From IMG/VR virus record IMGVR_UViG_3300025437_000011, positions 1-64,000 of that record: DNA of 64,000 nt. One strand, 5' to 3'. The translations under genes were made by a program, and so were the position numbers. How positions within the stretch are numbered: the first letter of the stretch is position 1; the number at the start of each line of letters is the position of its first letter. The DNA is from a virus. Of this stretch, positions 1 to 64,000 are shown one piece after another. The notes below the pieces were generated by a model. The model was not told the DNA's origin. It did not search any database and saw nothing but the letters and a program-made list of their open reading frames with translations.

Positions 1-12
1 AGGAATATTAAG

Positions 13-318
13 ATGCAGTTGAATGAGGCTATTAATAATCTACAAACTGAATACAACCAGTGCAGAACACGCCAAAGTAAACTATACAAATCACTTGTTG
101 ACGATAGATCCAAAAGGATATCGGCCAGAAGAGAGGAGAACGCTAGTATCCTAAATTTAGTTCAAGCGTGGAAAGACGAGGAAAGAAGAAAGGGTATTAT
201 CCAGCTTGCTGAAGCACAAAAGCAAAATCTTAAAGATGAGGCAAAAAGACTTTCGTCCATGGACGAGCTTAAAGCTGTTATTCGTGGCATTGATATTGAT
301 GAAATGGTTAATGGTTAA
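13..318 (+). CDS. small coiled-coil protein upstream of the packaging genes
   Basis: 101 residues, highly charged and almost wholly helical by composition, with long Lys/Arg/Glu-rich stretches (about residues 20-80) typical of a coiled coil. No Cys or His cluster and no membrane segment. The start is supported by AGGAA at 1-5, about 7 nt before the ATG. It lies 3 nt before the nuclease gene and two genes before terL. Its size, helicity and position would fit a small terminase subunit, but no helix-turn-helix motif is evident and I do not recognise the family. The gene may also extend an operon that begins outside the window. Confidence 0.7.
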   Translation: MQLNEAINNLQTEYNQCRTRQSKLYKSLVDDRSKRISARREENASILNLVQAWKDEERRKGIIQLAEAQKQNLKDEAKRLSSMDELKAVIRGIDIDEMVNG

Positions 319-321
319 GTT

Positions 322-1263
322 ATGCACTATAAGAACTATTTAAAATGTAAGATTTGCCCGAAAGAAGTTCCGGATCATATTGATTTGATTACTCACCTCA
401 AGTATCACAAGGTATCGGCCAAGTATTATTTTAATCATTATTTTCCAAAAACAGATCTGCTTAATGGTGATAAGGTTGACTATAAATCTTTTGAGCAGTT
501 TTATGTTTCAGACTTTGTAGATAAAAGAAACCTAAAGCTTTGGCTAAAGGAAATTCCCAAGAGTGAAGCTTGCGCATACTTAAAACAAAAATTAAAGATG
601 TATTGCGAGTTAAAGGGTTTGGTTTATGCGCCAAGTCAATCAGAAATTAAAACGATTGCTTGTTTGCCAAGTATTGATATTTTTGAGTTATATTGTGAGG
701 AAAGTTTTAATGCTATTTGTGACAGTGTGGGTTTAAAAACTAAATTTGATTATTCTGTTGGATACAGTCAGGCTGATTTCTCAAAATATTCGCAGGACAA
801 TATTGTTGTTGATACTAGAGAACAAACCCCTTTAAAGTTTAAGGGTCTTCAAATTATTTCTTCGAAACTTGAGTGTGGGGACTATGCTAAATCGGTTGAT
901 GCAAGTCTAACGGTTGAAAGAAAAAGTTTAAATGATTTTTATTCAACGCTGAGTGGCGGATTAGAAAGATTTAAGAAAGAAATTGCTAGAGCAAAGTCCT
1001 TGGGAACCTATGTGGTTGTTCTCACTGAATGCAAACTTAATACTGTTCTTTATGCAAAAAGGAGATTTGGTGCCTGTTCTGGTGATTTCGTAATGCACCA
1101 CATGAGACAGGTTTGTAGGGAGTTTGATAATGTTCAATTTGTATTTTGTGATGGTCGCGCTGAAGCATCACAGCAAACCCTTTATATTCTTGAAATGGGT
1201 GAGAAGGCTATCAATACTGATCTTCAATATTTATTTGATATGGGAGGATTCGTATGGCTTTAA
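322..1263 (+). CDS. ERCC4/XPF-family nuclease with N-terminal C2H2 zinc finger
   Basis: 313 residues. An N-terminal zinc finger is visible (C9, C12, H25, H29). The second half carries the ERCC4 nuclease signature: VVDTREQ with D164 and E167, GDY with D187, then ERKSLNDF with E199, R200, K201 and D205, matching the GDX(n)ERKX3D active site of XPF/Mus81 enzymes. Such nucleases cut flap, fork or branched DNA using Mg2+. The gene overlaps terL by 10 nt, so the two are probably co-translated. Inference: it resolves branched replication DNA before or during packaging, the role endonuclease VII plays in T4. The family is clear; the role is inferred. Confidence 0.85.
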   Translation: MHYKNYLKCKICPKEVPDHIDLITHLKYHKVSAKYYFNHYFPKTDLLNGDKVDYKSFEQFYVSDFVDKRNLKLWLKEIPKSEACAYLKQKLKMYCELKGLVYAPSQSEIKTIACLPSIDIFELYCEESFNAICDSVGLKTKFDYSVGYSQADFSKYSQDNIVVDTREQTPLKFKGLQIISSKLECGDYAKSVDASLTVERKSLNDFYSTLSGGLERFKKEIARAKSLGTYVVVLTECKLNTVLYAKRRFGACSGDFVMHHMRQVCREFDNVQFVFCDGRAEASQQTLYILEMGEKAINTDLQYLFDMGGFVWL

Positions 1264-3155
1264 TAGTTGGAAAACAAAACAGTAAGGGCTGGAGTGATGT
1301 TAATAAAGAATTAATGGAGTTAAAGGGCGAGCTAACTGATGCAGAGGCCAGAATTTCACTAGCTAAATTTTTAAGACATAATTTGGCATTTACAACTGAA
1401 CTCATGTTGGGCATTACTTTAGAGTCCTATCAAGAGCTTACCCTTAAATCATTCTTTCATAGAAATTATTGCATGCTGGTTTGGGGTCGTGGTTGTGCAA
1501 AGAGCTTTACTGCAGCAGTTTATTGCGTATTAAAATGCATTTTTGAACCGGGTACAAAAATACTCATAGCATCTATTAACTTTCGTACTAGCCGCAGACT
1601 GTTTAATGAAATTGAAAAATTCTTGGCCACTCCGGCTGCCGCATTGGCCCTGCAATGTTTTGGAGCTAAGATGAAGCGTAATGACCAATACGAATGGACT
1701 ATTAATGGTGGTAGTATTACGGCTATCCCTCTAACTGGAGAAAAAATTCGTGGTATACGCGCCAACGTTCTTATTCTCGATGAGTTTCTACTTCTTCCTC
1801 CGGATATTATTGATAATGTTTTAATGCCATTCTTGAGTTCACCTAGAGATGTTAGTGATAGAATTCGTACTAGAAAATTAGAAGATGAATTAATTAAAAA
1901 AGGATTGCTTCATGAGGATAATCGGCAAATTTTTGAGAATACTTCTCAGATGTTAGCTCTAAGTTCTGCCAGCTATACATTTGAGCATTTATATAGAGTT
2001 CATCAACAATGGGCCTCACTTATTGAGGAACCAGAACAACAGGAGTCAACAAATGGAGAACTGCCCGGCACCTACTTTATCTCACAATTAAGTTACGAGG
2101 CGCTTCCTCCGCACATGGTAGATCAGGCGGCAATTCAGTTGGCAAAAAATGGCGGAAGTTCACATAACTCATTCTTGCGAGAGTACGCCGCTAGGTTTAT
2201 TGATGGTGGTGATAGTTATTTCTCCCCAAAGAAAATGTTTCAATGTACAATTCCAGATGGAGAATATCCTACTACAAAAATTGTAGGAGAACCAGACAAA
2301 AAGTATGTTCTATCTATTGATCCTAACTTCTCATCGTCTAAGAGTGCGGATTATTTTGCAATGAGTTTAATTGAGCTTGATGAACAAAAAAAGCAGGGTA
2401 TATTAGTTCATGGGTATCAGGCGGCAGGATCTTCACTTCAAGACCATATAAAATATTTATATTATATATATAAGAATTTCAATATAGCATTGATAGTAAT
2501 TGACCATGCGGGTGCCGATACATTTATAGATGCCGTGAATAATTCTACGTTTTTTAAGGACATGAATAGACAAATTAAGTTTTTTGACTTTGATTCTGAT
2601 AAAGAAAACGAAGATTATGTTGCCATGTTAAAGGAGGCGGGCAGGCAGTACAATAAAGATATCGGCGCTATTTGTATTAAGCAATACTTTACTTCTTCCT
2701 TCCTAGTACGTGCAAATTCTTACCTACAAACTTGTATTGATCACAAGAAGATTTGGTTTGCATCAAGGGCAAGTAACCATCCGGATATTCTAGAAAATAT
2801 GTTTACAATGAATCTTCCGATGGACTATGTCTACCCAAGGGGAATTGGCGATAAGGCAGATAATGAATATGAAACTAAAAAATTAACTGTTCGTGATTTT
2901 ATCGAACAGCAGGATTTTATTATTCAAGATACCAAAGATCAGTGCGCTAACGTTGAGGTAACAAGTACCTCTAGAGGAACGCAAAGTTTTGATTTACCAT
3001 CAAATCTTCGTAAATCCACTAGCGTTAACCGTGCCCGTAAAGATAACTATACAACCTTAATGTTGGGAAATTGGGGTGTAAAGTGTTATTTTGATATAAT
3101 GACCCCTGATAATTTAAAGAAAAAAAACACTGATTTTGTTGCGGTGCTGATTTAA
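1254..3155 (+). CDS. terL: terminase large subunit
   Basis: 633 residues, ATPase plus nuclease. A Walker A variant WGRGCAKS is at 77-84, and Walker B with catalytic Glu (VLILDE, D176-E177) follows. The C-terminal RNase H-like nuclease shows its acidic residues in YVLSIDPNF (D356), IVIDHAG (D417) and a third acidic cluster GDKADNE (D533/D536). The protein forms the motor at the portal vertex, pumps DNA into the prohead and cuts the concatemer. The ATG is preceded by GGGAGGA (1242-1248), one of the better Shine-Dalgarno sites here, and it overlaps the nuclease gene. Length is normal for the family. Confidence 0.95.
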   Translation: MALIVGKQNSKGWSDVNKELMELKGELTDAEARISLAKFLRHNLAFTTELMLGITLESYQELTLKSFFHRNYCMLVWGRGCAKSFTAAVYCVLKCIFEPGTKILIASINFRTSRRLFNEIEKFLATPAAALALQCFGAKMKRNDQYEWTINGGSITAIPLTGEKIRGIRANVLILDEFLLLPPDIIDNVLMPFLSSPRDVSDRIRTRKLEDELIKKGLLHEDNRQIFENTSQMLALSSASYTFEHLYRVHQQWASLIEEPEQQESTNGELPGTYFISQLSYEALPPHMVDQAAIQLAKNGGSSHNSFLREYAARFIDGGDSYFSPKKMFQCTIPDGEYPTTKIVGEPDKKYVLSIDPNFSSSKSADYFAMSLIELDEQKKQGILVHGYQAAGSSLQDHIKYLYYIYKNFNIALIVIDHAGADTFIDAVNNSTFFKDMNRQIKFFDFDSDKENEDYVAMLKEAGRQYNKDIGAICIKQYFTSSFLVRANSYLQTCIDHKKIWFASRASNHPDILENMFTMNLPMDYVYPRGIGDKADNEYETKKLTVRDFIEQQDFIIQDTKDQCANVEVTSTSRGTQSFDLPSNLRKSTSVNRARKDNYTTLMLGNWGVKCYFDIMTPDNLKKKNTDFVAVLI

Positions 3156-3164
3156 AAAAAGATT

Positions 3165-3187
3165 TAAGTGTAATAGACTTTTATAAT
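3165..3187 (+). promoter_or_regulatory. candidate late promoter before the portal gene
   Basis: The gap between terL and portal contains AAGTGTAATAG (3165-3175) and then TATAAT (3182-3187), whose last base is 6 nt before the portal ATG at 3193. There is no Shine-Dalgarno and no -35. The same AAGTGTAATAG plus TATAAT pairing, with 1 nt difference in spacing, recurs at 17370-17393. Transcription would start at or next to the ATG. Confidence 0.45.
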
Positions 3188-3192
3188 ATATA

Positions 3193-5190
3193 ATGAGAAA
3201 GAAGGCATCAACGGTAAAGGCAAAAGATTCAGAAGTAAGGGCCTCGGCGGAAAAGCCGAAGAAAAACCTTGTAGTTCCTGAGCCATCTCTTATTGCTGGA
3301 TCGGCAACTTTAGACAATATAATGGAGGTCAAGGCCGATGCGTCTGATGATTTTTATAATACGGATACTTATACTCAAGTACCGGGCACCAGAAGAAATC
3401 GCGCGGCAACAATTACTAGAACAACCCAATATGCTAATATTGAAGGTGGTATCGTTCCTTTTATTTATAGTGGTGGCCGTGGTAATTATACCTCAAATAT
3501 TAGTATTCGTGATGGTATTATTCTGTGTCAAAAAGCTTATTATAACTATCCTATTTTCCGTAACACAATTGACCTAATGACGGAATTTAGCTGTTCTCCT
3601 ATTTATTTTAGTGGGGGTAATGCGCAGTCTAGAAGATTTTTTGAGGCTTGGGCGGAAAGAGTTAATCTTTGGAAGTTGCAGGACTCATTCTTTAGGGAAT
3701 ATTTCAGAAGTGGTAATGTATTCATGTATAAGTTAAATGCTACCTTCAAGAAGGAAGACATGATGACAATCACTCAACTAATGGGTGCAACTGAAAGGGA
3801 TATTCCTATTCGTTATGTAATTTTAAATCCTGCAGATATTCAATCAATCGGATCTGCTTCTTTTATTGCACCTAGATATGTTAAGGTTCTTAACGATTTT
3901 GAAATGCAGCTTCTTACTAATCCAAAAACAGATGAGGACAAAAAATTAGCTGAAAAAATTAGAGAGTTTGCACAAATTCAAGACACAGTAAAGATTTCTC
4001 AGGCAAATGCCTATCTGGTCTTCTATCTAGACCCTGATAAGGTCAAGGCAGTATTCTATAAAAAACAGGATTATGAGCCATTTAGTGTTCCGATGGGGTT
4101 CCCAGTTCTTAGAGATATTAATTGGAAACAGGAATTAAAGAATATTGACATGGCAATTAGTCGTACTGTTCAACAGGCGGTTCTTCTTGTCACGATGGGT
4201 AATGATGAAATTGGAATGCCAAGTAAGGCACAAATTCAGGCACTAACAAATATCTTTCAGAACGAGAGTGTTGGGCGAATACTGGTGGCAGATTATACAA
4301 CAAAAGTTCAATTTGTTATCCCAGAAATCGCCCACATTCTCGATCCTAAAAAATATGAAATTGTAGACAAGGATATTAGGGAAGGTTTAAACAGTATTCT
4401 ATTGGGAGATGAAAAGTATGCTAACTCACAAACTAAAGTTGAAGTATTTCTTGCTAGATTAAAGCATTCTAGAGAAATGTTTATGAATCAATTTTTATTG
4501 CCTGAAGTTAAAGAAATTGCAAAAGAGCTTGGTTTTAAATCTGTTCCCACTCCAAGATTTAAAGATGTAGACTTTAAAGATGATAGTACTTTGGCGAGAA
4601 TTTATTCAAGACTTATTGAGATCGGCGTTTTGACCCCAGAAGAGGGCGTTACTGCAATTGATACTGGTAGACTACCAACTCCAAATGAGAGTGTGGAAAA
4701 TCAGCGTAAACTTGCCGAATATCACAAGGAAGGTCTTTATCAGCCAGTTCTTAATAATCCTAATCTACTTATACCCGGCGGTGAGGGAGCGGGAAGGCCT
4801 TCGGGAACTGGTGGAACACCAAAAGCACAAAGCAAAATTTCTCCAGTTGGTAAGAGTTCTCCTGCTGGGCCTAAAAATAAAATTTCCGCAACAAAGGTTG
4901 CTGAAAATTTGACAAAATTTGACTTATTGGTTGCTAGTGTTGAAACTACTCTAAAAGAAAAATTTAATAAAAAGAAACTATCCAAAGAACAAAAGAAGAT
5001 TGTGACTGAAGTTGCAGAAACAATTGGTATAAATGAATCTCCCGATAAGTGGATGGAAAGTATTGCGGAATATATTAATAATCCAGTGCAGTTAACCGAC
5101 AATTTTGCAGAAGTTCAAGAGATTGCCGAAAAGCATGGTGTAGATACAAAAACTGCGCTTCTATTAATGCATAGTGAAATTGAGGAATAA
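3193..5190 (+). CDS. portal protein
   Basis: 665 residues. Portal identity rests on position directly after terL, length, and the typical core: an N-terminal arm, then an alpha/beta body with FRNTIDLMTEF, SGNVFMYKL, YVILNPADIQ, and the stem/crown part ending in a helical region around residue 430 (LARLKHSREMFMNQFLLPEVKEIA split over the clip). It forms the 12-mer ring through which DNA enters and to which the tail attaches. The C-terminal 150 residues are a low-complexity Gly/Pro/Ser/Lys linker (about 520-570) followed by a helical tail, an extension beyond the usual core. No ribosome-binding site precedes the start; a -10-like TATAAT does. Confidence 0.88.
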   Translation: MRKKASTVKAKDSEVRASAEKPKKNLVVPEPSLIAGSATLDNIMEVKADASDDFYNTDTYTQVPGTRRNRAATITRTTQYANIEGGIVPFIYSGGRGNYTSNISIRDGIILCQKAYYNYPIFRNTIDLMTEFSCSPIYFSGGNAQSRRFFEAWAERVNLWKLQDSFFREYFRSGNVFMYKLNATFKKEDMMTITQLMGATERDIPIRYVILNPADIQSIGSASFIAPRYVKVLNDFEMQLLTNPKTDEDKKLAEKIREFAQIQDTVKISQANAYLVFYLDPDKVKAVFYKKQDYEPFSVPMGFPVLRDINWKQELKNIDMAISRTVQQAVLLVTMGNDEIGMPSKAQIQALTNIFQNESVGRILVADYTTKVQFVIPEIAHILDPKKYEIVDKDIREGLNSILLGDEKYANSQTKVEVFLARLKHSREMFMNQFLLPEVKEIAKELGFKSVPTPRFKDVDFKDDSTLARIYSRLIEIGVLTPEEGVTAIDTGRLPTPNESVENQRKLAEYHKEGLYQPVLNNPNLLIPGGEGAGRPSGTGGTPKAQSKISPVGKSSPAGPKNKISATKVAENLTKFDLLVASVETTLKEKFNKKKLSKEQKKIVTEVAETIGINESPDKWMESIAEYINNPVQLTDNFAEVQEIAEKHGVDTKTALLLMHSEIEE

Positions 5191-5192
5191 TT

Positions 5193-6608
5193 ATGGCACA
5201 AAGTTTAATTAACAAAACACAGTTAGCTCCAAATATATCCGATCTTGTTAGCGGTTATGGGCAAAACTTTTTTTACCCATTACTTTCTAATCCAAGTGGA
5301 TATGTAACCTCATCATCTTTGAGTAGTACGGGAGTGTTCGCAACTACCGGTCAGTTAAGCGGTTACTATCCGAGAAGCAATCCTAGTGGGTATATTACCG
5401 GAAATTTATCTTTATATACACCACTGGCATCTTTTAATTCTTTAAGTGGTTCTTTCGCCTATTTAAGTGGATATGTTATAAATAACAGTCTTGTCACTAC
5501 TTTATATTTAAGTTCGCAAAATTATGCTTCAGCAAGTTCACTTTCTGCTTTAAGCTCTTCTTTAAATAATTCGTATTCTGCATTAGCCTTAAATGTTGCT
5601 TCTACTGGTTCAACTTTAAGTAATCAAATATTATCTTTAAGCGGAACGCTGACTGGATCAATTTATTCGACCAGTGGTGCCCTATCTGGGTCGATTAATT
5701 CTCTAAGCGGAACTCTAACATCTACCTACGCGACCATTACAAATCTTGCTTCAACCGGATCTACGCTCACAAGTAATCTAGCGACGACTGGTTCAACACT
5801 CGCCGGGTCAATTAATTCTCTAAGCGGAACACTGACTAGTAATTATGCGACCAATGCTTCTGTAACTAGTATTGTCAACAGTGCAGTTGCAGTAACAGTT
5901 GTTTTAACTACTGGAGATCAGTTTATTAGTGGTTCGAAAACCTTTACAACTGGAGTTACAATTACTGGCAATGTTAATACATTACTAAACGTAACTGGAT
6001 TATATTCAGGTTATCAGCAAATTAATATTCAAAATTTTTCTAATTCGCAAGGCGCTAGTTCTGATTTTGTAGCTACCGCTGATTTCGGAAATCAAAATTC
6101 AGGATATGTGGATCTGGGAATCAATAGCTCAAAATACACTGGAGCATATGTGGGATATACTGGAGATGCATATCTGTACTCGCTTGCAAATGATTTTTAT
6201 ATTGGTAATGCAAATCCGAATGCAAAATTATATTTATTTGCAGGAAATACTCCATACTCTGGAAACCAAGCTGGTCTTACAGTTTTTAATAATAATTTTG
6301 GTATTAATAATTCTAACCCTACCTTTAATTTAGATGTTAGTGGAAATACTCGTTTTTCTGGAAATATAAATGTAAGTGGAACTGGTATTTTTGCTAAAAA
6401 TATAAATGTAAGTGGAACTGGTATTTTCACTTATGACTTAAATGTCGGTGGAAGTGGTAATTTTTCTAGTGGTGTTTTTTCTAAGGGTAGTCCGGTTATT
6501 ACGGGCAATTCAACGGTCACCTCTATTATAGGGATGGGACTAAGCGCATATAATGCATTAGGTGCCCAGATTAATCCTGCTACTCTTTATATTATAACGG
6601 GGGCTTAA
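5193..6608 (+). CDS. tail fibre-type protein with Ser/Gly/Thr repeats
   Basis: 471 residues, Ser/Gly/Thr/Asn-rich with very few charges. Residues about 110-225 hold degenerate repeats of the type LSGTLTGS / ASTGSTL that suggest a fibrous beta or triple-helical shaft. From about 270 the sequence (SDFVATADFGN, YVDLGINSS, DAYLYSLANDFYIGN, AKLYLFAGN) matches a module common at the tip of phage fibres, then NINVSGTGIF is repeated twice. Inference: a trimeric fibre or receptor-binding component. It is unusual for a fibre gene to sit directly behind the portal, separated from the tail genes by about 10 kb. It ends 1 nt before the next gene. Confidence 0.7.
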   Translation: MAQSLINKTQLAPNISDLVSGYGQNFFYPLLSNPSGYVTSSSLSSTGVFATTGQLSGYYPRSNPSGYITGNLSLYTPLASFNSLSGSFAYLSGYVINNSLVTTLYLSSQNYASASSLSALSSSLNNSYSALALNVASTGSTLSNQILSLSGTLTGSIYSTSGALSGSINSLSGTLTSTYATITNLASTGSTLTSNLATTGSTLAGSINSLSGTLTSNYATNASVTSIVNSAVAVTVVLTTGDQFISGSKTFTTGVTITGNVNTLLNVTGLYSGYQQINIQNFSNSQGASSDFVATADFGNQNSGYVDLGINSSKYTGAYVGYTGDAYLYSLANDFYIGNANPNAKLYLFAGNTPYSGNQAGLTVFNNNFGINNSNPTFNLDVSGNTRFSGNINVSGTGIFAKNINVSGTGIFTYDLNVGGSGNFSSGVFSKGSPVITGNSTVTSIIGMGLSAYNALGAQINPATLYIITGA

Positions 6609-6609
6609 C

Positions 6610-7524
6610 ATGTTATTAACTCAAGCTAGTGGCATACTTCTTGGGACAACGCAGATTTTTAAGATCTATCGGGGTAGTACGCTGGTTTGGCAGGCAGCAT
6701 CGCAATTAGATGTTAATACTCTTTTTTATGTTGATAGTGTGCAAAAGGCAGATGGTCAAGCCTTGGAGTCTACGGTTATATCCGCTATGAATACATTTAT
6801 CACGGGATGCAAGGCTGATGGAACGTGGAGCGGTTTGCAGTCCTCATGTTTAATGGCCGGACCGCGCACATTAACTGGCGCACTACAACCTTTAATGTTG
6901 GGACAACCTGGTCCAACAAATTATAATTTTAACACTAATGATTATAATAGAACATCTGGAATTCATAGTAGTGGAACTAGAGCCGGAACGGCAAAATTTT
7001 TAGACACAAATAGAAGATTTGATGCGGACGGTTTTGGAAATCAGCATATGGCTGTTTATGTAACAAAAGCGCTGGCTGGAACTAGTACATATATGGGTAT
7101 TGTTGGAGCCACAAACGAATATTCCTCGATTGGCGCGCATTTTGGAGCCGCCCCCTATGTTAGGCAATTACAATTTTATTGCCAAAATAGTAAAACTGAT
7201 TATGCTGCAAATCAGAGCGCTGTAGCTACTGGCTATATTGGTATTAACTCTATAGCTAATTATGTTTTATATGCACAATATGGTTACAGATTTTCCCAAT
7301 CAGACCATATCGCCTCAAATAATTCAACTCCATATTATCCCCCCATAACTGGCACGGCCTATGTATTTTCTAGGGGAAATTATCTTTCCATACCGAAGCA
7401 GGAATATAATTGCTCAGCGACGTTATCTTATTATTCGTTTGGGCCAAAAATTCCTAGCCAGTCATTACTAGATAGTAGAATTACTCAGTATATGCAAACA
7501 ATTCAGTCTCTTGGCTTATCTTGA
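6610..7524 (+). CDS. putative fibre tip / receptor-binding protein
   Basis: 304 residues, no signal peptide or membrane segment. The middle part (SCLMAGPRTLTGALQPLM, then TNYNFNTNDYNR and TAKFLDTNRRFDADG) belongs to a domain often found at the end of phage fibre genes, with a beta-sandwich-like composition rich in aromatic, Gly, Ser and Thr residues. Its position immediately after the fibre gene, with a 1-nt gap, suggests the pair act together, one as shaft and one as tip or adhesin. The N-terminus (LLGTTQIFKIYRGSTLVWQ) looks like a small attachment motif. Function is inferred from context and composition. Confidence 0.6.
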   Translation: MLLTQASGILLGTTQIFKIYRGSTLVWQAASQLDVNTLFYVDSVQKADGQALESTVISAMNTFITGCKADGTWSGLQSSCLMAGPRTLTGALQPLMLGQPGPTNYNFNTNDYNRTSGIHSSGTRAGTAKFLDTNRRFDADGFGNQHMAVYVTKALAGTSTYMGIVGATNEYSSIGAHFGAAPYVRQLQFYCQNSKTDYAANQSAVATGYIGINSIANYVLYAQYGYRFSQSDHIASNNSTPYYPPITGTAYVFSRGNYLSIPKQEYNCSATLSYYSFGPKIPSQSLLDSRITQYMQTIQSLGLS

Positions 7525-7553
7525 CAATTATTAATTAATTTTTAATTAATTTG

Positions 7554-7561
7554 GTGTAAAT
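7554..7561 (+). promoter_or_regulatory. candidate late promoter for the lysis cassette (GTGTAAAT)
   Basis: GTGTAAAT lies at -14 to -7 relative to the ATG at 7568, with no -35 and no Shine-Dalgarno. The predicted start of transcription is at the ATG itself. The TTGACA at 7521-7526 is too far upstream to pair with it. Confidence 0.45.
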
Positions 7562-7567
7562 AGTATC

Positions 7568-8173
7568 ATGAGGAATTTAACAATAGCACTATTTGGAGTT
7601 CTATTTTTTTTAGGTGGATGTAATCCTAAATTTATAGAAAAGCAATCCGAGCCATTAAAGCAGGCCGTCTATGGTGTAAATGATTCACTTGATAAGGGAA
7701 GAATAGATCTTGCTTGGTACTATTCAAATGAAACTACTCGTTTAGTTAGTCCTCCTGCCGTTAGACTTGATGTAAAGAGTTTATACCAAACGGTTGATGT
7801 TAAAAAAAACCCCACCGGACAAAGGGTTATTATTTTGCCAGAACAGCTTAAGGGTAATAAAGTTGTAGTTGTTAATACGGATGACTACAAGGAATTATTG
7901 AAAAATAAAGATGTTGCGAATCAATTAAAAAATGAAATTGTAGAAAAAACAAAATTCACCGATACTATTATTAAGCAACAGAAAAATAACGAAAAAATTC
8001 AGTCTGATCTTTTAAATTCATACAATGCGGCTAAATTAAAAATCTCGCAAAAAGATACATCTATTTGGTATAGAAATTTTATAATTTTAGGTTTATTAGT
8101 ATTGATTGGTGGATATATTGGTTTAAGAGTTGCTATTTCATATGGCAAAATGTCTCTACCCTTTTTAATATAA
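7568..8173 (+). CDS. putative unimolecular spanin (lipoprotein with C-terminal TM helix)
   Basis: 201 residues. A lipoprotein signal peptide is visible: charged start, hydrophobic stretch, lipobox LGGC with the lipid-accepting Cys at 18, and Asn at +2, compatible with outer-membrane sorting. A helical, coiled-coil-prone centre (about 110-160) follows, then a C-terminal hydrophobic helix at about 171-190. This topology, outer-membrane lipid anchor plus inner-membrane TM helix in one chain, is that of u-spanins such as T1 gp11, which fuse the two membranes in the last step of lysis. The genes next door are holin-like and endolysin, which supports the call. It implies a host with an outer membrane. 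Confidence 0.72.
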   Translation: MRNLTIALFGVLFFLGGCNPKFIEKQSEPLKQAVYGVNDSLDKGRIDLAWYYSNETTRLVSPPAVRLDVKSLYQTVDVKKNPTGQRVIILPEQLKGNKVVVVNTDDYKELLKNKDVANQLKNEIVEKTKFTDTIIKQQKNNEKIQSDLLNSYNAAKLKISQKDTSIWYRNFIILGLLVLIGGYIGLRVAISYGKMSLPFLI

Positions 8174-8179
8174 AATATT

Positions 8180-8644
8180 ATGTGGCAGCAAATAATAGAT
8201 GTCGCTAAAACTGCACACGCTTTTTTAACTAACGGCGAGGCGCCTCCAAATACCCCAGATTATTTAAAACGGCAAATGGAAGATACGAACCATTTGGCTT
8301 CAAAGAAGTTTTTCATAATAATGACTTCTCTTCTGATTATAGTTACTATGTTTTTTATTGCCGTTGCAATACTTTTTTTTATTCCAAAAGATCATGATAT
8401 TGTTATCACAACTTATGCGGCAATATTTAGTAAAATTATGGAACAGATTGCCCTAGTTATTTCTGTTTATTTGGGCGCACAGGGTCTGGTAGATTTAAAA
8501 TACAATTCTTCTTCAAGTGTTGGTGTTCAGGGTATTGCCGAATCTTCTAATGCTAATGAAAATAAAAATGTTAATTTAGATGAAAGAATTTTATCTAATA
8601 ATGCAAAAGAAAATGATTATAATATACAGGAGACCGCATTATGA
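8180..8644 (+). CDS. holin-like membrane protein
   Basis: 154 residues with two hydrophobic segments, about 44-68 and 78-104, separated by a short charged turn (PKDHD). A soluble N-terminus and a polar Asn/Glu-rich C-terminal tail (about 110-154) flank them. It sits between the spanin and the endolysin and overlaps the endolysin start (ATGA at 8641-8644). The size is at the upper end for a holin. Role inferred: forms the inner-membrane lesion that times lysis and releases the endolysin. Other small two-helix membrane proteins would look similar. Confidence 0.65.
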   Translation: MWQQIIDVAKTAHAFLTNGEAPPNTPDYLKRQMEDTNHLASKKFFIIMTSLLIIVTMFFIAVAILFFIPKDHDIVITTYAAIFSKIMEQIALVISVYLGAQGLVDLKYNSSSSVGVQGIAESSNANENKNVNLDERILSNNAKENDYNIQETAL

Positions 8645-9255
8645 AAAACCCAAGTGCAAAAGCTCTTTCACTAATTTTAGAATATGAAGTTGGCGGTGGC
8701 AAGGAGTATTATGAAAGGTTTTTAAGTGGCCCAACGTGGCCGGGCGGCGCAAGTGGCATGACTCTTGCTATAGGTATAGATTGTGGATACTATACACCTA
8801 CTGAATTATCTGAGATTTTTAATTTCCTTCCTCCTGATCAACTCAAGGCAGTTCGTGCAGCCTCTGGTAAAACTGGACAGGCTGGCAAAGAATATACAAA
8901 ATCCGTCCTTAACTTAAATATAAAAATAACATGGGATCAAGCAGTTGAAATATTTGATAAATATACTTGGCCAAAATTCGCCAGACTCGCTGAAAGAGCT
9001 TTTCCGGGTTTGGATTCTCTATGCGACAATGCATATGGTGCCATTGTTTCTTTGGTATTTAATCGTGGGGCTAGTATGGCTGGCGATAGCCGTAGAGAAA
9101 TGAGAGAGATTCGTGATCTAGTTCCTAAAAAGGATTATAGAAGTATTGCGGTAGAATTACAGAAGATGAAAAGAATTTGGAAAGATAAGGGTTTAGACGG
9201 GCTTTTAGAAAGGCGCGATGCCGAATCAAAACTTGTTCTTTCTTGCGCGAATTAA
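8641..9255 (+). CDS. endolysin, lysozyme-like muramidase
   Basis: 204 residues. The N-terminal part has the phage lysozyme pattern: candidate catalytic Glu in LEYEVGGG (E16, or E14), then PTWPGGASGMTLAIGIDCGY (31-50) with T41 and D47, the Glu-Asp/Thr arrangement seen in GH24- and pesticin-type muramidases. NAYGAIVSLVFNRG further on matches the second conserved block of these enzymes. No signal peptide, so export needs the holin. CAGGAGA at 8628-8633 is a good Shine-Dalgarno 7-8 nt before the start, showing that operon-internal genes do use ribosome-binding sites. It degrades the murein between the membranes. Confidence 0.85.
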   Translation: MKNPSAKALSLILEYEVGGGKEYYERFLSGPTWPGGASGMTLAIGIDCGYYTPTELSEIFNFLPPDQLKAVRAASGKTGQAGKEYTKSVLNLNIKITWDQAVEIFDKYTWPKFARLAERAFPGLDSLCDNAYGAIVSLVFNRGASMAGDSRREMREIRDLVPKKDYRSIAVELQKMKRIWKDKGLDGLLERRDAESKLVLSCAN

Positions 9256-9265
9256 TTTAGTTTTC

Positions 9266-9275
9266 GTGTAAGAAT
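9266..9275 (+). promoter_or_regulatory. candidate late promoter before the capsid protease gene
   Basis: GTGTAAGAAT in the 35-bp gap between endolysin and protease-scaffold genes, 25 nt before the ATG. It shares the GTGTAA core with other late candidates. No Shine-Dalgarno is present before the ATG at 9291. Confidence 0.3.
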
Positions 9276-9290
9276 ATTATTACTATTAAT

Positions 9291-11273
9291 ATGATTATCG
9301 TTGAAGACTCCGCTAGAAATTTTAATTTAAATGATTTAGAGTATAGTCCCGGTAAACAAATTAACTTGTGTGCTTTTGAGGTTACAAATAAAGATTCCGA
9401 TGAGAAGCTTTTAGTGAGTTCTAATCTAAAAAATATTGCCCCTATAGAAGGTGCGGGTGTAAAACTTACTATGCACGATAATTTCAAGTATCATTCTGTC
9501 TTTGATGGTATCATTGTTCAGGCGAAAATTGCCGAAGACCAAGACAAATATTTAGCAACTGCTTCTATTAATCAACTAAAACAATTTCTTCCCACTCATA
9601 TTAACCTAGATGTTAACAAGGATTTAATGGCAGTAGCTTTTGATGCTTTTGTAGTTAATCGCGGTAATAAGAATGGACACATTATTGGTAATGATGTTGC
9701 ATTTAATATGTTAAAGAATTTTGTTAATAAGCCCTTTAATATCGAGCATAATAGGAAAACAATTGTCGGCTTTTGTACTGGTTATGGATTTAGTTCTTTC
9801 GGCTCTAGTCAGCCGCTAACCTCAGAACAAGTCCAAGATACAAATGAACCGTTCAACGTTGTTCTTTCTGGTTTTGTTTGGAAGGTTGCCAATCCAGAAT
9901 TTGCAGAAGAGCTTGCCGAGAGTAGTGATCCTAGTTCACCAAAGTATCTTTCTGTAAGTGCAAGTTGGGAATTAGGTTTCAATGAATTCAATGTTGCCAA
10001 GGGTAGTAAGAATTTAAATGAGGCGACTATTGTTGATGAGCCAGATACAATCATGGCAATGAAAGATGATCTAAAAGTATTTGGTGGAAGTGGTTTTCAT
10101 CAAGATGGACAGCCAATTTATTTGAATCTACAGGGTTCTGTTCTTCCTCTCGGTATCGGCTTTACAAATAACCCGGCCGCAGAAGTAAAGGGCGTTCTAG
10201 TTCGTGATGAGGCTGAAGACTATAAGGCTAAAGCAAATTTAAATGATATTAATAACAAAAAAAGTGTCCACTCTAATATACAAGATGTAAAAAACAACAT
10301 GCAAATCAACAAGCTTGAAGATATCACCGATGAGGCTATCAAGGAACTAACAGCAAGTGCAGTGCGCGAATTTATTTCGAGTAAGATCGCTGAACATGCA
10401 AAAGATTGGTCAGCCAAAGTAAACGAAAAAGAAACTTCGCTAGAGGCTGCGGTTGCCGAGGCAACAGCGCTAAAGACTGATCTAGAATCAATCAAGGCAG
10501 AAGTTGCCGCAATGCAACAGGCTATCAAGGCTAATGAGATTGCAGCTAATTTCCAACGCCGCATGAGTCTAATCGACGAAGAGTTCAATCTAACCGATGC
10601 TGATCGTGAGATCATTGCTGAAGATCTAAACGCTATTGAGAACGACGAGGCTTTCACAAAATGGTATAACCGTTTCGCAGTTTTAGCTTCCGGCAAGAAA
10701 AAGTCTGAGCGCGAGTCTGTTGACCAGCAAGAGCTTGTAGAGGGTGCAGACAAGATCAAGGATGGGGGTTCAAATAGGGCCGAGGTTTCTCCTGCAAAGA
10801 ATGCCCCTAACAAGACAGCACAAAAAATTAAAAATGACAAGGATGTAAGTGCTGATGATGAAGCAATGGCTGATGAGGAAAATGAGTTTGCCGGATCCAA
10901 GGCAAAAGCCGATAAGAAAGATAAAGAAATGGACAACGGCCCAGTTACAGCAACAGCTGGTGAGGGTTCTGTTGAAACAAACGATGAAGTTTCAAAACAC
11001 TATAATTATTCCGAGCAAAAATATAAAAAGCCAGCTGGCTTCCCAGAGAGTAATGTTGAGTCACTAGAGAAATATGAGTCTCAAGAACACAATCCACTCA
11101 AGACTCTTCCTGAAGTTGGAGAGAACGCCCTTGCAAGTAAGGTTGCAAAGATTGTTGCCTCAGTTCAAGTTGAGGAACAGCTAATTCCTAACTCCATGAG
11201 TCCCGCTCAGGATTCACTGGTTCAAAAAATAAGTGCTGCTTTCAATAGAAACAGTGTAACATTTAATAAGTAA
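9291..11273 (+). CDS. capsid maturation protease fused to scaffold
   Basis: 660 residues. Residues 1-310 form a prohead protease domain: NIEHNRKTIVG holds a candidate catalytic His (H153) and KYLSVSASWEL the candidate nucleophile Ser (S221/S223). The rest is scaffold-like: a helical coiled-coil region (about 340-425), a charged low-complexity Lys/Asp/Glu segment (about 468-545), and a C-terminal helical end. Such fusions guide capsid assembly and are then cleaved away. Met337 at 10299 follows an A-rich stretch and marks the point where codon choice changes, so an internal start giving scaffold alone is possible. It sits directly before the decoration and capsid genes. Confidence 0.82.
   Translation: MIIVEDSARNFNLNDLEYSPGKQINLCAFEVTNKDSDEKLLVSSNLKNIAPIEGAGVKLTMHDNFKYHSVFDGIIVQAKIAEDQDKYLATASINQLKQFLPTHINLDVNKDLMAVAFDAFVVNRGNKNGHIIGNDVAFNMLKNFVNKPFNIEHNRKTIVGFCTGYGFSSFGSSQPLTSEQVQDTNEPFNVVLSGFVWKVANPEFAEELAESSDPSSPKYLSVSASWELGFNEFNVAKGSKNLNEATIVDEPDTIMAMKDDLKVFGGSGFHQDGQPIYLNLQGSVLPLGIGFTNNPAAEVKGVLVRDEAEDYKAKANLNDINNKKSVHSNIQDVKNNMQINKLEDITDEAIKELTASAVREFISSKIAEHAKDWSAKVNEKETSLEAAVAEATALKTDLESIKAEVAAMQQAIKANEIAANFQRRMSLIDEEFNLTDADREIIAEDLNAIENDEAFTKWYNRFAVLASGKKKSERESVDQQELVEGADKIKDGGSNRAEVSPAKNAPNKTAQKIKNDKDVSADDEAMADEENEFAGSKAKADKKDKEMDNGPVTATAGEGSVETNDEVSKHYNYSEQKYKKPAGFPESNVESLEKYESQEHNPLKTLPEVGENALASKVAKIVASVQVEEQLIPNSMSPAQDSLVQKISAAFNRNSVTFNK
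11254..11262 (+). promoter_or_regulatory. candidate late promoter for the capsid genes (GTGTAACAT)
   Basis: GTGTAACAT lies in the last codons of the scaffold gene. If transcription starts 14 nt downstream, as at the other GTGTAA sites, the mRNA begins near 11268 and has a leader of about 60 nt before the decoration gene. Confidence 0.35.
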
Positions 11274-11280
11274 AAATTTC

Positions 11281-11330
11281 AGATAAGCAATTATCTAAAA
11301 ACAAACAAAAAAACAACATAACAAAAATTT
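11281..11330 (+). promoter_or_regulatory. capsid-gene leader: GCAA-loop hairpin plus A-rich SD-less tract
   Basis: AGATAA (11281-11286), GCAA loop, TTATCT (11291-11296) form a perfect 6-bp stem closed by a GNRA-type tetraloop. The next 34 nt are almost only A and C and contain no Shine-Dalgarno. A similar A/C-rich, SD-free run precedes the major capsid gene. A stabilising 5' hairpin plus an unstructured leader fits strongly expressed genes. Confidence 0.45.
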
Positions 11331-11906
11331 ATGCCAAACCTAAAACCATTCAGAGATTACAACGAACACGATGTAATCAATCTATTCACGGTAACGGGCC
11401 AGTCCTTCCTATCGAAGGGCACATTCGTTACTGCCGCTTCAAGTGGTGTTAACCTAAGAGATGACGAGACTGTTAACAATCTCTCCATCTATGGTAACTC
11501 CGTTTCCGCCCTATTCACTCCAGCTTGGTCACTAGCTGTTGCCCCTTCTGGTGCTACAAGGAACCAAGTTATTGGTGCGACTCTAAAGGATTTCCGCACA
11601 ACGGATGAAAACGGTGAAGTTCTACTTTTCCACCCTCGCAAGGCTGCTGAGATGGATGTGATCATCAGTGGACAGGCAATGCCTGTTGTCACAAAGGGTC
11701 TATTCCTTTACAGTGGTATCAGTACTGGTACTTATGGTAACCCAAGCTTCGGCTCTGGTTTCGCCACCGCTGATGCTAATGACGGATCAATCAAGGTTGC
11801 TCCTTACTACAACACAGGCACAAGCAGTATTGCAAGTAACGTTCTAGGTAAGTTTCTAGGCCCTATCAACCAAGACGGCTTCGCCCTAATCAAGATCGAG
11901 CTATAA
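11331..11906 (+). CDS. putative capsid decoration / head stabilisation protein
   Basis: 191 residues with a beta-rich composition and no membrane segment or metal cluster. Position between the protease-scaffold and the major capsid gene, where decoration proteins are normally encoded, is the main argument. Codon use matches the capsid gene closely (CTA for Leu, few TTA), implying very high expression, as needed for hundreds of copies per head. It starts after an A/C-rich leader with no Shine-Dalgarno. I do not recognise a specific family from sequence alone, so a minor capsid subunit cannot be excluded. Confidence 0.65.
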   Translation: MPNLKPFRDYNEHDVINLFTVTGQSFLSKGTFVTAASSGVNLRDDETVNNLSIYGNSVSALFTPAWSLAVAPSGATRNQVIGATLKDFRTTDENGEVLLFHPRKAAEMDVIISGQAMPVVTKGLFLYSGISTGTYGNPSFGSGFATADANDGSIKVAPYYNTGTSSIASNVLGKFLGPINQDGFALIKIEL

Positions 11907-11934
11907 TCTTAACCATTAACCAAAACAAATTTAT

Positions 11935-13101
11935 ATGAAAATTCAATTTGAAAAAAACCCAGAGCAGATCGAGCTAATCAAGGCACTTGCATCTGAAAAC
12001 AAAACAGTTGCAATGCAGGCTCAGGAAGCTTTCGCGGCTTTCATTAGTGACGTAGTTCTTCAAGTTCTACTACAGGCTGGTACAGCTAGCATGATCTATC
12101 GTGACATCGAGTTCGATGAGGACGATTCTCCATCAATCCCTCTTGACCTATACTATGGACAAGGTGAGGGCTCAATCAGTGTCTGGAGTCAGACAGTTGG
12201 TGGTGGCCTACCTACATCCCTACAACAGGGTCTACAAGAAATGAAGATCAACACCTATCGTCTAGATAGTGCGATCTCCATGGAAAAACGCTATGTCCGC
12301 CGCGCACGTCTTGACGTTGTTGCTGCTGGTCTAGAGCGTATGGCTAACGAACTTCTTGTTAAGCAAGAGCGTAATGCATGGGCAGTTATCCTAAAGGCAG
12401 CTGCCGAAGCAACAACTGCAACAAACGTAATTGGTGGAACAGTCCAGAATCACGTTATCCGATCAGTAAGTGACGGTGTCTTTGATATTGACACATTAAA
12501 CAAGCTATGGACAACAGTTCGTAGAATCAATGCCGCTTACACAGGTGGTACTCCTCTAAATCTACAGGCTCGTGGTCTAACCGATCTATTCGTAAGTCCT
12601 GAGGTTAAGGAGCAGATTCGCGGATTTGCTTATCAGCCAATGAACACACGTGGAGCTAACGGAGTAGCTGGAACAAACACAAGTGGTGTTCTAGGCCTTC
12701 CTAACTCCGTGCGCGAAGAGATCTTCCGTGGTAGTGGAACACAGGAAATCTTCGGTGTAACAATCCATGAGCTACTTGAGCTTGGTCTAAATAGAAAGTA
12801 CAATACTCTATTCGGAACCTTTGCACAAGCTAAAGGTCTAACCTATCAGTCTGCTGATTCGGGTCACACAAATAGTTCGACTTGGAATGGAACAGGTAGT
12901 GATGAATTAATCATCGGTATCGACGCAACACGTAACGCTTTCCTTCGCCCAGTTGCGATCCAGAGCGAGAGTCGTGGACAGGTCAAGGTTCTTCCTGATG
13001 ACCAGTTCCTAGCACGTAGTCAGAAGGTTGGCTTCTACAGTTATGTGGAAGAGGGCCGTGTCTGCTCCGATGCTCGTGGTGTTGTAGGCGTTCTTCTATA
13101 A
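11935..13101 (+). CDS. major capsid protein (HK97 fold expected)
   Basis: 388 residues. Typical major-capsid features: a helical N-arm with a hydrophobic helix around 35-50, ISVWSQTVGGGLP and the long helical DVVAAGLERMANELLVKQERNAWAVIL spine region split around 126-155, then an A-domain-like part (LFVSPEVKEQIRGFAYQ) and a C-terminal beta region. Order protease-scaffold, decoration, this gene, terminator is canonical. Leu is written almost only CTA or CTT, with about two TTA codons, unlike nearby genes. A strong intrinsic terminator follows 22 nt after the stop, so this transcript can be made in bulk. No Shine-Dalgarno; the leader is A/C-rich. Confidence 0.9.
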   Translation: MKIQFEKNPEQIELIKALASENKTVAMQAQEAFAAFISDVVLQVLLQAGTASMIYRDIEFDEDDSPSIPLDLYYGQGEGSISVWSQTVGGGLPTSLQQGLQEMKINTYRLDSAISMEKRYVRRARLDVVAAGLERMANELLVKQERNAWAVILKAAAEATTATNVIGGTVQNHVIRSVSDGVFDIDTLNKLWTTVRRINAAYTGGTPLNLQARGLTDLFVSPEVKEQIRGFAYQPMNTRGANGVAGTNTSGVLGLPNSVREEIFRGSGTQEIFGVTIHELLELGLNRKYNTLFGTFAQAKGLTYQSADSGHTNSSTWNGTGSDELIIGIDATRNAFLRPVAIQSESRGQVKVLPDDQFLARSQKVGFYSYVEEGRVCSDARGVVGVLL

Positions 13102-13123
13102 TATTTAGAGAACATAAAATTAG

Positions 13124-13153
13124 AAAGCCCCCAGCGATGGGGGCTTTTTCTTT
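13124..13153 (+). terminator. intrinsic terminator after the major capsid gene
   Basis: A perfect 9-bp stem, AAAGCCCCC (13124-13132) with GGGGGCTTT (13139-13147), encloses the loop AGCGAT and is followed by a T-rich tract. It is one of only two strong GC hairpins seen in the late region and isolates capsid transcripts. Confidence 0.92.
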
Positions 13154-13189
13154 TCTATAATTAATTTATATTTATATTCTTATATAAGT

Positions 13190-13195
13190 TATAAT
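13190..13195 (+). promoter_or_regulatory. candidate promoter (TATAAT) after the capsid terminator
   Basis: TATAAT ends 5 nt before the ATG at 13200, so transcription would begin at the start codon. There is no -35-like element at 17 nt. It restarts transcription directly behind the terminator. Confidence 0.45.
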
Positions 13196-13199
13196 CTAT

Positions 13200-13571
13200 A
13201 TGACCAAGAAAACTAAAAAAACAGTTACTCTAGAAACCTCTGCGCAAATCGACGGAAAGGCTCAGGAGGGTAATTCTACCATTATGGGAACTCTCGATCA
13301 GATTATGGGGGAATCTATTTCTGTTTATAGCGCCGCAAGTCCAGAGCAATATATCTCCGAACTAGCAGAGATGAATCAGACAGATTTGCAGTCACATGCT
13401 TATAAGGTAGGACTAATTCCAATTGAAGATAGAAAGGTTCTTGTGGAAAGACTCGTGAAGGAATATCGCCTATGGGCATCTAGGAATTCTGTTATTAGCG
13501 CCCAACCATCTAATATTCAAATAAATGATTTGAATAGTGAGGCAAGAAAGATTCTTAGAGAGGGAGCATAA
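13200..13571 (+). CDS. hypothetical head-region protein
   Basis: 123 residues. The first 30 residues are basic and Thr/Ser-rich. The C-terminal half (about 55-95: AEMNQTDLQSHAYKVGLIP followed by EDRKVLVERLVKEY) looks like a small helix-turn-helix of the SAP/Rho-N type, which in other proteins binds nucleic acid or partner proteins. It is the first gene of the connector block after the capsid terminator, preceded by TATAAT and no ribosome-binding site. A head-completion or tail-attachment role is guessed from position only. Confidence 0.6.
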   Translation: MTKKTKKTVTLETSAQIDGKAQEGNSTIMGTLDQIMGESISVYSAASPEQYISELAEMNQTDLQSHAYKVGLIPIEDRKVLVERLVKEYRLWASRNSVISAQPSNIQINDLNSEARKILREGA

Positions 13572-13582
13572 GTTTCCAATCT

Positions 13583-13591
13583 GTGTAAAAT
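13583..13591 (+). promoter_or_regulatory. candidate late promoter (GTGTAAAAT) before a GTG start
   Basis: GTGTAAAAT lies 14 nt upstream of the GTG start at 13597, the same spacing as at 7554 and 63875. There is no Shine-Dalgarno and no -35. Confidence 0.4.
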
Positions 13592-13596
13592 AGTAT

Positions 13597-14151
13597 GTGA
13601 ACGACCCATTTACATGCTTTGTTAATAACGTATATAGAGAGCTAGATTATCCGCCCGACTATACAACCGCAAGAATTAGTGGCTGGTTTTTAGATTCTGC
13701 TAATGTCGGTCAGTTAAATAACCTAATTGGTAGTAGTTACACACCTAGCGTGTTAACTAATTCGAGCGGTAGTGTAACTGGATATTTAATTACTCCAGTA
13801 ATAAGTGGAAATGAGTTGGGCATTTATAAAATGTTATTCAACTATAATTATTATTTTCATTTAGCCAGAACTGTTGCGGTGAGTGCAACCAGAGTTGGGC
13901 AAGATTGGGTTTCCATGCAAGAGGGCGAAAGTAAAATTACGCGCGTTAATAAAAATGAGATTAGTAAAAATTTACGCGCACTAGCTAAAGACTCAAAAGA
14001 AACTCTTGATAAAGCTGTTAAAATGTATCTCAAATATGGCGCAACGCCAATGCAGATTGCTGGTGATGATTATATTGGTATAAGTAATTACATATCTCTA
14101 AACTGGGATAGAAATATGGATAACCAAAATGGTGATGAATATATCTACTAA
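13597..14151 (+). CDS. putative head-tail connector (adaptor) protein
   Basis: 184 residues, GTG start; the overlapping ATG at 13595 runs straight into a stop. Composition: a mixed N-terminal part and a C-terminal helical half (about 85-150) with QDWVSMQEGESKITRVN and long Lys-rich helices, resembling the helical adaptor proteins that bind under the portal ring. Position after the capsid gene and before two small connector-like genes is the usual place for the adaptor. The next gene follows after 5 nt. The assignment is positional; I do not see a decisive motif. Confidence 0.55.
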   Translation: MNDPFTCFVNNVYRELDYPPDYTTARISGWFLDSANVGQLNNLIGSSYTPSVLTNSSGSVTGYLITPVISGNELGIYKMLFNYNYYFHLARTVAVSATRVGQDWVSMQEGESKITRVNKNEISKNLRALAKDSKETLDKAVKMYLKYGATPMQIAGDDYIGISNYISLNWDRNMDNQNGDEYIY

Positions 14152-14156
14152 ATAAA

Positions 14157-14588
14157 ATGAATTATTTAACCACAGCGGAAAAAAGTGCTTATAGTAAGGT
14201 ATTCTATGACCTTCATGATACTTTTTCTCGTAATATTGTTGTTTGGAAGCATGCTGGTACTACATTGATTTCCACTACTCCCGACTATAATTTTTTATAT
14301 TCTCAAGTTCAACCCTCTATAAATGTTCAGTATACTCCTGTTAGCGGAGTGTTTCCCGCTAGAATTAAATGGGAGCATGGTTGGAAGATTGCTGATGCAA
14401 GGGATGTTCGTCCTACAATACGTGGTAACTATGTAAATATAAAAGTTAAATATGATGCACTTTCTTGGATTAGTGGTGCGGATCGTATTGTTATTGATGG
14501 TAGGCCTGTTAATTGGATCGGCGCATCTGAATTGCATGGATTATTTACCGGAGATTTCTGGAGTTTATATCTAAAGGAGAGCGAATAA
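14157..14588 (+). CDS. putative head closure / head-tail joining protein
   Basis: 143 residues, mostly beta by pattern, with a hydrophobic core such as YVNIKVKYDALSWI and RIVIDGRPVNWIGASE near the C-terminus. Small beta-barrel stoppers (SPP1 gp16-like, lambda FII-like) have this size and this place between adaptor and tail-completion genes. It is 1 nt away from the next gene, and AAGGAG near 14574 in its own 3' end probably serves the next gene. Function is inferred from synteny and fold-like pattern only. Confidence 0.5.
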   Translation: MNYLTTAEKSAYSKVFYDLHDTFSRNIVVWKHAGTTLISTTPDYNFLYSQVQPSINVQYTPVSGVFPARIKWEHGWKIADARDVRPTIRGNYVNIKVKYDALSWISGADRIVIDGRPVNWIGASELHGLFTGDFWSLYLKESE

Positions 14589-14589
14589 T

Positions 14590-15165
14590 ATGGCGCATGG
14601 AATTAATTTATCGGAATTTAGAAAAAATATACTTTCCAATGAGGAGGTTATGCTTGCGGCTAGAAAAGAAGCTGAAATAGTAGTAAAGAAACAAAAAGAA
14701 ATCTTAATAACAGAATTTAATGAAAGTGCTGTTACGCAAGAAATAGAGGCCGGGCCTGATGCTGCGAATAAATCCAATACATTAGCCGGAAAGGGGAATC
14801 TTTTTTCTTTTATTGGTTTTTCGGATTCTGACAATCCAGTAGTACCAGTTCGTGAACTATTAAATAGTATAAAATTAGCGCCCGGTGGAAAAACTGCTAC
14901 AGATGGCGTGATTGAATTTAAGGTAGAAATGCCGTCAAAAGAAGACTTTGAAGCTGTAACGAAAATGCCTTGGGAGAATGGGCGTAGTTGGCTGTTTGAA
15001 ATTGAGCGCGCTATTTCTGGTTTGGGAAATTATATTTATGGTCAATTTAAAAATTCTCGATCTGGAACCGGTCTTGAGGTTTCAACTTCTGTTACTGGTA
15101 AAACTTTTTCTCCAGTTCCATATTTCGGTACAATGCTAGAAAAATTTATTAAAAGTTTGAAATAA
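14590..15165 (+). CDS. putative tail completion / neck protein
   Basis: 191 residues. The N-terminal third is helical and charged (AARKEAEIVVKKQKEILI), followed by EFNESAVTQEIEAGP, GNLFSFIGF and DNPVVPVRELL, then a beta-rich C-terminal half with WENGRSWLFEIERAISGL. This arrangement resembles minor tail-completion proteins of the HK97 gp10 kind, encoded between head closure and tail terminator. The start is supported by AAAGGAG about 13 nt upstream. It ends 1 nt before the next gene. The role is inferred from order. Confidence 0.5.
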   Translation: MAHGINLSEFRKNILSNEEVMLAARKEAEIVVKKQKEILITEFNESAVTQEIEAGPDAANKSNTLAGKGNLFSFIGFSDSDNPVVPVRELLNSIKLAPGGKTATDGVIEFKVEMPSKEDFEAVTKMPWENGRSWLFEIERAISGLGNYIYGQFKNSRSGTGLEVSTSVTGKTFSPVPYFGTMLEKFIKSLK

Positions 15166-15166
15166 G

Positions 15167-16039
15167 ATGAATGTTAATACGTATATACCTAGTTTGATGT
15201 CAAGTTTTTATTTATGGCTAGACCATGAAATACTTCAGCGTGGGACTGCTTTTACGGTATATAGCGGAGCCATGTATTCTGGCGCTGATTATAATTATGC
15301 TCAATATACAACTTTCACATCTCCATTTAGACAATGGGTTTCTGATAGTAGTGTGACTGGTGCAGTAATTCCTAGCGGAGTATATGTTGGCGGAAATTTT
15401 ATTCCTAGGGGGGTAAGCGGTTTGGCGCTTAATTTTAATAAGGCTGAAGCTATTTTTAGTGGATCAGTAAATCCAAAAACAACAAATGTTAGCGCGCAAT
15501 ATTCGGTAAAGGATTTTAATATTTACTATACGGATGAGCGCGAAGAGAATTTACTTTTTGAAAATAGGGCATATTTAAAACCAAAATTTAATAGTATAAC
15601 CGGAGGACTTTTGCCAGATGATCAGCCGTATCCTTGTATTTATATAAAAAATACATCTTATGAAAATAGACCGTTCACGTTTGGTGGACAAGATCAAACA
15701 AGGACTACTATTCGTTGTATTATTATTTCTGATAGTATTTATTTGCTTGACGGTGCAATTTCTATTATGGCAGATACTGTAAGAAAAGTATTTCCAATTA
15801 TTCCAAACTCTGGAATTCCATATAATTATTTTGGAGATTTTAAATCTGGTGCATCTTATAATTATACTGGACTAGCTTATTATTGTCAACAAACATTTCC
15901 TAATAATGATGTTTATATTGATCGCGTTACGGTTTCTAGATTAGATGAAATTAGAAACAAACACATTAACCTAAAGACGGTAGCTGCGATGGTAGACTTT
16001 GATTTATGGCAGGGTAGATACCCAAGACAATATAACTAA
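15167..16039 (+). CDS. putative neck / tail terminator-position protein
   Basis: 290 residues, Tyr/Asn/Gly-rich with beta character and no membrane segment. It lies between the connector genes and the tail tube gene, where tail terminator proteins are encoded, but it is longer than typical terminators (about 130-200 residues). The central part (YPCIYIKNTSYENRPFTFGGQ, split around residue 160) is well ordered. The C-terminal DEIRNKHINLKTVAAMVDF has a helix-strand pattern. I do not recognise the family; the neck role is inferred from synteny. Confidence 0.5.
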   Translation: MNVNTYIPSLMSSFYLWLDHEILQRGTAFTVYSGAMYSGADYNYAQYTTFTSPFRQWVSDSSVTGAVIPSGVYVGGNFIPRGVSGLALNFNKAEAIFSGSVNPKTTNVSAQYSVKDFNIYYTDEREENLLFENRAYLKPKFNSITGGLLPDDQPYPCIYIKNTSYENRPFTFGGQDQTRTTIRCIIISDSIYLLDGAISIMADTVRKVFPIIPNSGIPYNYFGDFKSGASYNYTGLAYYCQQTFPNNDVYIDRVTVSRLDEIRNKHINLKTVAAMVDFDLWQGRYPRQYN

Positions 16040-16077
16040 AATTTATTTATTTAAAGTGTCTCAATTCAACTGTACGC

Positions 16078-16106
16078 TGTAATTATAACTATAACCTAAA
16101 AAAAAT
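16078..16106 (+). promoter_or_regulatory. possible promoter and A-rich leader for the tail tube gene
   Basis: TGTAATTAT (16079-16087) and the doubled TATAAC (16085-16096) are -10-like; the last 10 nt before the ATG at 16107 are A-rich with no Shine-Dalgarno, as before the capsid genes. No -35. Weak evidence. Confidence 0.3.
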
Positions 16107-17312
16107 ATGGCAATACCCTCTACTAGAAATCGTATTATTTATAACGCACTTAACCTTTATGTAGGTCAAGTAGATCCTGTTACTGGAAATCATACTACAG
16201 CTGGAAGTGTTAAGCAATTAACTCGTATCCAGAGTTTTGATGAGGATTTTTCACGTAGCTTAACTGATATTAATCAATATGGACAGTTAGCCGCTATTGA
16301 TCGTATTGACTTACAGGCACCTATGGTTAAGGCAAACTTTTCTTACCTATTAACCGATGGTAGTAATGAAGATTTTATTGGTTTCGACGTTAATACTGGT
16401 CAGGGAACTTATTCCTGTATTTCTGGTATTCTTAACAATAATAGTGATGTTTATAACTATTTCCTAACAATTGCCGATGAGGGTAATGATGCTATTGGAT
16501 ATAAGGGTATAAATACTGGTGTTATTGGTATTGGAAATGCTTATGTTACTTCTTATGGAGTTGAGGCTGCAGTTGGACAACTTCCAAAGGCAACTGTTTC
16601 TTTAGAGGGGTTAAATATTAATGTTCTATACCCAATGCAGGGTAATGGTTATGACCAACTTCCAGCTGTAAGTCCCGCAAACGGTATTCCCGTGACTGGT
16701 GGATTTACACTACCTGTCGGGGCTGGTAATAATTCTGCAACCCAAGTCACTGCGCTACAGCCTGGTCAAATGACTCTTGCAATTAGTGGCGTTATGGGCT
16801 TTTCAAGTACAGATCTTAAAATTCAAAACTTTAAGCTTAATCTTCCTTTAACACGTAAGCCTATCCTAAAGCTAGGTAGCAAGTTTGCAACAACTCGTGT
16901 TATCGACTTCCCCGTTAAGGCGACTTTCTCAATTGATGCCGAAATCGGTTCTCTATATACTGGCGGCGCTCCTTATAATGCGACTCCATATACCGGACAG
17001 TTTGGAACAACTGGTGTTCCCGCTTGGGATCTTGCTTCAATTGAAAATAACCAGAGTATCAACAATCTTGCAAACGTTCTTTGCGATACTGGTGTTTACA
17101 ATCTACAGGTTGCATTCCAGAATCCTAATTGCGCTGGAACGGGCGCTAATGCACTTGTTTACCAGTTCAATAACTGCCGTTTAATGAGCCAGAAAGTATC
17201 TACTTCAATTGGATCTAACGCAAAACTAACTGCCGAATGGGAAGCACAGCTTGGTGGCCCTCAGGATTTAGTCAACGGTGTGTTTATCTCTGGTAGTTAT
17301 CCAGCACTATAA
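16107..17312 (+). CDS. major tail (tube) protein
   Basis: 401 residues, beta-rich, Gly/Asn/Thr-rich, no Cys clusters. Order and expression signals identify it: placed after the connector genes and before the chaperone-position genes and tape measure, isolated by a strong terminator 28 nt after the stop, and using capsid-like codons increasingly toward its 3' half (CTA Leu, CGT Arg). Tube proteins are the second most abundant virion protein. At 401 residues it is larger than the 150-250 residues usual for siphovirus tubes, so an added Ig-like or surface domain is possible. It assembles as stacked hexamers on the tape measure. Confidence 0.75.
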   Translation: MAIPSTRNRIIYNALNLYVGQVDPVTGNHTTAGSVKQLTRIQSFDEDFSRSLTDINQYGQLAAIDRIDLQAPMVKANFSYLLTDGSNEDFIGFDVNTGQGTYSCISGILNNNSDVYNYFLTIADEGNDAIGYKGINTGVIGIGNAYVTSYGVEAAVGQLPKATVSLEGLNINVLYPMQGNGYDQLPAVSPANGIPVTGGFTLPVGAGNNSATQVTALQPGQMTLAISGVMGFSSTDLKIQNFKLNLPLTRKPILKLGSKFATTRVIDFPVKATFSIDAEIGSLYTGGAPYNATPYTGQFGTTGVPAWDLASIENNQSINNLANVLCDTGVYNLQVAFQNPNCAGTGANALVYQFNNCRLMSQKVSTSIGSNAKLTAEWEAQLGGPQDLVNGVFISGSYPAL

Positions 17313-17339
17313 TAGATAAATAAAGTTAATTAAAGTATT

Positions 17340-17370
17340 GGGCACCTTCGGGTGCCCTTTATTTTTTATA
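17340..17370 (+). terminator. intrinsic terminator after the tail tube gene
   Basis: GGGCACC (17340-17346), TTCG tetraloop, GGTGCCC (17351-17357), then a T-rich tail (TTTATTTTTT). A perfect 7-bp stem with a very stable UUCG loop. Confidence 0.92.
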
Positions 17371-17393
17371 AGTGTAATAGAATTTGGTATAAT
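17370..17393 (+). promoter_or_regulatory. candidate late promoter after the tube terminator
   Basis: AAGTGTAATAG (17370-17380) followed by TATAAT (17388-17393), nearly the same pair as upstream of the portal gene. It directly follows the terminator. Here the start codon is 30 nt downstream and an AAAGG (17412-17416) is present, so this transcript has a short leader with a ribosome-binding site. Confidence 0.5.
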
Positions 17394-17423
17394 AAGGTTA
17401 GTTAAAAGGTTAAAGGTTTAAAA

Positions 17424-17654
17424 ATGAATGTAGACATTAATAATTTTGTCGTTGCCGCCGTTACTGGTGAAATCAAGAAGCTTTATCTTTCTTTCCTTTA
17501 TTCATCCGAAGATTTAGTTAAGGGCGGAAAATTAAGTGAAGAAGATTATCAATGGTTAAGGAAGAGAATTCTTGACTATGGAAATAACTCTATTCGCAAT
17601 TTAGAAGTACAACTAAATAGTTTTGATTTTAGTTTTAAACAAAAAGATAATTAA
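17424..17654 (+). CDS. small hypothetical protein
   Basis: 76 residues, helical and charged, with an N-terminal hydrophobic patch (FVVAAVTGEIKKLYLSFLY) too polar for a membrane helix. Preceded by AAAGG 7 nt before the ATG and by a candidate promoter. It lies between the tail tube and the two chaperone-position genes. A role in tail assembly is plausible but rests only on location. I do not recognise it. Confidence 0.65.
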   Translation: MNVDINNFVVAAVTGEIKKLYLSFLYSSEDLVKGGKLSEEDYQWLRKRILDYGNNSIRNLEVQLNSFDFSFKQKDN

Positions 17655-17660
17655 TATATT

Positions 17661-18371
17661 ATGGAAAACAATAAAAAGTGGTACTACCAATTTGATGCCG
17701 AAAAAGAAATTAAAAATGAAGATGGAACTACTTCAAAAGAAATTTCTAAATTCGCGATTCTAAAGCCTAATCGTCGTACTCGTGAAGATGGAGAGTTATT
17801 TTACGCCAGCGAAACCTCGCGTTTCGCAAAGGCTGGAGTTCTCCCAAAGGCCGCTTGGAATACAATTTTATCAAATGGCGGCGGAACAATTAGTGATGAT
17901 GATCGTGAGATTTATGGAAAAATTCTTGCCGATTTTCGTAGTAAGAGTTTTGAGTTACAGTCGCTATTAATTAAGACAGATGGAGAAAGAACTGAGCAGG
18001 AAAAAGCCCAGTTAGATTCCCTAACGGTTGATCTTGAAGAAATCAGAAAAAAGATTCAAAGTTTTGAGTCTCAGCAAATTAATATTTTTGAGAATACCGC
18101 CGAAGCAAAGGCAAGAAATCGCACTATTCTTTGGTGGGTTACTAACTTGGCTTATAAGAGTGTTGACGGCAATTATGTCCCAATGTTTGATGCGGCAACT
18201 CTTGACGAAAAACTAGACCTATATGATGAGCTTGAGCAGGCGGACGATGGAGGTTTCTTAATGAACGTTTTACAAAAAATTACTTATTTGGTTACCCTGT
18301 GGTTCTTGGGCCGGGCTGAAACTCCCGAAGACTTTGAACGGCTCGATAAAAGTTTAACGGAGAATAAGTAA
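17661..18371 (+). CDS. putative tail assembly chaperone-position protein
   Basis: 236 residues. An N-terminal beta part (about 1-55) precedes long charged helices (about 90-150) and an acidic segment (LYDELEQADDGG). It lies two genes before the tape measure, where the G/GT-type chaperones that coat the tape measure are encoded. The next gene starts 1 nt after its stop, so coupled translation is likely. I looked for a slippery frameshift linking the two, as in lambda, and saw none. The functional call is by synteny. Confidence 0.55.
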   Translation: MENNKKWYYQFDAEKEIKNEDGTTSKEISKFAILKPNRRTREDGELFYASETSRFAKAGVLPKAAWNTILSNGGGTISDDDREIYGKILADFRSKSFELQSLLIKTDGERTEQEKAQLDSLTVDLEEIRKKIQSFESQQINIFENTAEAKARNRTILWWVTNLAYKSVDGNYVPMFDAATLDEKLDLYDELEQADDGGFLMNVLQKITYLVTLWFLGRAETPEDFERLDKSLTENK

Positions 18372-18372
18372 T

Positions 18373-19431
18373 GTGCAACAAATTGAGTATAGTCGCGCAT
18401 ATGCAGAAATAACTCGCGCCTATTCCGAAACGATCATTGATGGTCGTTCCTATTTTTTTAAACATCCCACTCAAATAGAAAATTTTGATATCTATGATAG
18501 GTATCATGCTATTTGTGAACATGCAAAACTGAAAGGACTTCAAACTGAAGATCAAAAAATTGAAACAGCTATAGCTGGCGGTTGGTGGACAAGACAAAAA
18601 GAAGACCATATTGAACAATTAAAAACAATAATTAAAAATCTTCATACCACAAAAGAAAGATTATTATTGCCATCTCAAAAAAAAGATGTTGAAAGACAGA
18701 TAGAAAGAAATGAAATGATCTTACTATCTTACGGCAGGGAAAGGCGCGAGGCAGTTGGATACACTGTAGAGCAATATGCCAATGAACGCTTTCAGGATGA
18801 AACGATACTAAAACTAACCTATAAAAATAGAGAACTAACTGAGTTGGTGTTTGGCAAGCAAGATGAATATTACTATTTATCTGATGACATCGTGGACAAG
18901 ATAAGAAAGGGCTTTGATGCACATGCGGCAGTTCTTTCTGTTAAAAATATTAAATTAGTAGCCGCGACGGGATTTTTTCAAAACTTATTATATATTGCGG
19001 AAACTGACCCCTTTAATTTTTGGGGTAAGCCAGTGGCGCATTGTAGTAAGTATCAAATTGATCTTTTGATATATGGTAAGATGATTAAAAATTTAATTAA
19101 ATACCGTGCGGAAAGCGGAGACGCTTTGAGTGATGAAACGCTTTCAGATCCGGAAAAGTTAGTGGCAGTTATGGATGCCGGATCGGCAGCAAGTTCATCG
19201 TCGGGTTCAAGTTCAAGCTCAGCTGTAAATTCTGCCTTGAATTCAAATTCTGGCCAGTCAGAGGGAAATGTGGCAAAAGTTTCCAGTATAGTTGGGGCAA
19301 CATCTGAAGACCTAAAAAAAATGGGAGTTAAGATAGAAAAAATTGGTGGAAAAAGTTTATTAGATCTAGCAAAAGAAAATGGCGGAAAGCTTGACAAGGC
19401 TGATTATCTCAGTGCGCGACTGAGAATGTAA
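18373..19431 (+). CDS. putative second tail assembly chaperone-position protein
   Basis: 352 residues from a GTG start (TAATGTG junction; the ATG two bases earlier gives only a short frame). Residues about 65-130 are helical and charged (RQKEDHIEQLKTIIKNL, then KKDVERQIERNEMIL). A Ser/Gly linker with runs of Ser lies at about 275-300, and a short C-terminal domain follows (LDLAKENGGKLDKADYLS). Directly upstream of the tape measure gene, it probably binds it or helps tube initiation. No enzyme motif is seen. Family not recognised. Confidence 0.55.
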   Translation: MQQIEYSRAYAEITRAYSETIIDGRSYFFKHPTQIENFDIYDRYHAICEHAKLKGLQTEDQKIETAIAGGWWTRQKEDHIEQLKTIIKNLHTTKERLLLPSQKKDVERQIERNEMILLSYGRERREAVGYTVEQYANERFQDETILKLTYKNRELTELVFGKQDEYYYLSDDIVDKIRKGFDAHAAVLSVKNIKLVAATGFFQNLLYIAETDPFNFWGKPVAHCSKYQIDLLIYGKMIKNLIKYRAESGDALSDETLSDPEKLVAVMDAGSAASSSSGSSSSSAVNSALNSNSGQSEGNVAKVSSIVGATSEDLKKMGVKIEKIGGKSLLDLAKENGGKLDKADYLSARLRM

Positions 19432-19432
19432 T

Positions 19433-19442
19433 GTGTAAATAT
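19433..19442 (+). promoter_or_regulatory. candidate late promoter before the tape measure (GTGTAAATAT)
   Basis: GTGTAAATAT in the 39-bp gap before the tape measure gene. Transcription starting about 14 nt downstream would place the hairpin at 19447-19459 at the very 5' end of the mRNA. Confidence 0.45.
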
Positions 19443-19446
19443 TAGT

Positions 19447-19459
19447 GAGCGTTTCGCTC
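19447..19459 (+). promoter_or_regulatory. 5' leader hairpin before the tape measure gene
   Basis: GAGCG, TTT loop, CGCTC: a perfect 5-bp GC stem at the predicted 5' end of the tape measure mRNA, followed by an AAGGA ribosome-binding site (19465-19469). A 5'-terminal stem commonly protects mRNA. It is not a terminator, since no T tract follows. Confidence 0.45.
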
Positions 19460-19470
19460 GGAAAAAGGAT

Positions 19471-22400
19471 ATGTCTACAACCGCAGAAGTCAAAATTTCA
19501 GTAGATACAAGTGCAGCAGAGCGCTCTGTAGATGCTTTGTTTAAAAAAGAACGCACGTTAAATGTAAATGTTAAGGGTGGCCAACCACTAGGAAGAATTA
19601 CCGGAGATTTAAGCGAGTTTGATAAGTCAATGGCGGCGGCCAATGCGCGTGTTATCGCTTTCGGTGCTAGTGCTAGTGTTGTGTATGGAATTGAAAAGGC
19701 TTTTCATTCACTGATTGATTCTACTATTGAGGTACAGAAGGCACTAAATCAAGTTCAAGTTATCCTAAATGCTTCGGATAATCAAATGACTAAATTTGGT
19801 TCAAGCTTATTTAATGTTGCAAAACAAACCGGACAAACTTTTGAAACTGTTGCAGAGGCGGCAACCTTACTTTCTCGTCAGGGATTAGGAATGGAGGAAA
19901 CTCTAAAAAGAACAAATGATGCTCTGGTTCTTTCTCGTATTACTGGCATGGATGCGGCAAAGAGTGTTCAGGCACTAACTGCGGCTGTTAACTCGTTTAC
20001 TTCACAGGCCGTAACTGCTACTGAAGTTGTTAATAAATTTGCTACAGTTGATACGCAGTTTGCTATCGGTGCAAAAGATTTGCCAGAAGCTCTTGGCCGC
20101 GTTGGATCTTCTGCGGCTCAGGCTGGTGTTTCACTAGATCAACTTATTGCGCTAGTTACTGCAGCACAGGTTGCCACGGCTCGTGGTGGTGCAGTTATTG
20201 GTAACTCATTCAAAACAATTTTTACAAGATTAGATAGACCAAAAACCCAAAGCTTATTGGAGAGCATGGGTATTAAGACTACAGATGAAAATGGTAAAAT
20301 CAAGGGAACAATTGAATTACTACAAGAACTTGCCAAAAGCTATGATACATTAAATAGAACCCAACAGGCTCAGGTAGCAGAAAAGGTTGGTGGCGTTTTC
20401 CAGATTAACATTTTAAAGGCAACTCTTGCCGACTTAAATAGAGAATATTCTGTTTATAATAACGCATTAAGGGTTTCTCAGGGCGCAACTGACGATGCGT
20501 ATAAAAGAAATGAGGCCCTAAATCAGACTTATTCTTCACAGTTAAATGCGCTTAAATTAAATGCTACGCAATTAGCGGCCACGGCTGGCGAATCTTTGTT
20601 TGGCCCATCCATGAAGAAGTTGATTGGTGGGGGCAATTCTCTTCTTGGGGGTTTGAATGAAGCAGATTCAAATAGTGTCGGCTCAAAACTGGGTAAGGGT
20701 ATTATGGATGGCCTTGGTCAGTTTATTGCCGGGCCGGGTCTAGCTTTAATTGGCGGTGTTTTAGTTAAGCTATTAGCGGACTTTACAAAATTTGCGGCAA
20801 GTGGGGCGAAAGATTTATTGGGTCTAAATAATGCTGCCAAAGACCAAGAGGCGCTACAAAAAAGTATAACAGAAATTTTATCCAAAGACCCTTCAATTTA
20901 TAAACAGATTGAAAGTGGTGCTGCAAGTGTTAATGAGGTTGCGACTAGACTATTGGCAAATTTAAAATTACAGACGGTAGAGCTTGAGTTACAATCAAAG
21001 CTTTCTGCCGAAATTGCCGCTCAAGCATACGGCGGGGGCGCAAGAATTGGACCGGGTGGAGTTCCAAGAGTTAAAGCGGCTGGAGGCTATATTCCGCAGT
21101 TTGCCGAAGAAGAGTCGATGGCGAGAAGTATGGGTGCTGGAAGTGATGTTCGTGCAATGTGGGGTAAGGGCACGATTGGTGGTCAGCCGTTCATAATGAA
21201 CAATAAGGAAAGGGAAATTCCAAATTTTGGTGGTAGTGGTGACTCTGCTGTTATTCCTAGATATGCTGGCGGGTGGGTTCCAAATTTTGCTGATTATAGA
21301 TTAGAAATAAATAATCTGGGAAAAGGGGGTGCAACTTTAGCTAAGTTAATAGGGATTGATGGGGGAGGCACTCCTTGGGGCGACAAAGGTACAAATATTA
21401 AAAGTGCATTAGATCAGATTAATAAGGGAAGGTTTAAAATTAGTGATGGCGATATAGAAAAACTAAAATCACTAAAAGATAGTCAAGTTGCAAATAGGCC
21501 ACCCACAGAGGTAAAAGATAATGGCGAACCTGGTAGTATTACGGTTTCTGGGGGGCAGGGCGGTAGTGAAAAAACGGTAAATTTTGATAATTATGATCTT
21601 GCTAATATAGATGAAACAATAGCAAGTAAGTATGGTGTATTTACCCCAACTGGGGGGCAAGTCGGCATCCAATCAAAACAAAGGGTTAGTGAAATTTCTC
21701 GCCTAAAAGGCTTAAGAGTTACAGGACATTTAGTAACTAGGTTGCCAGGTAAATCAATCTTTCCCCTAAATATTCCTGAGGGTGATTTTGATAAAGTCAT
21801 GGATCAAGCTTTTTATCCTCCTGTTAGACAGGTTGCAGGATTGGTTGCGAAATCATTTCAACCAATTGGAAAAAAAACGTCTCAAGAGGCAATTATTAAA
21901 GGTATTGAGGAGAATGTTCTTACTCCAGCGGTAAAGGGAAGTCTTTTTGAAAAAATTCTAGGAGCAGCCTCTGTTAAATCATCTGAAATTTTTGCTAAGT
22001 CAAATGATATTAAAAAAGATCAAGATGCTTTTGATTATGATCCAATTGCAAATTATCCGTATTTACAAAAGGCACTAAACATATCGGTAGCTGGTGAAGC
22101 TAAAAATTCATTAGACGCAGCTCATAATCTTCCAGGAAAGATTTTAAGAAAAGATTCTGCTGTATTAGAGGCTTTAAAAACCAAGATTTTAAAAGCAACC
22201 GAACCACAGAAAAAGGCGGCTGGTTATATTCCAAATTTTGCCGACGCGCTACATGAATCCATTGCTCGTGAAATTGGCGCTGGAGCGCCGAGTGGCGGAA
22301 TCTACGTTAAACAGTATTCTGAACTCGCCGGGGCTAATAACCCGATGGGATTGGGCGTTTTTAACTCTCGTGATGAGGGTTCACCATCAAAAGAAAGGGG

Positions 22401-25400
22401 CGCGATTCGCCGCAAGGGTTATGCCGCTGGATATATTCCTAACTTCGCAGATGACAGTTCTGGATCTAATTCTTCATCTTATGCAGCGGTCGGTATTGAG
22501 CTTTCTGGACTTGCTACCATGTTGGCGTTTGGTAGTAATGGGATTAGAGAAGAGTATCGAAAACAAATTCAGACTATTTCTGCAGCAAATAAAAATATTT
22601 CCGAAGGATCTTTGAAGCTTAAGGCTGGACTTGCCGCAGGAGGATCTAATATTGCTCTGGCCGTTTCTACTCTGGGGCCAATTATTACTAGCACGATTGC
22701 TAATAATATAGACCAATCTACAAAGTCTGGAAGAGGTTCTGCATCAGCCACTAAGGGTATCGGAGATATTTTAAGTTATGGCGGAACTGGTGCAATGATT
22801 GGAACAGCTATTGAGCCGGTCATAGGAACTGGAATTGGTGCTGTTGCTGGCGTGTTAGTTGGTTTAACTACAACAATTATGGATGTTGGTAATCAACTAA
22901 AAACTGATATACCAGAATTAGAGGCAGCATTTAAAAAAGCTAGTGAAAACCAAACTCAAATACAGCAGCAGTCTACTAATATAATCCAAACTGCAACTGA
23001 ATTAAAAGAATTAACAGAAGCTAATAAGCCTGAAAATGCTGAGAAAATAATTGCAACAAAAGCAAAACTAACCGAACAGATTTCTTCATATACTGGATCA
23101 GCAGATAGGGCCACATTAATTAGTGATTCCGTAGGTAATATAGAAAAATTAGTAGCAGATTTTGCAAAAGATAGAAGAAATTCAGCAGACCAAACCGCCA
23201 AAGCTAGAGCAGAGGCGGACGTGGCTGCCGAATTAAATAAGGGAAAATTTTCTGGGCCATTTGGTGGTGGTGTTGGCATTACTAATTTTGAAAAAACTGC
23301 AGCGCTTGGGAATAGGGAAGCTATGGCTGGGGTTAATATGACTGTAGAAAATATACAAAAAAGACTAACCATTCTTGATTCTGCCAGTCGTGCAAATGAA
23401 AATAGCTCGCTAAGTGTTAAAGCTGTAGCCGAAATTGCTGGAATAAGTGGAGTAAATTTTGAAAATTTTAAAGATCAGTATGAAACTCAGGCCCAACAAA
23501 GAGCCGCGCTTGCCCTATTAGTTCGGGATGAGATTAACCAAAAGCAAGAAGATCTGAATAGCGCCCAACAATTAAATAAACAACAGCAGGAAGCTGCGGA
23601 CGCGGCTGCAGCTGCGGCTGCTGCCCAGCGTCAAATTGTTGAAAAAGATCGTAATTATGTAGCGGCTTTAGAAGAGGCGATAAAAGCTGCGAAGTTTAAT
23701 ATAAGCTTTGGTCAAGAGCGTAGGGTGGCTAGGGCAAACCAGATTGCCGAAATGGGATTTGGTGGGGCGGGACTACAAGATCAAATTGCCAATATTTTTA
23801 GTGGAACCATTGGTAAGGCACGGGCAGAGGCGCCGTTAGATTTGGAGCAAGAAATTTTAAAGTCCATAGGAAAAGAGGGTAATCCAGCTAACTTAACAGA
23901 TGAGAAAATGAGGGCAATTATGTCCGAGGCGCTTAAACCGGAAAATACGAAAGGAGGCGTATATAATGCAAATGCTATAGCTAATAGTATTGGCGCGTCT
24001 GAGGAATTTTTAGCGGTGCATTCTGAAGATAAAGATAAGGGTCTTAAAGCAATATCAGATTTACAAAAAGCCATTGAAGAGGGTAAGTCAAAACTATATG
24101 ATGCACAGCGCGAAGCCACTACTCTATCTGCTCAAAAAATTGATGAATTAATAAGAGTTAATTTCGCTGGTCTAGACAGAGTTGGTGGAGGAATCGAGTC
24201 TGTACTGAGTTATAAAAACCCATCACAAACAGGAGATGATGTTGCCAAAGCAGTTAGGGACTATAATTTAATTTCGAATTCAAAAACTGCAAATTCCGCA
24301 GACATATCTAAAGCAATTTTAGATGTGATGGATAGCGTTTCAAAATTGACTGGTGGCGCGTCAGTAATGACTACAAGTGACCAACTATTTAAAGATTTAA
24401 CAGTAGGAATTAAAGACTCATTATCAAAGAGTTATGATATTGGAGAATCAAAGTTAATGAGTATGAAGGGTGGTGAAGGTATAGTTCGAGCTATTGAGAA
24501 AGATTTATTAGAGCGAACTGGGGAAGTTGATAGAAATAAGGCATTGGCTGATATTGCCGAATATAGTGAAGCAAAAAAACATAATGTTGAAGATACTACG
24601 GGTTTAGGATCAAGACTTTATAATCAAGTTCTTAACGAACAATTAGAAAAATTTGAAAGACTTTCTTCGAGAAATAATGCGCCAGAAATGACTTCTGATA
24701 CAAAGGCTGCAATAGAATTAGCAATTAAAAGTGGCGCGACAACGGGAGCAAAAGATGCAACTGCTGCGCAGATGATAGTTAGTAACGCACAGGATGCGAC
24801 GGCATTTAAGGATATTAATCAATTTCATAATGACTATAATACTAAGACAGATAAGCAAATAGATTTACTAAGAAAGATAGCAATCAATACTCAAGAATCG
24901 GCTGCAGCTGGTAAACCTAGTACAACAGTAACCGTTCCAAGCTCGCATGCTGCTGGATATGTTCCTAATTTTGTTAACTCTACCATTGAAGAATCTTTGG
25001 CTCGTTCATTGGGCGCTAAAAATCCGCGCGCACATTATGGAAGAGGTCGAATAGGTGGAAAGCGTTTCTTAATGAATAGCGAGGAGATGGAGATTCCAAA
25101 TTTTGCAGGGGGGCCTGATTCGGCTGTTATTCCGATGTATGCAGATGGAAACCTTCCGCTCGAAATGATAGATTTAAGTAAAGTAAAAACTAAATTTGGT
25201 ACTTATTATAATCCAAAAAAGTCTGGCTTGGGAACTCGTGGAAAATTTAGTGGATTAAATTTTGGAACAGAAGAAATGTCGGAGTATGGCTATAATACTA
25301 CATATACCAAAGATATAAAAATAAATAAAGAGTTATTTAGTTCAAATTTAAGCTCCGATAAATTTTCTTTACTTGAAAAGTATACACCAGCAGAATTGCG

Positions 25401-27861
25401 TAGATTTGTAGCTGCACATGAAGCACATCATGCGAGTGGAGATATTAAAACTAAACCGATTTTAACAGAATTATATAATTCTAGTGAAACATTTGCAAAT
25501 TTTCAAGGGGGTTTTTCGGCACCTAGGGGCGCGAATGCCATACAAAGAATTGGCAGTGGAATTTCTGCTGTAATTGATTATTGGAATGATCCTAGAACAT
25601 TAGATCATTATGCAATGGCAAAATCAGAGAGATTTAAGAGCGCTAGGGGTCATTTATCTAGAATGACAGGCCCTTACGCGGATGAGTATTATGATTTAAA
25701 AAAACCACTTTCTGATACTGAGAAAAAATTACTGTATTTATTTAGTAAAAAATGGGCAGAATTCAATTCGGGTGGAAAAGGTGCATTTATAAATAGAGAT
25801 GCCAATCTTATTACGAATTTAGAGGAGTCTGCGGGTAAGATTTTATCTGGCAAAGCTTTGAGTAGTTTTTTGGGTAATAGTGTAAAGGGTGCCGGATTGG
25901 TGGCTGGAGATGTATTGGGATTATTAGGTAGTGTGCCGGGACAAATACTTGGTGGAGCGGAATCAATGGGGGACGCAACTGCAGATACATTTATAGAAAG
26001 AGAGCGCGACAGGCGGGAGAAGGCTCAAGGTGCGGCAATGGCAGCTGCAATCTCTAGGGAGATAGCTGGCGGCGCTCCAGCTTCTTCTATCTATACAAAA
26101 TCATGGGATCAACTTAAAAATCCATTGAACCCTATGGGTTTGGGGGTATTCAATAGTCGTGATGAGGGGTCTCCTTCTTCGGAATTAAACGCTATTATTA
26201 AAAAGGGTTATGCGGTCGGGCATATTCCTAATTTTGTTAAAGAGGATGAGGATAAAGAGGAGGCGGCTAGGAGAAAAAAGGTTCAGGAAGACCTCGCAGA
26301 TTATGGGAAGTGGGATACCACTCAGGAGACCGCATTTCTCTTCCGCGGGCGACAAGTCATATTTGAGAAAGCGGCGGAAAAGCGTGACGTCGAACTTATG
26401 AAAGAAGCGGACAAACAAATGTCTGATGAATTAAATAAGGGAAAATTTTCTGGGCTTGCCGGATGGCTTGGTATGGGTACTGGTATTGATAATGTTGAAA
26501 AAGTTGCAAAAATTGGGAATAGACGAGAAATGGCTGGAATTGCTCCGACTGTGGAAAATATACAATTAAGACTAAAAAAGCTAGAATGGGTAGAGAACAT
26601 GTTAAATATCATAGACGAGGTCAAAAAAGATAATCCAAACGCGTTCAGCGGGCGCGACGGCGCGCAGCGAAGGGCCGAATTCGATATCGGGGGGGAGGCA
26701 AGGGGGCTTGGATTGAATGCTAAAAATAATATGAATTTGGCACGTCAGAAAGGATCTGATCATGAATATTTGACCGAACTGAATCTATTGCTTCAAACCG
26801 AGATCCTACAAATGCAAAAACTCTTGGATGAAACTGAAAAGAAAAATAAGGATGAGAAGCAGAGACGGCCTTCAGTATCTACAACTCCACCGTCAGCCGG
26901 GGTGGCGGGACGACCTTCGATATCTATAACTCCACCGTCAGCCGGGGTGGCGGGACGACCTTCGATATCTACAACTCCACCGTCGAGCCCTTCAACATCT
27001 ATAATACGAGATGCTATAACAGCGGCCTCGCTACCAACCACAAGCGCTGTACAAAGTAATATTCCCGCGAGTGTTTCAGATAAAGATGCGGCTAGAAACA
27101 CGGCGATAGATAATCGAATATCAGAATTACCAATAATACAAAATACGACACGAAACAGGTTACCACAGCATAAAAATCCGGAAGATTTTCCTTGGTCTCC
27201 TACTCAAGGTGGTCTACATTCAGGCAATAGGGCGGGCCGTCTTGGTTATCATATGGCGCATAGAAATGATTCTCAAATCGGCCCGGAAAGTCAAGAGTCA
27301 ATCGAAAATAGAGAATTACGTAATAAACGTTTCGAAATAGAACGCCTGATGACGATTAGAAATCACGCTATGCAAACTGGTAATGTGGGTTTAGTTAACC
27401 AAATAGATACAAATAAGGGAGATTTAAATCAAGCATGGAAAGATATAAAAGATGAGGGTATAAGAAAAAGAAAAGAAAGAGAACCAGAGCCTGATGCATG
27501 GGTGCAAGAGGCGCGACAGGCGCGAGAGCAAAAGATGCAAGGTGCAATAGAAGACAAGGCGCGTAGATTTTTACAAGAAAGAGGCAGTCCAGAACAAATA
27601 GAAAATTTCAACAAAGCACATCCAGATAATAAAATAGAAAAAAATAATAGTGGAAAAACAGCGGGTGCTCATGTTCCTATTACAATTAATATAGCTAACT
27701 CATCTAAGGAGTTTGCTCAGGGTCTTGCGGCTCATGTTGAAAAGCATGCCAAGGAATATGTAGAGAAACATATGAGCCAAACAAAGCAAATTGCTGCGAA
27801 TGCCGCCAAAAAAGATAATAGTCTATACGGCCCACCAATGGGTAATAATAGAAATGTATAA
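19471..27861 (+). CDS. tail tape measure protein with duplicated modules and inserted enzyme-like domains
   Basis: 2796 residues. About 45-300 match the phage tape-measure core (DLSEFDKSMAAANARVIAFG, AATLLSRQGLG, LGRVGSSAAQAG, GNSFKTIFTRL). A hydrophobic stretch lies near 415-440 and a Gly-zipper membrane-like stretch near 1103-1140. Block A (about 536-610 and 1825-1893), block B (about 915-995 and 2190-2258) and block C (about 1253-1310 and 2319-2375) each occur twice in the order A-B-C. Six GY(I/V/H)P(N/Q)F-type motifs mark A and B. Between A1 and B1 lies a PD-(D/E)xK-like segment (E827, D857, E876-x-K878); between A2 and B2 lies HEAHH (1983-1987). A Pro-rich tandem repeat sits at about 2471-2510. 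The protein sets tail length and is ejected ahead of DNA; AAGGA precedes the ATG. Confidence 0.92.
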   Translation: MSTTAEVKISVDTSAAERSVDALFKKERTLNVNVKGGQPLGRITGDLSEFDKSMAAANARVIAFGASASVVYGIEKAFHSLIDSTIEVQKALNQVQVILNASDNQMTKFGSSLFNVAKQTGQTFETVAEAATLLSRQGLGMEETLKRTNDALVLSRITGMDAAKSVQALTAAVNSFTSQAVTATEVVNKFATVDTQFAIGAKDLPEALGRVGSSAAQAGVSLDQLIALVTAAQVATARGGAVIGNSFKTIFTRLDRPKTQSLLESMGIKTTDENGKIKGTIELLQELAKSYDTLNRTQQAQVAEKVGGVFQINILKATLADLNREYSVYNNALRVSQGATDDAYKRNEALNQTYSSQLNALKLNATQLAATAGESLFGPSMKKLIGGGNSLLGGLNEADSNSVGSKLGKGIMDGLGQFIAGPGLALIGGVLVKLLADFTKFAASGAKDLLGLNNAAKDQEALQKSITEILSKDPSIYKQIESGAASVNEVATRLLANLKLQTVELELQSKLSAEIAAQAYGGGARIGPGGVPRVKAAGGYIPQFAEEESMARSMGAGSDVRAMWGKGTIGGQPFIMNNKEREIPNFGGSGDSAVIPRYAGGWVPNFADYRLEINNLGKGGATLAKLIGIDGGGTPWGDKGTNIKSALDQINKGRFKISDGDIEKLKSLKDSQVANRPPTEVKDNGEPGSITVSGGQGGSEKTVNFDNYDLANIDETIASKYGVFTPTGGQVGIQSKQRVSEISRLKGLRVTGHLVTRLPGKSIFPLNIPEGDFDKVMDQAFYPPVRQVAGLVAKSFQPIGKKTSQEAIIKGIEENVLTPAVKGSLFEKILGAASVKSSEIFAKSNDIKKDQDAFDYDPIANYPYLQKALNISVAGEAKNSLDAAHNLPGKILRKDSAVLEALKTKILKATEPQKKAAGYIPNFADALHESIAREIGAGAPSGGIYVKQYSELAGANNPMGLGVFNSRDEGSPSKERGAIRRKGYAAGYIPNFADDSSGSNSSSYAAVGIELSGLATMLAFGSNGIREEYRKQIQTISAANKNISEGSLKLKAGLAAGGSNIALAVSTLGPIITSTIANNIDQSTKSGRGSASATKGIGDILSYGGTGAMIGTAIEPVIGTGIGAVAGVLVGLTTTIMDVGNQLKTDIPELEAAFKKASENQTQIQQQSTNIIQTATELKELTEANKPENAEKIIATKAKLTEQISSYTGSADRATLISDSVGNIEKLVADFAKDRRNSADQTAKARAEADVAAELNKGKFSGPFGGGVGITNFEKTAALGNREAMAGVNMTVENIQKRLTILDSASRANENSSLSVKAVAEIAGISGVNFENFKDQYETQAQQRAALALLVRDEINQKQEDLNSAQQLNKQQQEAADAAAAAAAAQRQIVEKDRNYVAALEEAIKAAKFNISFGQERRVARANQIAEMGFGGAGLQDQIANIFSGTIGKARAEAPLDLEQEILKSIGKEGNPANLTDEKMRAIMSEALKPENTKGGVYNANAIANSIGASEEFLAVHSEDKDKGLKAISDLQKAIEEGKSKLYDAQREATTLSAQKIDELIRVNFAGLDRVGGGIESVLSYKNPSQTGDDVAKAVRDYNLISNSKTANSADISKAILDVMDSVSKLTGGASVMTTSDQLFKDLTVGIKDSLSKSYDIGESKLMSMKGGEGIVRAIEKDLLERTGEVDRNKALADIAEYSEAKKHNVEDTTGLGSRLYNQVLNEQLEKFERLSSRNNAPEMTSDTKAAIELAIKSGATTGAKDATAAQMIVSNAQDATAFKDINQFHNDYNTKTDKQIDLLRKIAINTQESAAAGKPSTTVTVPSSHAAGYVPNFVNSTIEESLARSLGAKNPRAHYGRGRIGGKRFLMNSEEMEIPNFAGGPDSAVIPMYADGNLPLEMIDLSKVKTKFGTYYNPKKSGLGTRGKFSGLNFGTEEMSEYGYNTTYTKDIKINKELFSSNLSSDKFSLLEKYTPAELRRFVAAHEAHHASGDIKTKPILTELYNSSETFANFQGGFSAPRGANAIQRIGSGISAVIDYWNDPRTLDHYAMAKSERFKSARGHLSRMTGPYADEYYDLKKPLSDTEKKLLYLFSKKWAEFNSGGKGAFINRDANLITNLEESAGKILSGKALSSFLGNSVKGAGLVAGDVLGLLGSVPGQILGGAESMGDATADTFIERERDRREKAQGAAMAAAISREIAGGAPASSIYTKSWDQLKNPLNPMGLGVFNSRDEGSPSSELNAIIKKGYAVGHIPNFVKEDEDKEEAARRKKVQEDLADYGKWDTTQETAFLFRGRQVIFEKAAEKRDVELMKEADKQMSDELNKGKFSGLAGWLGMGTGIDNVEKVAKIGNRREMAGIAPTVENIQLRLKKLEWVENMLNIIDEVKKDNPNAFSGRDGAQRRAEFDIGGEARGLGLNAKNNMNLARQKGSDHEYLTELNLLLQTEILQMQKLLDETEKKNKDEKQRRPSVSTTPPSAGVAGRPSISITPPSAGVAGRPSISTTPPSSPSTSIIRDAITAASLPTTSAVQSNIPASVSDKDAARNTAIDNRISELPIIQNTTRNRLPQHKNPEDFPWSPTQGGLHSGNRAGRLGYHMAHRNDSQIGPESQESIENRELRNKRFEIERLMTIRNHAMQTGNVGLVNQIDTNKGDLNQAWKDIKDEGIRKRKEREPEPDAWVQEARQAREQKMQGAIEDKARRFLQERGSPEQIENFNKAHPDNKIEKNNSGKTAGAHVPITINIANSSKEFAQGLAAHVEKHAKEYVEKHMSQTKQIAANAAKKDNSLYGPPMGNNRNV
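21076..21294 (+). repeat. tape measure block A, copy 1
   Basis: Encodes GYIPQFA, then SMARSMGAG, IGGQPFIMN, EIPNFGGSGDSAVIP and GGWVPNFA. It is the partner of copy 2 at 24946-25150, with matching order and about the same length. Confidence 0.8.
22216..22455 (+). repeat. tape measure block B, copy 1
   Basis: Encodes AAGYIPNFA, SIAREIGAGAPSGGIY, NPMGLGVFNSRDEGSPS and a second AAGYIPNFA. Partner of 26044-26244; the peptide NPMGLGVFNSRDEGSPS is identical in both. Confidence 0.85.
23230..23400 (+). repeat. tape measure block C, copy 1
   Basis: Encodes ELNKGKFSG, then GNREAMAG and VENIQKRL. Partner of 26428-26590. The first 27 nt are identical in both copies, which suggests a fairly recent duplication or conversion. 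Confidence 0.8.
24946..25150 (+). repeat. tape measure block A, copy 2
   Basis: Encodes AAGYVPNFV, ESLARSLGAK, IGGKRFLMNSEE, EIPNFAGGPDSAVIP. It immediately precedes the HEAHH-bearing insert. Confidence 0.8.
26044..26244 (+). repeat. tape measure block B, copy 2
   Basis: Encodes AISREIAGGAPASSIY, NPMGLGVFNSRDEGSPS and AVGHIPNFV. It closes the insert that contains the metallopeptidase-like motif. Confidence 0.8.
26428..26590 (+). repeat. tape measure block C, copy 2
   Basis: Second copy of the ELNKGKFSG ... GNRREMAG ... VENIQLRL block. The flanking DNA, from about 26270 and again at 26640-26720, is clearly richer in G+C than the rest of the gene. Confidence 0.8.
26881..27000 (+). repeat. 45-nt tandem repeat, Pro-rich, 2.7 copies
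   Basis: Two almost identical 45-nt units (26881-26925 and 26926-26970, differing at one base by eye) plus a partial third encode TTPPSAGVAGRPSIS. The high-identity, GC-rich repeat in an AT-rich gene suggests recent slippage expansion. It encodes a flexible linker. Confidence 0.88.
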
Positions 27862-27869
27862 TTTTAAAA

Positions 27870-29450
27870 ATGGATTTCTCTAATGCAACATTATTAGCTT
27901 CTACTTGGAAGAATGATTTCCTTGGAGATACCCTGCGTTTTAATTCAACTCAAACGCTTAATATTGAGGGTTTTGTTCTTAATTTAAGGAATTCTGATGG
28001 TGTGAGCGGTATCCTAACTGGTGTGGCCGCCTTGGAATCTGGCGCTAGAAACTGGGACGCTATAACAATTAATGGTTATACTTTTGGTTCTGGTATAGTT
28101 GAAAGTTTTACTTTCTCAGAGGGTCGGGACGTTCAAACGAAAACTTATAATGCCACAATTCAAATCCCAAGAAGTGGAGACTTTAGTTCATTAACTGGAC
28201 TGTCAACTTATTCTGGATTATCCTATTCTAATTTACAATACTTACATGGTTTTACCGAATCTAGTAGTTTAGATCGCAATATTCAAAGAGAAACTTATTC
28301 ACAGAATATCAAGTTTAATATTAAAGCGCCATATAATTTAAGTGGCGTTGCAGTTGCAAAAACAGTCGCCCAGAACTTTTTTCAAAATAACTATTTAAAC
28401 TCGTTTATAGGAACACTCTATTCTGGCACGGCAATCAAGAATTTCTATACTGAAAGTTATGACTCTATAAATAATAACTTTGATTTTGCCAGAACATTTG
28501 AGATAAGTACCGCTGAAAATCCATCCTATTCATTGTGGAGGTCTACTTCTTTAGATTTTGACTTGGCTGGTATATCAAAAGTGACCGAAAAGGCAGAATA
28601 TTTAGGTCATACAACAAATCCATTTACTACTGTTTCGGCACAAGCTTATCAGGATATTGGTAATGCGTATTCTAGGTGTAACTCATTTTTTAGTGCTTAT
28701 AAACAAAATGGCGAGGCATCTTTATTATCGCAACCCATAATTAAGTCTATTACTACAAATCCTTTTGCCGCTACCCTTAATTATACCGTAGTCTTTTCAA
28801 ATGCTTTTAATATTCAATCCAATGGTTTTTGGGATTATACTATAGATATTACACAAACCCAAGGTGGAGTATATTTAGCGGAAGAAAAGGGTATAATAAT
28901 TGGATTTGGGCATATTATTTTTGAAAAATACAATAACGCTGTAAATTTGTGGGGCACGGTTCAGGGCGGCGTTGCGAGCAGATTAGCAACTAGCTCTTAC
29001 TATAACTCTCATCCTGGTGGATATAATCCACCATCAATAGCTATTAAATTGGCCGCTTCGTCTACTATATTAGATCAGGTTGAGGGTAAAATAGATTATA
29101 CTTTTAAGTATTCAAATCAAGATTCTATTTTGGCCACGACAAATATAAAAAAAGCAACGGTACACATCTCTCAGGAATCAAATAGACATTTGGCCACCTC
29201 TTTTAACATTTCTAACTATAAGGAAATCGTTCAGGTTCAGCCAAACTTGTTGCCAAATGTGCTTTCTTATGATATTAAGTTAAATGGTCAGGCCGCTACA
29301 GATATAAATACCTATCTGACTACGGCAAAGACATACCTTCCTGCTGGTACTAGTAATTCTAAATTTTTAACGTCAGTTGATTATAATTATAATCAATTTG
29401 AGAGAAGTTTTGGTTTAAATGCTACAATTACAACATTACCATCTAGTTAA
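27870..29450 (+). CDS. putative distal tail protein 1
   Basis: 526 residues, beta-rich, Ser/Thr/Asn/Tyr-rich. The first gene after the tape measure in phages usually encodes the distal tail protein, a ring joining tube to tip. The N-terminal part (INGYTFGSGIVESFTFSEGRDV split) resembles the start of such tube-like domains. The next protein shares size, composition and repeated strand patterns (TTNIKKATVHISQES here), so the two may be distant paralogues. No catalytic motif seen. No ribosome-binding site is evident before the ATG, only an A-rich spacer. Confidence 0.55.
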   Translation: MDFSNATLLASTWKNDFLGDTLRFNSTQTLNIEGFVLNLRNSDGVSGILTGVAALESGARNWDAITINGYTFGSGIVESFTFSEGRDVQTKTYNATIQIPRSGDFSSLTGLSTYSGLSYSNLQYLHGFTESSSLDRNIQRETYSQNIKFNIKAPYNLSGVAVAKTVAQNFFQNNYLNSFIGTLYSGTAIKNFYTESYDSINNNFDFARTFEISTAENPSYSLWRSTSLDFDLAGISKVTEKAEYLGHTTNPFTTVSAQAYQDIGNAYSRCNSFFSAYKQNGEASLLSQPIIKSITTNPFAATLNYTVVFSNAFNIQSNGFWDYTIDITQTQGGVYLAEEKGIIIGFGHIIFEKYNNAVNLWGTVQGGVASRLATSSYYNSHPGGYNPPSIAIKLAASSTILDQVEGKIDYTFKYSNQDSILATTNIKKATVHISQESNRHLATSFNISNYKEIVQVQPNLLPNVLSYDIKLNGQAATDINTYLTTAKTYLPAGTSNSKFLTSVDYNYNQFERSFGLNATITTLPSS

Positions 29451-29454
29451 AATA

Positions 29455-29461
29455 GTGTAAA
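29455..29461 (+). promoter_or_regulatory. candidate late promoter (GTGTAAA) before the second distal tail gene
   Basis: GTGTAAATT starts 21 nt before the ATG at 29476. If initiation is 14 nt downstream, the leader is about 7 nt and contains only AGG. Confidence 0.35.
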
Positions 29462-29475
29462 TTAATTAGGTACTT

Positions 29476-31128
29476 ATGGTAAAGGTTCTATATAATGGAG
29501 TTGACGTATTTGGCACCAATGGTGCCCCAACGCCGTTTGTCTCAATTTCTGACCAAATGATAAACTATGGGCAGAGGTGGGGTGTTGCTAAATCAATTAC
29601 GCTCAATGGAATGATTACTGGCGTGGGGTGCCTCGGTAATACAAATAGTTATCAAGACCTGTTAGCCAAGCAGAGTGGCCTTTATAATTCCTTTTCTCAG
29701 GATTTCAAAACATTAGTTATTACCGATTCTTCTACAGTGGCTTTTAGCGGTAATTATGTTCGTGTAAATTCAATTGATTTTGATCGTTCCGCCTATTTTA
29801 GAACTCTTAATTTCAAGGTGGGTTTGATTTATTATCCGCCAGAGCTATTTTCCGGAACTTTCGGAGTAACTTCTCCAACTGCTAGTATTAAATATACCGA
29901 ACAGCAGGATAGGACTGTAAATATTACACAGTCAATTTCCGCAAAGGGCTTCAACACTTCTTCTACTAGTAATAATTCCTTAAGCAATGCTGTAGCATAT
30001 GTTCAGTCCCTAACTGGAACTAGTGCTTTAATTCAACCGACGTTTATTCCTATTTTTGCTAACTCGCTAAATCCTAATGGAATATCTATTACTGGAATCT
30101 ATCCCAAGAAAATTTCGGAAAACATTAATCGAATAGAGGGGACGTATTCTGTTAATATTGATTATTCAATAAGAGAAACCGCGCAAACTTCTACTGTTTT
30201 AAACTACACTACGGATATTAGCTATGATGAAACTAAGGGTTTTTATACTGCTTCGCTAAAGGGATCTTTAAAGGGAACTCGTAATCAACAAATATCAGAT
30301 GTTAGGAATGAGTTTAATACTTATTTTAACGCTTATAATTTAGTTTCTTATATTTTTAATACCTCTATCAATCCTCCGTCAAATGTGGTTTTAAATCCTA
30401 ATGTTGAGTCATATAATATAAATGAAATACAGGAAACTAATACAATTGATTTTTCATATAATTATACTACAGACCCACAGACTGTAAAATTTGACTATAC
30501 TGTTGATTTAAATGGTGATGATTTAAGGGATATGATCACGGTTGAGTTTAATGGTACACTGACAGCAAAGGGGCCGCAAAATTTAAGGCTACCCCAATTA
30601 GAGGCGAGTTTAGCCAATTTAAATGTTGTAACTTTATGTCAAGACTACTATTTAAACAATGCAAAAACCTCTACGGCCCCATTTAACCCAATTCTTAAAA
30701 AATATGCGGTTAAAAGAAATTTAACTAATTCAAATAATTCTTTTGTAGTTACGGCAAGTTTTGATAATAGTCCAATTCCCGTTAACCCTGCTTTCAAGTC
30801 TTTTGTTTGGTCTATTGCGATAAGTCCATCTATAAATACATACATACCAATACAGTATCTAAATGGAGACAATGCGGCATTTAATATGAATTATTATAAA
30901 AGAGGAAAGATAGCGATACAAGGTACGGCACTTTTACCCGATAATTCGGATTATAGTTCATTAGTAAGAACTGAAGCTTTAAATATTTTAAATCAATATG
31001 CGTCTAGTTTTACAAAAAGAGTAAGAGTTGAGGATAAGGTGCATAGAGAACAATTTGCAGAAGAAAATGGTTATGGGTATTCATTTTCTATAGCTGATTC
31101 ATGTGAAACCCCAATTTTTTCAATCTAA
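29476..31128 (+). CDS. putative distal tail protein 2
   Basis: 550 residues, beta-rich. The N-terminus (KVLYNGVDVFG, TPFVSISDQMINYGQRWG, SITLNGMITG) resembles distal tail and tail-tip ring proteins, which start with a tube-like domain. The rest contains two long beta repeats of the type YTTDISYDETKGFYTASLKG and YNYTTDPQTVKFDYTVDLNG, indicating an internal duplication. It overlaps the next gene by one base (TAATG). Inference: part of the tail tip below the tape measure. No enzyme motif. Confidence 0.55.
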   Translation: MVKVLYNGVDVFGTNGAPTPFVSISDQMINYGQRWGVAKSITLNGMITGVGCLGNTNSYQDLLAKQSGLYNSFSQDFKTLVITDSSTVAFSGNYVRVNSIDFDRSAYFRTLNFKVGLIYYPPELFSGTFGVTSPTASIKYTEQQDRTVNITQSISAKGFNTSSTSNNSLSNAVAYVQSLTGTSALIQPTFIPIFANSLNPNGISITGIYPKKISENINRIEGTYSVNIDYSIRETAQTSTVLNYTTDISYDETKGFYTASLKGSLKGTRNQQISDVRNEFNTYFNAYNLVSYIFNTSINPPSNVVLNPNVESYNINEIQETNTIDFSYNYTTDPQTVKFDYTVDLNGDDLRDMITVEFNGTLTAKGPQNLRLPQLEASLANLNVVTLCQDYYLNNAKTSTAPFNPILKKYAVKRNLTNSNNSFVVTASFDNSPIPVNPAFKSFVWSIAISPSINTYIPIQYLNGDNAAFNMNYYKRGKIAIQGTALLPDNSDYSSLVRTEALNILNQYASSFTKRVRVEDKVHREQFAEENGYGYSFSIADSCETPIFSI

Positions 31129-33674
31129 TGGCCGAAAATTCAGTTCAATATTATATTAATAATTATAGTTTAGTTCCAAGCGGAGCTATGGGTTTTTATT
31201 ATGATTATAACGAATCGGGAAGTTGGTATATTCCAAATATAACAGGAGTTAATGGATTGAACGGATATGTTGTTGGGGGCCCTGCATCATTTATTAATGA
31301 TAACTTGCTGGCTTATTGGAGTTTTAATAGTACTGATTCTTCTCAGTATATACCAGATTATGGGCCATCTGGTTATACTTTATTAACAAATCAGAATGAT
31401 GGTTTTCAATATATACAGGACACTCCGGGTGTATCCACTCTTGGTCATTTTTTGAATGCCATTAGTTTATCGGCGGGAACTAATGAGGGATATTTTATTA
31501 CTATAGGAAGTTTTCCGTTATTAACTAGTTTTACTATTTCTTGTTGGGTAAAATTAGATGGCAATTATAATGCATATAATTTAATTGCCTGTCACTGGGA
31601 TGGTACTGACAATAATTGGAATTTTATTTTTATAATAGATAATAATAATCATTTAACTCTAACAGTTGGGCAGGGAGGTAGCATAGACAATCAGGTTGGC
31701 ACGACAGCAACGTCTGTGGATTTCTCTGATGGACAGTGGCATTATTGCGTTGCAAAGTCAGATGGATCTACTTATATTAGTGTTCAGGTTGATAATGGTC
31801 AAGTATTTACGTCTGCACTGTCTAGTACTTTAGCTGGTGGAGATAATAGTGTTCCTTTTCAAATAGGAAGAAATATCAGACAGGGATTAGTTGCTGCAGG
31901 CATATCTTTGGATGACTTATCTATATGGAATAGCCCCTTATCTACATCGCAGTTAACTACCATAAGTAGTACGCAACTTTTAAATTTAATATCAGCAAAT
32001 CCTGCACCCGCATCATTTTGGCAGAGTTCTGGTAGTGGCTACTATGGCCCATGTTATTCATATACTCAAACAAGTGGTTCTTTGAATTTAACTACTGGAA
32101 CTTATGCGATGGTTTATAATAAAACTGTTCCTAATAGTGCAACTTTACTTTCAACAATATACACAGGACAAGATCAGTCAAATAATATATATTATGGTGG
32201 GTATGAGTTTGGAGTTACAGCAAATAATTATTTGTATTTTGAATATTATTCAATAAATGGCCCACAGGTTTTTAGTTCCAACATTCCACTTTCGGATAAG
32301 GCGGCGGTTTTTTTAACATTAGATACGGATAAGGTTTCTTTTGGTAACTATGATTATTTTACATCGCAATTAAATAGTCAAAACATTCCAATTAGTACTT
32401 CTTATTTATTTGCTCCAACTGGGGTTTATGTGGGATATAATCCGAATGCTACGGGTATTTATTGTCATAATAAACCTTTTACTGGATACATAGATGAAGT
32501 GCTATTTTCCACACAACCACTTCAAAGCAGTTCCCTGTCCACGTTATTTAGTGGCTTTGTTAATAATTACGTACCGTCTACTTCTACAAATTTATCTGGA
32601 ATGGTAACTGGGATAACAGGTAGTGGAACTTATTATTCTGGATACTATACTGCAATAACTGGCTATAGTTCAAATCCAACTGGGCTTGTGTATGATTGGT
32701 TTGGAAATACTTATACTGGATATCAGGTAACACCATTGACTGGAACTGTTTCTGGTAGCGGCACTGTTCTTTTAACTGGTTCTTTTTATGTAACTACTGG
32801 GCAAAATAGCACACCAGACATTATAACATTAAATACTGGTTTTAGGGCAACTTTTGGTAAGACCTCAATTAATTTAATTTATCCAATTATTAGTGGTGAT
32901 ATGATTGATGTTAATTTGCCCTCTTTTAATTACCCTGCTGTTTACGAAAATAATTTATCGTTAAGTTATAACAAAATAAACCAGTCTTTTTATAATTCAT
33001 ATTTGCAAAATAATAATTTTAATAATTACGTTGTATTTCATGACGGACTAGCTTTGAATTCTGGTTTATATAATAATTTTGGCGGCGTGTATAATCCTCA
33101 GACTCAAATTTTAAATGATTATTTTGTAGATACTAATAATGAGATTATTTTAGGTACTGGTTTTAATGTAGATATTAATACATTAGATGTTATCATGGCC
33201 GATACTTTTACTGGAATTTATAATTCTGGAATGTATATTTCGAATTTTAACTTAACAGCTTTGGCGGCATCTTCTGGTGTTTATGTTTTACCTTGGAATG
33301 CTTATTTATATAATATATATTATAATGGACAAAAGTTATTAAGTGGAAATAATTCTAATATTAATATATTAACACACTATGGCATTACAGGAAATGGGTC
33401 TTCTATTTATTTTCAAACTGGATCTATTTTTGATAATAATCAAGGCCAGCTATTTGCGCTCCCCCGAAATTTCCAAATTGAAATAACTGGAAATGCACAA
33501 ACATTCTATAATTTGCCACAATTTTATAATGGTTATTCTGAAGTATATCGGAATGGTGAGCGCCTATTTGTAGAAGAAGACTATTTAGAATTAGCAACTT
33601 ATGATATAAATTCTGGGCAGGGTATTTTTGATACTCACCCGTATTTATTATATAATAATAACGATTTGTTTTAA
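31128..33674 (+). CDS. LamG-domain tail protein, likely adhesin
   Basis: 848 residues. A LamG/concanavalin-like beta-sandwich spans about 60-285, with the typical LLAYWSFN start, FTISCWVKLDG, FSDGQWHYCVAKSDGS, VQVDNGQ and ISLDDLSIWNSPLS end. A second, degenerate copy covers about 300-490 (FTGYIDEVLFSTQPLQ at its end). The C-terminal half is Gly/Ser/Tyr/Asn-rich with TG/SG repeats. LamG folds bind glycans, so contact with the host surface polysaccharide is likely. It lies between distal tail and hub genes; it starts on the previous stop (TAATG). Confidence 0.7.
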   Translation: MAENSVQYYINNYSLVPSGAMGFYYDYNESGSWYIPNITGVNGLNGYVVGGPASFINDNLLAYWSFNSTDSSQYIPDYGPSGYTLLTNQNDGFQYIQDTPGVSTLGHFLNAISLSAGTNEGYFITIGSFPLLTSFTISCWVKLDGNYNAYNLIACHWDGTDNNWNFIFIIDNNNHLTLTVGQGGSIDNQVGTTATSVDFSDGQWHYCVAKSDGSTYISVQVDNGQVFTSALSSTLAGGDNSVPFQIGRNIRQGLVAAGISLDDLSIWNSPLSTSQLTTISSTQLLNLISANPAPASFWQSSGSGYYGPCYSYTQTSGSLNLTTGTYAMVYNKTVPNSATLLSTIYTGQDQSNNIYYGGYEFGVTANNYLYFEYYSINGPQVFSSNIPLSDKAAVFLTLDTDKVSFGNYDYFTSQLNSQNIPISTSYLFAPTGVYVGYNPNATGIYCHNKPFTGYIDEVLFSTQPLQSSSLSTLFSGFVNNYVPSTSTNLSGMVTGITGSGTYYSGYYTAITGYSSNPTGLVYDWFGNTYTGYQVTPLTGTVSGSGTVLLTGSFYVTTGQNSTPDIITLNTGFRATFGKTSINLIYPIISGDMIDVNLPSFNYPAVYENNLSLSYNKINQSFYNSYLQNNNFNNYVVFHDGLALNSGLYNNFGGVYNPQTQILNDYFVDTNNEIILGTGFNVDINTLDVIMADTFTGIYNSGMYISNFNLTALAASSGVYVLPWNAYLYNIYYNGQKLLSGNNSNINILTHYGITGNGSSIYFQTGSIFDNNQGQLFALPRNFQIEITGNAQTFYNLPQFYNGYSEVYRNGERLFVEEDYLELATYDINSGQGIFDTHPYLLYNNNDLF

Positions 33675-33677
33675 AAA

Positions 33678-36371
33678 ATGACCACAAGGAATTTAATAAC
33701 TGCGCCACAAATTAGAGGAGATAATTTCTTTGGAGGTTTGCCATATGGAGTCAGTTGGGATTTTAAAGATGGGTCTACTCCATCAACATTAAAGGTTCAA
33801 TTGGTGAATGAGTTGGGGCAGTATACCGTTACCTCGAATGATTTGTCTTATTTAAAGTCTTCTACTGTAACTATTGGAAACTTGGTTTTTAGGGGTTATT
33901 TGACTGATTTTTCTATAGAAAAAACTCCAGAACAAAAAATTTTAACCCTAGAATACACTGATCTTAGTGCGGACTTGGAGCGTTGGTATGTTGGTTTGTA
34001 TAATAGATATGGATACGCCACAAATAAAGACGCAAGATTAATTATCGTTGGAAAGATCTACCATCCTTGCGATCAAGCTTTAAGCTCTACCGCTGGTGCA
34101 AATAATCATTCATCTTTGGATGTTTGTGACCCCTGCCCATTTATGCCTTATGATAAGTATGCAAATTCTTGTGGTGGAACAGCTACTTCTCCGGCCGCTT
34201 TAATAGATTTTCAAATCTTTGAAGTATGGTATACTTTTGATGATTTATATAATGAGATATCAAAATATTTTTCGGTTAGTGGTGGGGATAAAATTACTAA
34301 AAATAGCAACAATTATCCGTTCAGGGCTCAACATACGGGTAGCTTAAAAAGGGTTCTAGATGCTTGGTGTGCAGACTTGGGTTTAGTATATTATTGGGAT
34401 CCATTTGTTAATAAATTATTTTTCATAGATCGGTCAAAACCTATTAATATACCACCTGCTAATATTGTCGGGGCCGACCCTTTAATTGTTGACTTTACAT
34501 ATGGGGCAAGTAAAAAAAATACCTTCTCTAGGGGATTTCTTGGATATTTTTCAAAAGATGGGTCTATACATGATTATAATTGCACTATTGATCCTACACA
34601 GAGTTTTATTGATACTGCGCCCGTAACTTTTGAGGATTTAATTGGTGTAGATGATGATGGGGATTATAGTGTGGGAACTTATTCTTATTTACAAAAATTA
34701 CAAATACAAACTGCTTTGGCCTATTACAGTAGGGCATTAAGAGATTCATTTTTATGGTTCGGATATTATGAAATTATTACTAAGGATGGGGCGAAATCAG
34801 CTATAGGTCAGTCATTAATTGAGTTTGGTAATATGGAAATATTAGATGTATATTCTCAAGATGACTCTTCTCCTGAAAAGTTTAAAAATATAAACGAGAA
34901 TTTGCCATCACAAAAAAAACAAGATCTAGCGGGATTTAGCTATTATTATATAGTTGCATCTTATGATGATGATCTTGCTAGTAGTCAGTTTACAAATGTA
35001 GAGGATAGAGCAAATAATTTATTAGGTAAATATTGGTACTCTAGGTTTAATACTCCTATACCAGGTGGAACAAATGCGAATACAAATGTAAATGTAAATA
35101 CTGCAGATGGGGGAAGTGGAAATTGGTATATAAGTGGTACTGATTTATCTACATTACCTATTTTTAAATTTGGATTTGCTGCTGATTCAAATATTGGTAA
35201 CTTGGTAACTGCTTCTAATACAGATGATGAAAATAATAGTACTTTAATAGATTCTGGAGTTTCCGGTGGTGGAAATTATGTTACTGGAGAGCAAGATAAA
35301 GTTGTGACTTCTTTTGTTCTTGCAACAAGGGAGCCGCAATGGTGGCCTAGTAAAGACAAGATACAAGATTATAATTCTCTATTTAAATGGTACGATGACT
35401 TATTGCCAGAGCTTTTTGATGATGGTCGTCCAGAGGTTTTATTTAATATTTACCCTGAAGCGTTAAAAGATCCAACTATAAAGTTATTTATTGCCAAGGA
35501 ATATCCTGCATTAAGATCTTCTGATAAATATCAGATTATAATACAACAGGGGTCTAACGATAATGAACCTACATCTCAATCTCCCAAAAATAAAATTGAA
35601 CAAGATGTTTTAGGTAATCCTGTTAAATTATTTGAGGGTATGTGGGGTTTAAGATCTAATAAAACGTGGATATTAAGTCTACCCGGTATGTCTATAACTC
35701 TTCCCGTTGGGGCGTGGAAGTCAAATGGCGCAAGTCAAAATTCTAGTTCAGATTTTGTTAGCGGACAAACATCTAGTTTGGGAAAAACTTCGATTATTGA
35801 TCCAGCTGCTCCAGCTTATACCATTGCACTAAATGTTTCAGAAAGTTTTAAAAAAGTATTACCAAAAGTGGAACATGTTTATCAGCAGTTAGTATCAAGT
35901 ATAGATGTAGCTAAAATTGATTATCACTTTAAGGATATTAGAGAAAATAATTTAAGTTTAGTGCAGGGGATTAATAGGTCTTGTATTCCTACTGGAGGTG
36001 ATATTGATAATTATCTAAAGCAAATATCTCAGAATTCTTTTTATTCTATGCCAACGGCACAGCAGAGAATTTCTTATAAAATAGCTGGAGTGAATCCCAC
36101 TACTAGCTATTCAATTAGTCAGGGACTATCTTCTATTCAGATATCTTTAACAAATAATGGATTCTATACTTCATATACATTAGAAGATAAGATCATTCGT
36201 GCGCCAAGTGATGATTATGTTTTGCAGTCATTAATCGCAAGAACCATAGATCGTGGCACCCTGTCTTCCAGTCAGCAAAATGGCCCAACAGCAAAGATGA
36301 TAGGAAACTCATACAATAATAGTCAGGGTAGTTTTAATAACACTCCAAATCCGGGACAAATTAAGCAATAA
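33678..36371 (+). CDS. tail hub-type protein
   Basis: 897 residues. The N-terminal third has the pattern of tail hub proteins of the phage gp27/tail-associated family: LVFRGYLTDFSIEKTPEQKI (membrane-insertion ring domains), then FDDLYNEISKYFSV and GSLKRVLDAWCADLGLVYYWD, a segment typical of hub domains. Several Cys lie at about 132-160 (CDQ, CDPCPFM, CGG), a possible metal site. No lysozyme or peptidase motif is evident in the C-terminal half. It probably closes the tail end and opens during ejection. The stop overlaps the next start (TAATG at 36369-36373). Confidence 0.65.
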   Translation: MTTRNLITAPQIRGDNFFGGLPYGVSWDFKDGSTPSTLKVQLVNELGQYTVTSNDLSYLKSSTVTIGNLVFRGYLTDFSIEKTPEQKILTLEYTDLSADLERWYVGLYNRYGYATNKDARLIIVGKIYHPCDQALSSTAGANNHSSLDVCDPCPFMPYDKYANSCGGTATSPAALIDFQIFEVWYTFDDLYNEISKYFSVSGGDKITKNSNNYPFRAQHTGSLKRVLDAWCADLGLVYYWDPFVNKLFFIDRSKPINIPPANIVGADPLIVDFTYGASKKNTFSRGFLGYFSKDGSIHDYNCTIDPTQSFIDTAPVTFEDLIGVDDDGDYSVGTYSYLQKLQIQTALAYYSRALRDSFLWFGYYEIITKDGAKSAIGQSLIEFGNMEILDVYSQDDSSPEKFKNINENLPSQKKQDLAGFSYYYIVASYDDDLASSQFTNVEDRANNLLGKYWYSRFNTPIPGGTNANTNVNVNTADGGSGNWYISGTDLSTLPIFKFGFAADSNIGNLVTASNTDDENNSTLIDSGVSGGGNYVTGEQDKVVTSFVLATREPQWWPSKDKIQDYNSLFKWYDDLLPELFDDGRPEVLFNIYPEALKDPTIKLFIAKEYPALRSSDKYQIIIQQGSNDNEPTSQSPKNKIEQDVLGNPVKLFEGMWGLRSNKTWILSLPGMSITLPVGAWKSNGASQNSSSDFVSGQTSSLGKTSIIDPAAPAYTIALNVSESFKKVLPKVEHVYQQLVSSIDVAKIDYHFKDIRENNLSLVQGINRSCIPTGGDIDNYLKQISQNSFYSMPTAQQRISYKIAGVNPTTSYSISQGLSSIQISLTNNGFYTSYTLEDKIIRAPSDDYVLQSLIARTIDRGTLSSSQQNGPTAKMIGNSYNNSQGSFNNTPNPGQIKQ

Positions 36372-38710
36372 TGATTAATATAACTGGCATAAGATATCGC
36401 AATATTTACCCCCAATCGGGAGTAAGTTGGTCTACTTATGTTCGCCCAAATCAAACATCCGGACACTGTCAGTTTTTATTTTCGGGAAGTAGTGGTAATT
36501 GTGTTGTATTTGATTTATACAATGGAAAAATATTATCTTCAGATAAAAGATTGCTGGGCTCGTATAAGAGTGGGGATAATTTGTTTTTTTCGGGAAATTT
36601 ATCTCCTAGCGGCGCTGATTTATATTTAAATTCTATTCCTTTGTATTTGGGGTTAAATATTGCTAATGTAAACCAATTATTTTCTGGAGTGTATTTTAAA
36701 AATTTAGGGCAAAGTTCTATAGGTTTTAATAACCTTACAATTTATGGCGACAATATACCTCCATATTTTTATCAGCCTTTTTATACTTTTTATAAAGGTC
36801 AGGCCACAATTCCAATTCAGCTTGTTAATAGTGGTAATTATCCTATTACTGTCTATTCTGGATATTCTTCTTACAGCGCATTTCCTATAACTGGTACTAA
36901 TCCATTGGTTAATATTCCTAGTGGCGGAACTGGTTATATTTACGCATCAAATACTAATTCAATAGATCTTTCCTCTAAAACAAAATCTATTTCAATATCC
37001 TTATATACAAATATAGGTGTTATTCCTATGTCTGTAAATATTTCCGGATTGTTTACTAATACATTATCTCTGATTAACTTGGGGCCAACTAGTAATATTA
37101 TAAAAAATAATGTGCCAAATGTTTATAGCTTGACATATAGAAATACAGCGCAAACCCCCGTTAGTGTTTCTTTGGCATATGTCAGTGGATATACTGGAAA
37201 TGTATATAGTCCAATTCAAGTTGTTCAAAAATATTCGCAAATAGTAACTGGTTTAATTTCTGGCAGTGGAATTTTTTCTAAATTTTTACAGAATCCATCT
37301 ACTGGAACTGGAACTCCTACTTATTATGTACAGCAGTACAATACAGTTTTAGGCAGGAATGAAACTACTACCGCATCTGGGATTTTATCTACTGCTTCTT
37401 TGTATGCGCCAGATAGTTCAGTTAGTCAAAATATATCTTATACTGCAAGTGGATTGGGAAGTATTTGGTCTGGAAAGAGTTGTATTATTAACGGATCTGG
37501 AATTGCTTATGGTATAATGTGTTCTGGATATGTTGATTATATAACTGGCGGAATATTAACGGGAAATGTACCACTGGGAACACCAATGTCCCAAGTTTAT
37601 TTTAATAATTTATTTACTGGCTATTTAACGGGAGCGGGAGCAAGTTCTTCTTTTGTTTATACTCCTAATAATTCTTTAGTTTTAAATTCTGCATTATTAC
37701 CATCACAATATTCAATCAATTATTTGAGTGCTATTGGTTCGGGGTATGTAACTGGAACTCCAACTGGTAGTGCGTTAGTACAATCAAATGTAACTGGTTA
37801 TTTTTATAATCCAGTAACTACTGGGTTATATTTTAATAAAATTTTAAGCGGAATTGCAACTGGAAATAATGGATTTATAACCACGACTGTAACGGGTAGT
37901 GTTTATTTAGTAGATCCTATTGTTGTGTCAAGCTATTCTTCTATTATAGATTATGCAGCTTTAACATATATAAATAGTGATATATTTTTTACTGGAAATA
38001 TGGCATCTATTGCGCCGAGTAATATTTCTAATGTTTTAATTTATAGCAACCCTACTGGATTAATAATTGGGACTTCTTCTTATGGTTATTTTAACGGTGC
38101 GGGAACTTTAATTGGAAGTCAAACGGGAACAATTGTTTATGCTATTAATAATGATGGTAATGTTTATAATTTTACTGGTGCAAATCAGTTTAGTGTGAAT
38201 ACTTTAACTGGTAGCTATAATGTTTCTGTCGCGGCAACTGGAACTGGATCATGGTTGGCAACGGGAAATTTAACTGGACAACTTTACGCATATCAGGGTA
38301 AAAGGTCTTTTACTGGGGTTTGGACGTTTGCTACTGGTAAAAATATATCTAAATTGAATAACGTTCCGACTTCTGGCACAAGCGGTAATTTGTATGCTCA
38401 ATATTTATCAAGTAGTATAGGTATAAATTCAAATTATGTTTCGCAATTAAGTATTGGTTATAATGATTTATTCTCAATTACCAATAACTCTCCATATATA
38501 GACTCTGCTATTCTTAATGTATCTGGAAAAAACTTTATAGCTCAAGGATATGACAGTGGCGTGTCTTTATATATACAAAATAATACAGGCATATCAAGTT
38601 CTATTAATCCTGCTTTAAATTGTCCACCTGGTTATTATTGGAATAATTGTTGGAATTACTGTATACAATGCACGGGGGCTTGGGATATGTCTGCATGTAA
38701 TTGTTTCTAA
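36371..38710 (+). CDS. tail-tip / fibre protein with Cys-rich C-terminus
   Basis: 779 residues, extremely rich in Ser, Gly, Thr, Tyr and Asn with few charges. An N-terminal beta-sandwich-like portion (about 20-125, FLFSGSSGNCVVFDLYNG split) may be carbohydrate-binding. Then two Ig-like stretches, and a long region (about 300-690) of TGxxxG/SGxG strands resembling a beta fibre. The last 30 residues hold six Cys (CPPGYYWNNCWNYC, IQC, SACNC), a probable disulfide or metal knob. A role in host recognition is inferred from position and composition. Confidence 0.6.
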   Translation: MINITGIRYRNIYPQSGVSWSTYVRPNQTSGHCQFLFSGSSGNCVVFDLYNGKILSSDKRLLGSYKSGDNLFFSGNLSPSGADLYLNSIPLYLGLNIANVNQLFSGVYFKNLGQSSIGFNNLTIYGDNIPPYFYQPFYTFYKGQATIPIQLVNSGNYPITVYSGYSSYSAFPITGTNPLVNIPSGGTGYIYASNTNSIDLSSKTKSISISLYTNIGVIPMSVNISGLFTNTLSLINLGPTSNIIKNNVPNVYSLTYRNTAQTPVSVSLAYVSGYTGNVYSPIQVVQKYSQIVTGLISGSGIFSKFLQNPSTGTGTPTYYVQQYNTVLGRNETTTASGILSTASLYAPDSSVSQNISYTASGLGSIWSGKSCIINGSGIAYGIMCSGYVDYITGGILTGNVPLGTPMSQVYFNNLFTGYLTGAGASSSFVYTPNNSLVLNSALLPSQYSINYLSAIGSGYVTGTPTGSALVQSNVTGYFYNPVTTGLYFNKILSGIATGNNGFITTTVTGSVYLVDPIVVSSYSSIIDYAALTYINSDIFFTGNMASIAPSNISNVLIYSNPTGLIIGTSSYGYFNGAGTLIGSQTGTIVYAINNDGNVYNFTGANQFSVNTLTGSYNVSVAATGTGSWLATGNLTGQLYAYQGKRSFTGVWTFATGKNISKLNNVPTSGTSGNLYAQYLSSSIGINSNYVSQLSIGYNDLFSITNNSPYIDSAILNVSGKNFIAQGYDSGVSLYIQNNTGISSSINPALNCPPGYYWNNCWNYCIQCTGAWDMSACNCF

Positions 38711-38723
38711 ATATATAAAAATT

Positions 38724-39368
38724 ATGGCATATTTTAAATCATTTTCATCTGGAAATCTTCCCCCGAACTTACCCTTCTTTTTGTATCCCACTATTGATAA
38801 TGATGGCATAAATGCGCTTGCAGTAACTTATGGAGAGGTAGATGGTATTCCGCCAAAAGAAATGCTAGATGCACAAGGAAATAATATTGATTATTTAGTC
38901 TATGCTTCTGACATTGGAGAGTGGACGGTATTATTAATGACAACCTTTAATGGAGATACTTTTAGAATAGAAAAAAGTGATATTATTTTTGTTAATTCTT
39001 CTTTTGTTGATTCCTATACGGAAAGTGACACTATAAAATATGTGGTGATAGGTACAGCTATGGTGACTCAAGACCCAATTACTGGAAACTATTCTTATTC
39101 AGTAACTCTTCAGGCACGTGTTGGTAACGTATACACAGATAGAGCGGTATTTATTTCTGACCAAGATGGTAAGCAGACACTTTATATGGATTATAAAAGT
39201 TTAGTTTTGATTCCAGATGGTAATCCAACTGGTGGTACTCCCAATTTTAAAACTAAATTAACTGTGCCCCCATTAGATGGGGGTAGTGATGCTAGTTGGC
39301 GGCAGATATATGTTTGTGTAGATGGTGTTACCAAAACTATGTATGTTTTTGGGACTGTGCCTAAGTAA
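38724..39368 (+). CDS. hypothetical last gene of the late operon
   Basis: 214 residues, beta-rich, acidic, no membrane segment. It includes well-formed amphipathic strands (IGEWTVLLMTTFNGDTFRIE split, IKYVVIGTAMVTQD). It is the last rightward late gene; the neighbour beyond is convergent, only 13 nt away, with no GC hairpin between them. Location suggests a minor tail or tail-fibre-associated protein. Not recognised. Confidence 0.6.
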   Translation: MAYFKSFSSGNLPPNLPFFLYPTIDNDGINALAVTYGEVDGIPPKEMLDAQGNNIDYLVYASDIGEWTVLLMTTFNGDTFRIEKSDIIFVNSSFVDSYTESDTIKYVVIGTAMVTQDPITGNYSYSVTLQARVGNVYTDRAVFISDQDGKQTLYMDYKSLVLIPDGNPTGGTPNFKTKLTVPPLDGGSDASWRQIYVCVDGVTKTMYVFGTVPK

Positions 39369-39381
39369 CTCTAATATAGTA

Positions 39382-40167
39382 TTATTTAATTTTTGAATTT
39401 TTATTCTTAATCCCACTTACAATAGTAAAGATTGATAAAGGAGGGATATCATCACATGATTGCCATGTTTCAGCTCCTTCAATTTTCTTTTTAATTGCAC
39501 CCTCTTTAATTTGCTCAAAAGAAATATTATAATCATTCATTGTTTTTTGCAATAGAGACGCTGGCTGGGAAGATGTTCCCTCTGATTCTTGAGTGATGGG
39601 TGATGAGTTTTTTCCGCCCATTTCATCACTACCAACAATATGAATCTTTAAAAAACTACGCACACAACGAACAAAAGCGCGATTTTCAGCAATCGCCATT
39701 AAAAAGTTTTTAGCAAAATTATGTGTATTATCCCAATGGGCATCGGCAAGGGATGAAAAGCTAACTGCTTTACTGCCTGTCTCATAATTTGGCGTAAATT
39801 CAATAGTACATTTAACTGCAACATAATCCGGTCTAGATTCTATAACCTGATATGAAACATCTTTAAAGCCCCTAATTTGAGCTAGTTCCTTAATACCAGC
39901 TAGTAGGATTAATAATTTATTATCTGGAAGTGTTGTGACATCTAAAGACTTTAGGTCAAGATTTTGATCATTTTTAAAGGCATCCTTATTTGGAACAAGA
40001 TACTCTGGGCGGATCATTGCGCGCCAGTTAATCGTATTGTCATCATTAAAGACATAATCAACCCCATTTAAAAAACCATATTCATCTCTAGAATAGCCAA
40101 TTACTTTATCTAAATATCGAGTCACGCCAAGCTCACTCGGAACTTCAGTATTTTTATCTTTTGCCAT
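39382..40167 (-). CDS. putative DNA recombination (annealing-type) protein
   Basis: 261 residues from ATG at 40167; the frame extends to a TTG two codons earlier, but the promoter placement favours the ATG. The middle (VIESRPDYVAVKCTIEF, then AKNFLMAIAENRAFVRCVRSFLKI) resembles Rad52/Erf-type single-strand annealing proteins, which have a beta sheet followed by a helix with a conserved Ala/Arg-rich ATTRAxxRA-like stretch. The C-terminus is a Ser/Gln linker plus a small helical end. A RecA-like gene is also present, so both recombination routes may exist. Moderate to low certainty on the family. Confidence 0.45.
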   Translation of the reverse strand: MAKDKNTEVPSELGVTRYLDKVIGYSRDEYGFLNGVDYVFNDDNTINWRAMIRPEYLVPNKDAFKNDQNLDLKSLDVTTLPDNKLLILLAGIKELAQIRGFKDVSYQVIESRPDYVAVKCTIEFTPNYETGSKAVSFSSLADAHWDNTHNFAKNFLMAIAENRAFVRCVRSFLKIHIVGSDEMGGKNSSPITQESEGTSSQPASLLQKTMNDYNISFEQIKEGAIKKKIEGAETWQSCDDIPPLSIFTIVSGIKNKNSKIK

Positions 40168-40172
40168 ACCCA

Positions 40173-40201
40173 ATCGTATAACAATTTTTTGAGACTGTCA
40201 A
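40173..40201 (-). promoter_or_regulatory. sigma70-like promoter, leaderless start of the annealing-type gene
   Basis: On the minus strand TTGACA (40201-40196), 17 nt, then TACGAT (40178-40173), ending 5 nt before the ATG at 40167. The -35 is a perfect match and transcription would begin at the start codon. This is the clearest full promoter in the window. Confidence 0.7.
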
Positions 40202-40205
40202 TAGT

Positions 40206-41384
40206 TTATTCTATAAGCCAACAGAATTCTAAATCTTGCAAAAGAGTTTCTTTATTTTTTATTTTACTTAGTGGGATAAAATCATTACTTGATTCAATTG
40301 AAATATCTTCTAGTTGACAGGCCCTGCTATTATAGACTTTTTGATTCGATAATAAGATTCTATTGGTTTTAAATTTAAAATTATCTGATAGCTCTGGAGC
40401 GTTCTCTACATTTTTCTTGAATTCTTGTATGCCACAAAATTCCATTAGTTGAAATTTTCTATGCTCAAGCTCATCTTTTGTAGAACAACAGGTATCGAAT
40501 ACACAGACATATGGTATTCCTAATTTTTCCATTTGTTCTATAAAGGGTAATTCTACTTCTTTGGTTACTTCATAAATAACCATTGTTAAATTTTGTTTAA
40601 ATTGTAAGAAAGGCGTACAATTAAATCCTTTATCGGTTACTATGGCGCATCTTCTAGTGGCAACGTTTTGTAACATTGACCTAAATATTAATTCGTTTAA
40701 TGAATCTGAATAATCTAAACGTATATTTAATACATCTTCTTTAAAGAAGTTTGGATCTATTACTTGATCTGCTGTTGTTTCAATTAATCTATCCTTATAT
40801 CTATTTCCAGTATAGATTGTTTTGATTTTTATATCGTCAGATTCAAATAGTAATTTATTTACCGATGAGATGATATCTTCTATTTTAATTAGATTAATTG
40901 TTTTTGGTGACTCATTAGGATTAAAGCTAGGCTTATGATTGTCGCTTGGCTTTAAATTGATCTGTTTATTATTCCAATACGGCCCGGCGATTTCTGGCAG
41001 AGTTACGCTATATAATGCAACCGTCGGGATGTCAAATGCACTACACATGTGTACCGCAAAACTATCATTACCAAGATGTAAGCTCGAATTGGATAGGATA
41101 TATGCAGTTTGATTTATAGTTGTTTTGCCTTGTAGATTAATGCATGCATTTAAAACTTTATCTTCTGGGCCTCCAATTTGAATTATTTTATAACCATTGG
41201 CTTCTAGTTTGGGTAATAGTAAATTAATAACTTCTTGAAAATAATCATAGCACTTGCCGGGCATGCCACTACTATTTTGTACAGTAATATACTTTTCTGC
41301 ATCTATTGGGAAAAATTTCTTTACAATTGTAGGCTTCCCAATTTTGCTTCCCGTTGATAGTGCGTATCTGTCTAGTAAGTGCAT
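40206..41384 (-). CDS. C-terminal half of a GT9 (heptosyltransferase-type) glycosyltransferase
   Basis: 392 residues. The first half is the nucleotide-sugar-binding domain of a GT9 enzyme: YKIIQIGGPEDK, INLQGKTTINQTAYIL, SSLHLGNDSFAVHMCSAFDIPTVALYS, with the GNDS...H...A...P motif. The usual N-terminal GT9 domain is missing here but is present at the end of the gene upstream, whose stop is 1 nt before this start (TAATATG). The second half of the protein (about 190-392) is a separate unrecognised domain with several Cys (CCS, C at 282-300 region). The split is discussed as a finding. Target sugar unknown; LPS-like heptose transfer is the family norm. Confidence 0.7.
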   Translation of the reverse strand: MHLLDRYALSTGSKIGKPTIVKKFFPIDAEKYITVQNSSGMPGKCYDYFQEVINLLLPKLEANGYKIIQIGGPEDKVLNACINLQGKTTINQTAYILSNSSLHLGNDSFAVHMCSAFDIPTVALYSVTLPEIAGPYWNNKQINLKPSDNHKPSFNPNESPKTINLIKIEDIISSVNKLLFESDDIKIKTIYTGNRYKDRLIETTADQVIDPNFFKEDVLNIRLDYSDSLNELIFRSMLQNVATRRCAIVTDKGFNCTPFLQFKQNLTMVIYEVTKEVELPFIEQMEKLGIPYVCVFDTCCSTKDELEHRKFQLMEFCGIQEFKKNVENAPELSDNFKFKTNRILLSNQKVYNSRACQLEDISIESSNDFIPLSKIKNKETLLQDLEFCWLIE

Positions 41385-41385
41385 A

Positions 41386-43317
41386 TTAATTATTGAGATT
41401 AAGATCTAATTTATCAACTCCGTTATGCATATAGTCAAGCATCCTTTGGGTTCCGAAGTATGGATGATACGCGACATCGCATATTCCCTTCACTGATCCG
41501 GCCCCTTCTAATGCAATTACGTTATCCATTGCTGGATGATAAGGAATCCATTTATCTATGTAGGGATTTCCGTCTATTACGTCTTGATACTGTGGCTTAG
41601 TCGCAATATATATTTTATGGGTTTCTTTTGGATATCTGTTTCTTAGTGATTCAAAAATTGATGTAATTAAAAATACATCGCCTAGACTTTCGGGCTGTAC
41701 TAATAAAACCCTCTTGAATCCTTCATCTTTTTCAAAAAGCTGGTCAATAGAAGTTATTTCATTTTTTTTCTTTATATCTTCTTGCGCTACATGTCTAAAA
41801 TAATTTTCAATATCTATTTTTGGACGGTTTTCGGAAAGTTGCTTTAACCAATGTTGAACACCTTCGTCTTCATCTATAACTTCCCTATCTAGAATAAGTT
41901 TATATAAAGATTTTACCCACAGTTTGGAATCTTCATTGTTTGGTACTTGAGCGGAAGGGTTTGGATTACTTTGTGACGCTTTAAACTCGAAAACAGAATC
42001 TTCCAGAATAGAAAGTGAGTCAATAAACTCTTCAATTTTTTTTCCATTATTTTGAATGGAATAATTGTCAAGTGCCCACTGCCTAGATAGGCGTTCTAGG
42101 GTAGCTTGTTTTTCTAATGGCATCTCATATACTTTTTTGAATACATTGCACATTGATGAGGCTGATGGTTGCGATTTTAAGAATTGTGTTCCATGTTCTG
42201 TATAAAAGGCAAATTTAAATTCCATGCTACCCTGATTTAATTCAATAATATCCTCACCAAAAGAATAAGGACAAGTTGCTACTATTTTTTCTGTTAGTGC
42301 GGCTTCTACACAAGGTAATTCACAAGCTCCAGATGTTGCTGGATGAGAATAAAGGCTGAATATATTATAAATTTCATTTAATTGTGAGTCTGTAACTCCC
42401 AATCCAACATTTGTGGTTATAAGTGTTTTTCTTTTTGTTAGTGGATTTTCAATATCTTGACCAGTAAATGGTGCAATAAAATACTCTTTTGTTTCTTTAC
42501 AGACATAAGTACAAAGAACTTCTTTCTTGTCTACTCCATATTGTTCGCATAGTCGTGAAATATCCCATCCTTCTCCGTAGTGAGTATGAGTATATAGGTA
42601 AGTATTTTTAATCTGAGGATTTTGTCTCTTGAATTGCGCGTAGGCTTCAATTTGAGTATTAATAAGTTTTCTTAATTGATTTCTAAAAACAAATCCAATA
42701 ATGAAACTATCTTGCGGTAAGTTATGTTTTTGTAAAATTTCATTAATTTTTTCCTGTGGTAGTTTATAAAAACTATCTGTATTAACTAGTGGATACTGAT
42801 TTTTAACATGCGTATGTCCAAGCTTGTGTAGTTCTTTTCTTGCGAAATCGCTCCAAGTCCAATAGTGATTTATTTTCTTTGCCTTCTCAATTGTATCGGG
42901 AAGTAGGGGTAGAGAATCAAATGTATTCCAGCATACAGTCGGTATAGACTTAAAGAAATTTTTTTCAGTTACAAACTGGGAGCCCCACGTATCATTAACC
43001 GAAAATACCACATCTGGTTTAAATTCTTTGACTAAATTTTCAATTTCCATCTCTCCATAGGCAGCAACCCTACCCAAGTTTGGATCTTGATTTATTTGGG
43101 CAATTTTACTGGGATCTTCAGGAAGAACTCCTACTGTTTTCCAAGGAAATCTTTGTGTATGTTGACCGTTTTTTTGCAATCCTTGCGCGGCATTGCAGAT
43201 TTCGTATTTACCAGTTTGATACAAATATTTTAATAATAACTTTGTATTTTTGCCAAAACCAGTAAAGGCTCCAGCGTAATCACTGAGGAATAAAATTCTT
43301 TTCTTTCTTTCTGTCAT
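41386..43317 (-). CDS. multidomain glycosyltransferase: GT4-like + DUF4214-like + GT9 N-half
   Basis: 643 residues. Residues about 1-425 form a GT-B enzyme: ILFLSDYAGAFTGFGKNT start, VVFSVNDTWG, then SGACELPCVEAALTEKIV with the E-x7-E pattern of GT4 retaining transferases. About 460-490 (LWVKSLYKLILDREVIDEDE) resembles DUF4214, often linked to glycan enzymes. About 535-643 (KRVLLVQPESLGDVFLITSIF, IYIATKPQYQDVIDGNPYI) is the acceptor-side N-terminal domain of GT9 enzymes. The other GT9 half is the next gene. So one locus encodes two transferases in series. Probable role: host surface glycan or virion modification. Confidence 0.75.
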   Translation of the reverse strand: MTERKKRILFLSDYAGAFTGFGKNTKLLLKYLYQTGKYEICNAAQGLQKNGQHTQRFPWKTVGVLPEDPSKIAQINQDPNLGRVAAYGEMEIENLVKEFKPDVVFSVNDTWGSQFVTEKNFFKSIPTVCWNTFDSLPLLPDTIEKAKKINHYWTWSDFARKELHKLGHTHVKNQYPLVNTDSFYKLPQEKINEILQKHNLPQDSFIIGFVFRNQLRKLINTQIEAYAQFKRQNPQIKNTYLYTHTHYGEGWDISRLCEQYGVDKKEVLCTYVCKETKEYFIAPFTGQDIENPLTKRKTLITTNVGLGVTDSQLNEIYNIFSLYSHPATSGACELPCVEAALTEKIVATCPYSFGEDIIELNQGSMEFKFAFYTEHGTQFLKSQPSASSMCNVFKKVYEMPLEKQATLERLSRQWALDNYSIQNNGKKIEEFIDSLSILEDSVFEFKASQSNPNPSAQVPNNEDSKLWVKSLYKLILDREVIDEDEGVQHWLKQLSENRPKIDIENYFRHVAQEDIKKKNEITSIDQLFEKDEGFKRVLLVQPESLGDVFLITSIFESLRNRYPKETHKIYIATKPQYQDVIDGNPYIDKWIPYHPAMDNVIALEGAGSVKGICDVAYHPYFGTQRMLDYMHNGVDKLDLNLNN

Positions 43318-43319
43318 GC

Positions 43320-43763
43320 TTAGGAAAATAGACTGTTTAGTGATGCTTTTAAATATTCTCTCAATTTGATTGATTCTACAATATTAAAAGCAATTCCTAC
43401 TCCGTCAATTTTTAAAACATGACCAATAAACGCGGAGTCCTTAATGTATGGCTCAAAAAAAATTGGAGTAGTTTTATCGCCATTTTTGTGAACTGTTGAA
43501 AACTTTTTTTCGCTATTGGATTCTAGTACATATAGAATATTACAAAGCTCAAGATCATTGAGTTTAATTTTCTTATGTTTTTCTGGATTATTAACATTCT
43601 CCTTAAAAGATCCGGTCTTAGAAGAATCATCCCATGAGTGTTGTTTTAAAAGGTTAATGTAAAATCCTGCTTTTTTAGGGTCTTCTATAGAAGAATTGCA
43701 CTCAAAAGTAGCGCAAGTGCCATTTCCAGTTTTCTGTGGCTTGTAAAATTCAATTCTTTTCAT
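43320..43763 (-). CDS. hypothetical protein, possible small nucleic-acid-binding fold
   Basis: 147 residues, Lys-rich, one compact domain with beta strands and a helix at the end. The pattern TCATFECNSS, KAGFYINLLKQ, KIKLNDLELCNILYVLES, FSTVHKN, TPIFFEPYI recalls small single-strand-binding folds (Whirly/PUR-like), in which a sheet followed by a helix repeats, but I cannot confirm this from sequence. It is followed by the glycosyltransferase gene after 2 nt and preceded by the membrane protein. The start has AGG touching the ATG. Confidence 0.5.
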   Translation of the reverse strand: MKRIEFYKPQKTGNGTCATFECNSSIEDPKKAGFYINLLKQHSWDDSSKTGSFKENVNNPEKHKKIKLNDLELCNILYVLESNSEKKFSTVHKNGDKTTPIFFEPYIKDSAFIGHVLKIDGVGIAFNIVESIKLREYLKASLNSLFS

Positions 43764-43781
43764 CCTACATAATCATTTATT

Positions 43782-44177
43782 TTATTGAAGTTTTAAAAAA
43801 AACTTTAGTAAAACACTGACTAATCTAGAAAAAAAGAAAATTACCCCTAAATAAAAAATGTTCCCACAGACTAAAGAAGAAAAAACAGACAGCCATACAC
43901 CGAAGCAAATCGGACAAGATAGGAGCTTTAATAAGAAACTTAAAATTTTATTTTGGGTAAAGTAATATTTTGTAGATACATACTCTATATAGCCAAACTC
44001 AAGATCTTGCTCGCCCCTATTTAAGTACTCCTCTATCAGTAGAAAAGTATATACTGACTTAGGTAGTAATGCAGAAAAAAGTTTTAAATATACTGGAAAG
44101 AAATCAGTATAGTACCATAGATGGGAAACTAGTCCCACAAGGAAAATTTGTTGAGTTATTAATATTAATATTGACAT
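43782..44177 (-). CDS. small membrane protein with CPxC motif
   Basis: 131 residues with three or four hydrophobic segments (about 3-20, 28-48, 80-103, 105-128). The motif LSCPICFGVWLS at about 87-98 (C-x2-C in a membrane context, followed by G-x-W) is typical of a group of phage and bacterial small membrane proteins of unknown function, in which the Cys pair lies at the membrane edge. It is the first gene of the leftward operon. Possible roles include superinfection exclusion; this is speculation. Confidence 0.6.
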   Translation of the reverse strand: MSILILITQQIFLVGLVSHLWYYTDFFPVYLKLFSALLPKSVYTFLLIEEYLNRGEQDLEFGYIEYVSTKYYFTQNKILSFLLKLLSCPICFGVWLSVFSSLVCGNIFYLGVIFFFSRLVSVLLKFFLKLQ

Positions 44178-44196
44178 GCTCTTAAAAAACCGTTCA

Positions 44197-44226
44197 TAAT
44201 TAGGGAACCGAAAACAGCCATTGCAA
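44197..44226 (-). promoter_or_regulatory. weak candidate promoter for the leftward operon
   Basis: On the minus strand TTGCAA (44226-44221), 18 nt, TAATTA (44202-44197), about 20 nt before the ATG at 44177. Both boxes are imperfect. It faces the palindrome and the sigma-gene side of the divergent control region. Confidence 0.3.
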
Positions 44227-44240
44227 ACTTCGCTTCGCTC

Positions 44241-44270
44241 GTTTACAATATTTACTCGTAAACTCGTAAA
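44241..44270. promoter_or_regulatory. operator-like palindrome in the divergent control region
   Basis: TTTAC-TC-GTAAA at 44251-44262 is palindromic except at its centre, and the adjacent ACTCGTAAA is repeated in tandem (second copy ends at 44270), with a further GTTTAC at 44241-44246. The region lies between the leftward operon and the rightward sigma-like gene, the largest non-coding gap in the window (175 bp), so a repressor or activator site is likely. Confidence 0.45.
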
Positions 44271-44316
44271 TGTTTAATAATTATTATTTAATTTATTGAA
44301 CAAATCAAAATTTAAT

Positions 44317-44345
44317 TTGACTAACTAATAAAGTTGTTTCACATT
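44317..44345 (+). promoter_or_regulatory. candidate promoter for the sigma-like gene
   Basis: TTGACT (44317-44322), 17 nt, then CACATT (44340-44345), ending 7 nt before the ATG at 44353. The -35 is good and the -10 poor, as in promoters needing an activator. Confidence 0.35.
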
Positions 44346-44352
44346 TGTATAA

Positions 44353-44955
44353 ATGACACTAGATCTAGAAAATATTAAAGATGAAAAGTTAGTAGAGAAT
44401 GTAAAAACAAAATCCTGCAATACTAGTCTAACAGAACTGATCAGTAGACACAGTGGAATCTGTTTTAGTATGGGAAAAAAGTTTTCTCAATACGGATCAT
44501 TCAAGCTAAATGATTTAAACGACAATAAAGATTGGATTATATATTCCGCAGCACTATCGTTTGATTCTTCCAAGGGTGCAAAATTTTCTACTTGGCTAGG
44601 TAATCAGGTAAAGTATTACTGTTTGAATTTAAAAAACAAATCGTCGAAGTATGTTGAAACCGAAGAGTCAACTATTGAATTTTTAATCAACCAGTATTAT
44701 AATGAAAATAAATCAACAGACTTGAAGGCGCAAATATTGTATACAGTACAAGATATCCTAGATCAAATTAAAGATAAGAATATAAAAAACGCAATTCATT
44801 ATAGATACTTTTCGAACCAAGACCGAATTTTAAATTATTCCGAAATAGGCGAGATACTCAACGTGACACCACAAACCGTCTTGAACTGGCATAATAAATT
44901 TATAGAACTTGCGAAAAAAAAGTTGACTTCCCTTAACAATAGCGATATAATCTAA
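44353..44955 (+). CDS. short sigma-70-family-like transcription factor
   Basis: 200 residues. About 25-92 resemble sigma region 2: LTELISRHSGICFSMGKKF, DWIIYSAALSFDSSKGAKFSTWLGNQVKYY, where the FDxxKGxKFSTW block is the core signature of region 2.1-2.4 of sigma-70 proteins. About 145-192 resemble region 4 (AIHYRYFSN, YSEIGEILNVTPQTVLNWH), a helix-turn-helix that would contact the -35 or an activator. Regions 1 and 3 are absent, as in compact phage late sigma factors such as T4 gp55. Inference: directs the host polymerase to a phage-specific class of promoters. A promoter for the next gene lies inside its 3' end. Confidence 0.75.
   Translation: MTLDLENIKDEKLVENVKTKSCNTSLTELISRHSGICFSMGKKFSQYGSFKLNDLNDNKDWIIYSAALSFDSSKGAKFSTWLGNQVKYYCLNLKNKSSKYVETEESTIEFLINQYYNENKSTDLKAQILYTVQDILDQIKDKNIKNAIHYRYFSNQDRILNYSEIGEILNVTPQTVLNWHNKFIELAKKKLTSLNNSDII
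44923..44951 (+). promoter_or_regulatory. sigma70-like promoter inside the sigma gene 3' end
   Basis: TTGACT (44923-44928), exactly 17 nt, TATAAT (44946-44951), 9 nt before the ATG at 44961. It is close to consensus and gives a leader of only about 3 nt. The promoter lies wholly within the last codons of the sigma-like gene. Confidence 0.75.
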
Positions 44956-44960
44956 AACGT

Positions 44961-45236
44961 ATGGAAAACACAAACACAAATGGCGATAAGCCAAAGCTAG
45001 AAGAGGCCGGGGCACTATGGAAGCGCACCAGCAAGGCAGGGAATACGTATCTTAACGGTTCCTTTAAGACAAAAACAGGAGAAGAGGTTAAGGTTCTGAT
45101 TTTTAGTAACTCCTCAAAGCCAGAGGGTTCAAATCAGCCAGACTACAGGGTTTATTTTGATAAGCCACTTGAGGCATCGGCTCAAAAGCCAGCCGCCAAG
45201 AAGGCACCCACAAAGAACGACGATATCCCATTTTAA
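44961..45236 (+). CDS. small DNA-metabolism-type protein with SSB-like acidic tail
   Basis: 91 residues. A short beta domain (ALWKRTSKAGNTYLNGSF, EEVKVLIFSN, DYRVYFDKP) similar in style to DUF736-like proteins is followed by an Ala/Lys/Pro linker and the terminal residues DDIPF. That acidic-hydrophobic end equals the C-terminal tail of bacterial SSB, which recruits repair and replication proteins. The strong promoter just upstream and the near-leaderless start suggest early, high expression. It could be the phage SSB, but it is too short for a full OB fold of the usual type. Confidence 0.65.
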   Translation: MENTNTNGDKPKLEEAGALWKRTSKAGNTYLNGSFKTKTGEEVKVLIFSNSSKPEGSNQPDYRVYFDKPLEASAQKPAAKKAPTKNDDIPF

Positions 45237-45239
45237 GCC

Positions 45240-46328
45240 GTGAGTGTAGCCCTACATCTACCGCTTAACTCAACGTCATTAGGGCAAGTATCCTTTTCTA
45301 TCCTGCGAGAAATTTACTCTCGCGGGATAGAGACGGTTCTTTTTCCGATTGGTGATGTAGACGCGTCCACGCAAAAACAAGATCCAGATTTTTTTTCTTG
45401 GATTCATAATTCGATTCTATCAGCACAAAAAACCCACAATAGAAAAAATCCTATATTTAAACTTTGGCATCTTGCGGGAAGTCTTGAGAGTTTTTCCGAA
45501 AAACAAGTTCTTTTAAGTTTTTATGAACTAGATTCACCTACACCTCTTGAACTTAATATCGTAAAGAATAATGCAAAAGTTTTATTATCAAGTAATTATG
45601 CAGTTAATGTATTTAATAACTTTGGTTGCAATAATGTAGAATTTGTTCCACTAGCATTTGACGCTACTCATTTTAATGTAGAAAATCAACAAAAAAACCG
45701 AACTGATATTCATTTTGGACTTTGCGGAAAGTTGGAACCACAAAGAAAAAGGCACTTAAAGGCACTGCAGGCTTGGGTTAAGAAGTACGGTAATAAATCA
45801 GGTTACTTTCTCAACTGTGCTATCTTTAATAGATTTTTAGATCCAAACGTTCAATCAAATATCATTAATGAATCCCTACAAGGCCAAAGATATTGGAACT
45901 TAAATTTCTTACCTTTCATGGAAAGTAATGAAATTTATAATAAATTTATTAATAATAATGACATTATTCTTGCGACTAGCGGCGGTGAGGGGTGGGGACT
46001 TCCAGAATTTCAAAGCGTAGCAATCGGAAAGCATTGCGTCGGAATCAACGCGCATGCCTATAAAGATTGGATGAATGAACAAAATTCCGTCTTAGTAAAC
46101 CCTAACGGAAAAATTCCAGTATATGATGGCCTCTTCTTCCAACAGGGGGGCGAAATTAATCAGGGAAATATTTTTGATTGGGACGAAAATGATTTCATTA
46201 AGGGCATGGAAGAGGCAGAAGCTAGATTCAGAACCAATCCGGTAAATACAGCTGGATTAGAACTACAAGAAAAGTTTACCTATAAAAAAATGGTAGATTC
46301 CATCCTTAACACCCTTAACACTTTATGA
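45240..46328 (+). CDS. GT4-like glycosyltransferase
   Basis: 362 residues from a GTG start 3 nt after the previous stop. The C-terminal half shows the donor-site motif of GT-B retaining enzymes: HFGLCGKLEPQRKRH for phosphate binding, and SGGEGWGLPEFQSVAIGKHCV, with the E-x7-E-type pair at the end of the loop. The N-terminus (MSVALHLPLNSTSLGQVSFSIL) is the usual acceptor-side Rossmann start. No membrane segment, so cytoplasmic. Its stop overlaps the next start (ATGA at 46325-46328). Likely partner of the other glycan enzymes in the cluster. Confidence 0.75.
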   Translation: MSVALHLPLNSTSLGQVSFSILREIYSRGIETVLFPIGDVDASTQKQDPDFFSWIHNSILSAQKTHNRKNPIFKLWHLAGSLESFSEKQVLLSFYELDSPTPLELNIVKNNAKVLLSSNYAVNVFNNFGCNNVEFVPLAFDATHFNVENQQKNRTDIHFGLCGKLEPQRKRHLKALQAWVKKYGNKSGYFLNCAIFNRFLDPNVQSNIINESLQGQRYWNLNFLPFMESNEIYNKFINNNDIILATSGGEGWGLPEFQSVAIGKHCVGINAHAYKDWMNEQNSVLVNPNGKIPVYDGLFFQQGGEINQGNIFDWDENDFIKGMEEAEARFRTNPVNTAGLELQEKFTYKKMVDSILNTLNTL

Positions 46329-46492
46329 ATCAAAATGAGCTTGAATTAATTAATAACGCGAGAGCATCTATTGAAAAAGTAATCTTTAAAGATGGAACCG
46401 AATACTTCAGAATGCCAAATGGTAATCTCGTGCGATCCACTCCAAGACCCCATAAAATTAGAAAAAAAAATAAATTAATTAATAAAAAATAA
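46325..46492 (+). CDS. very small basic protein, 55 residues
   Basis: A 55-residue frame beginning with MNQNELELIN that overlaps the glycosyltransferase stop (ATGA) and the next start (TAATG at 46490-46494), so it is tightly coupled in the operon on both sides. It has an acidic N-terminus, a short beta segment (FKDGTEYFRMPNGNLVRS) and a very basic end (about 42-55, Lys/Arg-rich). The double overlap is the main evidence that it is real. Function unknown. Confidence 0.65.
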   Translation: MNQNELELINNARASIEKVIFKDGTEYFRMPNGNLVRSTPRPHKIRKKNKLINKK

Positions 46493-46920
46493 TGCCGTTT
46501 TATACTTTTCAACATCCCAAAACTGAAGAAATAATCGACATCTTCTTTAAGATGAACGATGAAAAAAAGTATATTGACGAAAAGGGCATAGCGTGGAACA
46601 GGGTATTTTATCCTCCAACTTTTGCATTTGATACCATGATTGACCCCCATGATGAAAAAGCATTTATAAAAAAAACCGAAAAGGGTGGCACGGTAGGTGA
46701 CCTTTTTGATATCTCTAAAGAGATGAGCGAAAGGCGTGGCGGCGACAAAAATGATGAAATCAAAGTAAAGTATACCGAAAAGAAAAATAAAGAACTCGAC
46801 GCTCAAGCACTAACAAACTTAAGAGAAGAAAGAAAGAAGCAGTTTGCAGAGTTTAAAAAATTAGACAAATCAAGAGTAAAACCAACAAAAAAGAATGTTG
46901 GAACTAAAAAAAACAAGTAG
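46492..46920 (+). CDS. FmdB-like protein without the zinc cysteines
   Basis: 142 residues. The start MPFYTFQHPKTEEI is that of the FmdB/CxxC zinc-ribbon family (MPxYxFxCPxCG...), which occurs in many large phages, but the four cysteines are replaced (QHPKTEE) and no other Cys exists. The middle is mixed, and the C-terminal 60 residues form a very basic charged helix (KKNKELDAQ, REERKKQFAEFKKL). Basic tails suggest nucleic-acid binding. It is the last gene before the ribonucleotide reductase genes. Confidence 0.55.
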   Translation: MPFYTFQHPKTEEIIDIFFKMNDEKKYIDEKGIAWNRVFYPPTFAFDTMIDPHDEKAFIKKTEKGGTVGDLFDISKEMSERRGGDKNDEIKVKYTEKKNKELDAQALTNLREERKKQFAEFKKLDKSRVKPTKKNVGTKKNK

Positions 46921-46969
46921 GCCCCCAAAAATTTTCTTTTCCTATTTTTTAGTTTTCTTTGACCACAAG

Positions 46970-46994
46970 ATGTTGTAATATACTAACACAACAT
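46970..46994. promoter_or_regulatory. inverted repeat upstream of nrdB
   Basis: ATGTTGT (46970-46976), 11 nt, ACAACAT (46988-46994): perfect 7-bp arms just before the nrdB start, overlapping -10-like TATACT (46979-46984). A TTGACC at 46959-46964 is only 14 nt from that box. Reads as an operator or mRNA stem; it is not the usual NrdR box. Confidence 0.4.
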
Positions 46995-47003
46995 TCTTAT
47001 ATT

Positions 47004-47975
47004 ATGATCTTTGAAGAACAAATCTCTCGTAAACCAAACTACTACCCTTGGACGGAAGAATTCATTGAGTCAATGCATAATGGATTCTGGACAGACAAAG
47101 AATTCTCCTTTAAATCGGACATCCAACAGTTTAAAGTCAACCTTAATGACCAAGAAAGAGAAATTATCGTAAGAACCCTATCAGCCATTGGACAGATAGA
47201 AGTAGCCGTAAAGACATTTTGGGCCAAACTTGGAGAAAATCTCCCCCATCCAGCCCTACAAGATCTAGGGTATGTTATGGCAAATACAGAAGTAATCCAT
47301 AATAATGCATATGAGAGACTTCTTTCTGTTTTAGATCTAGAGGATATTTTTGAGGAAAACCTCAAACTTGAGTGGATTCAGGGTAGAGTAAATTATCTAA
47401 GAAAGTATACACACCGTTTTTATAAAGACTCAAAAAAGCAATATCTTTACGCACTGATTCTTTTTACTCTTTTTGTAGAGAATGTTTCCCTATTCTCTCA
47501 ATTTTATGTTATTAATTGGTTTGCGCGTTTTAAGAACGTACTCAAGGATACAGATCAACAAGTTAAATATACAAGAAACGAAGAAAATATTCATGCGCTT
47601 GTTGGGATTAAAATTATCAATACAATCCGAAAAGAATATCCTGAGCTATTTGACGACGAGCTAGAAGAAAAAATTCTTTCCGAAGCCAAAGAAGCACTAA
47701 AGTCTGAATCTAAAATTGTTGACTGGATGATTAATGGGATTCAAGAAGAGGGACTAAACGCGCCGCTATTAAAAGAATTTATTAAAAATCGCATTAATGA
47801 TTCTCTAAAACAGATTGGCTTCAAGAAAGCATTTGATGTAGATAAGACTCTATTAAAAAAGACCTTATGGTTTGATGAAGAATTACTAGGAAACAATATG
47901 ACGGATTTCTTTCATTCTAGGCCCGTAGAATATTCAAAGAAAAGTCAATCATTTGATGAATCAGACTTGTTTTAA
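47004..47975 (+). CDS. nrdB: ribonucleoside-diphosphate reductase small subunit (class I)
   Basis: 323 residues from the ATG at 47004; the frame extends upstream to a TTG inside the inverted repeat, so I prefer the ATG. Di-metal ligands are visible: IGQIEVAVKTFW (E66), NTEVIHNNAYERL (E96, H99), FVENVSLFSQ (E159) and NEENIH (E194, H197). The radical tyrosine is present (Y103, in EVIHNNAY). The first ligand, Asp in E. coli NrdB, is Glu here. The C-terminal SFDESDLF is the acidic tail that binds the large subunit. It generates the radical that lets NrdA make deoxyribonucleotides for phage DNA. Confidence 0.92.
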   Translation: MIFEEQISRKPNYYPWTEEFIESMHNGFWTDKEFSFKSDIQQFKVNLNDQEREIIVRTLSAIGQIEVAVKTFWAKLGENLPHPALQDLGYVMANTEVIHNNAYERLLSVLDLEDIFEENLKLEWIQGRVNYLRKYTHRFYKDSKKQYLYALILFTLFVENVSLFSQFYVINWFARFKNVLKDTDQQVKYTRNEENIHALVGIKIINTIRKEYPELFDDELEEKILSEAKEALKSESKIVDWMINGIQEEGLNAPLLKEFIKNRINDSLKQIGFKKAFDVDKTLLKKTLWFDEELLGNNMTDFFHSRPVEYSKKSQSFDESDLF

Positions 47976-47995
47976 GACTCAGTCTATAGTATAAT
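47967..47995 (+). promoter_or_regulatory. sigma70-like promoter, leaderless start of nrdA
   Basis: TTGTTT (47967-47972), 17 nt, TATAAT (47990-47995). The start codon at 48002 is 7 nt past the -10, so +1 would coincide with the ATG. No Shine-Dalgarno. Allows separate expression of nrdA. Confidence 0.65.
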
Positions 47996-48001
47996 ACTTT
48001 C

Positions 48002-49663
48002 ATGAGTGGAGAAGTAAATACAGATATCTATTGGTTGAATAAAGATTCCAGAAAGTTTCTACAAAGAGGTTATCTTCTAGAGGATGAATCTCCGGAACAA
48101 AGAATCCGCGATATTGCAGAAGCCGCAGAAAAAATTTTAAAGCAACACGAGTTTGCCAATAAGTTTGAAAACTACATGCATAGAGGTTTTTATTCTTTGG
48201 CGTCCCCTATTTGGGCGAACTTTGGCAGAAAGCGCGGACTACCCATTTCCTGTTTTGGCTCCCATATTCCAGACACAATGGAAGGAATCCTAGAAAAAGT
48301 TTCAGAAGTTGGTATGATGACTAAGGGTGGCGGCGGAACTTCAGCATTTTTTGGTGAATTGCGTGGTCGTGGAGAGTCGATTTCTTCTGGCGGCGAATCA
48401 ACTGGATCAGTACACTTTATGGAGTTATTTGATAAGTTGATGAATGTAGTTTCGCAAGGAAATGTTCGTCGTGGTAGTTTCGCTTCTTATCTTCCTATTG
48501 ACCATAAAGACATAGAAGAGTTCTTAAAAATTCGCAGCGAGGGTAATAGTATTCAAGATCTCTCAATTGGAGTTACTATTTCCGATGAATGGATGAAAGA
48601 TATGATTGATGGAGATAAAGAAAAGCGTAGAATTTGGGGGTTAGTTATCAAGAAACGCTTTGAAAGCGGTTATCCCTATATTTTCTTTACTGACAATGTA
48701 AATAATCAGGCACCACAAGTATATAAAGATAAGGAATTGAAAATCAATCATTCAAACTTATGTACTGAAATTATGCTTCCAAATCAGGCAGACGAATCAT
48801 TTGTTTGTGACCTTTCCTCAATGAATCTTGATCGCTGGGAAGAATGGAAAGATACTGATGCAGTAGAGACTATGATTTGGTTTCTTGATGCTGTGATGAC
48901 TGAATTTATCAATAAAACAGAAGGCATGCAATTTATGGATGCACCTAGAAAATTTGCAATACGTCATCGCGCCCTTGGACTTGGAGTTTTGGGCTGGCAC
49001 TCACTATTGCAGTCTAAAATGATTCCCTTTGAGTCAATGGAGGCAAAGTTTCTTAATAATACTATTTGGAAAACAATTAGAAACAAGGCTGATTTTGCAA
49101 CACAAAAACTTGCAGAAGTTTATGGCGAACCAGAAGTTTTAAAGGGATATGAAAGAAGAAACACAACAACATTAGCTATCGCCCCAACTACCTCTTCATC
49201 ATTTATCCTTGGTCAAGTATCTCCAAGTATTGAGCCTCTAGAAAGTAATTATTTTGTTAAAGATTTAGCAAAAGGCAAGTTCACACATAAAAACCCTTAT
49301 TTAAAAAAACTTTTAAAAGAAAAAGGAAAGAACGATGATGATACATGGATGGATATTTTAAAGCACGGCGGATCTGTTCAACATTTAGACTTCTTAACAC
49401 AAGAAGAGAAGGATGTGTTTAAAACATTTGCAGAAACATCACAACGCGAAATAGTAATTCAAGCGGCCGGGCGCCAGAAATATATTGATCAGGGGCAAAG
49501 CTTAAATCTTATGATTCCAGCCGGAACTCCACCAAAAGCAGTCAACGAGCTTAATATTTTTGCTTGGGAACAGGGCATTAAAAGCCTATACTATCAACGT
49601 AGCTCTAACCCAGCTAAAGATTTGGCCCGTTCGATTATGACCTGCAAATCTTGCGAAGCTTAA
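48002..49663 (+). CDS. nrdA: ribonucleoside-diphosphate reductase large subunit (class I)
   Basis: 553 residues, lacking the N-terminal ATP cone, which is common in phage enzymes and removes one allosteric site. Catalytic residues: C84 (PISCFGS), N252-x-C254-x-E256 (NLCTEIMLP), and C269 (VCDLSSMN) for the redox pair with C84. The C-terminal C548/C551 (TCKSCEA) is the reducing pair that accepts electrons from thioredoxin or glutaredoxin. Together with NrdB it reduces ribonucleotides. The order nrdB-nrdA is the reverse of the usual. The stop overlaps the next gene (TAATG). Confidence 0.93.
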   Translation: MSGEVNTDIYWLNKDSRKFLQRGYLLEDESPEQRIRDIAEAAEKILKQHEFANKFENYMHRGFYSLASPIWANFGRKRGLPISCFGSHIPDTMEGILEKVSEVGMMTKGGGGTSAFFGELRGRGESISSGGESTGSVHFMELFDKLMNVVSQGNVRRGSFASYLPIDHKDIEEFLKIRSEGNSIQDLSIGVTISDEWMKDMIDGDKEKRRIWGLVIKKRFESGYPYIFFTDNVNNQAPQVYKDKELKINHSNLCTEIMLPNQADESFVCDLSSMNLDRWEEWKDTDAVETMIWFLDAVMTEFINKTEGMQFMDAPRKFAIRHRALGLGVLGWHSLLQSKMIPFESMEAKFLNNTIWKTIRNKADFATQKLAEVYGEPEVLKGYERRNTTTLAIAPTTSSSFILGQVSPSIEPLESNYFVKDLAKGKFTHKNPYLKKLLKEKGKNDDDTWMDILKHGGSVQHLDFLTQEEKDVFKTFAETSQREIVIQAAGRQKYIDQGQSLNLMIPAGTPPKAVNELNIFAWEQGIKSLYYQRSSNPAKDLARSIMTCKSCEA

Positions 49664-50037
49664 TGGAATTAAATAATCAGAACTACGAAGAATTGGACTC
49701 TACAATAGAGGACAAATTAATGGGAAATTTGCAGTGGTCTATGTTATTTTTTCTATTTAATAGAATATCCAAGGGAACCAAAGACCCAAATCTTTCAAAA
49801 GAGTTTTTTAAGGGATGGAAGAGGTTTACAGCCGCAAACCTAATAAAAAAAGACCTACAAACCATTAACGCAGTGTTAAATTCTCCTAAAAATATGTTTC
49901 ACTCCTTATTGAGAAATAGTAATGAAACTCTAGAAAGTACAGAAATATATCAAGAAAAATATAACAGAATAATAAAAAATATAGAAAATTTCTATTTTAA
50001 TAGTATTAATTCAGAAAATGACGAGGATGATAGTTAA
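49663..50037 (+). CDS. hypothetical helical protein after nrdA
   Basis: 124 residues from the ATG at 49663, which overlaps the nrdA stop. The frame extends four codons further to a TTG, but the TAATG overlap makes the ATG more likely. Helical, with one moderately hydrophobic segment (LQWSMLFFLFNRI) near 25-38 and an acidic end (ENDEDDS). No recognised motif. Coupled to nrdA, so possibly in nucleotide metabolism, but I have no further evidence. Confidence 0.6.
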   Translation: MELNNQNYEELDSTIEDKLMGNLQWSMLFFLFNRISKGTKDPNLSKEFFKGWKRFTAANLIKKDLQTINAVLNSPKNMFHSLLRNSNETLESTEIYQEKYNRIIKNIENFYFNSINSENDEDDS

Positions 50038-50046
50038 GTGTAATAT
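50038..50046 (+). promoter_or_regulatory. candidate promoter (GTGTAATAT)
   Basis: GTGTAATAT ends 6 nt before the ATG at 50053. It has the GTGTAA core and no -35, and no ribosome-binding site lies between it and the ATG. Confidence 0.4.
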
Positions 50047-50052
50047 ATTATT

Positions 50053-50517
50053 ATGGAAATAGTAAAGTCATCAAAACTCAGCATTAACGAATCGGCAATT
50101 GTTGATAGTGCAATCAAGGCAGTTTTTCAAGCACAAAATCAACAGGTTGACTCCTATTTCCCAAATGTATCATATTTTATTTCCAATGATCCGAGTGAAC
50201 ATCCAAATTTAATAGTAAACATTAATGCATTAGAGGGTTCGCCGCTAAGTAAAATGAAAGAACTTAATAGAATTTTTGCCCATATCTTTCCCGGTTCATT
50301 TATAGAGCCAAGATATATTCTCGCCGCATATGAGAATCCAGCCATAGAACCTATTATTCAACACGCTCCCGTGGAGCCCGTGGTGGAAAATTCAATCACT
50401 GAAAAAGTTGAAGAACTAAAAAAAGAAGTTACACAATTAGAGACAGAGGTTGCCGATCCCGCTATTAAGATCAATACAGACTTAAATATTGAATCAGAAG
50501 GTTCTCATATTAATTAA
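50053..50517 (+). CDS. hypothetical protein with coiled-coil tail
   Basis: 154 residues. A folded N-terminal domain (about 1-100, with YFISNDPSEHPNLIVNINA and FAHIFPGSFIEPRYIL) is followed by a Pro/Val/Glu linker and a heptad-like segment (ITEKVEELKKEVTQLETEV, about 117-135). The layout suggests an oligomeric accessory protein. It begins after a GTGTAAT-type site with no ribosome-binding site. Not recognised. Confidence 0.6.
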   Translation: MEIVKSSKLSINESAIVDSAIKAVFQAQNQQVDSYFPNVSYFISNDPSEHPNLIVNINALEGSPLSKMKELNRIFAHIFPGSFIEPRYILAAYENPAIEPIIQHAPVEPVVENSITEKVEELKKEVTQLETEVADPAIKINTDLNIESEGSHIN

Positions 50518-50520
50518 TTA

Positions 50521-50549
50521 TTTTAAATATACGGTCTCCGGTATATAAT
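50521..50549 (+). promoter_or_regulatory. candidate promoter before gmd
   Basis: TATAAT (50544-50549) lies 10 nt before the ATG at 50559, giving a leader of about 3 nt. The -35 position (TTTTAA, 50521-50526) is weak. Confidence 0.5.
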
Positions 50550-50558
50550 ACTAGAGAC

Positions 50559-51614
50559 ATGAGCACTGAAATTAAAAAAGTAATTGTAACCGGAATTACA
50601 GGACAGGACGGTAGTTACATGGTTGACTACTTATTAGAAAATACTAACCATGAGATCTATGGAGTGGTTAGGAGAACTAGTACATTAAATACTATTAATA
50701 TTTCTCAATTTCTTGATAATCCTAGATTCCACTTGTTCACCGGAGATTTATCGGATTCCCAAGCTATTGATAATTTAGTTAGAGAGATTGTCCCTGATTA
50801 TTTTATTAATTTAGCCGCACAAAGTTTTGTAGGCAGTAGCTGGCAAATCCCCGAACAGACTTTTGACGTTGGCGCAATGGGTGTATTGAGATGCCTTGAG
50901 GCCGTCCGAAAGCATGCGCCAAATTGCCGTTTTTATAATGCCGGATCTAGTGAAGAGCTTGGAAATGTAGATTACTCTCCACAAAATGAGAAACACCCCT
51001 TAAAACCAAGAAGCCCATACGGTGCCGCTAAAGCCGCCGCTAGACATCTTGTAAAAGTATATAGGGAAAGTTATAATCTTTATGCAATTCAAGGGCTATT
51101 ATATAATCACGAGTCCGAGCGTCGGGGAGAAGAATTTGTTACCAGAAAAATAACTAAAGCTGTTGGCAGAATTAGAAATTCATTAAATAATAATTTACCA
51201 TATTTACCCTTAGAGCTTGGAAATCTTGATGCAAAAAGAGACTGGAGTCATGCCCAAGATTTTGTTGATGGGATTTGGAAGATGTTAAACCAAGAGCAGC
51301 CAAGGGAATATATTTTGTCTTCTGGAGAAACACATACAGTTCGTGAGTTTGTAGAAAGGTCACTTGAAATTGCCGGAATCAAGGGGGAGTGGACAAACGA
51401 GGGAGTGAATGAAACCTATATCTATGGAGATGCTGTTTTAGTAAAAATTAACCCCGTATTCTACCGTCCGGCAGAAGTAGATCTTTTATGGGGAGACTCT
51501 ACCGAGGCTAGAATTAATTTAGGATGGCTGCCCCAAAACACTTTTACTGATTTAGTAAATAGAATGGTTAAAAATGATATAAATAGTATTTTACTTGAGA
51601 ATGGTCTAAAATAA
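50559..51614 (+). CDS. gmd: GDP-mannose 4,6-dehydratase-like SDR enzyme
   Basis: 351 residues, extended short-chain dehydrogenase. The NAD(P) motif is TGITGQDGSY (11-20), and RRTST follows as in GDP-mannose dehydratases. Active-site residues: S131 and E133 in GSSEELG, Y154 and K158 in SPYGAAK. NHESERRGEEFVTRKI matches the conserved GDP-mannose dehydratase block. It would convert GDP-mannose to GDP-4-keto-6-deoxymannose, precursor of fucose, rhamnose or aminosugars. No epimerase/reductase partner is seen in the window, so the product may be used by a C-methyltransferase or host enzymes. Confidence 0.88.
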   Translation: MSTEIKKVIVTGITGQDGSYMVDYLLENTNHEIYGVVRRTSTLNTINISQFLDNPRFHLFTGDLSDSQAIDNLVREIVPDYFINLAAQSFVGSSWQIPEQTFDVGAMGVLRCLEAVRKHAPNCRFYNAGSSEELGNVDYSPQNEKHPLKPRSPYGAAKAAARHLVKVYRESYNLYAIQGLLYNHESERRGEEFVTRKITKAVGRIRNSLNNNLPYLPLELGNLDAKRDWSHAQDFVDGIWKMLNQEQPREYILSSGETHTVREFVERSLEIAGIKGEWTNEGVNETYIYGDAVLVKINPVFYRPAEVDLLWGDSTEARINLGWLPQNTFTDLVNRMVKNDINSILLENGLK

Positions 51615-51627
51615 GATTAGAATTTTT

Positions 51628-51816
51628 ATGGATGCAGAAAAGAAATTCAACACCTGTAAATTTAGATCTGAAAACGAAGAAGAAAGACTCGTTAAAAAGT
51701 GTAGCTGCAAAGGGGGAGGATCAACAACTCTTACTGGATTCTTCTGCAATAAAAGACAAATCTTTAAAATTACAAAAGAAGTCTGCCAACACTGCCCCCT
51801 GTACCAGCATAAATAA
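51628..51816 (+). CDS. small Cys-rich, probable zinc-binding protein
   Basis: 62 residues with six cysteines (C10, C25, C27, C40, C53, C56) in spacing typical of small zinc-binding proteins (CSC, FFCNKRQIF, CQHC). The composition looks like a real protein. The start is shared with another frame starting 4 nt later, which continues far downstream. It ends right where the downstream part of that other frame becomes protein-like. Function unknown. Confidence 0.6.
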   Translation: MDAEKKFNTCKFRSENEEERLVKKCSCKGGGSTTLTGFFCNKRQIFKITKEVCQHCPLYQHK

Positions 51817-52153
51817 GCGAGAATTTGTTTTAAAATTCGTTAAAGACTCTTCGGCCATAGTTTGGCCCAAGGAAATGAAAATGGTTAATACACTATTTAA
51901 AATAGCGCCAGATGATACATTTTGGAGATCTTTAGACTTGGGGTTTAAGCTTAACAGCCTATGCTGGTTCTTATCAGATGATGGCCGAAGGTTTCTAAAT
52001 ACAGAATATAAGAAGTTTAAATTTGAACCCGTTACGCCAGAAAAATTTCAATTAGAAAAAAATAATATTGTAATTAACGACAAATTAGGCGAAACTGTAG
52101 GAGCACCTATGACAGTGCGCGAATTTTTAACACTATGGCAAAAGAAGAACTAA
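51632..52153 (+). CDS. hypothetical protein, true start uncertain
   Basis: 173 codons in frame +1 relative to the Cys-rich protein. The first 60 are Ser/Lys-rich and look like an out-of-frame reading of that gene. From about residue 62 (REFVLKFVKDSSAIVWPKEMKM) the sequence is a convincing helical domain with DDTFWRSLDLGFKLNSLCWFLS. There is no ATG, GTG or TTG between residues 62 and 81. The first good one is Met82 at 51875, with AAGGA in front, but it cuts the domain. Either the N-terminus really overlaps, or a +1 frameshift from the Cys-rich gene supplies it. It overlaps the RecA-like gene by 19 nt. Confidence 0.55.
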   Translation: MQKRNSTPVNLDLKTKKKDSLKSVAAKGEDQQLLLDSSAIKDKSLKLQKKSANTAPCTSINKREFVLKFVKDSSAIVWPKEMKMVNTLFKIAPDDTFWRSLDLGFKLNSLCWFLSDDGRRFLNTEYKKFKFEPVTPEKFQLEKNNIVINDKLGETVGAPMTVREFLTLWQKKN

Positions 52154-53238
52154 AATCATCAGGATCAAGCAAAGCAGTCCTTAACTCCTTCCTAAAGGAC
52201 ACTAAGGGTGAGCATTATAATTTTGAAGACGAAAAAACATTTAATGTATCTACAGGATCGCTACTACTAGACTCTGAAATGGGGGGGTCCTTGGAGGTTC
52301 CAGCCATTTTACGCTTTACCGGGGTAAGCGGCGGAGGTAAGACCAGTTCGGCACTTCTGATTATGAAAAATTTCTTAGATACAGTTCCCAACGCCAAGGG
52401 CTTCTTGATTAAGGCAGAAGGACGATTAAACTCTAACGTAAAGAACGTTTCTGGAATTAAATTTGTAGATAAGGCTGATAACTGGGAGAATGGAACATGC
52501 TTTGTTCTTAAAACAAATATCTATGAGAATATAGCTACAATTATTCTAGAACTTATTAAGAATAATCCTGATGGCTCTCGTTATTATTTTTTAATTGATA
52601 GTATGGATGCCCTTATTGCAAAAAATGATTCCCTAAAAGGGTTTGAAGATAGTCAAAAGGTAGCGGCGGGAGCAGTGATCAGTTCACACTTCTTAAAGCA
52701 AATTATGTTGCCACTATCTACTTTTGGCCATGTTTGTGCTCTAATCTCACAGGTTCGTTCAAATGTTCAAATTAATCCCTATGCAAAGTCAGATCCAAAA
52801 CTAACCAATAGTTCTGGCGGAAATGCTTTGCAGCACTATGCAGACTGGATTTTTGAATTTCAACCAAGATATAAGGCAGATCAGATTGTAGAAGATGGCA
52901 AAATTATCGGCCATTGGGCGAAGATTCTCCTAAGAAAAACAACAAACGAAAAAGAAGGCACAGAAATTTTATATCCAATTAGGCACGGAAGAACTGGCGG
53001 TAACTCCGTATGGATTGAATACGAAGTAGCAGATATGCTTATTCAATGGGGCTTTGCTAAGAAGGCGGGCGCATGGATTACCTTTGATGCTGGACTGTTG
53101 AAAGATATTAAAGATAATACGAAAATTGATTGTGAAGAAAAAGTTCAGGGTATGGAAAAACTACGCGAAATGCTAGAAGAAAAGAAAGAAATTTGCAACT
53201 ATCTTTTTCATAAATTCAAAGGAGCGCTCGCTAAATGA
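52135..53238 (+). CDS. RecA/UvsX-type recombinase
   Basis: 367 residues. Walker A is GVSGGGKT (63-70), catalytic Glu in the KAEGRL segment (E96), Walker B YYFLIDSMDAL with D155. The loop ALISQVRSNV and SGGNALQHYADWIFEF match the DNA-binding L1/L2 and adjacent parts of RecA-like phage enzymes. It would pair and exchange strands in recombination-dependent replication. Phage-type length and a charged C-terminal helix (KLREMLEEKKEI) are seen. Its stop overlaps the next start (ATGA). Confidence 0.88.
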   Translation: MAKEELKSSGSSKAVLNSFLKDTKGEHYNFEDEKTFNVSTGSLLLDSEMGGSLEVPAILRFTGVSGGGKTSSALLIMKNFLDTVPNAKGFLIKAEGRLNSNVKNVSGIKFVDKADNWENGTCFVLKTNIYENIATIILELIKNNPDGSRYYFLIDSMDALIAKNDSLKGFEDSQKVAAGAVISSHFLKQIMLPLSTFGHVCALISQVRSNVQINPYAKSDPKLTNSSGGNALQHYADWIFEFQPRYKADQIVEDGKIIGHWAKILLRKTTNEKEGTEILYPIRHGRTGGNSVWIEYEVADMLIQWGFAKKAGAWITFDAGLLKDIKDNTKIDCEEKVQGMEKLREMLEEKKEICNYLFHKFKGALAK

Positions 53239-54164
53239 GTCTATGCGCAAATATTGCAGTTAGAATAGAAGGCGGTATTGGTGATCACCTACTAGCAAAT
53301 AGGTTCGCAGCTTCTATTAGAGAAAAATGTCCAAATTCAAAAATTCATATGTACTCTGATACCGAAGGTGCGCCCAAGGCGGCAGAGTTACTATTTAAAT
53401 ATTTTCCATATATTTATAATTCTTATGAGATTTTACCTAAAAGACTAAACAAAAATCATACAATTAATTCACAATTTGGTAATGAATTATACCCCTCAGA
53501 TATACGAAATCTGCCCCAGAATTTCTTGGAAAAATTTCGACAAGCAGATAAATTTTATGATTTACATATAGATGGCTTAAGGTGGCTAGATGAAGATTTT
53601 GACTGGTATCGTTATTTTTATTTTTTTCCAAAACCAGTTTTTCAAGCTGAAAAACTAGAAGAAAAGCCCTTTATTTTAGCCAATCTCTATGCTCGTCCCA
53701 ATTCGTGCTACGGACTAAATGCTGAAAAAGTCGAAACTATATTAAATAGTTTATCTACCATTAGCAATGTTATCGTTCCAACAACGGAAGAAAATAAAGC
53801 ATTCTATAGTTTTAATAAAAACCCCTTAGTTGAAATAAGGGTAGCCGATCTAGATGAGGTGTTTTCCCTATCTAGTCAGTGCATAGCATTTTTAGGGATA
53901 GATTCCGGCATTAGGTGTATGCCCTATTATTTCGGAAAACCCACTTTTTACTTTACTCCCTTCTGCTCTTCTTATGGAAGCATAAGTTCGGCACATTTAT
54001 TGAGATGGGTTATCTTTGAAAAGAATGCCTTCCCGATGGACTTTAGTAGTGATAATGTTTTAAGTATTTTAAATACTGCAATAACACATAAAGCCGGAGT
54101 TTTACTGCCATATTTACCCTCCAGCACATTCAATAACCATATTATTAAAAGAATCTATGAATAA
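53235..54164 (+). CDS. GT9-like glycosyltransferase
   Basis: 309 residues. N-terminal Rossmann domain with the GT9 acceptor signature (IAVRIEGGIGDHLLANRFAAS, then KIHMYSDT), C-terminal domain with LSSQCIAFLGIDSGIRCMPYYFGKPTFYFT, matching the GxDSGxxH-like donor motif with Arg-Cys instead of His. Shorter than a typical heptosyltransferase (about 350). Overlaps the RecA-like gene by 4 nt (ATGA), so transcribed with it. Transfer of heptose-type sugars is the family norm; acceptor unknown. Confidence 0.65.
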   Translation: MSLCANIAVRIEGGIGDHLLANRFAASIREKCPNSKIHMYSDTEGAPKAAELLFKYFPYIYNSYEILPKRLNKNHTINSQFGNELYPSDIRNLPQNFLEKFRQADKFYDLHIDGLRWLDEDFDWYRYFYFFPKPVFQAEKLEEKPFILANLYARPNSCYGLNAEKVETILNSLSTISNVIVPTTEENKAFYSFNKNPLVEIRVADLDEVFSLSSQCIAFLGIDSGIRCMPYYFGKPTFYFTPFCSSYGSISSAHLLRWVIFEKNAFPMDFSSDNVLSILNTAITHKAGVLLPYLPSSTFNNHIIKRIYE

Positions 54165-55068
54165 AGTTTTATTTATAAACCATAAAAAACAAAAATGCGG
54201 AGTTTATCAGTTCGGTAAACTTACTTTTGAGGCAATAAGGTCTAGCAAAATTTTTGATTACAAATACGCAGAAGTAGAATCATTGCAGGAGTTTCAAAGC
54301 GCTTATATTAAAAATAGTCCGCATATAATACTATTTAATTATCATGATCAGACACAACCTTGGCTAACAGAACAAGTACTGAGTGAGCTACCATCTCATA
54401 TAAAAAAAATAGCAATCGGTGGACATGATTGTTTTGCTAATTTTGATTCTATAGATATACAAATTATCCCCGATCCAACAATAACAGAAACAAATAAAAT
54501 CAAAAAAGTTGATCGTTTAATTTTGGATTACGCCGCTATAGATGGCGTTATTCCTAACTCGGTTGGATCTTTTGGGTTTGGTTTTTTTGGGAAAGACTGG
54601 GGACGAATAATTCATATAGTTAACAGTTCTCCAGACATAAAATTATTAAGATTACATATTCCGTATAGTGATTTTGCCGACCCAAATGGACATACCTCTA
54701 CATACATAGCAAACTCATGCCGCCAACTCCTTGATCCTAGGATACATTTAGATATTTCTCATGAGTTCATGAGCATTCCTGATTTATTAAAATGGCTTTC
54801 AAGACATTCTATTAATATTTTTCCTTACGAAGAAATGAAAGGCAGGGGAATATCTTCTACAATTGATTTTGCACTTTCATGTAGAAGGCCTATCGGTATT
54901 TCTAAATCAGATATGTTTAGACATATATATCATAAACAAGAAATCTTGCTAGACAATAACTCCTTGCCTTCTATTATTAATAGCGGAATATCGCCGCTAA
55001 AGGATTTTTATAAGTGGGACGCAAATAACCTAACAAATCAGTATGATAAAATACTATCTTCAATTTAA
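54157..55068 (+). CDS. glycosyltransferase-like protein
   Basis: 303 residues, overlaps the previous gene by 8 nt. GT-B-like pattern: KVLFINHKKQKCGVYQFGK at the start, a central acceptor domain, then SRHSINIFPYEEMKGRGISSTIDFALSCRRPIGISK, which corresponds to the donor-binding loop and helix of GT4-type enzymes (Glu at the FPYEE position). No transmembrane helix. Its place between another transferase and the sugar-activation genes fits a glycan biosynthesis role. Substrates not deducible. Confidence 0.55.
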   Translation: MNKVLFINHKKQKCGVYQFGKLTFEAIRSSKIFDYKYAEVESLQEFQSAYIKNSPHIILFNYHDQTQPWLTEQVLSELPSHIKKIAIGGHDCFANFDSIDIQIIPDPTITETNKIKKVDRLILDYAAIDGVIPNSVGSFGFGFFGKDWGRIIHIVNSSPDIKLLRLHIPYSDFADPNGHTSTYIANSCRQLLDPRIHLDISHEFMSIPDLLKWLSRHSINIFPYEEMKGRGISSTIDFALSCRRPIGISKSDMFRHIYHKQEILLDNNSLPSIINSGISPLKDFYKWDANNLTNQYDKILSSI

Positions 55069-55110
55069 TTTGATTTAGTTATTAAACATATATATTATAT
55101 ATTACACAAT

Positions 55111-55473
55111 ATGGCGAACAGAAGAAAAACTATATTTTGTGATATAGATGGAACTCTAATAAAACACTTCCCCCCCTCTATTACTGCAAAAAATAAACAT
55201 TCAATAAAACCACTAAAAGGCACTCTAGATAAATTTTTGCAATGGGAAAGAGAAGGTCACTGTATAGTTTTAATAACCGCAAGAAAAGAATGTACCAGAA
55301 ATCAAACAGAAAAGCAGCTAGCTAATGCAGGGATTTTTTATGATAATTTAATTATGGGCATAGGTTCGGGTGAAAGATATTTAATAAATGATAAAAAAAT
55401 AGATAGTGACGCCGATACTGCTTTTGCTATAAATATAGCAAGAAATCAGGGTATAGCCGATGTTTCTATTTAA
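55111..55473 (+). CDS. HAD-superfamily phosphatase
   Basis: 120 residues. Motif I is FCDIDGTL (D11, D13 as nucleophile and acid/base), motif II IVLITARK (T56), then NDKKIDSDADTA near the end for the Mg2+ site. Short HAD proteins of this kind occur in capsule and LPS gene clusters, where they release phosphate from sugar-phosphates. The neighbours (uridine-kinase-like and nucleotidyltransferase genes) support a sugar-nucleotide pathway. The preceding 40 bp are very AT-rich with TATATT 8 nt before the ATG. Confidence 0.75.
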   Translation: MANRRKTIFCDIDGTLIKHFPPSITAKNKHSIKPLKGTLDKFLQWEREGHCIVLITARKECTRNQTEKQLANAGIFYDNLIMGIGSGERYLINDKKIDSDADTAFAINIARNQGIADVSI

Positions 55474-55474
55474 A

Positions 55475-56146
55475 ATGAAAAATAATTATATTATTGGTAT
55501 TTCTGGCGCGTCTGGAGTAGGAAAGACTACTCTTGCAAATTTAATTTCCTTGCTATTTAATAGAGATGAGGTATTAATTTTAAGTGGTGATGATTTACAC
55601 AAATGGGAAAGGCATAGTACAAACTGGAATACATATACACACTTTCATCCCGAAGCAAACAACTTGTCTTTAGGCTTTTCCGATTTACAAAATTTAAAGA
55701 GTGGCAATTCCATAAAAAGAAAAACTTATAATCACGATACGGGATTTTTCGATGAGTATCAGCACTTTAGCCCAAAACCATATATAATATATGAAGGTCT
55801 GCATTCTTTATATGGAGAAGATATTTTAAATTTAATTGACTTAAAAATATTCATAGATACCGATAATGAATTGACTAACGAGTGGAAAATTAAAAGAGAT
55901 ATTTTAAAAAGAGGATATACTACACAGCAAGTACAAGAAACAATAATTAGAAGACAGGAGGATAGACTAAAATATATACTTCCACAAAAAAATAACTCTG
56001 ATGTAGTTTTTACTTTTAAAAAATATCATAATAAAGTTGTTTTAGATTATATATTAATTAACGAACATCATGAGGATATAGTAAAAAAAATCAAACATCT
56101 ACATGATAGTCTGGTTCCAAGTCTTGGTGATGTTACAATTATTTAA
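55475..56146 (+). CDS. uridine-kinase / phosphoribulokinase-like P-loop kinase
   Basis: 223 residues from the ATG at 55475 (an ATG 15 nt earlier overlaps the HAD stop). P-loop GASGVGKTT (11-19), then ILSGDDLHKWER for substrate binding, HFHPEANNLS, and YIIYEGLHSLY and RDILKRGYTTQQV later, all as in uridine kinase/PRK enzymes. It phosphorylates a sugar or nucleoside-type alcohol with ATP. In glycan clusters such kinases act with HAD and nucleotidyltransferase partners, as here. Substrate not deducible. Confidence 0.75.
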   Translation: MKNNYIIGISGASGVGKTTLANLISLLFNRDEVLILSGDDLHKWERHSTNWNTYTHFHPEANNLSLGFSDLQNLKSGNSIKRKTYNHDTGFFDEYQHFSPKPYIIYEGLHSLYGEDILNLIDLKIFIDTDNELTNEWKIKRDILKRGYTTQQVQETIIRRQEDRLKYILPQKNNSDVVFTFKKYHNKVVLDYILINEHHEDIVKKIKHLHDSLVPSLGDVTII

Positions 56147-56150
56147 ACTT

Positions 56151-56179
56151 TAGACAAATATCCCTGAACAGATTATAAT
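56151..56179 (+). promoter_or_regulatory. sigma70-like promoter before the nucleotidyltransferase gene
   Basis: TAGACA (56151-56156), 17 nt, TATAAT (56174-56179), 12 nt before the ATG at 56192. Near-consensus. The leader would be about 6 nt and has no Shine-Dalgarno. Confidence 0.65.
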
Positions 56180-56191
56180 TCATATTAATTT

Positions 56192-57031
56192 ATGAAAATT
56201 ATAATTCCAATGGCCGGAACTGGGGATAGGTTTGTAAAAAAAGGATACAAAGAACCCAAGCCTCTTATTAAGGTAGCCGGAAAGAGAATTATCGAATATA
56301 TCTTAGATATGTTTTCCCCAACAGAAGATGAAATTATATTTATTTGCAACAACAAGCATATCGAGGAGACAAATATGGAAACTGAGCTTAAAAAGCTAGT
56401 ACCAAATTGTAAAATTGTTTCCATACCTCCACACAAAAAAGGCCCAGTTCACACCGTAAAATACGCTTTCAATCTTATTGAAGACGATGAGCATGTTATA
56501 GTATCATATTGCGACAATCCGTTAGTATGGGATAGGTCAGATTTTGAGTTAAGTGTAAGCAAACTTGCTCTAGACGGTTGCGTCCTAACACACACAGGAT
56601 TTCATCCACACACATTAAATAATACTAAAATGGCTTTTCTAAAAACCGAAAATGGTTTAATGACAGAAATAAAAGAAAAAGAATGTTATACAGATAATCC
56701 AATGAACGAGCATGCGTCTACTGGTATTTACTATTTTAATACCGGAGCAATTTTGAAAAAATATTTTCAAGAAATAATTGATTTGGATATTAACCATAAT
56801 GGAGAATACTATGTAACGTTAGTATATAACCTATTACAGCGCGATGGTCTAAGGGTTGGGTACTATGATACACCTCATGTTACGGTTTTTGGCACCCCAG
56901 AAGAAGTAGAAAATTTTGAGGCATGGAATAATATTATTACAGGCGGTCAAATAAAAAATGAAAAAGATTTAATAAATTGCTATAATTACTGGAAGAATTA
57001 TCGAAACTTTAATACTAAAAATATTCTATGA
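56192..57031 (+). CDS. sugar-phosphate nucleotidyltransferase
   Basis: 279 residues. GT-A-type nucleotidyltransferase: start KIIIPMAGTGDRF (G-x-G-x-R nucleotide loop), EPKPLIKVAGK, then YCDNPLVWDRSDF where the Asp binds Mg2+ and nucleotide, and a central NEHASTGIYYFNTG segment. It would activate a sugar or polyol phosphate with NTP to give an NDP-sugar. The gene overlaps the next by 4 nt (ATGA at 57028-57031). Exact nucleotide and sugar unknown. Confidence 0.82.
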   Translation: MKIIIPMAGTGDRFVKKGYKEPKPLIKVAGKRIIEYILDMFSPTEDEIIFICNNKHIEETNMETELKKLVPNCKIVSIPPHKKGPVHTVKYAFNLIEDDEHVIVSYCDNPLVWDRSDFELSVSKLALDGCVLTHTGFHPHTLNNTKMAFLKTENGLMTEIKEKECYTDNPMNEHASTGIYYFNTGAILKKYFQEIIDLDINHNGEYYVTLVYNLLQRDGLRVGYYDTPHVTVFGTPEEVENFEAWNNIITGGQIKNEKDLINCYNYWKNYRNFNTKNIL

Positions 57032-57471
57032 TAAAAATATCCCATCGTGGTAATATCAACAATATTGACCATACCAGAGAAAACAGTCCGTCATATATAG
57101 ACGAGGCAATTCGTATGGGGTATGATGTAGAAATAGATATAAGATTTATAAACGATCAATTATATCTTGGGCATGATATACCAGAGTATAAAATTGATAT
57201 TAACTTCCTAACAAAAAGGAAAGATAACTTATGGGTACATACTAAAGATTTTAAATCCTTAAGTAGATTAATTAGTTTGCCTTTAAGAATTTTCTTTCAC
57301 GAAAAAGAAGCACACACTATTATTCATAATACAAATTTAATATGGTCTCATAATCTTAATGAGTCAAATGAAAATTCTATTATACCCCTTCTAACAAGAC
57401 AGTCAATTTCAGAGTCTAGTAAATATATGCACGTATATGGAATATGCTCAGATTTTGTTGGTTTAATTTGA
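57028..57471 (+). CDS. glycerophosphodiester phosphodiesterase-like protein
   Basis: 147 residues, shorter than usual GDPD enzymes (about 240), so only part of the TIM barrel is present. Visible catalytic pieces: ISHRGNIN (H6, R7), ENSPSYIDEAIRMGYDVEIDIR (E-x-D metal/acid pair) and LGHD (second His). These are the N-terminal active-site motifs. The C-terminal half is unlike known GDPD, and the gene may be a reduced enzyme or a glycan-domain relative. Translationally coupled to the nucleotidyltransferase, so its substrate may be a glycerol- or polyol-phosphate intermediate. Confidence 0.65.
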   Translation: MIKISHRGNINNIDHTRENSPSYIDEAIRMGYDVEIDIRFINDQLYLGHDIPEYKIDINFLTKRKDNLWVHTKDFKSLSRLISLPLRIFFHEKEAHTIIHNTNLIWSHNLNESNENSIIPLLTRQSISESSKYMHVYGICSDFVGLI

Positions 57472-57488
57472 TAATATAAATATATAAT

Positions 57489-58265
57489 ATGGATGCGATA
57501 ATTCAGGGGCCAATATACGTAAATGACACTCCTAGTGTTATTTATAATTTATTAAATACGTCTTTTATTGATCGGGTAATCGTTTCTTGCTGGGAAAGTT
57601 GCCCAGATATATTTCCCCTTAATGACCGAGTGATAGTTATTAAAAATAAACCCAATGCTAATTCTGGGTATCAAAACAGAAACTTACAAATTCAATCTAC
57701 AAAAGCTGGTTTAGAAAAAGTAACTTCAGAATATTGTGCAAAATTTAGATCTGACCAGATAATTGCAATATCAAGTTTAGAAATGATGAATAGATTCTTT
57801 CATAAGTTTAAAGAATCTAATCTTAGATATACCAATGGTCTCAAACCGAAATCTAAAATTTTTGTTTGTGGAGATTTTTGGCCATTACCATTTCATCCAA
57901 GAGATCATGTTTATTGGTCGGACACAGAAAGCATGAAAGTTTTATTTAGTTTGCCGTATGATGAATCACCAAAATTTGATACGGAGCGCTTTAATGAGGC
58001 AACACGCGCAGAAACATATATTGGTAGTTACTATTATGCAAAATTTAATAGTGAGATCTATAAAATGATCGAACAGCAAGGTACTTACCTATGGGATAAC
58101 GCCCCCAAAAGAAACGAGGCATTAGAACTATCACTTTCGATGAAAGACGAAGTTTTTAAAGTATTCCCAAGAATTGAGATGACTTGGCCCAAATATAATA
58201 TCTACGGATATAAATATAATGAGCAATCAGTATGGGAAAGATGGCACGATGAAAAATGGGACTAA
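57489..58265 (+). CDS. WavE-like LPS glycosyltransferase
   Basis: 258 residues. MDAIIQGPIYV start, NANSGYQNRNLQIQSTKAGLEKV, CAKFRSDQIIAI and FWPLPFHPRDHVYWSD follow the pattern of WavE proteins of LPS-core gene clusters (QGPI, NRQIxSxxxGL, KxRxD). The Asp in FRSDQ would coordinate the donor metal. The AT-rich gap upstream holds -10-like TATAAA (57475-57480), 9 nt before the ATG. A second TATAAT abuts the ATG. Confidence 0.7.
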   Translation: MDAIIQGPIYVNDTPSVIYNLLNTSFIDRVIVSCWESCPDIFPLNDRVIVIKNKPNANSGYQNRNLQIQSTKAGLEKVTSEYCAKFRSDQIIAISSLEMMNRFFHKFKESNLRYTNGLKPKSKIFVCGDFWPLPFHPRDHVYWSDTESMKVLFSLPYDESPKFDTERFNEATRAETYIGSYYYAKFNSEIYKMIEQQGTYLWDNAPKRNEALELSLSMKDEVFKVFPRIEMTWPKYNIYGYKYNEQSVWERWHDEKWD

Positions 58266-58266
58266 T

Positions 58267-58332
58267 ATGAAGACAGTTTTTATTACTACATATTCTTCCA
58301 GAAGAAATTTTAAAGAAAAAAGTTTATTTTAG
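58267..58332 (+). other. short 21-codon frame, possible gene remnant or leader peptide
   Basis: ATG at 58267 followed by 20 more codons and TAG. The peptide MKTVFITTYSS looks like the beginning of a Rossmann enzyme but then runs out. It could be a decayed gene start or a leader peptide upstream of the methyltransferase gene. Weak evidence. Confidence 0.3.
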
Positions 58333-58334
58333 AT

Positions 58335-58363
58335 TTAAATTATTGTATACTGTAGTATATAAA
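58335..58363 (+). promoter_or_regulatory. candidate promoter before the C-methyltransferase gene
   Basis: TTAAAT (58335-58340), 17 nt, TATAAA (58358-58363), 8 nt before the ATG at 58371. The near-palindromic TATAC-TGTA-GTATA (58346-58359) overlaps the -10 and could be an operator. Confidence 0.45.
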
Positions 58364-58370
58364 CACGCTT

Positions 58371-59615
58371 ATGAATATCAAATATAGACAAACTTGCAGA
58401 ATTTGTGGGAACCCTAATTTAGCACCAGTAATAGACTTGGGGAACCAGTATTTTCAAGGGTCTTTTATTAAAGATGGCGTTACACCTCCTGCCACAAGAA
58501 AAACGCCCAACTTGATTGTTCGATGCGATACATCTAAATTCGAAGATGCGTGTGGTCTAATACAAACGCGTCATTCCGTCCCTGCTGATATATTATACAG
58601 CAACTATTGGTATCAGTCTGGTATCAGTAATACAATGAGAACTCATCTTAAAAATATTGTAGACGAATGCCTTAAAATTACCAATCTCTCCGAGGGTACT
58701 GTTCTAGATATAGCGTCAAATGACAACACTCTTTTAAGAAACTACCCCACAACTTTTAAAAAAGTTGGCGTTGACCCCTCTGATATTGCAGGAAAACAAA
58801 CTGATGAAGACATAAGAGTTATCAATACTGTTTTTCCTACGGAGAAACTTACAAATGAAAAGTTTGATATTGTAACTTCCATAGCATGTTATTATGACGT
58901 TGAAGATCCAAAGTTTTTTGCTGAACAGGTGAGAGATCATTTAAATAATGATGGTATCTGGGTTTTTGAAGTTGCCTATTGGCCGCTAATGTTATCTAAC
59001 CTATCTTATGATAGTATTGTTAATGAACATATTATTCACTATCACCTCGCCCCACTGGAGATCATGATGAATAAAATAGGACTAAAAATTTTTAATGCAA
59101 GGAAAACCACTACAAATGGTGGAAGCATAATGGTATATATTTGCAAGTCTGAAAATACGAAATATGATCTAAAGGAAAACAAGGAGCGCCTCTTGACATT
59201 AAGACTAGAAGAATTTAATTCGGCTCTGGATGAGGAAAGCACTTATGTACTTTTTAGAGAAAAAGTCGAACAACAAAAAAATGATTTGCAATCTTTAATT
59301 AAAAAGATCCAAGCCGAAGGTAAAACCGTGCACATCTATGGTGCATCAACAAAACTTAACACCATTTTAGGATATTGCGACCTTGGCCCAGAGTCAATAG
59401 AATATGCGGCAGAACGTAGTCCAGATAAATTTGGCGCAAAAACCATTAGCGGAATTAAACTTATTTCCGAAGAGGAGAGTCGCGCAATGAAACCAGATTA
59501 TTATTTAGTTGGCCCATATCATTTTAAAGAAGAAATTCTAGCAAGAGAACAAGATACCATAAATTCTGGCACAAAGTTTATTTTCCCACTACCCACTGTG
59601 ACAATAGTTGGATGA
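58371..59615 (+). CDS. sugar C-methyltransferase
   Basis: 414 residues, the full three-part architecture of NDP-sugar C-3 methyltransferases (TylC3/NovU type). N-terminal zinc domain with C9, C12, C52 and C61. Central SAM domain with LSEGTVLDIASNDNTLL, HLNNDGIWVFEVAYW, and MNKIGLKIFNARKTTTNGGS. C-terminal Methyltransf_14-like domain with VHIYGASTKLNTILGYCDL, YAAERSPDKFG and YLVGPYHF. It adds a methyl group to a keto-sugar nucleotide, making branched deoxysugars. It could use the keto product of the GDP-mannose dehydratase encoded 8 kb upstream. Confidence 0.85.
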   Translation: MNIKYRQTCRICGNPNLAPVIDLGNQYFQGSFIKDGVTPPATRKTPNLIVRCDTSKFEDACGLIQTRHSVPADILYSNYWYQSGISNTMRTHLKNIVDECLKITNLSEGTVLDIASNDNTLLRNYPTTFKKVGVDPSDIAGKQTDEDIRVINTVFPTEKLTNEKFDIVTSIACYYDVEDPKFFAEQVRDHLNNDGIWVFEVAYWPLMLSNLSYDSIVNEHIIHYHLAPLEIMMNKIGLKIFNARKTTTNGGSIMVYICKSENTKYDLKENKERLLTLRLEEFNSALDEESTYVLFREKVEQQKNDLQSLIKKIQAEGKTVHIYGASTKLNTILGYCDLGPESIEYAAERSPDKFGAKTISGIKLISEEESRAMKPDYYLVGPYHFKEEILAREQDTINSGTKFIFPLPTVTIVG

Positions 59616-59971
59616 TGAAAATAAATCTACCAGAAGGTTATATATTTGATATACTTTCAATTTACCAAATAAAATATTCTAAATCAGCGCAATCTGAAGG
59701 TAATCTTAATTTAAGAAATTTTAATAATTTATTAAATGAAATAAAATCTCAGATAGGAAATAATCAAACTGATATTATAATTAATAGCCAAGAATATGCC
59801 AATTTATTAAAAGCTAATTTAGAAACATTTGAATTAGTTGACGCAGTTAAAGTTAACCCATGCCTCGGAAAGGAAGTTGATGAATCTAACTATAATAGAT
59901 TTTTAGCAAAAAAAACCCTACAAGAAAAATATTTTAATTCAACATATTCAGAAACCAAAATAGGTTATTAG
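59612..59971 (+). CDS. small hypothetical protein, DUF6165-like
   Basis: 119 residues starting on the methyltransferase stop (ATGATGA). The N-terminus INLPEGYIFDILSIYQIKYSKS resembles a family of small proteins in sugar and LPS clusters that start with a Pro-Gly-Tyr/Phe-Asp-Leu-Ser-Ile-Leu stretch. C-terminal helices contain NRFLAKKTLQEKYF. The start could equally be the second ATG (59615). Function unknown; presence here suggests a glycan role. Confidence 0.5.
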   Translation: MMKINLPEGYIFDILSIYQIKYSKSAQSEGNLNLRNFNNLLNEIKSQIGNNQTDIIINSQEYANLLKANLETFELVDAVKVNPCLGKEVDESNYNRFLAKKTLQEKYFNSTYSETKIGY

Positions 59972-59973
59972 AA

Positions 59974-60387
59974 ATGAAGTTTAAAAATATATACGGCAGA
60001 GAGGTTAATAAAAATATTACTCCCTATATTGTTGATTGGCAAGAAGTTAGAGGAAGTAAAGCCCAGTTTAATGTTAAAAAATTTCTAGAACAGTTTTGGG
60101 TTGGTCATATTGTGTGTGAAGAATTTCCAGTGGCCGGGTCAAGAATGCGTTGCGACCTGATTAATTTTACAAAAAAAATTGCCGTGGAGACTCATGGGCA
60201 ACAGCATGATAAGTTCGTGCCATTCTTCCATAAAACTAGAACAAACTTTAAAAAGAGCTTTAAGCGTGATCTGGTTAAGTATAACTGGTTAGAATTAAAT
60301 GGTTTTAAGGTTATAGAGATTTTTGATAACGAAATCACCAATTTAAGCCAAGAATGGATAAAAGAAAAGTTTGATATTGAAATTTAA
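59974..60387 (+). CDS. Vsr-like PD-(D/E)xK endonuclease
   Basis: 137 residues, single nuclease domain. CEEFPVAGSRMRCDLINF holds the acidic D61, KIAVETHGQQH the E72 and H78, with E-x-H replacing E-x-K as in Vsr-related enzymes. FKRDLVKYNWLELNGFKVIEI, a helix-strand pair near the end, is strongly typical of this group. Mismatch repair or a Holliday/branch nuclease function is possible; a phage-encoded nicking enzyme is also consistent. It begins 2 nt after the previous stop and is followed by a promoter. Confidence 0.72.
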   Translation: MKFKNIYGREVNKNITPYIVDWQEVRGSKAQFNVKKFLEQFWVGHIVCEEFPVAGSRMRCDLINFTKKIAVETHGQQHDKFVPFFHKTRTNFKKSFKRDLVKYNWLELNGFKVIEIFDNEITNLSQEWIKEKFDIEI

Positions 60388-60405
60388 ATCAAACCGTGGT
60401 ATCAT
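60377..60405 (+). promoter_or_regulatory. sigma70-like promoter, leaderless start of the dNMP kinase gene
   Basis: TTGAAA (60377-60382), 17 nt, TATCAT (60400-60405), exactly 7 nt before the ATG at 60412. A textbook spacing with +1 on the start codon, and no ribosome-binding site. Confidence 0.68.
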
Positions 60406-60411
60406 TGTAGA

Positions 60412-61020
60412 ATGAATACCTTTTATATAGGAATAAGTGGAGTAGCCAGAGCGGGTAAAGATAGTTTTTCTGATATGTTATTGGACAGAATAAAGGCATC
60501 GGGCTTTAACGTCAAGCGACTATCTTTGGCAACCCCACTAAAGAATGACTGTAAGCACTTTATAAGTGAAAAGTTGGGACTTGATGTGTGGACAAACAAT
60601 ACTGAAGAAAAATCTATTTTTAGAGAGCTTTTGGTTTGGTATGGCAAGGTAAAGCGCCAGCAGACGCAGGGCAAATATTGGACTTCCCTATTAGAAAATG
60701 AAGTAGAGATTGCGCCACCAGAGGTTTGTATTATTTCCGATATTCGTTACCAACAATATGAAGAGGATGAAGTTCATTGGCTAAAGAATAAAATGAATGG
60801 CGTTTTAATTCATGTTGAGAGAACAGATATAGATGGAAAGGTAGTTCCTCCTGCCAATATGGATGAGACAATTAATGATTCAATCGTTAAAGAGCATGCA
60901 GACTATCGTGTTTCGTGGCCAACAGTTGGTGCCGAAGATCTTTATACTCTCGACATCTATGCAAAAAAGGCTTATGATTCTGTAATCCGAGAAAAACTAT
61001 ATGCAGCAAAAAATTCGTAG
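60412..61020 (+). CDS. deoxynucleoside monophosphate kinase
   Basis: 202 residues. P-loop GVARAGKD (10-17), then LSLATPLKNDC, WGR-like LLVWYGKVKRQQ, IISDIRYQQYEEDE (substrate-side acidic residues), and a C-terminal region with HVERTDIDGKVVPPANMDETIN, the pattern of T4 gp1-type dNMP kinases. It phosphorylates dNMPs, recycling host DNA or supporting synthesis. Overlaps the helicase gene by 20 nt. Members of the same metabolic set (ribonucleotide reductase, dCMP deaminase) are also in the window. Confidence 0.82.
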   Translation: MNTFYIGISGVARAGKDSFSDMLLDRIKASGFNVKRLSLATPLKNDCKHFISEKLGLDVWTNNTEEKSIFRELLVWYGKVKRQQTQGKYWTSLLENEVEIAPPEVCIISDIRYQQYEEDEVHWLKNKMNGVLIHVERTDIDGKVVPPANMDETINDSIVKEHADYRVSWPTVGAEDLYTLDIYAKKAYDSVIREKLYAAKNS

Positions 61021-62491
61021 TGTTAATGTAGAAAAGCATGTTCTGGCCGGGTTCATTAAGCACCCGCAGTCATATCATGATGTGGCTCACTTTATCAATG
61101 AGCAAGACTTTACGAATGGTCACAAGACTATTTTTGGTGTGATTAAAAATCAAATTATTCACAACCAGCCACTTGATCCAGTCATTCTTTCAGAGAAGAT
61201 TAAGAACTTGGGAATTAGCTTTAATAAGCCTGATTTCAATATTTTTGATTATATTGAGAGCCTGACCTTCCTAAAGATTAGTCAGAAGTCTCTGCTTGAA
61301 GCATGCAAGGAGTTAAAGACAGTTACTATTCGCAGGGAAATTTGTGAGACCTCTCAACAGATTCAAGAGGCAATGGCAAATGCTGGAGATCAGAGTCCAG
61401 ACAAGATTATTAGCTTGGCCGATAAGATGTACAATGATAAGATTAGTGCATATGATTTAGATGTTAAACCAGAAGATCTTTTTGCCAATATTGAACAGAT
61501 GATCGAAGAGAGGGCAAATGCCCCTGTTGATGAATTGGGATATATCACTCCATATAAGAATTTTAATCAGATGTATGGTGGATTGCGGCCGGGCGAGTTA
61601 TATGCTTGGGTTTCTAGACCAAAGCATGGTAAGTCAACAATTCTAAATGATATTGCAACCAAAGCAACAATCATTAATCCAAAGATGAGGGCACTTGTTT
61701 TAGATACTGAAATGCAAACGAATGTAATGAAGTTTCGTATTGCAAGCGCTATTACTGGAATTCCAATGTGGTATTTAGAGACTGGTAACTTTAAGAATAA
61801 TAAAGAATTACTTGCAAGATGGAACAGTAAAAAGACTGAGCTTTCCCTAATTCAAGGAAGGGTTAACCATATGCAAGTTGCTGGAAAACCAGTCGAAGAA
61901 ATTGAATCAATCATTCAGCGTTGGTATCTGAGCGAAGTCGGAAGAGGTAATCCCGCAATCGTGGTTTATGATTACATAAAGCTAACAGGAGAGGCTGGTA
62001 ATGGAAATAAACAGGAATATCAATTAATTGGAGATAAGGTTGATTCATTAAAGAACCTATCAGTTCGCTTGAATATTCCACTTCTTACAGCTTGTCAGTT
62101 AAATCGTAGCGCTGAGAATGGTACTGATGATAGTTCCGCAATCGCGCAGAGTGACCGTCTACAATGGTTTGCCGCTTATGTTGGAATCTTTAGAAGGAAG
62201 ACCCTTGAGGAACAGGCAGAAGATGGCGCACATTATGGAACCCATAAGATGATTGAATTAGCGGCACGTTACCAAGGTAAGCATGCTCATGGTCATAGCG
62301 ACCTTGTTAAAGTTCGGGAGGGTAATCAAGTTAAATATAAGAAAAACTTTATTTCTTTTGAGGTTAATAACTTTAACGTAACCGAGAAAGCAACCCTTCA
62401 AGATATTGTTGATTCTAAAAATGGAATTAAAGTTGACGTATTCGACAGAGACTATAAGGAAGAAGATGGGGAGGATGACAACCTACTATGA
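61001..62491 (+). CDS. dnaB: replicative DNA helicase
   Basis: 496 residues, DnaB family. N-terminal helical domain (about 1-130) with EKHVLAGFIKHPQSY, linker, then RecA-fold motor: PGELYAWVSRPKHGKSTI with Walker A (205-212), MRALVLDTEMQTNVMKFR, AIVVYDYIKLTGE for Walker B (D), RLNIPLLTACQLNRS for the arginine-finger region, RLQWFAAYVGIF. It unwinds the fork as a hexamer and loads with the primase. The start ATG overlaps the dNMP kinase end; its stop overlaps the primase start (ATGA). Confidence 0.9.
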   Translation: MQQKIRSVNVEKHVLAGFIKHPQSYHDVAHFINEQDFTNGHKTIFGVIKNQIIHNQPLDPVILSEKIKNLGISFNKPDFNIFDYIESLTFLKISQKSLLEACKELKTVTIRREICETSQQIQEAMANAGDQSPDKIISLADKMYNDKISAYDLDVKPEDLFANIEQMIEERANAPVDELGYITPYKNFNQMYGGLRPGELYAWVSRPKHGKSTILNDIATKATIINPKMRALVLDTEMQTNVMKFRIASAITGIPMWYLETGNFKNNKELLARWNSKKTELSLIQGRVNHMQVAGKPVEEIESIIQRWYLSEVGRGNPAIVVYDYIKLTGEAGNGNKQEYQLIGDKVDSLKNLSVRLNIPLLTACQLNRSAENGTDDSSAIAQSDRLQWFAAYVGIFRRKTLEEQAEDGAHYGTHKMIELAARYQGKHAHGHSDLVKVREGNQVKYKKNFISFEVNNFNVTEKATLQDIVDSKNGIKVDVFDRDYKEEDGEDDNLL

Positions 62492-63390
62492 ACTTAGTCG
62501 ATATATTGAGAAATGCTGGTTGCAAGCCAACTAATCATGGAACATATATAACCTGTGCCGGAAAGTATCGTGGCGGCGATGACCCAACCTCTGTTGCCGT
62601 ATATCCACAAACCGGAACTGTTCATGATTTTGTTACTAGTAAAACCATGTCTATTGAGGAATTTCTAAAGAAAACCTTAAATCTAAAATCTCAAGATCAA
62701 TTAAATAAAATACTATCTGGAACAAAAGAATATTATTCTTCCTGTTTTGCTGAACAGGATAATGATGATCCGTTTAATAAAACAACTAAATATTATTCAA
62801 GTGATGATATGCTTTCATTAGAGTGGGATCATTCTTACTGGAATGGTAGAAATATTTCCGATCAAACAGTAACCGCCTTTCAGGGCGGAGTTTGCAAGTC
62901 TGGAAAGATGGAGAATAGATATGTATTCCCAATTTTTAATTCAAGAAAAAAGATTGAAGGATTCTCTGGCAGAGATATTACTGGAAAGTCAAAAATTAAG
63001 TGGAAGCATATTGGCAAAAAAAGCGACTGGGCTTATCCTCTATATTTTAGTCATAAGTATGTAACAGAACATGATGAAATTATTTTAGTTGAGAGTATTG
63101 GAGATATGCTATCCTTATGGCAATGTGGGATTAGGAATATTGCAATAACATTCGGAACAGACATAGGTTCCGGATTATTAAAAGCAGTCTTGCGTTTAGA
63201 TCCAAAAAAGATTATTATTGCCACTAATAACGATGAGAACCAAGCTGGACAAAAAGCGGCGCAAAAGATCAAGTCAAAATTAATCGAGTTTTTTGATGAA
63301 TCTCAAATTCAAATCTATCATCCGATCAAAAATGATTTTGGTGAACAAACCGAAGAAGAAAACTTAGCATGGTTAGAAAATATTAAATAA
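62488..63390 (+). CDS. TOPRIM DNA primase
   Basis: 300 residues. N-terminal part (about 18-55: TYITCAGKYRGGDDPTSVAVYP, GTVHDFV) is a degenerate CHC2-type zinc region that lost most cysteines. TOPRIM: EIILVESIGDML (E202, D206) and KIIIATNNDENQAGQKAA, where the first Asp of the DxD pair is Asn (N247) and D249 remains. It makes RNA primers at the fork and works with the DnaB helicase encoded directly upstream. It is short for a DnaG protein but typical for phage primases. Confidence 0.82.
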   Translation: MNLVDILRNAGCKPTNHGTYITCAGKYRGGDDPTSVAVYPQTGTVHDFVTSKTMSIEEFLKKTLNLKSQDQLNKILSGTKEYYSSCFAEQDNDDPFNKTTKYYSSDDMLSLEWDHSYWNGRNISDQTVTAFQGGVCKSGKMENRYVFPIFNSRKKIEGFSGRDITGKSKIKWKHIGKKSDWAYPLYFSHKYVTEHDEIILVESIGDMLSLWQCGIRNIAITFGTDIGSGLLKAVLRLDPKKIIIATNNDENQAGQKAAQKIKSKLIEFFDESQIQIYHPIKNDFGEQTEEENLAWLENIK

Positions 63391-63391
63391 T

Positions 63392-63880
63392 ATGAGACTT
63401 TCATTTGATGAATATGGAGCGCTTTTAGCCCTTGTAATTAAAAGCAGGTCAGAAGACCCTCACACACAGGTCGGAGGAGTAGCTTTTAATAATGAGAAAA
63501 GAATTAAATCAACTGGATATAATGGATTAAAATCTGGAATGATAATGCCCGAATGGATGAGACTAGAACATAATCGTGCCGAGAAGGGCGATTTGATGAT
63601 TCATTGTGAAAGTAATTTGTGTTCAGGACTCACCAAAGGAGAATGCGATACTATATATTTAACTATTAGTCCATGCATAAAATGCTGTCAAAATATTGCG
63701 GCTTTAGATATTAAAAGAGTTATATATATCAAAGAATATACAAAATGTAATAAATATAAAGAGTTTCTATCCTTTCATGGTATAGGATATAGAGAACTCT
63801 CAGATCAAGAAAAACAAAATATTAAAAACTACTTAATAGATCATAATAATTTTCTTGAATTAGCCTTAAATAATGTGTAA
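63392..63880 (+). CDS. deoxycytidylate deaminase
   Basis: 162 residues, cytidine/deoxycytidylate deaminase fold. The zinc site is H71-C-E73 (HCESN, usually HAE) with Pro-Cys-x2-Cys (C95, C98 in SPCIKC). N-terminal EDPHTQVGGVAFN and TGYNGLKSG are family motifs that bind nucleotide. It converts dCMP to dUMP, feeding thymidylate synthesis. Starts 1 nt after the primase stop. Matches the nucleotide-pool function of nrdA/nrdB and dNMP kinase. Confidence 0.88.
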   Translation: MRLSFDEYGALLALVIKSRSEDPHTQVGGVAFNNEKRIKSTGYNGLKSGMIMPEWMRLEHNRAEKGDLMIHCESNLCSGLTKGECDTIYLTISPCIKCCQNIAALDIKRVIYIKEYTKCNKYKEFLSFHGIGYRELSDQEKQNIKNYLIDHNNFLELALNNV

Positions 63881-63882
63881 TA
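63855..63882 (+). promoter_or_regulatory. candidate promoter before the right-edge gene
   Basis: TTGAAT (63855-63860), 16 nt, GTAATA (63877-63882) inside GTGTAATAT, 7 nt before the ATG at 63889. It combines a -35-like box with the GTGTAA core. Confidence 0.45.
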
Positions 63883-63888
63883 TTGTAC

Positions 63889-64000
63889 ATGACTAAAACT
63901 CCAATTAAAAACTTATCTCAGACGATAAGGTCTTCTATAATAGACGATTATAAGTTAAATTATCTAACTCTAGATAAATTGGCAGAGAAGTATAATTATA
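63889..64000 (+). CDS. partial gene at the right edge, putative helix-turn-helix
   Basis: 37 codons are visible before the window ends (start MTKTPIKNLSQ). IRSSIIDDYKLNYLTLDKLAEKYNY fits the first helix and turn of a small helix-turn-helix domain. The start is just behind the GTGTAATAT/-10-like site with no ribosome-binding site. A DNA-binding regulator or recombinase is possible; the C-terminus is outside the window. Confidence 0.55.
   Translation, partial: MTKTPIKNLSQTIRSSIIDDYKLNYLTLDKLAEKYNY

What the first reader, a model, noticed from the sequence alone, without database searches (positions are those of the whole stretch)
3165..63891. Shared GTGTAA element, with no -35, in front of many structural genes: a candidate phage-specific late promoter
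Seen: GTGTAA(A/T/C/G)A-type sites stand in the short gaps before or at the end of the gene ahead of portal (3167), spanin (7554), protease-scaffold (9266), decoration/capsid (11254), connector (13583), post-tube genes (17372), tape measure (19433), distal tail (29455), and also at 50038 and 63875. Intergenic DNA is only a few percent of the window. At several sites the core starts 14-15 nt before the start codon. Copies also occur inside genes (e.g. near 7674, 13768, 29763), so motif enrichment needs testing. The core resembles the -10-only TATAAATA late promoter of T4.
Basis: partly seen in the sequence, partly recalled or inferred. Interest (0 to 1): 0.8.

Follow-up and report, generated by a model that had tools for sequence, protein, structure and literature searches.

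The report
Phage promoter switch, GTGTAAT, without -35
A short DNA word, GTGTAAT, stands where transcription should begin in front of many genes of a large group of uncultured phages, which also carry their own RNA polymerase specificity factors, so it is very probably the phages' private on-switch for genes used after the first stage of infection.

Summary
The count of GTGTAANA is ordinary (12 vs 8.97), but placement is not: GTGTAA is the most enriched hexamer in the 60 nt before gene starts of the 108-kb record (19 vs 2.2, p=2.5e-13) and sits in 80 of 80 terminase-portal gaps kept from relatives. In 1348 non-redundant starts it lies 45 times at exactly 14 nt, 4 times at 3-13 nt, as for a -10-type element starting transcripts at the start codon. 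It also precedes tRNA genes (8 of 105, 0.13 expected), which argues against a translation signal. No -35 consensus was found. Host-type promoters mark other genes.

Which sigma reads the element is unsettled. 'Late' is too narrow: 12 of 19 sites lie outside the structural block. No transcripts have been mapped.

The parts
3168..3174 (+). GTGTAAT element 25 nt before the portal gene
   Evidence: GTGTAA in 80 of 80 relatives' gaps, GTGTAAT in 33 of 33 distinct sequences
3160..3187 (+). AGATT-N17-TATAAT overlapping the portal GTGTAAT: possible second, two-part promoter
   Evidence: 28 of 33 distinct portal gaps have AGATT and TATAAT exactly 17 apart
7554..7560 (+). GTGTAAA element, 14 nt before start 7568
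   Evidence: 10 of 11 orthologous starts keep a GTGTAA, 9 at 14 nt
9266..9272 (+). GTGTAAG element, 25 nt before start 9291
   Evidence: 17 of 25 orthologous starts keep one
11254..11260 (+). GTGTAAC element in the 3' end of the preceding gene, 77 nt before start 11331
   Evidence: 8 of 15 orthologous starts keep one
13583..13589 (+). GTGTAAA element, 14 nt before GTG start 13597
   Evidence: 3 of 3 orthologous starts at 14 nt
17372..17378 (+). GTGTAAT element 52 nt before start 17424, just after a terminator-like hairpin (GGGCACC TTCG GGTGCCC, T-run)
19433..19439 (+). GTGTAAA element 38 nt before the 2796-aa gene (reader: tape measure)
   Evidence: conservation untested
29455..29461 (+). GTGTAAA element 21 nt before start 29476
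   Evidence: conservation untested
50038..50044 (+). GTGTAAT element 15 nt before start 50053 (unknown gene, two genes after ribonucleotide reductase)
   Evidence: conservation untested
63875..63881 (+). GTGTAAT element 14 nt before a LAGLIDADG homing-endonuclease-like gene (63889-64821 of the record)
   Evidence: PF14528, 7.9e-07; conservation untested
44353..44955 (+). sigma A: sigma-70-family-like protein with sigma2 and sigma4, 200 aa
   Evidence: relatives in all 8 of the searched records of 104 kb or more
44317..44322 (+). TTGACT, host-type -35 of the sigma A gene, 36 nt before its ATG
   Evidence: TTGAC[AT] before 11 of 11 sigma A genes, two pairs of which are near-identical; the -10 of the own copy is poor, 3 of 6
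13..318 (+). 3' end of the 364-aa gene that follows sigma B; sigma B itself ends 777 nt left of base 1 and is held in L002 (4086-4787)
   Evidence: L002 5564-18621 equals window 1-13058 at 100% over 13058 nt

Best explanation
GTGTAAT is a single-element promoter of the -10 kind, read by the host's core RNA polymerase carrying a phage-coded sigma factor; it serves middle-to-late genes and some tRNA genes. Proposed working: (1) host sigma-70 RNA polymerase transcribes the early genes from TTGAC[AT]-N17-TANNNT promoters, sigma A among them (pattern shown; activity inferred). (2) Core polymerase with a phage sigma then opens DNA at GTGTAAT and starts about 14 nt downstream of its first G; where that base is the start codon the mRNA has no leader (spacing shown; start site inferred). 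(3) A GTGTAA stands about 430 nt before sigma B, ahead of the genes that run on to terminase, so sigma B would come up in this second wave and either amplify it by reading the same element or take over a further class (inferred). I think sigma A opens the class, being the one sigma with a conserved host-type promoter, and that sigma B probably sustains it; the data do not decide between them.
For: First hexamer upstream of genes in the own record (19 vs 2.2); first in 7 of 11 records examined, the others being 2nd, 4th, 27th and 144th. The same script recovers TAAATA/TATAAA in T4 and does not rank GTGTAA first in any of 5 control phages. Hard edge: 4 sites at 3-13 nt, 45 at 14 nt in 1348 starts; host-type promoters peak with the -10 T 12 nt before the start (44 of 101), an inner yardstick. 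51 of 67 orthologous starts keep a site where the window has one, 6 of 295 where it has none. tRNA genes: 8 of 105 with GTGTAA at 14-18 nt vs 0.13 expected. No -35 consensus. Two gene sets: 1 start with both classes vs 11.3 expected. Two sigma-like proteins whose models align to sigma2 and sigma4 structures. No multisubunit RNA polymerase match in 9 records, with controls ringing.
Against: No RNA data at all; timing is inferred from gene content. Nothing but co-occurrence ties either sigma to the element. 12 of 19 sites of the own record are outside the structural block. Both sigma models have a sigma4 fold although no -35 consensus was found, which is unexplained; TTGACA-like words are somewhat commoner than in controls at spacers 13-14 (0.087 and 0.094 vs 0.053 and 0.040), which I did not pursue. 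Models are of middling quality (mean pLDDT 65.6 and 63.6) and the VIA Z values (8 to 10) are in a range that its note calls common for helical folds. By sequence, the sigma B profile finds no sigma in the PDB above noise (best sigma CnrH, E 1.9). Sites at 18-60 nt, which would have leaders, also rarely have Shine-Dalgarno words (5 of 68). G029 (63.6 kb, has sigma B) ranks GTGTAA only 27th (7 vs 1.1). tRNA cases partly repeat the same tRNA in related records. A T7-type polymerase is not excluded: the PF00940 search had no ringing control.
Confidence: 0.8

Rival explanations
1. Sigma B alone reads GTGTAAT and drives its own operon by positive feedback, after read-through transcription supplies the first copies; sigma A reads something else, perhaps the rarer AGATT-N17-TATAAT.
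For: Sigma B is beside 45 of 45 terminase loci with at least 4 kb upstream held. Loci found through distant sigma B relatives (45-50% identity) also have GTGTAA upstream of genes, 35 vs 3.6 pooled over 21 loci, third of all hexamers. G028 (89 kb) has sigma B and GTGTAA at rank 1, and no sigma A match. AGATT-N17-TATAAT is upstream of starts in 11 of 22 copies vs 1 of 9, 0 of 11 and 0 of 5 in controls.
Against: Start-up problem: 42 of 44 sigma B loci have a GTGTAA in the 1,500 nt before the gene, and no host-type promoter showed in the three layouts printed. Singly, GTGTAA is first in 1 and second in 2 of the 18 distant loci of 7 kb or more. G027, a distant record with sigma B, also has a sigma A relative. 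G028 is a fragment.
Confidence: 0.4
2. Sigma A alone reads GTGTAAT; sigma B serves another class or another task.
For: Sigma A genes have TTGAC[AT] upstream in 11 of 11 and no GTGTAA in the roughly 70 nt looked at: early gene. All 8 searched records of 104 kb or more have it. G026, with a 38%-identical sigma A and no sigma B in its 56 kb, has GTGTAA 2 and GTGTAT 4 at 14-18 nt of 85 starts, background 0.0.
Against: No other strong motif is left for sigma B, a protein kept next to the terminase. G026 is a fragment without a terminase match, and over 60 nt GTGTAA is only 144th there (3 vs 0.77).
Confidence: 0.4
3. GTGTAA is an RNA-level signal (ribosome binding or processing), not a promoter.
For: It is close to start codons, and none of the 60 genes with the element nearest the start has a Shine-Dalgarno-like word.
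Against: It also stands before tRNA genes, at 14 to 60 nt from starts with a sharp lower edge only, and hardly ever with a host-type promoter at the same start.
Confidence: 0.04
4. A host alternative sigma factor, or host sigma-70 helped by a phage activator, reads it.
For: The host is unknown; TGTAAT is one base from TATAAT.
Against: The element is found across records of 33-44% GC, which suggests several hosts; no companion site was found; the phages carry two sigma genes of their own.
Confidence: 0.1
5. Chance or an artefact of the gene caller.
For: The pattern count itself is ordinary.
Against: and at 14, 16 and 17 nt the TAA of the element is out of frame with the start, so it cannot have trimmed the called gene (my reasoning, no call).
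Confidence: 0.001

Closest known systems
phiEco32 gp36 and its middle/late promoters
   Same: Phage sigma; single element (tAATGTAtA), start 6-8 bp downstream, middle and late genes; early genes from host sigma-70 promoters (passages of PMC8948821)
   Different: Different letters; gp36 is said to lack region 4 homology (PMC8948821) while both sigma models here have a sigma4 fold; no profile match of sigma A to gp36; GTGTAA is 17th (5 vs 0.9) in the 50 kb of phiEco32 tested
T4 late promoters (TATAAATA, letters recalled) with gp55, gp33 and the gp45 clamp
   Same: 8-bp element at the -10 place, no -35 conservation, AT-rich downstream, either polarity (passages of PMC2988020)
   Different: Different letters; gp55 and gp33 are described as a split sigma, and that 2010 review says a fused late sigma has not been found; here each sigma seems to carry sigma2 and sigma4 in one chain. 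Clamp dependence untested
Phage 7-11 late promoters, sigma SaPh711_gp47
   Same: Phage sigma with region 4 homology, host-type early promoters (abstract and passages of PMC8948821)
   Different: Two-part promoter GTAAtg-(16)-aCTA; GTGTAAT can hardly be an upstream half, as many genes start 14 nt later
SPO1 sigma cascade (gp28 middle, gp34 late)
   Same: Two phage sigmas regulating middle and late genes (passages of PMC9429907)
   Different: SPO1 promoters are two-part (recalled); order and specificity here are unknown
Leaderless phage transcripts
   Same: A passage of PMC5312081 says phage transcripts are often leaderless, so this feature alone is not new
   Different: Here inferred from spacing only, for both promoter classes

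Membership tests
Sigma-70-family sigma factor (sigma A, 44353) | sigma2 and sigma4 domains | tested here: met
   PHROG 351 2.1e-06; TIGR02937 7.1e-06 but below its cut-off; Foldseek rows shown are sigma chains by title, best 5.9e-04; VIA: 24-98 on 8b3z_C Z 9.8 rmsd 2.2, 123-195 on 2h27_D Z 8.0 rmsd 3.1. Against or weak: own copy PF04542 E 0.02 and PF04545 0.001, both below cut-off, though the copy of G022 passes PF04542; the one Pfam hit over its cut-off is the unrelated P16-Arc, 6.9e-05, which I take as spurious; phmmer to PDB SigA only 0.015
Sigma-70-family sigma factor (sigma B, L002) | sigma2 and sigma4 domains | tested here: met
   PF04542 in 9 of 11 records, over cut-off in 7 of them; VIA: 156-232 on 2h27_D (sigma E region 4) Z 9.2 rmsd 2.5; Foldseek best 8.2e-04, a mycobacterial initiation-complex chain, then sigma H. 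Against or weak: no PF04545 match, no PHROG match, no PDB sequence match above noise
Sigma-70-family sigma factor (A and B) | binds core RNA polymerase and directs start | not testable with these tools
   needs biochemistry
T4-type late promoter | single -10-type element, no -35 | tested here: met
T4-type late promoter | TATAAATA sequence | tested here: not met
   core is (A/G)TGTAAW
T4-type late promoter | gp55/gp33 split sigma with sliding clamp activation | not tested
   no gp55, gp33 or gp45 search was made
phiEco32-type promoter | element tAATGTAtA | tested here: not met
phiEco32-type promoter | sigma homologous to gp36 | tested here: inconclusive
   hhalign of sigma A vs gp36: probability 0.1; sigma B not compared
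Host sigma-70 promoter | TTGACA-like -35 at 16-18 nt | tested here: not met
   TTGACA within 2 mismatches at spacers 16-18: 0.016-0.055 of 127 sites vs 0.038-0.048 of 546 controls

The most novel reading that the evidence does not exclude
A large, uncultured phage group (at least 543 sigma B loci in IMG/VR) runs on an undescribed two-sigma cascade with largely leaderless transcripts, in which a phage sigma that keeps sigma4 reads a single-element promoter, that is, the 'fused late sigma' that the T4 review says has not been found; the overlapping AGATT-N17-TATAAT and GTGTAAT at the portal gene would mark the hand-over between the two sigmas.
Probability: 0.35. Interest if true: 0.8.

Novelty: new variant of a known kind. 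Interest (0 to 1): 0.62.

Why it matters
It gives a readable regulatory code (which genes are early, which come later, where transcripts start) for a widespread phage group with no close cultured relative in the collection searched: no tblastn match for portal or sigma B, terminase at most 25.5% identical in the 20 of 56 rows listed. It names two concrete sigma genes to test on defined templates. It also bears on why T4 splits its late sigma in two, by offering one-chain sigmas beside a -35-less promoter.

Tried and rejected
GTGTAANA count as evidence: ordinary. A -35 partner: no consensus; the word TCTCTT (9 sites vs 0.2 expected) turned out to stand before one gene family of 194-199 aa; AT-rich words are commoner upstream of sites than in controls, which I read as intergenic composition. 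Terminators before sites: not enriched, 1 of 19 in the own record, 0 or 1 of 19-30 in six others. Reading sigma B as sigma2-only: suggested by Pfam, dropped after VIA aligned its C-terminal part to sigma4. Deciding between sigma A and sigma B by co-occurrence: G027 has both, G026, G028 and G029 are fragments. Comparison of sigma A with two Slash sigma factors: no clear match; nearest cultured-phage hit is the cyanophage S-TIM5 sigma, E 0.08. Host: the terminase finds no relative in genome contigs; NrdA relatives (80 kept of 181) are mixed (Opitutales 65%, Paceibacterota 62%, Flavobacteria about 60%, a Lokiarchaeota MAG 72%), so the host is unknown. PF00940 was silent in its controls too, so a T7-type polymerase is not excluded. 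Literature: ten searches answered. Only 23, 44 and 124 held the letters GTGTAA as a term (0, 7 and 7 papers); I saw no report of this element as a phage promoter among them. Two of those papers were opened at the word: PMC4331800, where it is the end of one predicted 7-11 promoter with another core (TGATGT), and PMC10957765, where it lies inside predicted host-type promoters; the rest were judged from the listing. The library is open-access only.
Full report
WHAT WAS CHECKED. The window is bases 1-64000 of a 108,475-base IMG/VR virus record. The 8-base pattern as written is not enriched (12 vs 8.97 expected). Placement is. With a greedy gene caller over the whole record, GTGTAA is the most over-represented hexamer (of those seen at least 5 times) in the 60 nt before starts: 19 of its 58 copies, 2.21 expected, p=2.5e-13, with 3 in antisense. 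Of the 19, nine lie in the window: seven in the structural block plus 50038 and 63875; ten lie to its right.

CONTROLS. The same script on 49 kb of T4 returns TAAATA and TATAAA (T4's late motif as I recall it), and does not put GTGTAA first in about 50 kb each of Slash, phiEco32 (17th, 5 vs 0.9), T4, MaeS or FADO. Of 186 terminase relatives found, the best 80 loci were kept. I tested 13 of these 80 singly: GTGTAA is 1st in 11, 2nd in one and 3rd in one; in five loci around the sigma A gene it occurs upstream 1, 0, 0, 0 and 0 times. Over the records own, G007, G012, G003, G008, G022, G023, G026, G027, G028, G029 its rank is 1, 1, 1, 2, 1, 1, 1, 144, 4, 1, 27.

CONSERVATION. All 80 loci have GTGTAA in the 60 nt after the terminase stop. 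In the 33 distinct sequences GTGTAAT is invariant; of the 14 columns before it three are invariant too. For window genes (starts up to 17 kb) with a site, 51 of 67 orthologous starts also have one within 120 nt; for genes without, 6 of 295 (related loci not thinned). At 9291 only 17 of 25 and at 11331 only 8 of 15 keep it.

WHERE TRANSCRIPTION WOULD START. In 1348 non-redundant starts of eight records, the first G of GTGTAA is 3-13 nt before the start in 4 cases, 14 nt in 45, 15 nt in 15, 16 nt in 12, then tails off, 158 in all up to 60 nt. Host-type TTGAC[AT]-N17-TANNNT promoters in the same genomes peak with the -10 T exactly 12 nt before the start (44 of 101), where leaderless sigma-70 transcripts would place it. 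So both classes behave as if starts may fall on the start codon but hardly behind it. None of 60 genes with the element nearest the start has a Shine-Dalgarno-like word; the rate is 5 of 68 for sites at 18-60 nt, 67 of 549 for starts without a site, and 6% in a background stretch, so such words are rare here in general. Host-type and GTGTAA classes share a start once, 11.3 expected. The element stands 14-18 nt before the mature end of 8 of 105 tRNA or tmRNA genes in seven records, 0.13 expected, and of 0 of 23 in G026; several of the eight are the same tRNA in related records.

SHAPE OF THE ELEMENT. In 124 non-redundant sites no upstream position reaches 0.2 bit; position 7 is T or A in 95%. 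TTGACA-like words at spacers 16-18 are no commoner than in controls; at spacers 13-14 they are somewhat commoner (0.087, 0.094 vs 0.053, 0.040). Changes seen above expectation at 14-17 nt are A at position 1, C or A at 3, T or C at 6; position 4 never varies there and position 5 hardly. At the portal gene the element overlaps AGATT-N17-TATAAT in 28 of 33 distinct gaps; elsewhere that pattern is rare (11 of 22 copies upstream of starts in eight records, 7 of them at portal genes; controls 1 of 9, 0 of 11, 0 of 5).

THE SIGMA GENES. Sigma A (44353-44955) matches sigma profiles weakly but consistently; its AlphaFold model (mean pLDDT 65.6) aligns to sigma chains over sigma2 and sigma4. It was found in 10 of 20 records, including all 8 of at least 104 kb; the 10 misses are 42-91 kb. 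Its gene has TTGAC[AT] upstream in 11 of 11 (two pairs near-identical), with -10 matches of 3 to 5 of 6. Sigma B came up in a region-2 search. L002 equals window 1-13058 at 100% and holds sigma B, ending 777 nt left of the window edge. It is encoded in 45 of 45 terminase loci with at least 4 kb upstream; 42 of 44 have a GTGTAA in the preceding 1,500 nt, about 430 nt away in the rows printed (one in a random 1,500 nt would be common, the fixed place is not). Its model (pLDDT 63.6) aligns mostly to ECF-type and other sigma factors, C-terminal part included; Z values of 8-10 are modest for helical proteins. In the 21 most distant loci listed, GTGTAA is 35 vs 3.6 upstream when pooled. Own record and G022 begin at the terminase, so sigma B is cut off there.

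READING. Shown: a non-random, conserved, strand-specific element at a fixed minimum distance from starts, separate from host-type promoters, in genomes with two sigma-like genes. Inferred: that it is a promoter, that host core polymerase with a phage sigma reads it, that the genes are middle-to-late. Open: which sigma, the use of sigma4, the host. By kind it is a phage-sigma single-element promoter as in phiEco32 and, in layout, T4; by sequence it belongs to neither.

Noticed in passing
L002 4086-4787 (ends 777 nt left of window base 1): A second sigma factor gene with a Cys-rich stretch between its two domains; no match in the cultured-phage collection, at least 543 IMG/VR loci.
   Followed up: yes
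G027 159385-159753 (+), L311: A further sigma-like frame (273 aa, E 2e-9 to the sigma A profile) in a distant 162-kb record.
   Followed up: no
L121 8700-9132: A tmRNA gene (tag ending ALAA) in phage record G012, with a GTGTAA 56 nt upstream.
   Followed up: no
window 63889-64000 and on (record to 64821): LAGLIDADG homing-endonuclease-like gene with its own GTGTAAT at 14 nt, inside the replication block.
   Followed up: partly
own record and seven others: Host-type TTGAC[AT]-N17-TANNNT promoters are very regular and placed for leaderless transcripts (44 of 101 at 12 nt), and Shine-Dalgarno words are rare: a clue to the unknown host.
   Followed up: partly
window 3160-3187: AGATT-N17-TATAAT overlapping the portal GTGTAAT; a like pattern (TAGA-N19-TATAAT) stands before a 144-aa gene near sigma A in G007, G022, G023.
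   Followed up: partly
window 46959-49663, 56192-59615: Ribonucleotide reductase genes and sugar/glycan genes (nucleotidyl transferase, WavE-like, C-methyltransferase); NrdA relatives are taxonomically mixed.
   Followed up: partly

Follow-up and report, generated by a model that had tools for sequence, protein, structure and literature searches.

The tape measure protein of this phage carries a domain, lying between two blocks with GYIPNF-type motifs, whose conserved residues form a putative active site and which has a fixed place in the protein and a near-universal presence in GYIPNFA-bearing relatives. The best explanation, which we consider probable by a modest measure, is a divergent metal-dependent PD-(D/E)xK-type nuclease (residues ~690-915) that is a fixed part of the family between its A and B blocks and would be delivered at genome entry.

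The stretch of DNA analysed (the window, 64,000 nucleotides) belongs to a viral record of 108,475 bases. An ORF at 19471-27861 (+) is open over its full 2796 aa, and its product is a tape measure protein: in this very long frame, the curated model TIGR01760 scored 131 bits against a cut-off of 28.8, and PF10145 also matched. The TIGR01760 match delimits an N-terminal tape measure domain (residues 73-401; 19687..20673, +), which is present in most relatives. It is followed on the same strand by a segment that is hydrophobic by hydropathy (residues 411-444; 20701..20802), the A1 block with its GYIPQF and GWVPNF motifs (residues 538-608; 21082..21294), the nuclease-like domain as outlined by the relatives' profile (residues ~690-915; 21538..22215; best conserved core 798-898), the B1 block with GYIPNFA at both ends (residues 917-992; 22219..22446) and a second hydrophobic segment found by hydropathy (residues 1108-1140; 22792..22890). 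Further downstream, also on the plus strand, lie an A2 block with a GYIPNF-type motif (residues 1828-1900; 24952..25170; 56% identity to A1) and a B2 block (residues 2185-2257; 26023..26241; 62% identity to B1). Profiles of the A1 and B1 blocks found their counterparts in relatives, and GYIPNF-type motifs start in the window protein at residues 538, 600, 917, 986 and 1828. Elsewhere in the window, Pfam recognized a ribonucleotide reductase, a RecA-like protein, a DnaB helicase, a GDP-mannose dehydratase and glycosyltransferases; PHROG searches gave no match for ten structural-region proteins adjoining the tape measure.

The sequence-only reading had placed a possible PD-(D/E)xK core, made of Glu827, Asp855 or Asp857, and Glu876-x-Lys878, between the two GYIPNF-bearing blocks, and these coordinates check out. 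The stretch KGSLFEKILGAA begins at residue 822 and contains Glu827 (21949..21951, +), FDYDPI begins at residue 854 and contains Asp855 (22033..22035, +) and Asp857, and ISVAGEAKN begins at residue 871 and contains the (D/E)xK motif Glu876-Ala877-Lys878 (22096..22104, +). PD-(D/E)xK nucleases are recognized in sequence by the signature E...D...(D/E)xK...(K/Q). Conservation was scored in 150 distinct homologous cores from environmental viral contigs, gathered with motif-weighted profiles and freed of identical stretches alone. The residue equivalent to 855 was Asp and that equivalent to 878 was Lys in 150 of these 150 cores; position 876 used Asp and Glu almost equally (78 and 72), position 827 was Glu in 144 cores and Asp in six, and position 823 was Gly in 149. 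In the next helix, position 890 (22138..22140, +) was Lys in 124 cores and Gln in 25, which together make 149 of the 150, and is our candidate for a helper residue. These E, D, (D/E)xK and K/Q columns are near-invariant in an otherwise very divergent domain, with a mean column identity of just 14% and 23% in the wider alignments. Two relatives that are close to the window domain (L097 and L036) are 42% and 46% identical to it. Asp857, proposed as an alternative catalytic residue, varies freely across the 150 cores, and Ala replaces it in both of the closest relatives; as it is not conserved, Asp855 is the candidate.

The domain alone, used as a query, found no relative in viral contigs or deposited phages. 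It was a scan for the DNA pattern of GYIPNFA that opened up the tape measure family after the domain-only searches: at least 119 viral-contig stretches contained the pattern, a long ORF bearing the motif was present in most of the loci retrieved, and two more scans with alignments brought in ~160 further loci. All homologues were thus first reached through GYIPNFA, so that our counts apply to GYIPNFA-bearing tape measures. The domain profile was built on trimmed seeds, since earlier seeds reaching into the B block had drifted onto GYIPNFA.

To check for bias, 144 non-identical tape measures were picked by the N-terminal domain and B block only, leaving the motif unused. The motif was intact in 142 of them, 131 as direct profile matches and 11 more on inspection. 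A helix Glu, an Asp and a (D/E)xK motif with both Asp and Glu in use were present in members found without the motif as well. This retention makes the putative nuclease a core domain of the tape measure family and not a one-off insertion; a cargo specific to this one phage is ruled out by the same relatives. The earlier proposal is supported as to an E/D/(D/E)xK active-site constellation inside the tape measure, and is changed in that the domain is no occasional cargo. At the level of sequence, the motif conservation is more than chance, it has the pattern of an active site, and the nuclease-like domain is a near-universal part of this GYIPNFA-bearing tape measure family of uncultured tailed phages.

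Some members depart from the common pattern. In two of them (L186 and L025) ExK is present, shifted in the automatic alignment. The domain of L101 (tape measure ORF, residues 1162-1235) apparently lacks the Lys of (D/E)xK and is possibly inactive, and L110 (residues 645-850) is the sole tape measure of the 144 without a trace of the motif, with another sequence between its blocks. Five tape measures (L018, L070, L091, L115, and L159) have two nuclease-like domains each.

The structure prediction and profile search proposed with the sequence-only reading gave two confident models and no PD-(D/E)xK match from either. The AlphaFold models, both built on shallow alignments, covered window residues 680-925 (76 sequences; pLDDT 86, pTM 0.81) and the homologue L054 (77 sequences; pLDDT 82, pTM 0.70). 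They share one order of elements: both begin with strands, which are followed by helices, the Glu helix and the Asp; after a further helix come the ExK strand and a final helix. Glu827 is placed in a helix and residues 874-877 in a strand. The predicted topology is not the textbook one, in which a β hairpin separates the Glu helix from the (D/E)xK strand; no such hairpin is seen. Foldseek revealed no credible relative of either model (best E 1.1 and 0.27), and the best VIA-align hits (Z 3.3 and 4.6) had short coverage or poor rmsd. No PD-(D/E)xK structure was among the rows of these fold searches, which held chance-level Ras-like GTPases, phosphatases and others. Pfam and PHROGs had no informative match to the domain, NCBIfam had none over the domain part of the protein, and the PDB sequences returned chance-level rows only. 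HHalign comparisons with small Mrr_cat and PDDEXK_1 sets and a GNAT control were not significant, the Mrr set being weak and including at least one row (L294) that is probably in the wrong frame; the best local pairings, likewise not significant, involve the Glu helix and the DxK motif.

The absence of fold and profile matches and the predicted topology weigh against the preferred reading; that the fold searches listed no PD-(D/E)xK structure is not taken by us as evidence against the fold. The E/D/(D/E)xK constellation of the supposed core is kept, with Asp/Glu exchange, in divergent homologues; the fold around it has found no structural match and has an untypical topology. The active-site claim rests on conservation, and the PD-(D/E)xK fold is a candidate whose resemblance to the superfamily lies in the conserved motif. 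An unlikely reading, yet one to be taken seriously, is that the domain is another metal-dependent enzyme of unrelated fold, such as a phosphoesterase or a nucleotide-acting enzyme, which converged on this motif. The missing fold and profile matches and the unusual order of strands and helices would fit such an enzyme. Against it, the exchange of Asp and Glu before x-Lys, the Glu helix with a Gly four residues earlier, and the Lys or Gln in the next helix are what would be expected of the PD-(D/E)xK superfamily.

The common order in the family is N-terminal domain, A block (near residues 540-640), nuclease-like domain and B block. In relatives the nuclease-like domain lies mostly at residues 700-1060, and mostly within ~100 residues upstream of B. 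A hydrophobic segment comes shortly before the A block in 105 of 108 tape measures, and one lies within 300 residues downstream of the B block in 59 of the 108; only two have one inside the cassette.

The second A/B pair of the window protein (24952-26241) frames a different, unrelated and zincin-like module with a HEAHH motif (residues 1983-1987; 25417..25431, +), for which neither Pfam nor NCBIfam had a match. HExxH motifs were seen in just three of the tape measures examined (the window, L203, and L144) and are absent from most GYIPNFA-bearing relatives in the part of their sequence that was seen. One relative (L203:4459-6006, residues ~1030-1545) combines a GNAT domain (PF00583, over cut-off), HEASH and a nuclease-like domain in one chain. 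It is possible that the HEAHH module cuts at GYIPNF. The tandem copies and extra enzyme-like modules of some members fit a delivered multi-enzyme protein.

For the delivery, metal use, substrate and target of the putative nuclease we infer the following. Its active site would consist of Glu827, Asp855 and Glu876-x-Lys878, with Lys890 as helper. During assembly the domain would lie within the tail lumen. Once the tail has opened, the tape measure would exit with or ahead of the DNA, as tape measure biology implies, and its hydrophobic segment would then insert into the membrane. The nuclease would thereby be exposed at the entry site, where it may cut nucleic acid, whether host DNA, RNA or a competitor genome. 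A DNase set free in the producing cell would put the phage genome itself at risk, which is a point against this scheme; since the tape measure is made inside the infected cell, the enzyme would have to be silent before ejection or unable to cut its own phage DNA.

The domain could instead be a nuclease or nucleic-acid binder that serves the virion or its assembly rather than acting on the cell, for example by holding or trimming the genome end in the tail. Its near-universal presence at a fixed place resembles a core function, and a weapon would be expected to be lost or exchanged more often. The tandem copies and additional modules described above look more like delivered effectors, however, and two of the 144 relatives have lost the domain or its Lys, so that it can be dispensable; we regard a role confined to the virion as rather improbable. 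Much less probable still is a fold kept for structural reasons in the tape measure, with the motif as a relic without catalysis. Both the catalytic activity and the fold of the domain are predicted only, which would leave room for a relic, but no positions of this very divergent domain are better conserved than the charged residues, and a relic would lose them first. That a disordered linker resembles a nuclease motif by chance, an idea for which nothing but the shortness of the motif speaks, is barely credible, being contradicted by the conservation in the 150 homologues, by the 142 tape measures that keep the motif and by the confident AlphaFold model.

The preferred reading, a divergent PD-(D/E)xK-type nuclease, has the helix Glu, the Asp, the (D/E)xK motif with its D/E exchange and the Lys/Gln position in common with the PD-(D/E)xK superfamily (e.g., Mrr_cat, PF04471, and PDDEXK_1, PF12705). 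It differs from that superfamily in having no detectable profile or fold similarity to it, and in the tape measure models the Asp and the (D/E)xK strand are separated by a helix, and the Glu helix comes after the other strands. With TP901-type tape measures (TIGR01760) the family shares the N-terminal domain and great length. It differs in its A-nuclease-B cassette, for which tblastn searches of 50,697 deposited phage records, within their sensitivity, revealed no counterpart, one of them giving only rows at chance level (E about 0.3).

There is a precedent for a nuclease carried by a tape-measure-related protein. Tme, the tape-measure-related effector of a contractile injection system of Streptomyces davawensis, has a C-terminal EndA-type nuclease with DRGH and H-N-N motifs (PMC11126660). 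The likeness is that of a nuclease on a tape-measure-like protein of a tail-like machine (PMC11126660); the nuclease is of a different type and C-terminal there, whereas the domain described here is internal, has another signature and belongs to phage tape measures. The polyvalent proteins of phages and conjugative elements are very large and presumably delivered; they combine several enzyme domains, zincin-like peptidases and GNATs among them, and the peptidases have been suggested to process the long polyvalent chains (Iyer et al., 2017; PMC5512222). The nuclease domains described there include other types, such as ParB-like DNases, and the word 'tape' is absent from the paper (PMC5512222). 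As for several catalytic domains in one chain, the window protein has the nuclease-like domain and the HEAHH module, both by motif only. SNIPE, a host membrane nuclease with a GIY-YIG domain, cuts phage DNA and meets the tape measure at injection, and the tape measure of phage lambda was found adjacent to the inner-membrane protein ManZ during injection (PMC13190303). SNIPE resembles the case proposed here in that a nuclease acts at the point of tape measure entry into the membrane; it is a host defence, whereas the nuclease-like domain here belongs to the phage. Among the open-licence papers searched, we came across none that describes such a domain within phage tape measures and none linking GYIPNF to a tape measure.

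A broader picture, which we offer tentatively and consider doubtful, is that a whole group of uncultured tailed phages has a nuclease in the membrane-proximal part of the tape measure, first exposed at the site of DNA entry as a mirror image of SNIPE, and that the A and B blocks form a socket that may also take zincin and GNAT domains.

The conserved residues in nearly all relatives suggest that, in a whole virus group, an enzyme is part of the ruler that exits the tail along with the DNA. The roles commonly ascribed to tape measures are those of ruler and pore former. If almost every member of a family had a conserved active site, its tape measures would also be delivered enzymes, and the function of the first phage protein ejected into the cell would become directly testable. 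As no profile library searched recognizes the domain, the architecture itself, a hydrophobic segment followed by A block, enzyme and B block, would allow other uncultured phages to be searched for such enzymes.

Bacterial genomes were also searched, with no match to the domain in 395 genomes of one phylum in a search that had no positive control. A GYIPNFA scan of all genome contigs revealed 12 places, two of them in ORFs of tape measure size, of which one (L125) has the domain and the other (L133) gave no domain match; apart from these two, the places where GYIPNFA matched bacterial genome contigs are close to what chance would give. The motif is frequent in the tape measures of uncultured phages.

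Follow-up and report, generated by a model that had tools for sequence, protein, structure and literature searches.

The tape measure protein (TMP) encoded in the window, the whole stretch of 64,000 nucleotides analysed here, has exchangeable interiors: cargo segments are swapped between recurrent frame blocks, named A and B, and turn over rapidly, as comparison with related phages supports well. The window's TMP has two such slots, and the second holds an insert with the motif HEAHH. The reading that we tentatively put first is that this insert is a swappable, divergent gluzincin-like cassette, which would be ejected with the tape and act on a target in the host.

We class the protein as a TP901-type TMP from its N-terminal region, which matches PF10145 in Pfam (E = 5.7e-29) and TIGR01760 in NCBIfam (E = 5.2e-38), both above the curated cut-offs, and from its matches to tape measure families of PHROGs. 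Ten ORFs of the structural region around the gene (window positions 11935-38710) have no match in PHROGs, and judged by this sequence comparison they are those of a poorly described phage group. Within the TMP gene, three tandem repeats of 45 nt (26864-26998) code for a Pro/Ser-rich stretch. The features discussed below are given in Table 1.

Table 1. Features of the tape measure gene, in positions of the window.
Feature	Position	Strand	Remarks	Basis
TMP gene	19471..27861	+	2,796 aa, TP901-type N-terminal region	ORF, Pfam, NCBIfam, PHROGs
Frame block A1	21076..21300	+	Limits approximate	
Slot-1 cargo (aa 611-915)	21301..22215	+	Unrelated to the HEAHH insert in slot 2; homologues in L005 and L019	
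Frame block B1	22216..22470	+	Limits approximate	
Frame block A2 (aa ~1826-1896)	24946..25158	+	Closing GYxPNFA degenerate (GNLPLE)	
Putative gluzincin-like insert core (aa 1897-2075)	25159..25695	+	Limits estimated	Layout alone
HEAHH (aa 1983-1987)	25417..25431	+	Codons: H1983, 25417-25419; E1984, 25420-25422; H1987, 25429-25431	Read from sequence
E2006, possible third zinc ligand	25486..25488	+	Within SSETFANF	Read from sequence
Gly-rich hydrophobic stretch LVAGDVLGLLGSVPGQILG (aa 2143-2161)	25897..25953	+	Downstream of insert core	
Frame block B2 (aa ~2186-2262)	26026..26256	+	Limits approximate; opening PNF motif absent	

In IMG/VR, we found 227 relatives of the N-terminus of the TMP and kept 80 of them. 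They share a plan made of the N-terminal region (to about residue 540), an A block, at least one cargo segment, a B block, and hydrophobic and coiled segments. The cargo segments, one to several per protein, are delimited by [G/A][F/Y]xPNF motifs (GYxPNFA). Nearly all related TMPs carry PNF motifs; in distant members, the A block is unrecognisable or some motifs are missing. The B block occurs at 311 loci in IMG/VR, with no credible match among cultured phages and none in the scan of prokaryote genomes. Clustering the 361 cargo segments found between adjacent motifs gave 68 clusters, a rough count in which the biggest cluster takes in parts of the frame. The first-pass annotation had noticed, from the two slots of this one protein, that the same A and B frame carries different cargo, and dozens of relatives now strongly support this. 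It had also called the slot-1 cargo nuclease-like, a description that we could not confirm, as this segment has no match in Pfam.

Exchange is apparent already in the nearest relative, L004, which is 79% identical to the window's TMP over residues 1-607 and then has a different cargo until the B block; two relatives more distant than L004 (L005 and L019) have the window's slot-1 cargo. Among pairs of TMPs, the slot-1 cargo was homologous in 17 of 20 pairs with 90-100% identity in the N-terminal region, in 27 of 46 with 80-90% (unrelated in the other 19), in 23 of 59 with 70-80%, and in 14 of 70 with 60-70%, counts in which the same proteins are reused, so that the pairs are not independent. 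The cores of the window's two cargo segments have a GC content of 33.7% and 36.5%, against 43-50% in the A and B blocks.

The second slot probably did not arise as a recent copy of the first. Identity is 57% between A1 and A2 and 54% between B1 and B2, whereas with the blocks of L004 it is 67% for A2 and 62% for B2. Since they are closer to that relative than to their counterparts in the same protein, we disfavour a recent duplication of slot 1. L007, L009, L011, and L016 likewise have two A-type blocks, the second of them close to the C-terminus. Downstream of this second block, L016 has HEFTHAMQND...EETQAR and then a hydrophobic, Gly-rich stretch; the elements come in the order seen in the window (HExxH, then Gly-rich hydrophobic), without sequence similarity to it. 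Zincin-like HExxH segments unrelated to the insert were found in L016 and in L043 and L085; the further loci with an A block or a second slot that we examined gave no additional zincin.

The elements on which the peptidase claim was built are present where the first-pass annotation had put them: in the ORF, H1983, E1984, and H1987 lie between A2 and B2, and E2006 follows H1987 by 19 residues. The protein is poor in histidine (26 residues in 2,796), and its composition predicts 0.016 HExxH. Among related proteins (136 after removal of redundancy, 358,216 aa in all), we observed 5 HExxH, about ten times the 0.49 given by shuffled sequences (maximum of 3 per set across 200 shuffles); these 5 are not independent, as one domain is common to L043 and L085, and they amount to four kinds, of which three are credible, the HEHKH of L151 being not zincin-like by eye. 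HExxH with E..A/T downstream occurred twice in the same proteins, against 0.19 expected. The HExxH of the window's TMP is unlikely to be a chance occurrence.

A putative strand (IKIN), a helix bearing HEAHH, and then E2006 make up a layout that fits the gluzincin type named by the first-pass annotation. The fold itself is supported by no profile or structure, and the Ala after HE is atypical; with this residue HEAHH fails to match what we take to be the PROSITE zinc-protease signature. Judged from the layout, the insert is somewhat more probably a zincin or metallopeptidase than something else. It is rather unlikely, though a serious alternative, that there is no peptidase, and that HEAHH is coincidental in a helical structural cargo or spacer or belongs to a decayed enzyme. 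The insert is an orphan sequence without family or structural support (Pfam, NCBIfam, PDB, AlphaFold2), and because chance alone would give about 0.5 HExxH in all the proteins together, one of the observed motifs may be accidental. Against this reading stand the much lower expectation for the window's TMP by itself, the possible ligand Glu at a zincin-like spacing downstream, and the zincin-like segments that recur in two further TMPs, that of L016 lying in the equivalent position.

Searches for relatives of the insert gave no family match in Pfam, PHROGs, or NCBIfam and no match among PDB sequences. Relatives were found neither among cultured phages, nor in 95 related phage records, nor in scans of IMG/VR and of prokaryote genomes (one genome per species, 84,980 species), both seeded by exact short peptides, from which distant relatives may escape. 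A scan with the pattern HEAHHxxGD returned 17 matches, none of them insert-like by eye and most in short or shadow frames. The missing family matches carry little weight because a family of kinase-like cassettes, described below, also lacks a credible match in Pfam. AlphaFold2 was run twice on the single sequence (pLDDT of 34.5 and 34.0). The second model contains short strands, a HEAHH helix, and a helix ending near E2006, an order that would be that of a zincin core and that at a pLDDT of about 34 is no evidence; a Foldseek search with the cropped model of this quality gave no match. We also built an ad hoc HMM. Its 17 input sequences were free zincin-like proteins detected by PF06114 in this phage record and in related ones. 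The HMM ranked the window's TMP first of 81 TMPs, yet with an E-value of 0.66. Comparison of the three HExxH cassettes with hhalign gave no likeness outside the motif, and a MAFFT alignment of them misplaced the motif and was excluded.

Peptidases of family M78 (ImmA/IrrE, PF06114) have an IxIN strand, a HExxH helix, and then E-x-x-A-N. The insert resembles them in this layout, and its E-x-x-A-N-F prompted us to consider this identity, yet the PF06114 profile misses the insert (search of this genome alone, E ≤10), and we rejected it. Beyond the window, at record position 73682, a 416-aa protein (L167) with the motif CHECMH has a weak match to PF06114. It is related to proteins from other phages in the clade and by eye seems to carry a metallopeptidase-like domain and, after it, a VWA-like one.

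Two further roles have to be weighed for a peptidase in this position. That the zincin would cut the tape itself, to free cargo segments or to trim the tape prior to or following its ejection, seems quite improbable. Self-processing has been proposed for the zincin domains of polyvalent proteins (Iyer et al., PMC5512222), and the repeated short GYxPNFA motifs at the cargo borders offer possible cut sites. However, zincin-like HExxH segments are present only in the window's TMP and in two other kinds of TMP, and their rarity beside the near-universal PNF motifs indicates that the motifs are independent of a cassette protease. Both inner GYxPNFA motifs adjoining the insert (within 24952-26256) are, moreover, degenerate (GNLPLE) or lost, unlike those at the borders of the slot-1 cargo. 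Processing of the tape, which the first-pass annotation had listed among the possible functions next to wall passage and action on a host protein, is unlikely as a general job, with the insert present in 1 of about 80 TMPs and the cargo exchanged.

We give equally little credence to a cell-wall or envelope peptidase that would aid the passage of the tail, by analogy with the lytic domains of other TMPs. The usual wall-lytic domains of tails are M23, NlpC/P60, and transglycosylases; to our knowledge, the wall-lytic metallopeptidases of tails do not use HExxH...E, which counts against this role. The insert matches no wall-lytic family in Pfam or NCBIfam, and a step needed for wall passage should persist in close relatives, which the HEAHH cassette does not. 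What speaks for wall passage is the hydrophobic Gly-rich stretch downstream of the insert core and the precedent of lytic domains known in the TMPs of enterococcal phages (PMC10194240).

An effector directed at the host agrees better with the dynamics of the cargo. Its rapid replacement favours such an effector over a fixed step of tail assembly, and the exchange of the cassette, together with the lack of HExxH in most relatives, weakens a fixed role in tape maturation and strengthens a host-directed one. The insert would then be the cargo cassette in the second of the two A/B slots, with zinc bound by H1983, H1987, and E2006 and with E1984 as the general base. The tape would be packed inside the tail tube, leave it before the DNA at infection, and enter or traverse the inner membrane, exposing the putative peptidase domain to a protein of the host envelope or cytoplasm. 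We infer delivery into the host from other tape measure proteins.

Several known systems share parts of this arrangement. The cited passages on Thermus phage P23-45 describe its TMP, gp96, as a giant protein with a fused virion RNA polymerase. It also has a metallopeptidase domain and transmembrane domains, and the authors regard these as characteristic of many TMPs (PMC10770324). The likeness to the window's TMP is one of described domains; these passages describe no A/B frame or exchangeable cassettes, unlike what we observe here. Zincins are the commonest domain of the polyvalent proteins of phages and plasmids; the roles proposed for them are the processing of these proteins or an activity that follows injection (Iyer et al. 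2017, PMC5512222, a text from which 'tape measure' is absent). They combine a HExxH helix with a ligand Glu in the next helix, as the insert would, occur in large multidomain proteins that phages deliver into the host, and form diverse clades without close relatives. We found no sequence link between them and the insert, which differs in sitting between A and B frame blocks. Finally, bacterial contractile injection systems have tape-measure-related effectors, Tme and Sle1 (PMC11126660, PMC13277306). These resemble tape measure proteins and, like the phage TMPs studied here, contain hydrophobic segments and a functional domain that can be exchanged; Tme also has a DUF4157 domain. Both are bacterial and carry C-terminal effector domains, whereas the window's clade has a phage tape with internal cassettes, several of them in some relatives. 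Since TMPs with metallopeptidases and injected phage proteins with zincins had been described before, the putative peptidase is a new variant; the cassette system is more interesting than the peptidase itself.

Several other cargo families of the related TMPs resemble enzymes, which speaks for the effector reading. A P-loop family with the Walker A motif GPAGSGKST (L099, L109, L092, L101, L108, L113, L090, and L091; alignment A10) is the sole cassette with significant profile support, its profile matching a phosphate-loop protein in PDB (E = 2.5e-8). A kinase-like family of eight distinct sequences inside TMPs (e.g., L117:8249-8899; alignment A7) has a glycine-rich loop and the motifs VGVKKF, DLHGSN, and DPG; it has no credible match in Pfam, and its match to a kinase in PDB is not significant (E = 2.1). 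Two segments (L065:13379-13891 and L084:10601-10975) resemble HAD phosphatases by motif (DLDETLL, YDWDGTI, LTARS/LTSRP), without support from PDB or Pfam, and the cargo L067:14291-14746 has a weak match to GNAT (PF00583, E = 0.003), under the curated cut-off. When single cassettes of ART-like, HAD-like, and P-loop/nucleotidyltransferase-like appearance were searched against PDB, no match was credible.

With some reserve, we suggest that the TMP of this widespread clade of uncultured phages might be a magazine of interchangeable enzymatic effectors delivered at infection. Its cargo (protease-like, kinase-like, P-loop, and others) would sit in slots between A and B blocks, with GYxPNFA motifs, and a second slot is present in some phages, including that of the window. 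Should the cassettes be effectors that are ejected, phages would have in the tape measure a route of delivery next to the injection proteins packaged in the head, and the rapidly changing cargo would amount to a list of candidate host-directed enzymes. The cassette reading would also make the non-measuring roles of very long tapes testable, and it raises the question of how tail length is kept when the size of the cargo varies within the protein that sets it.
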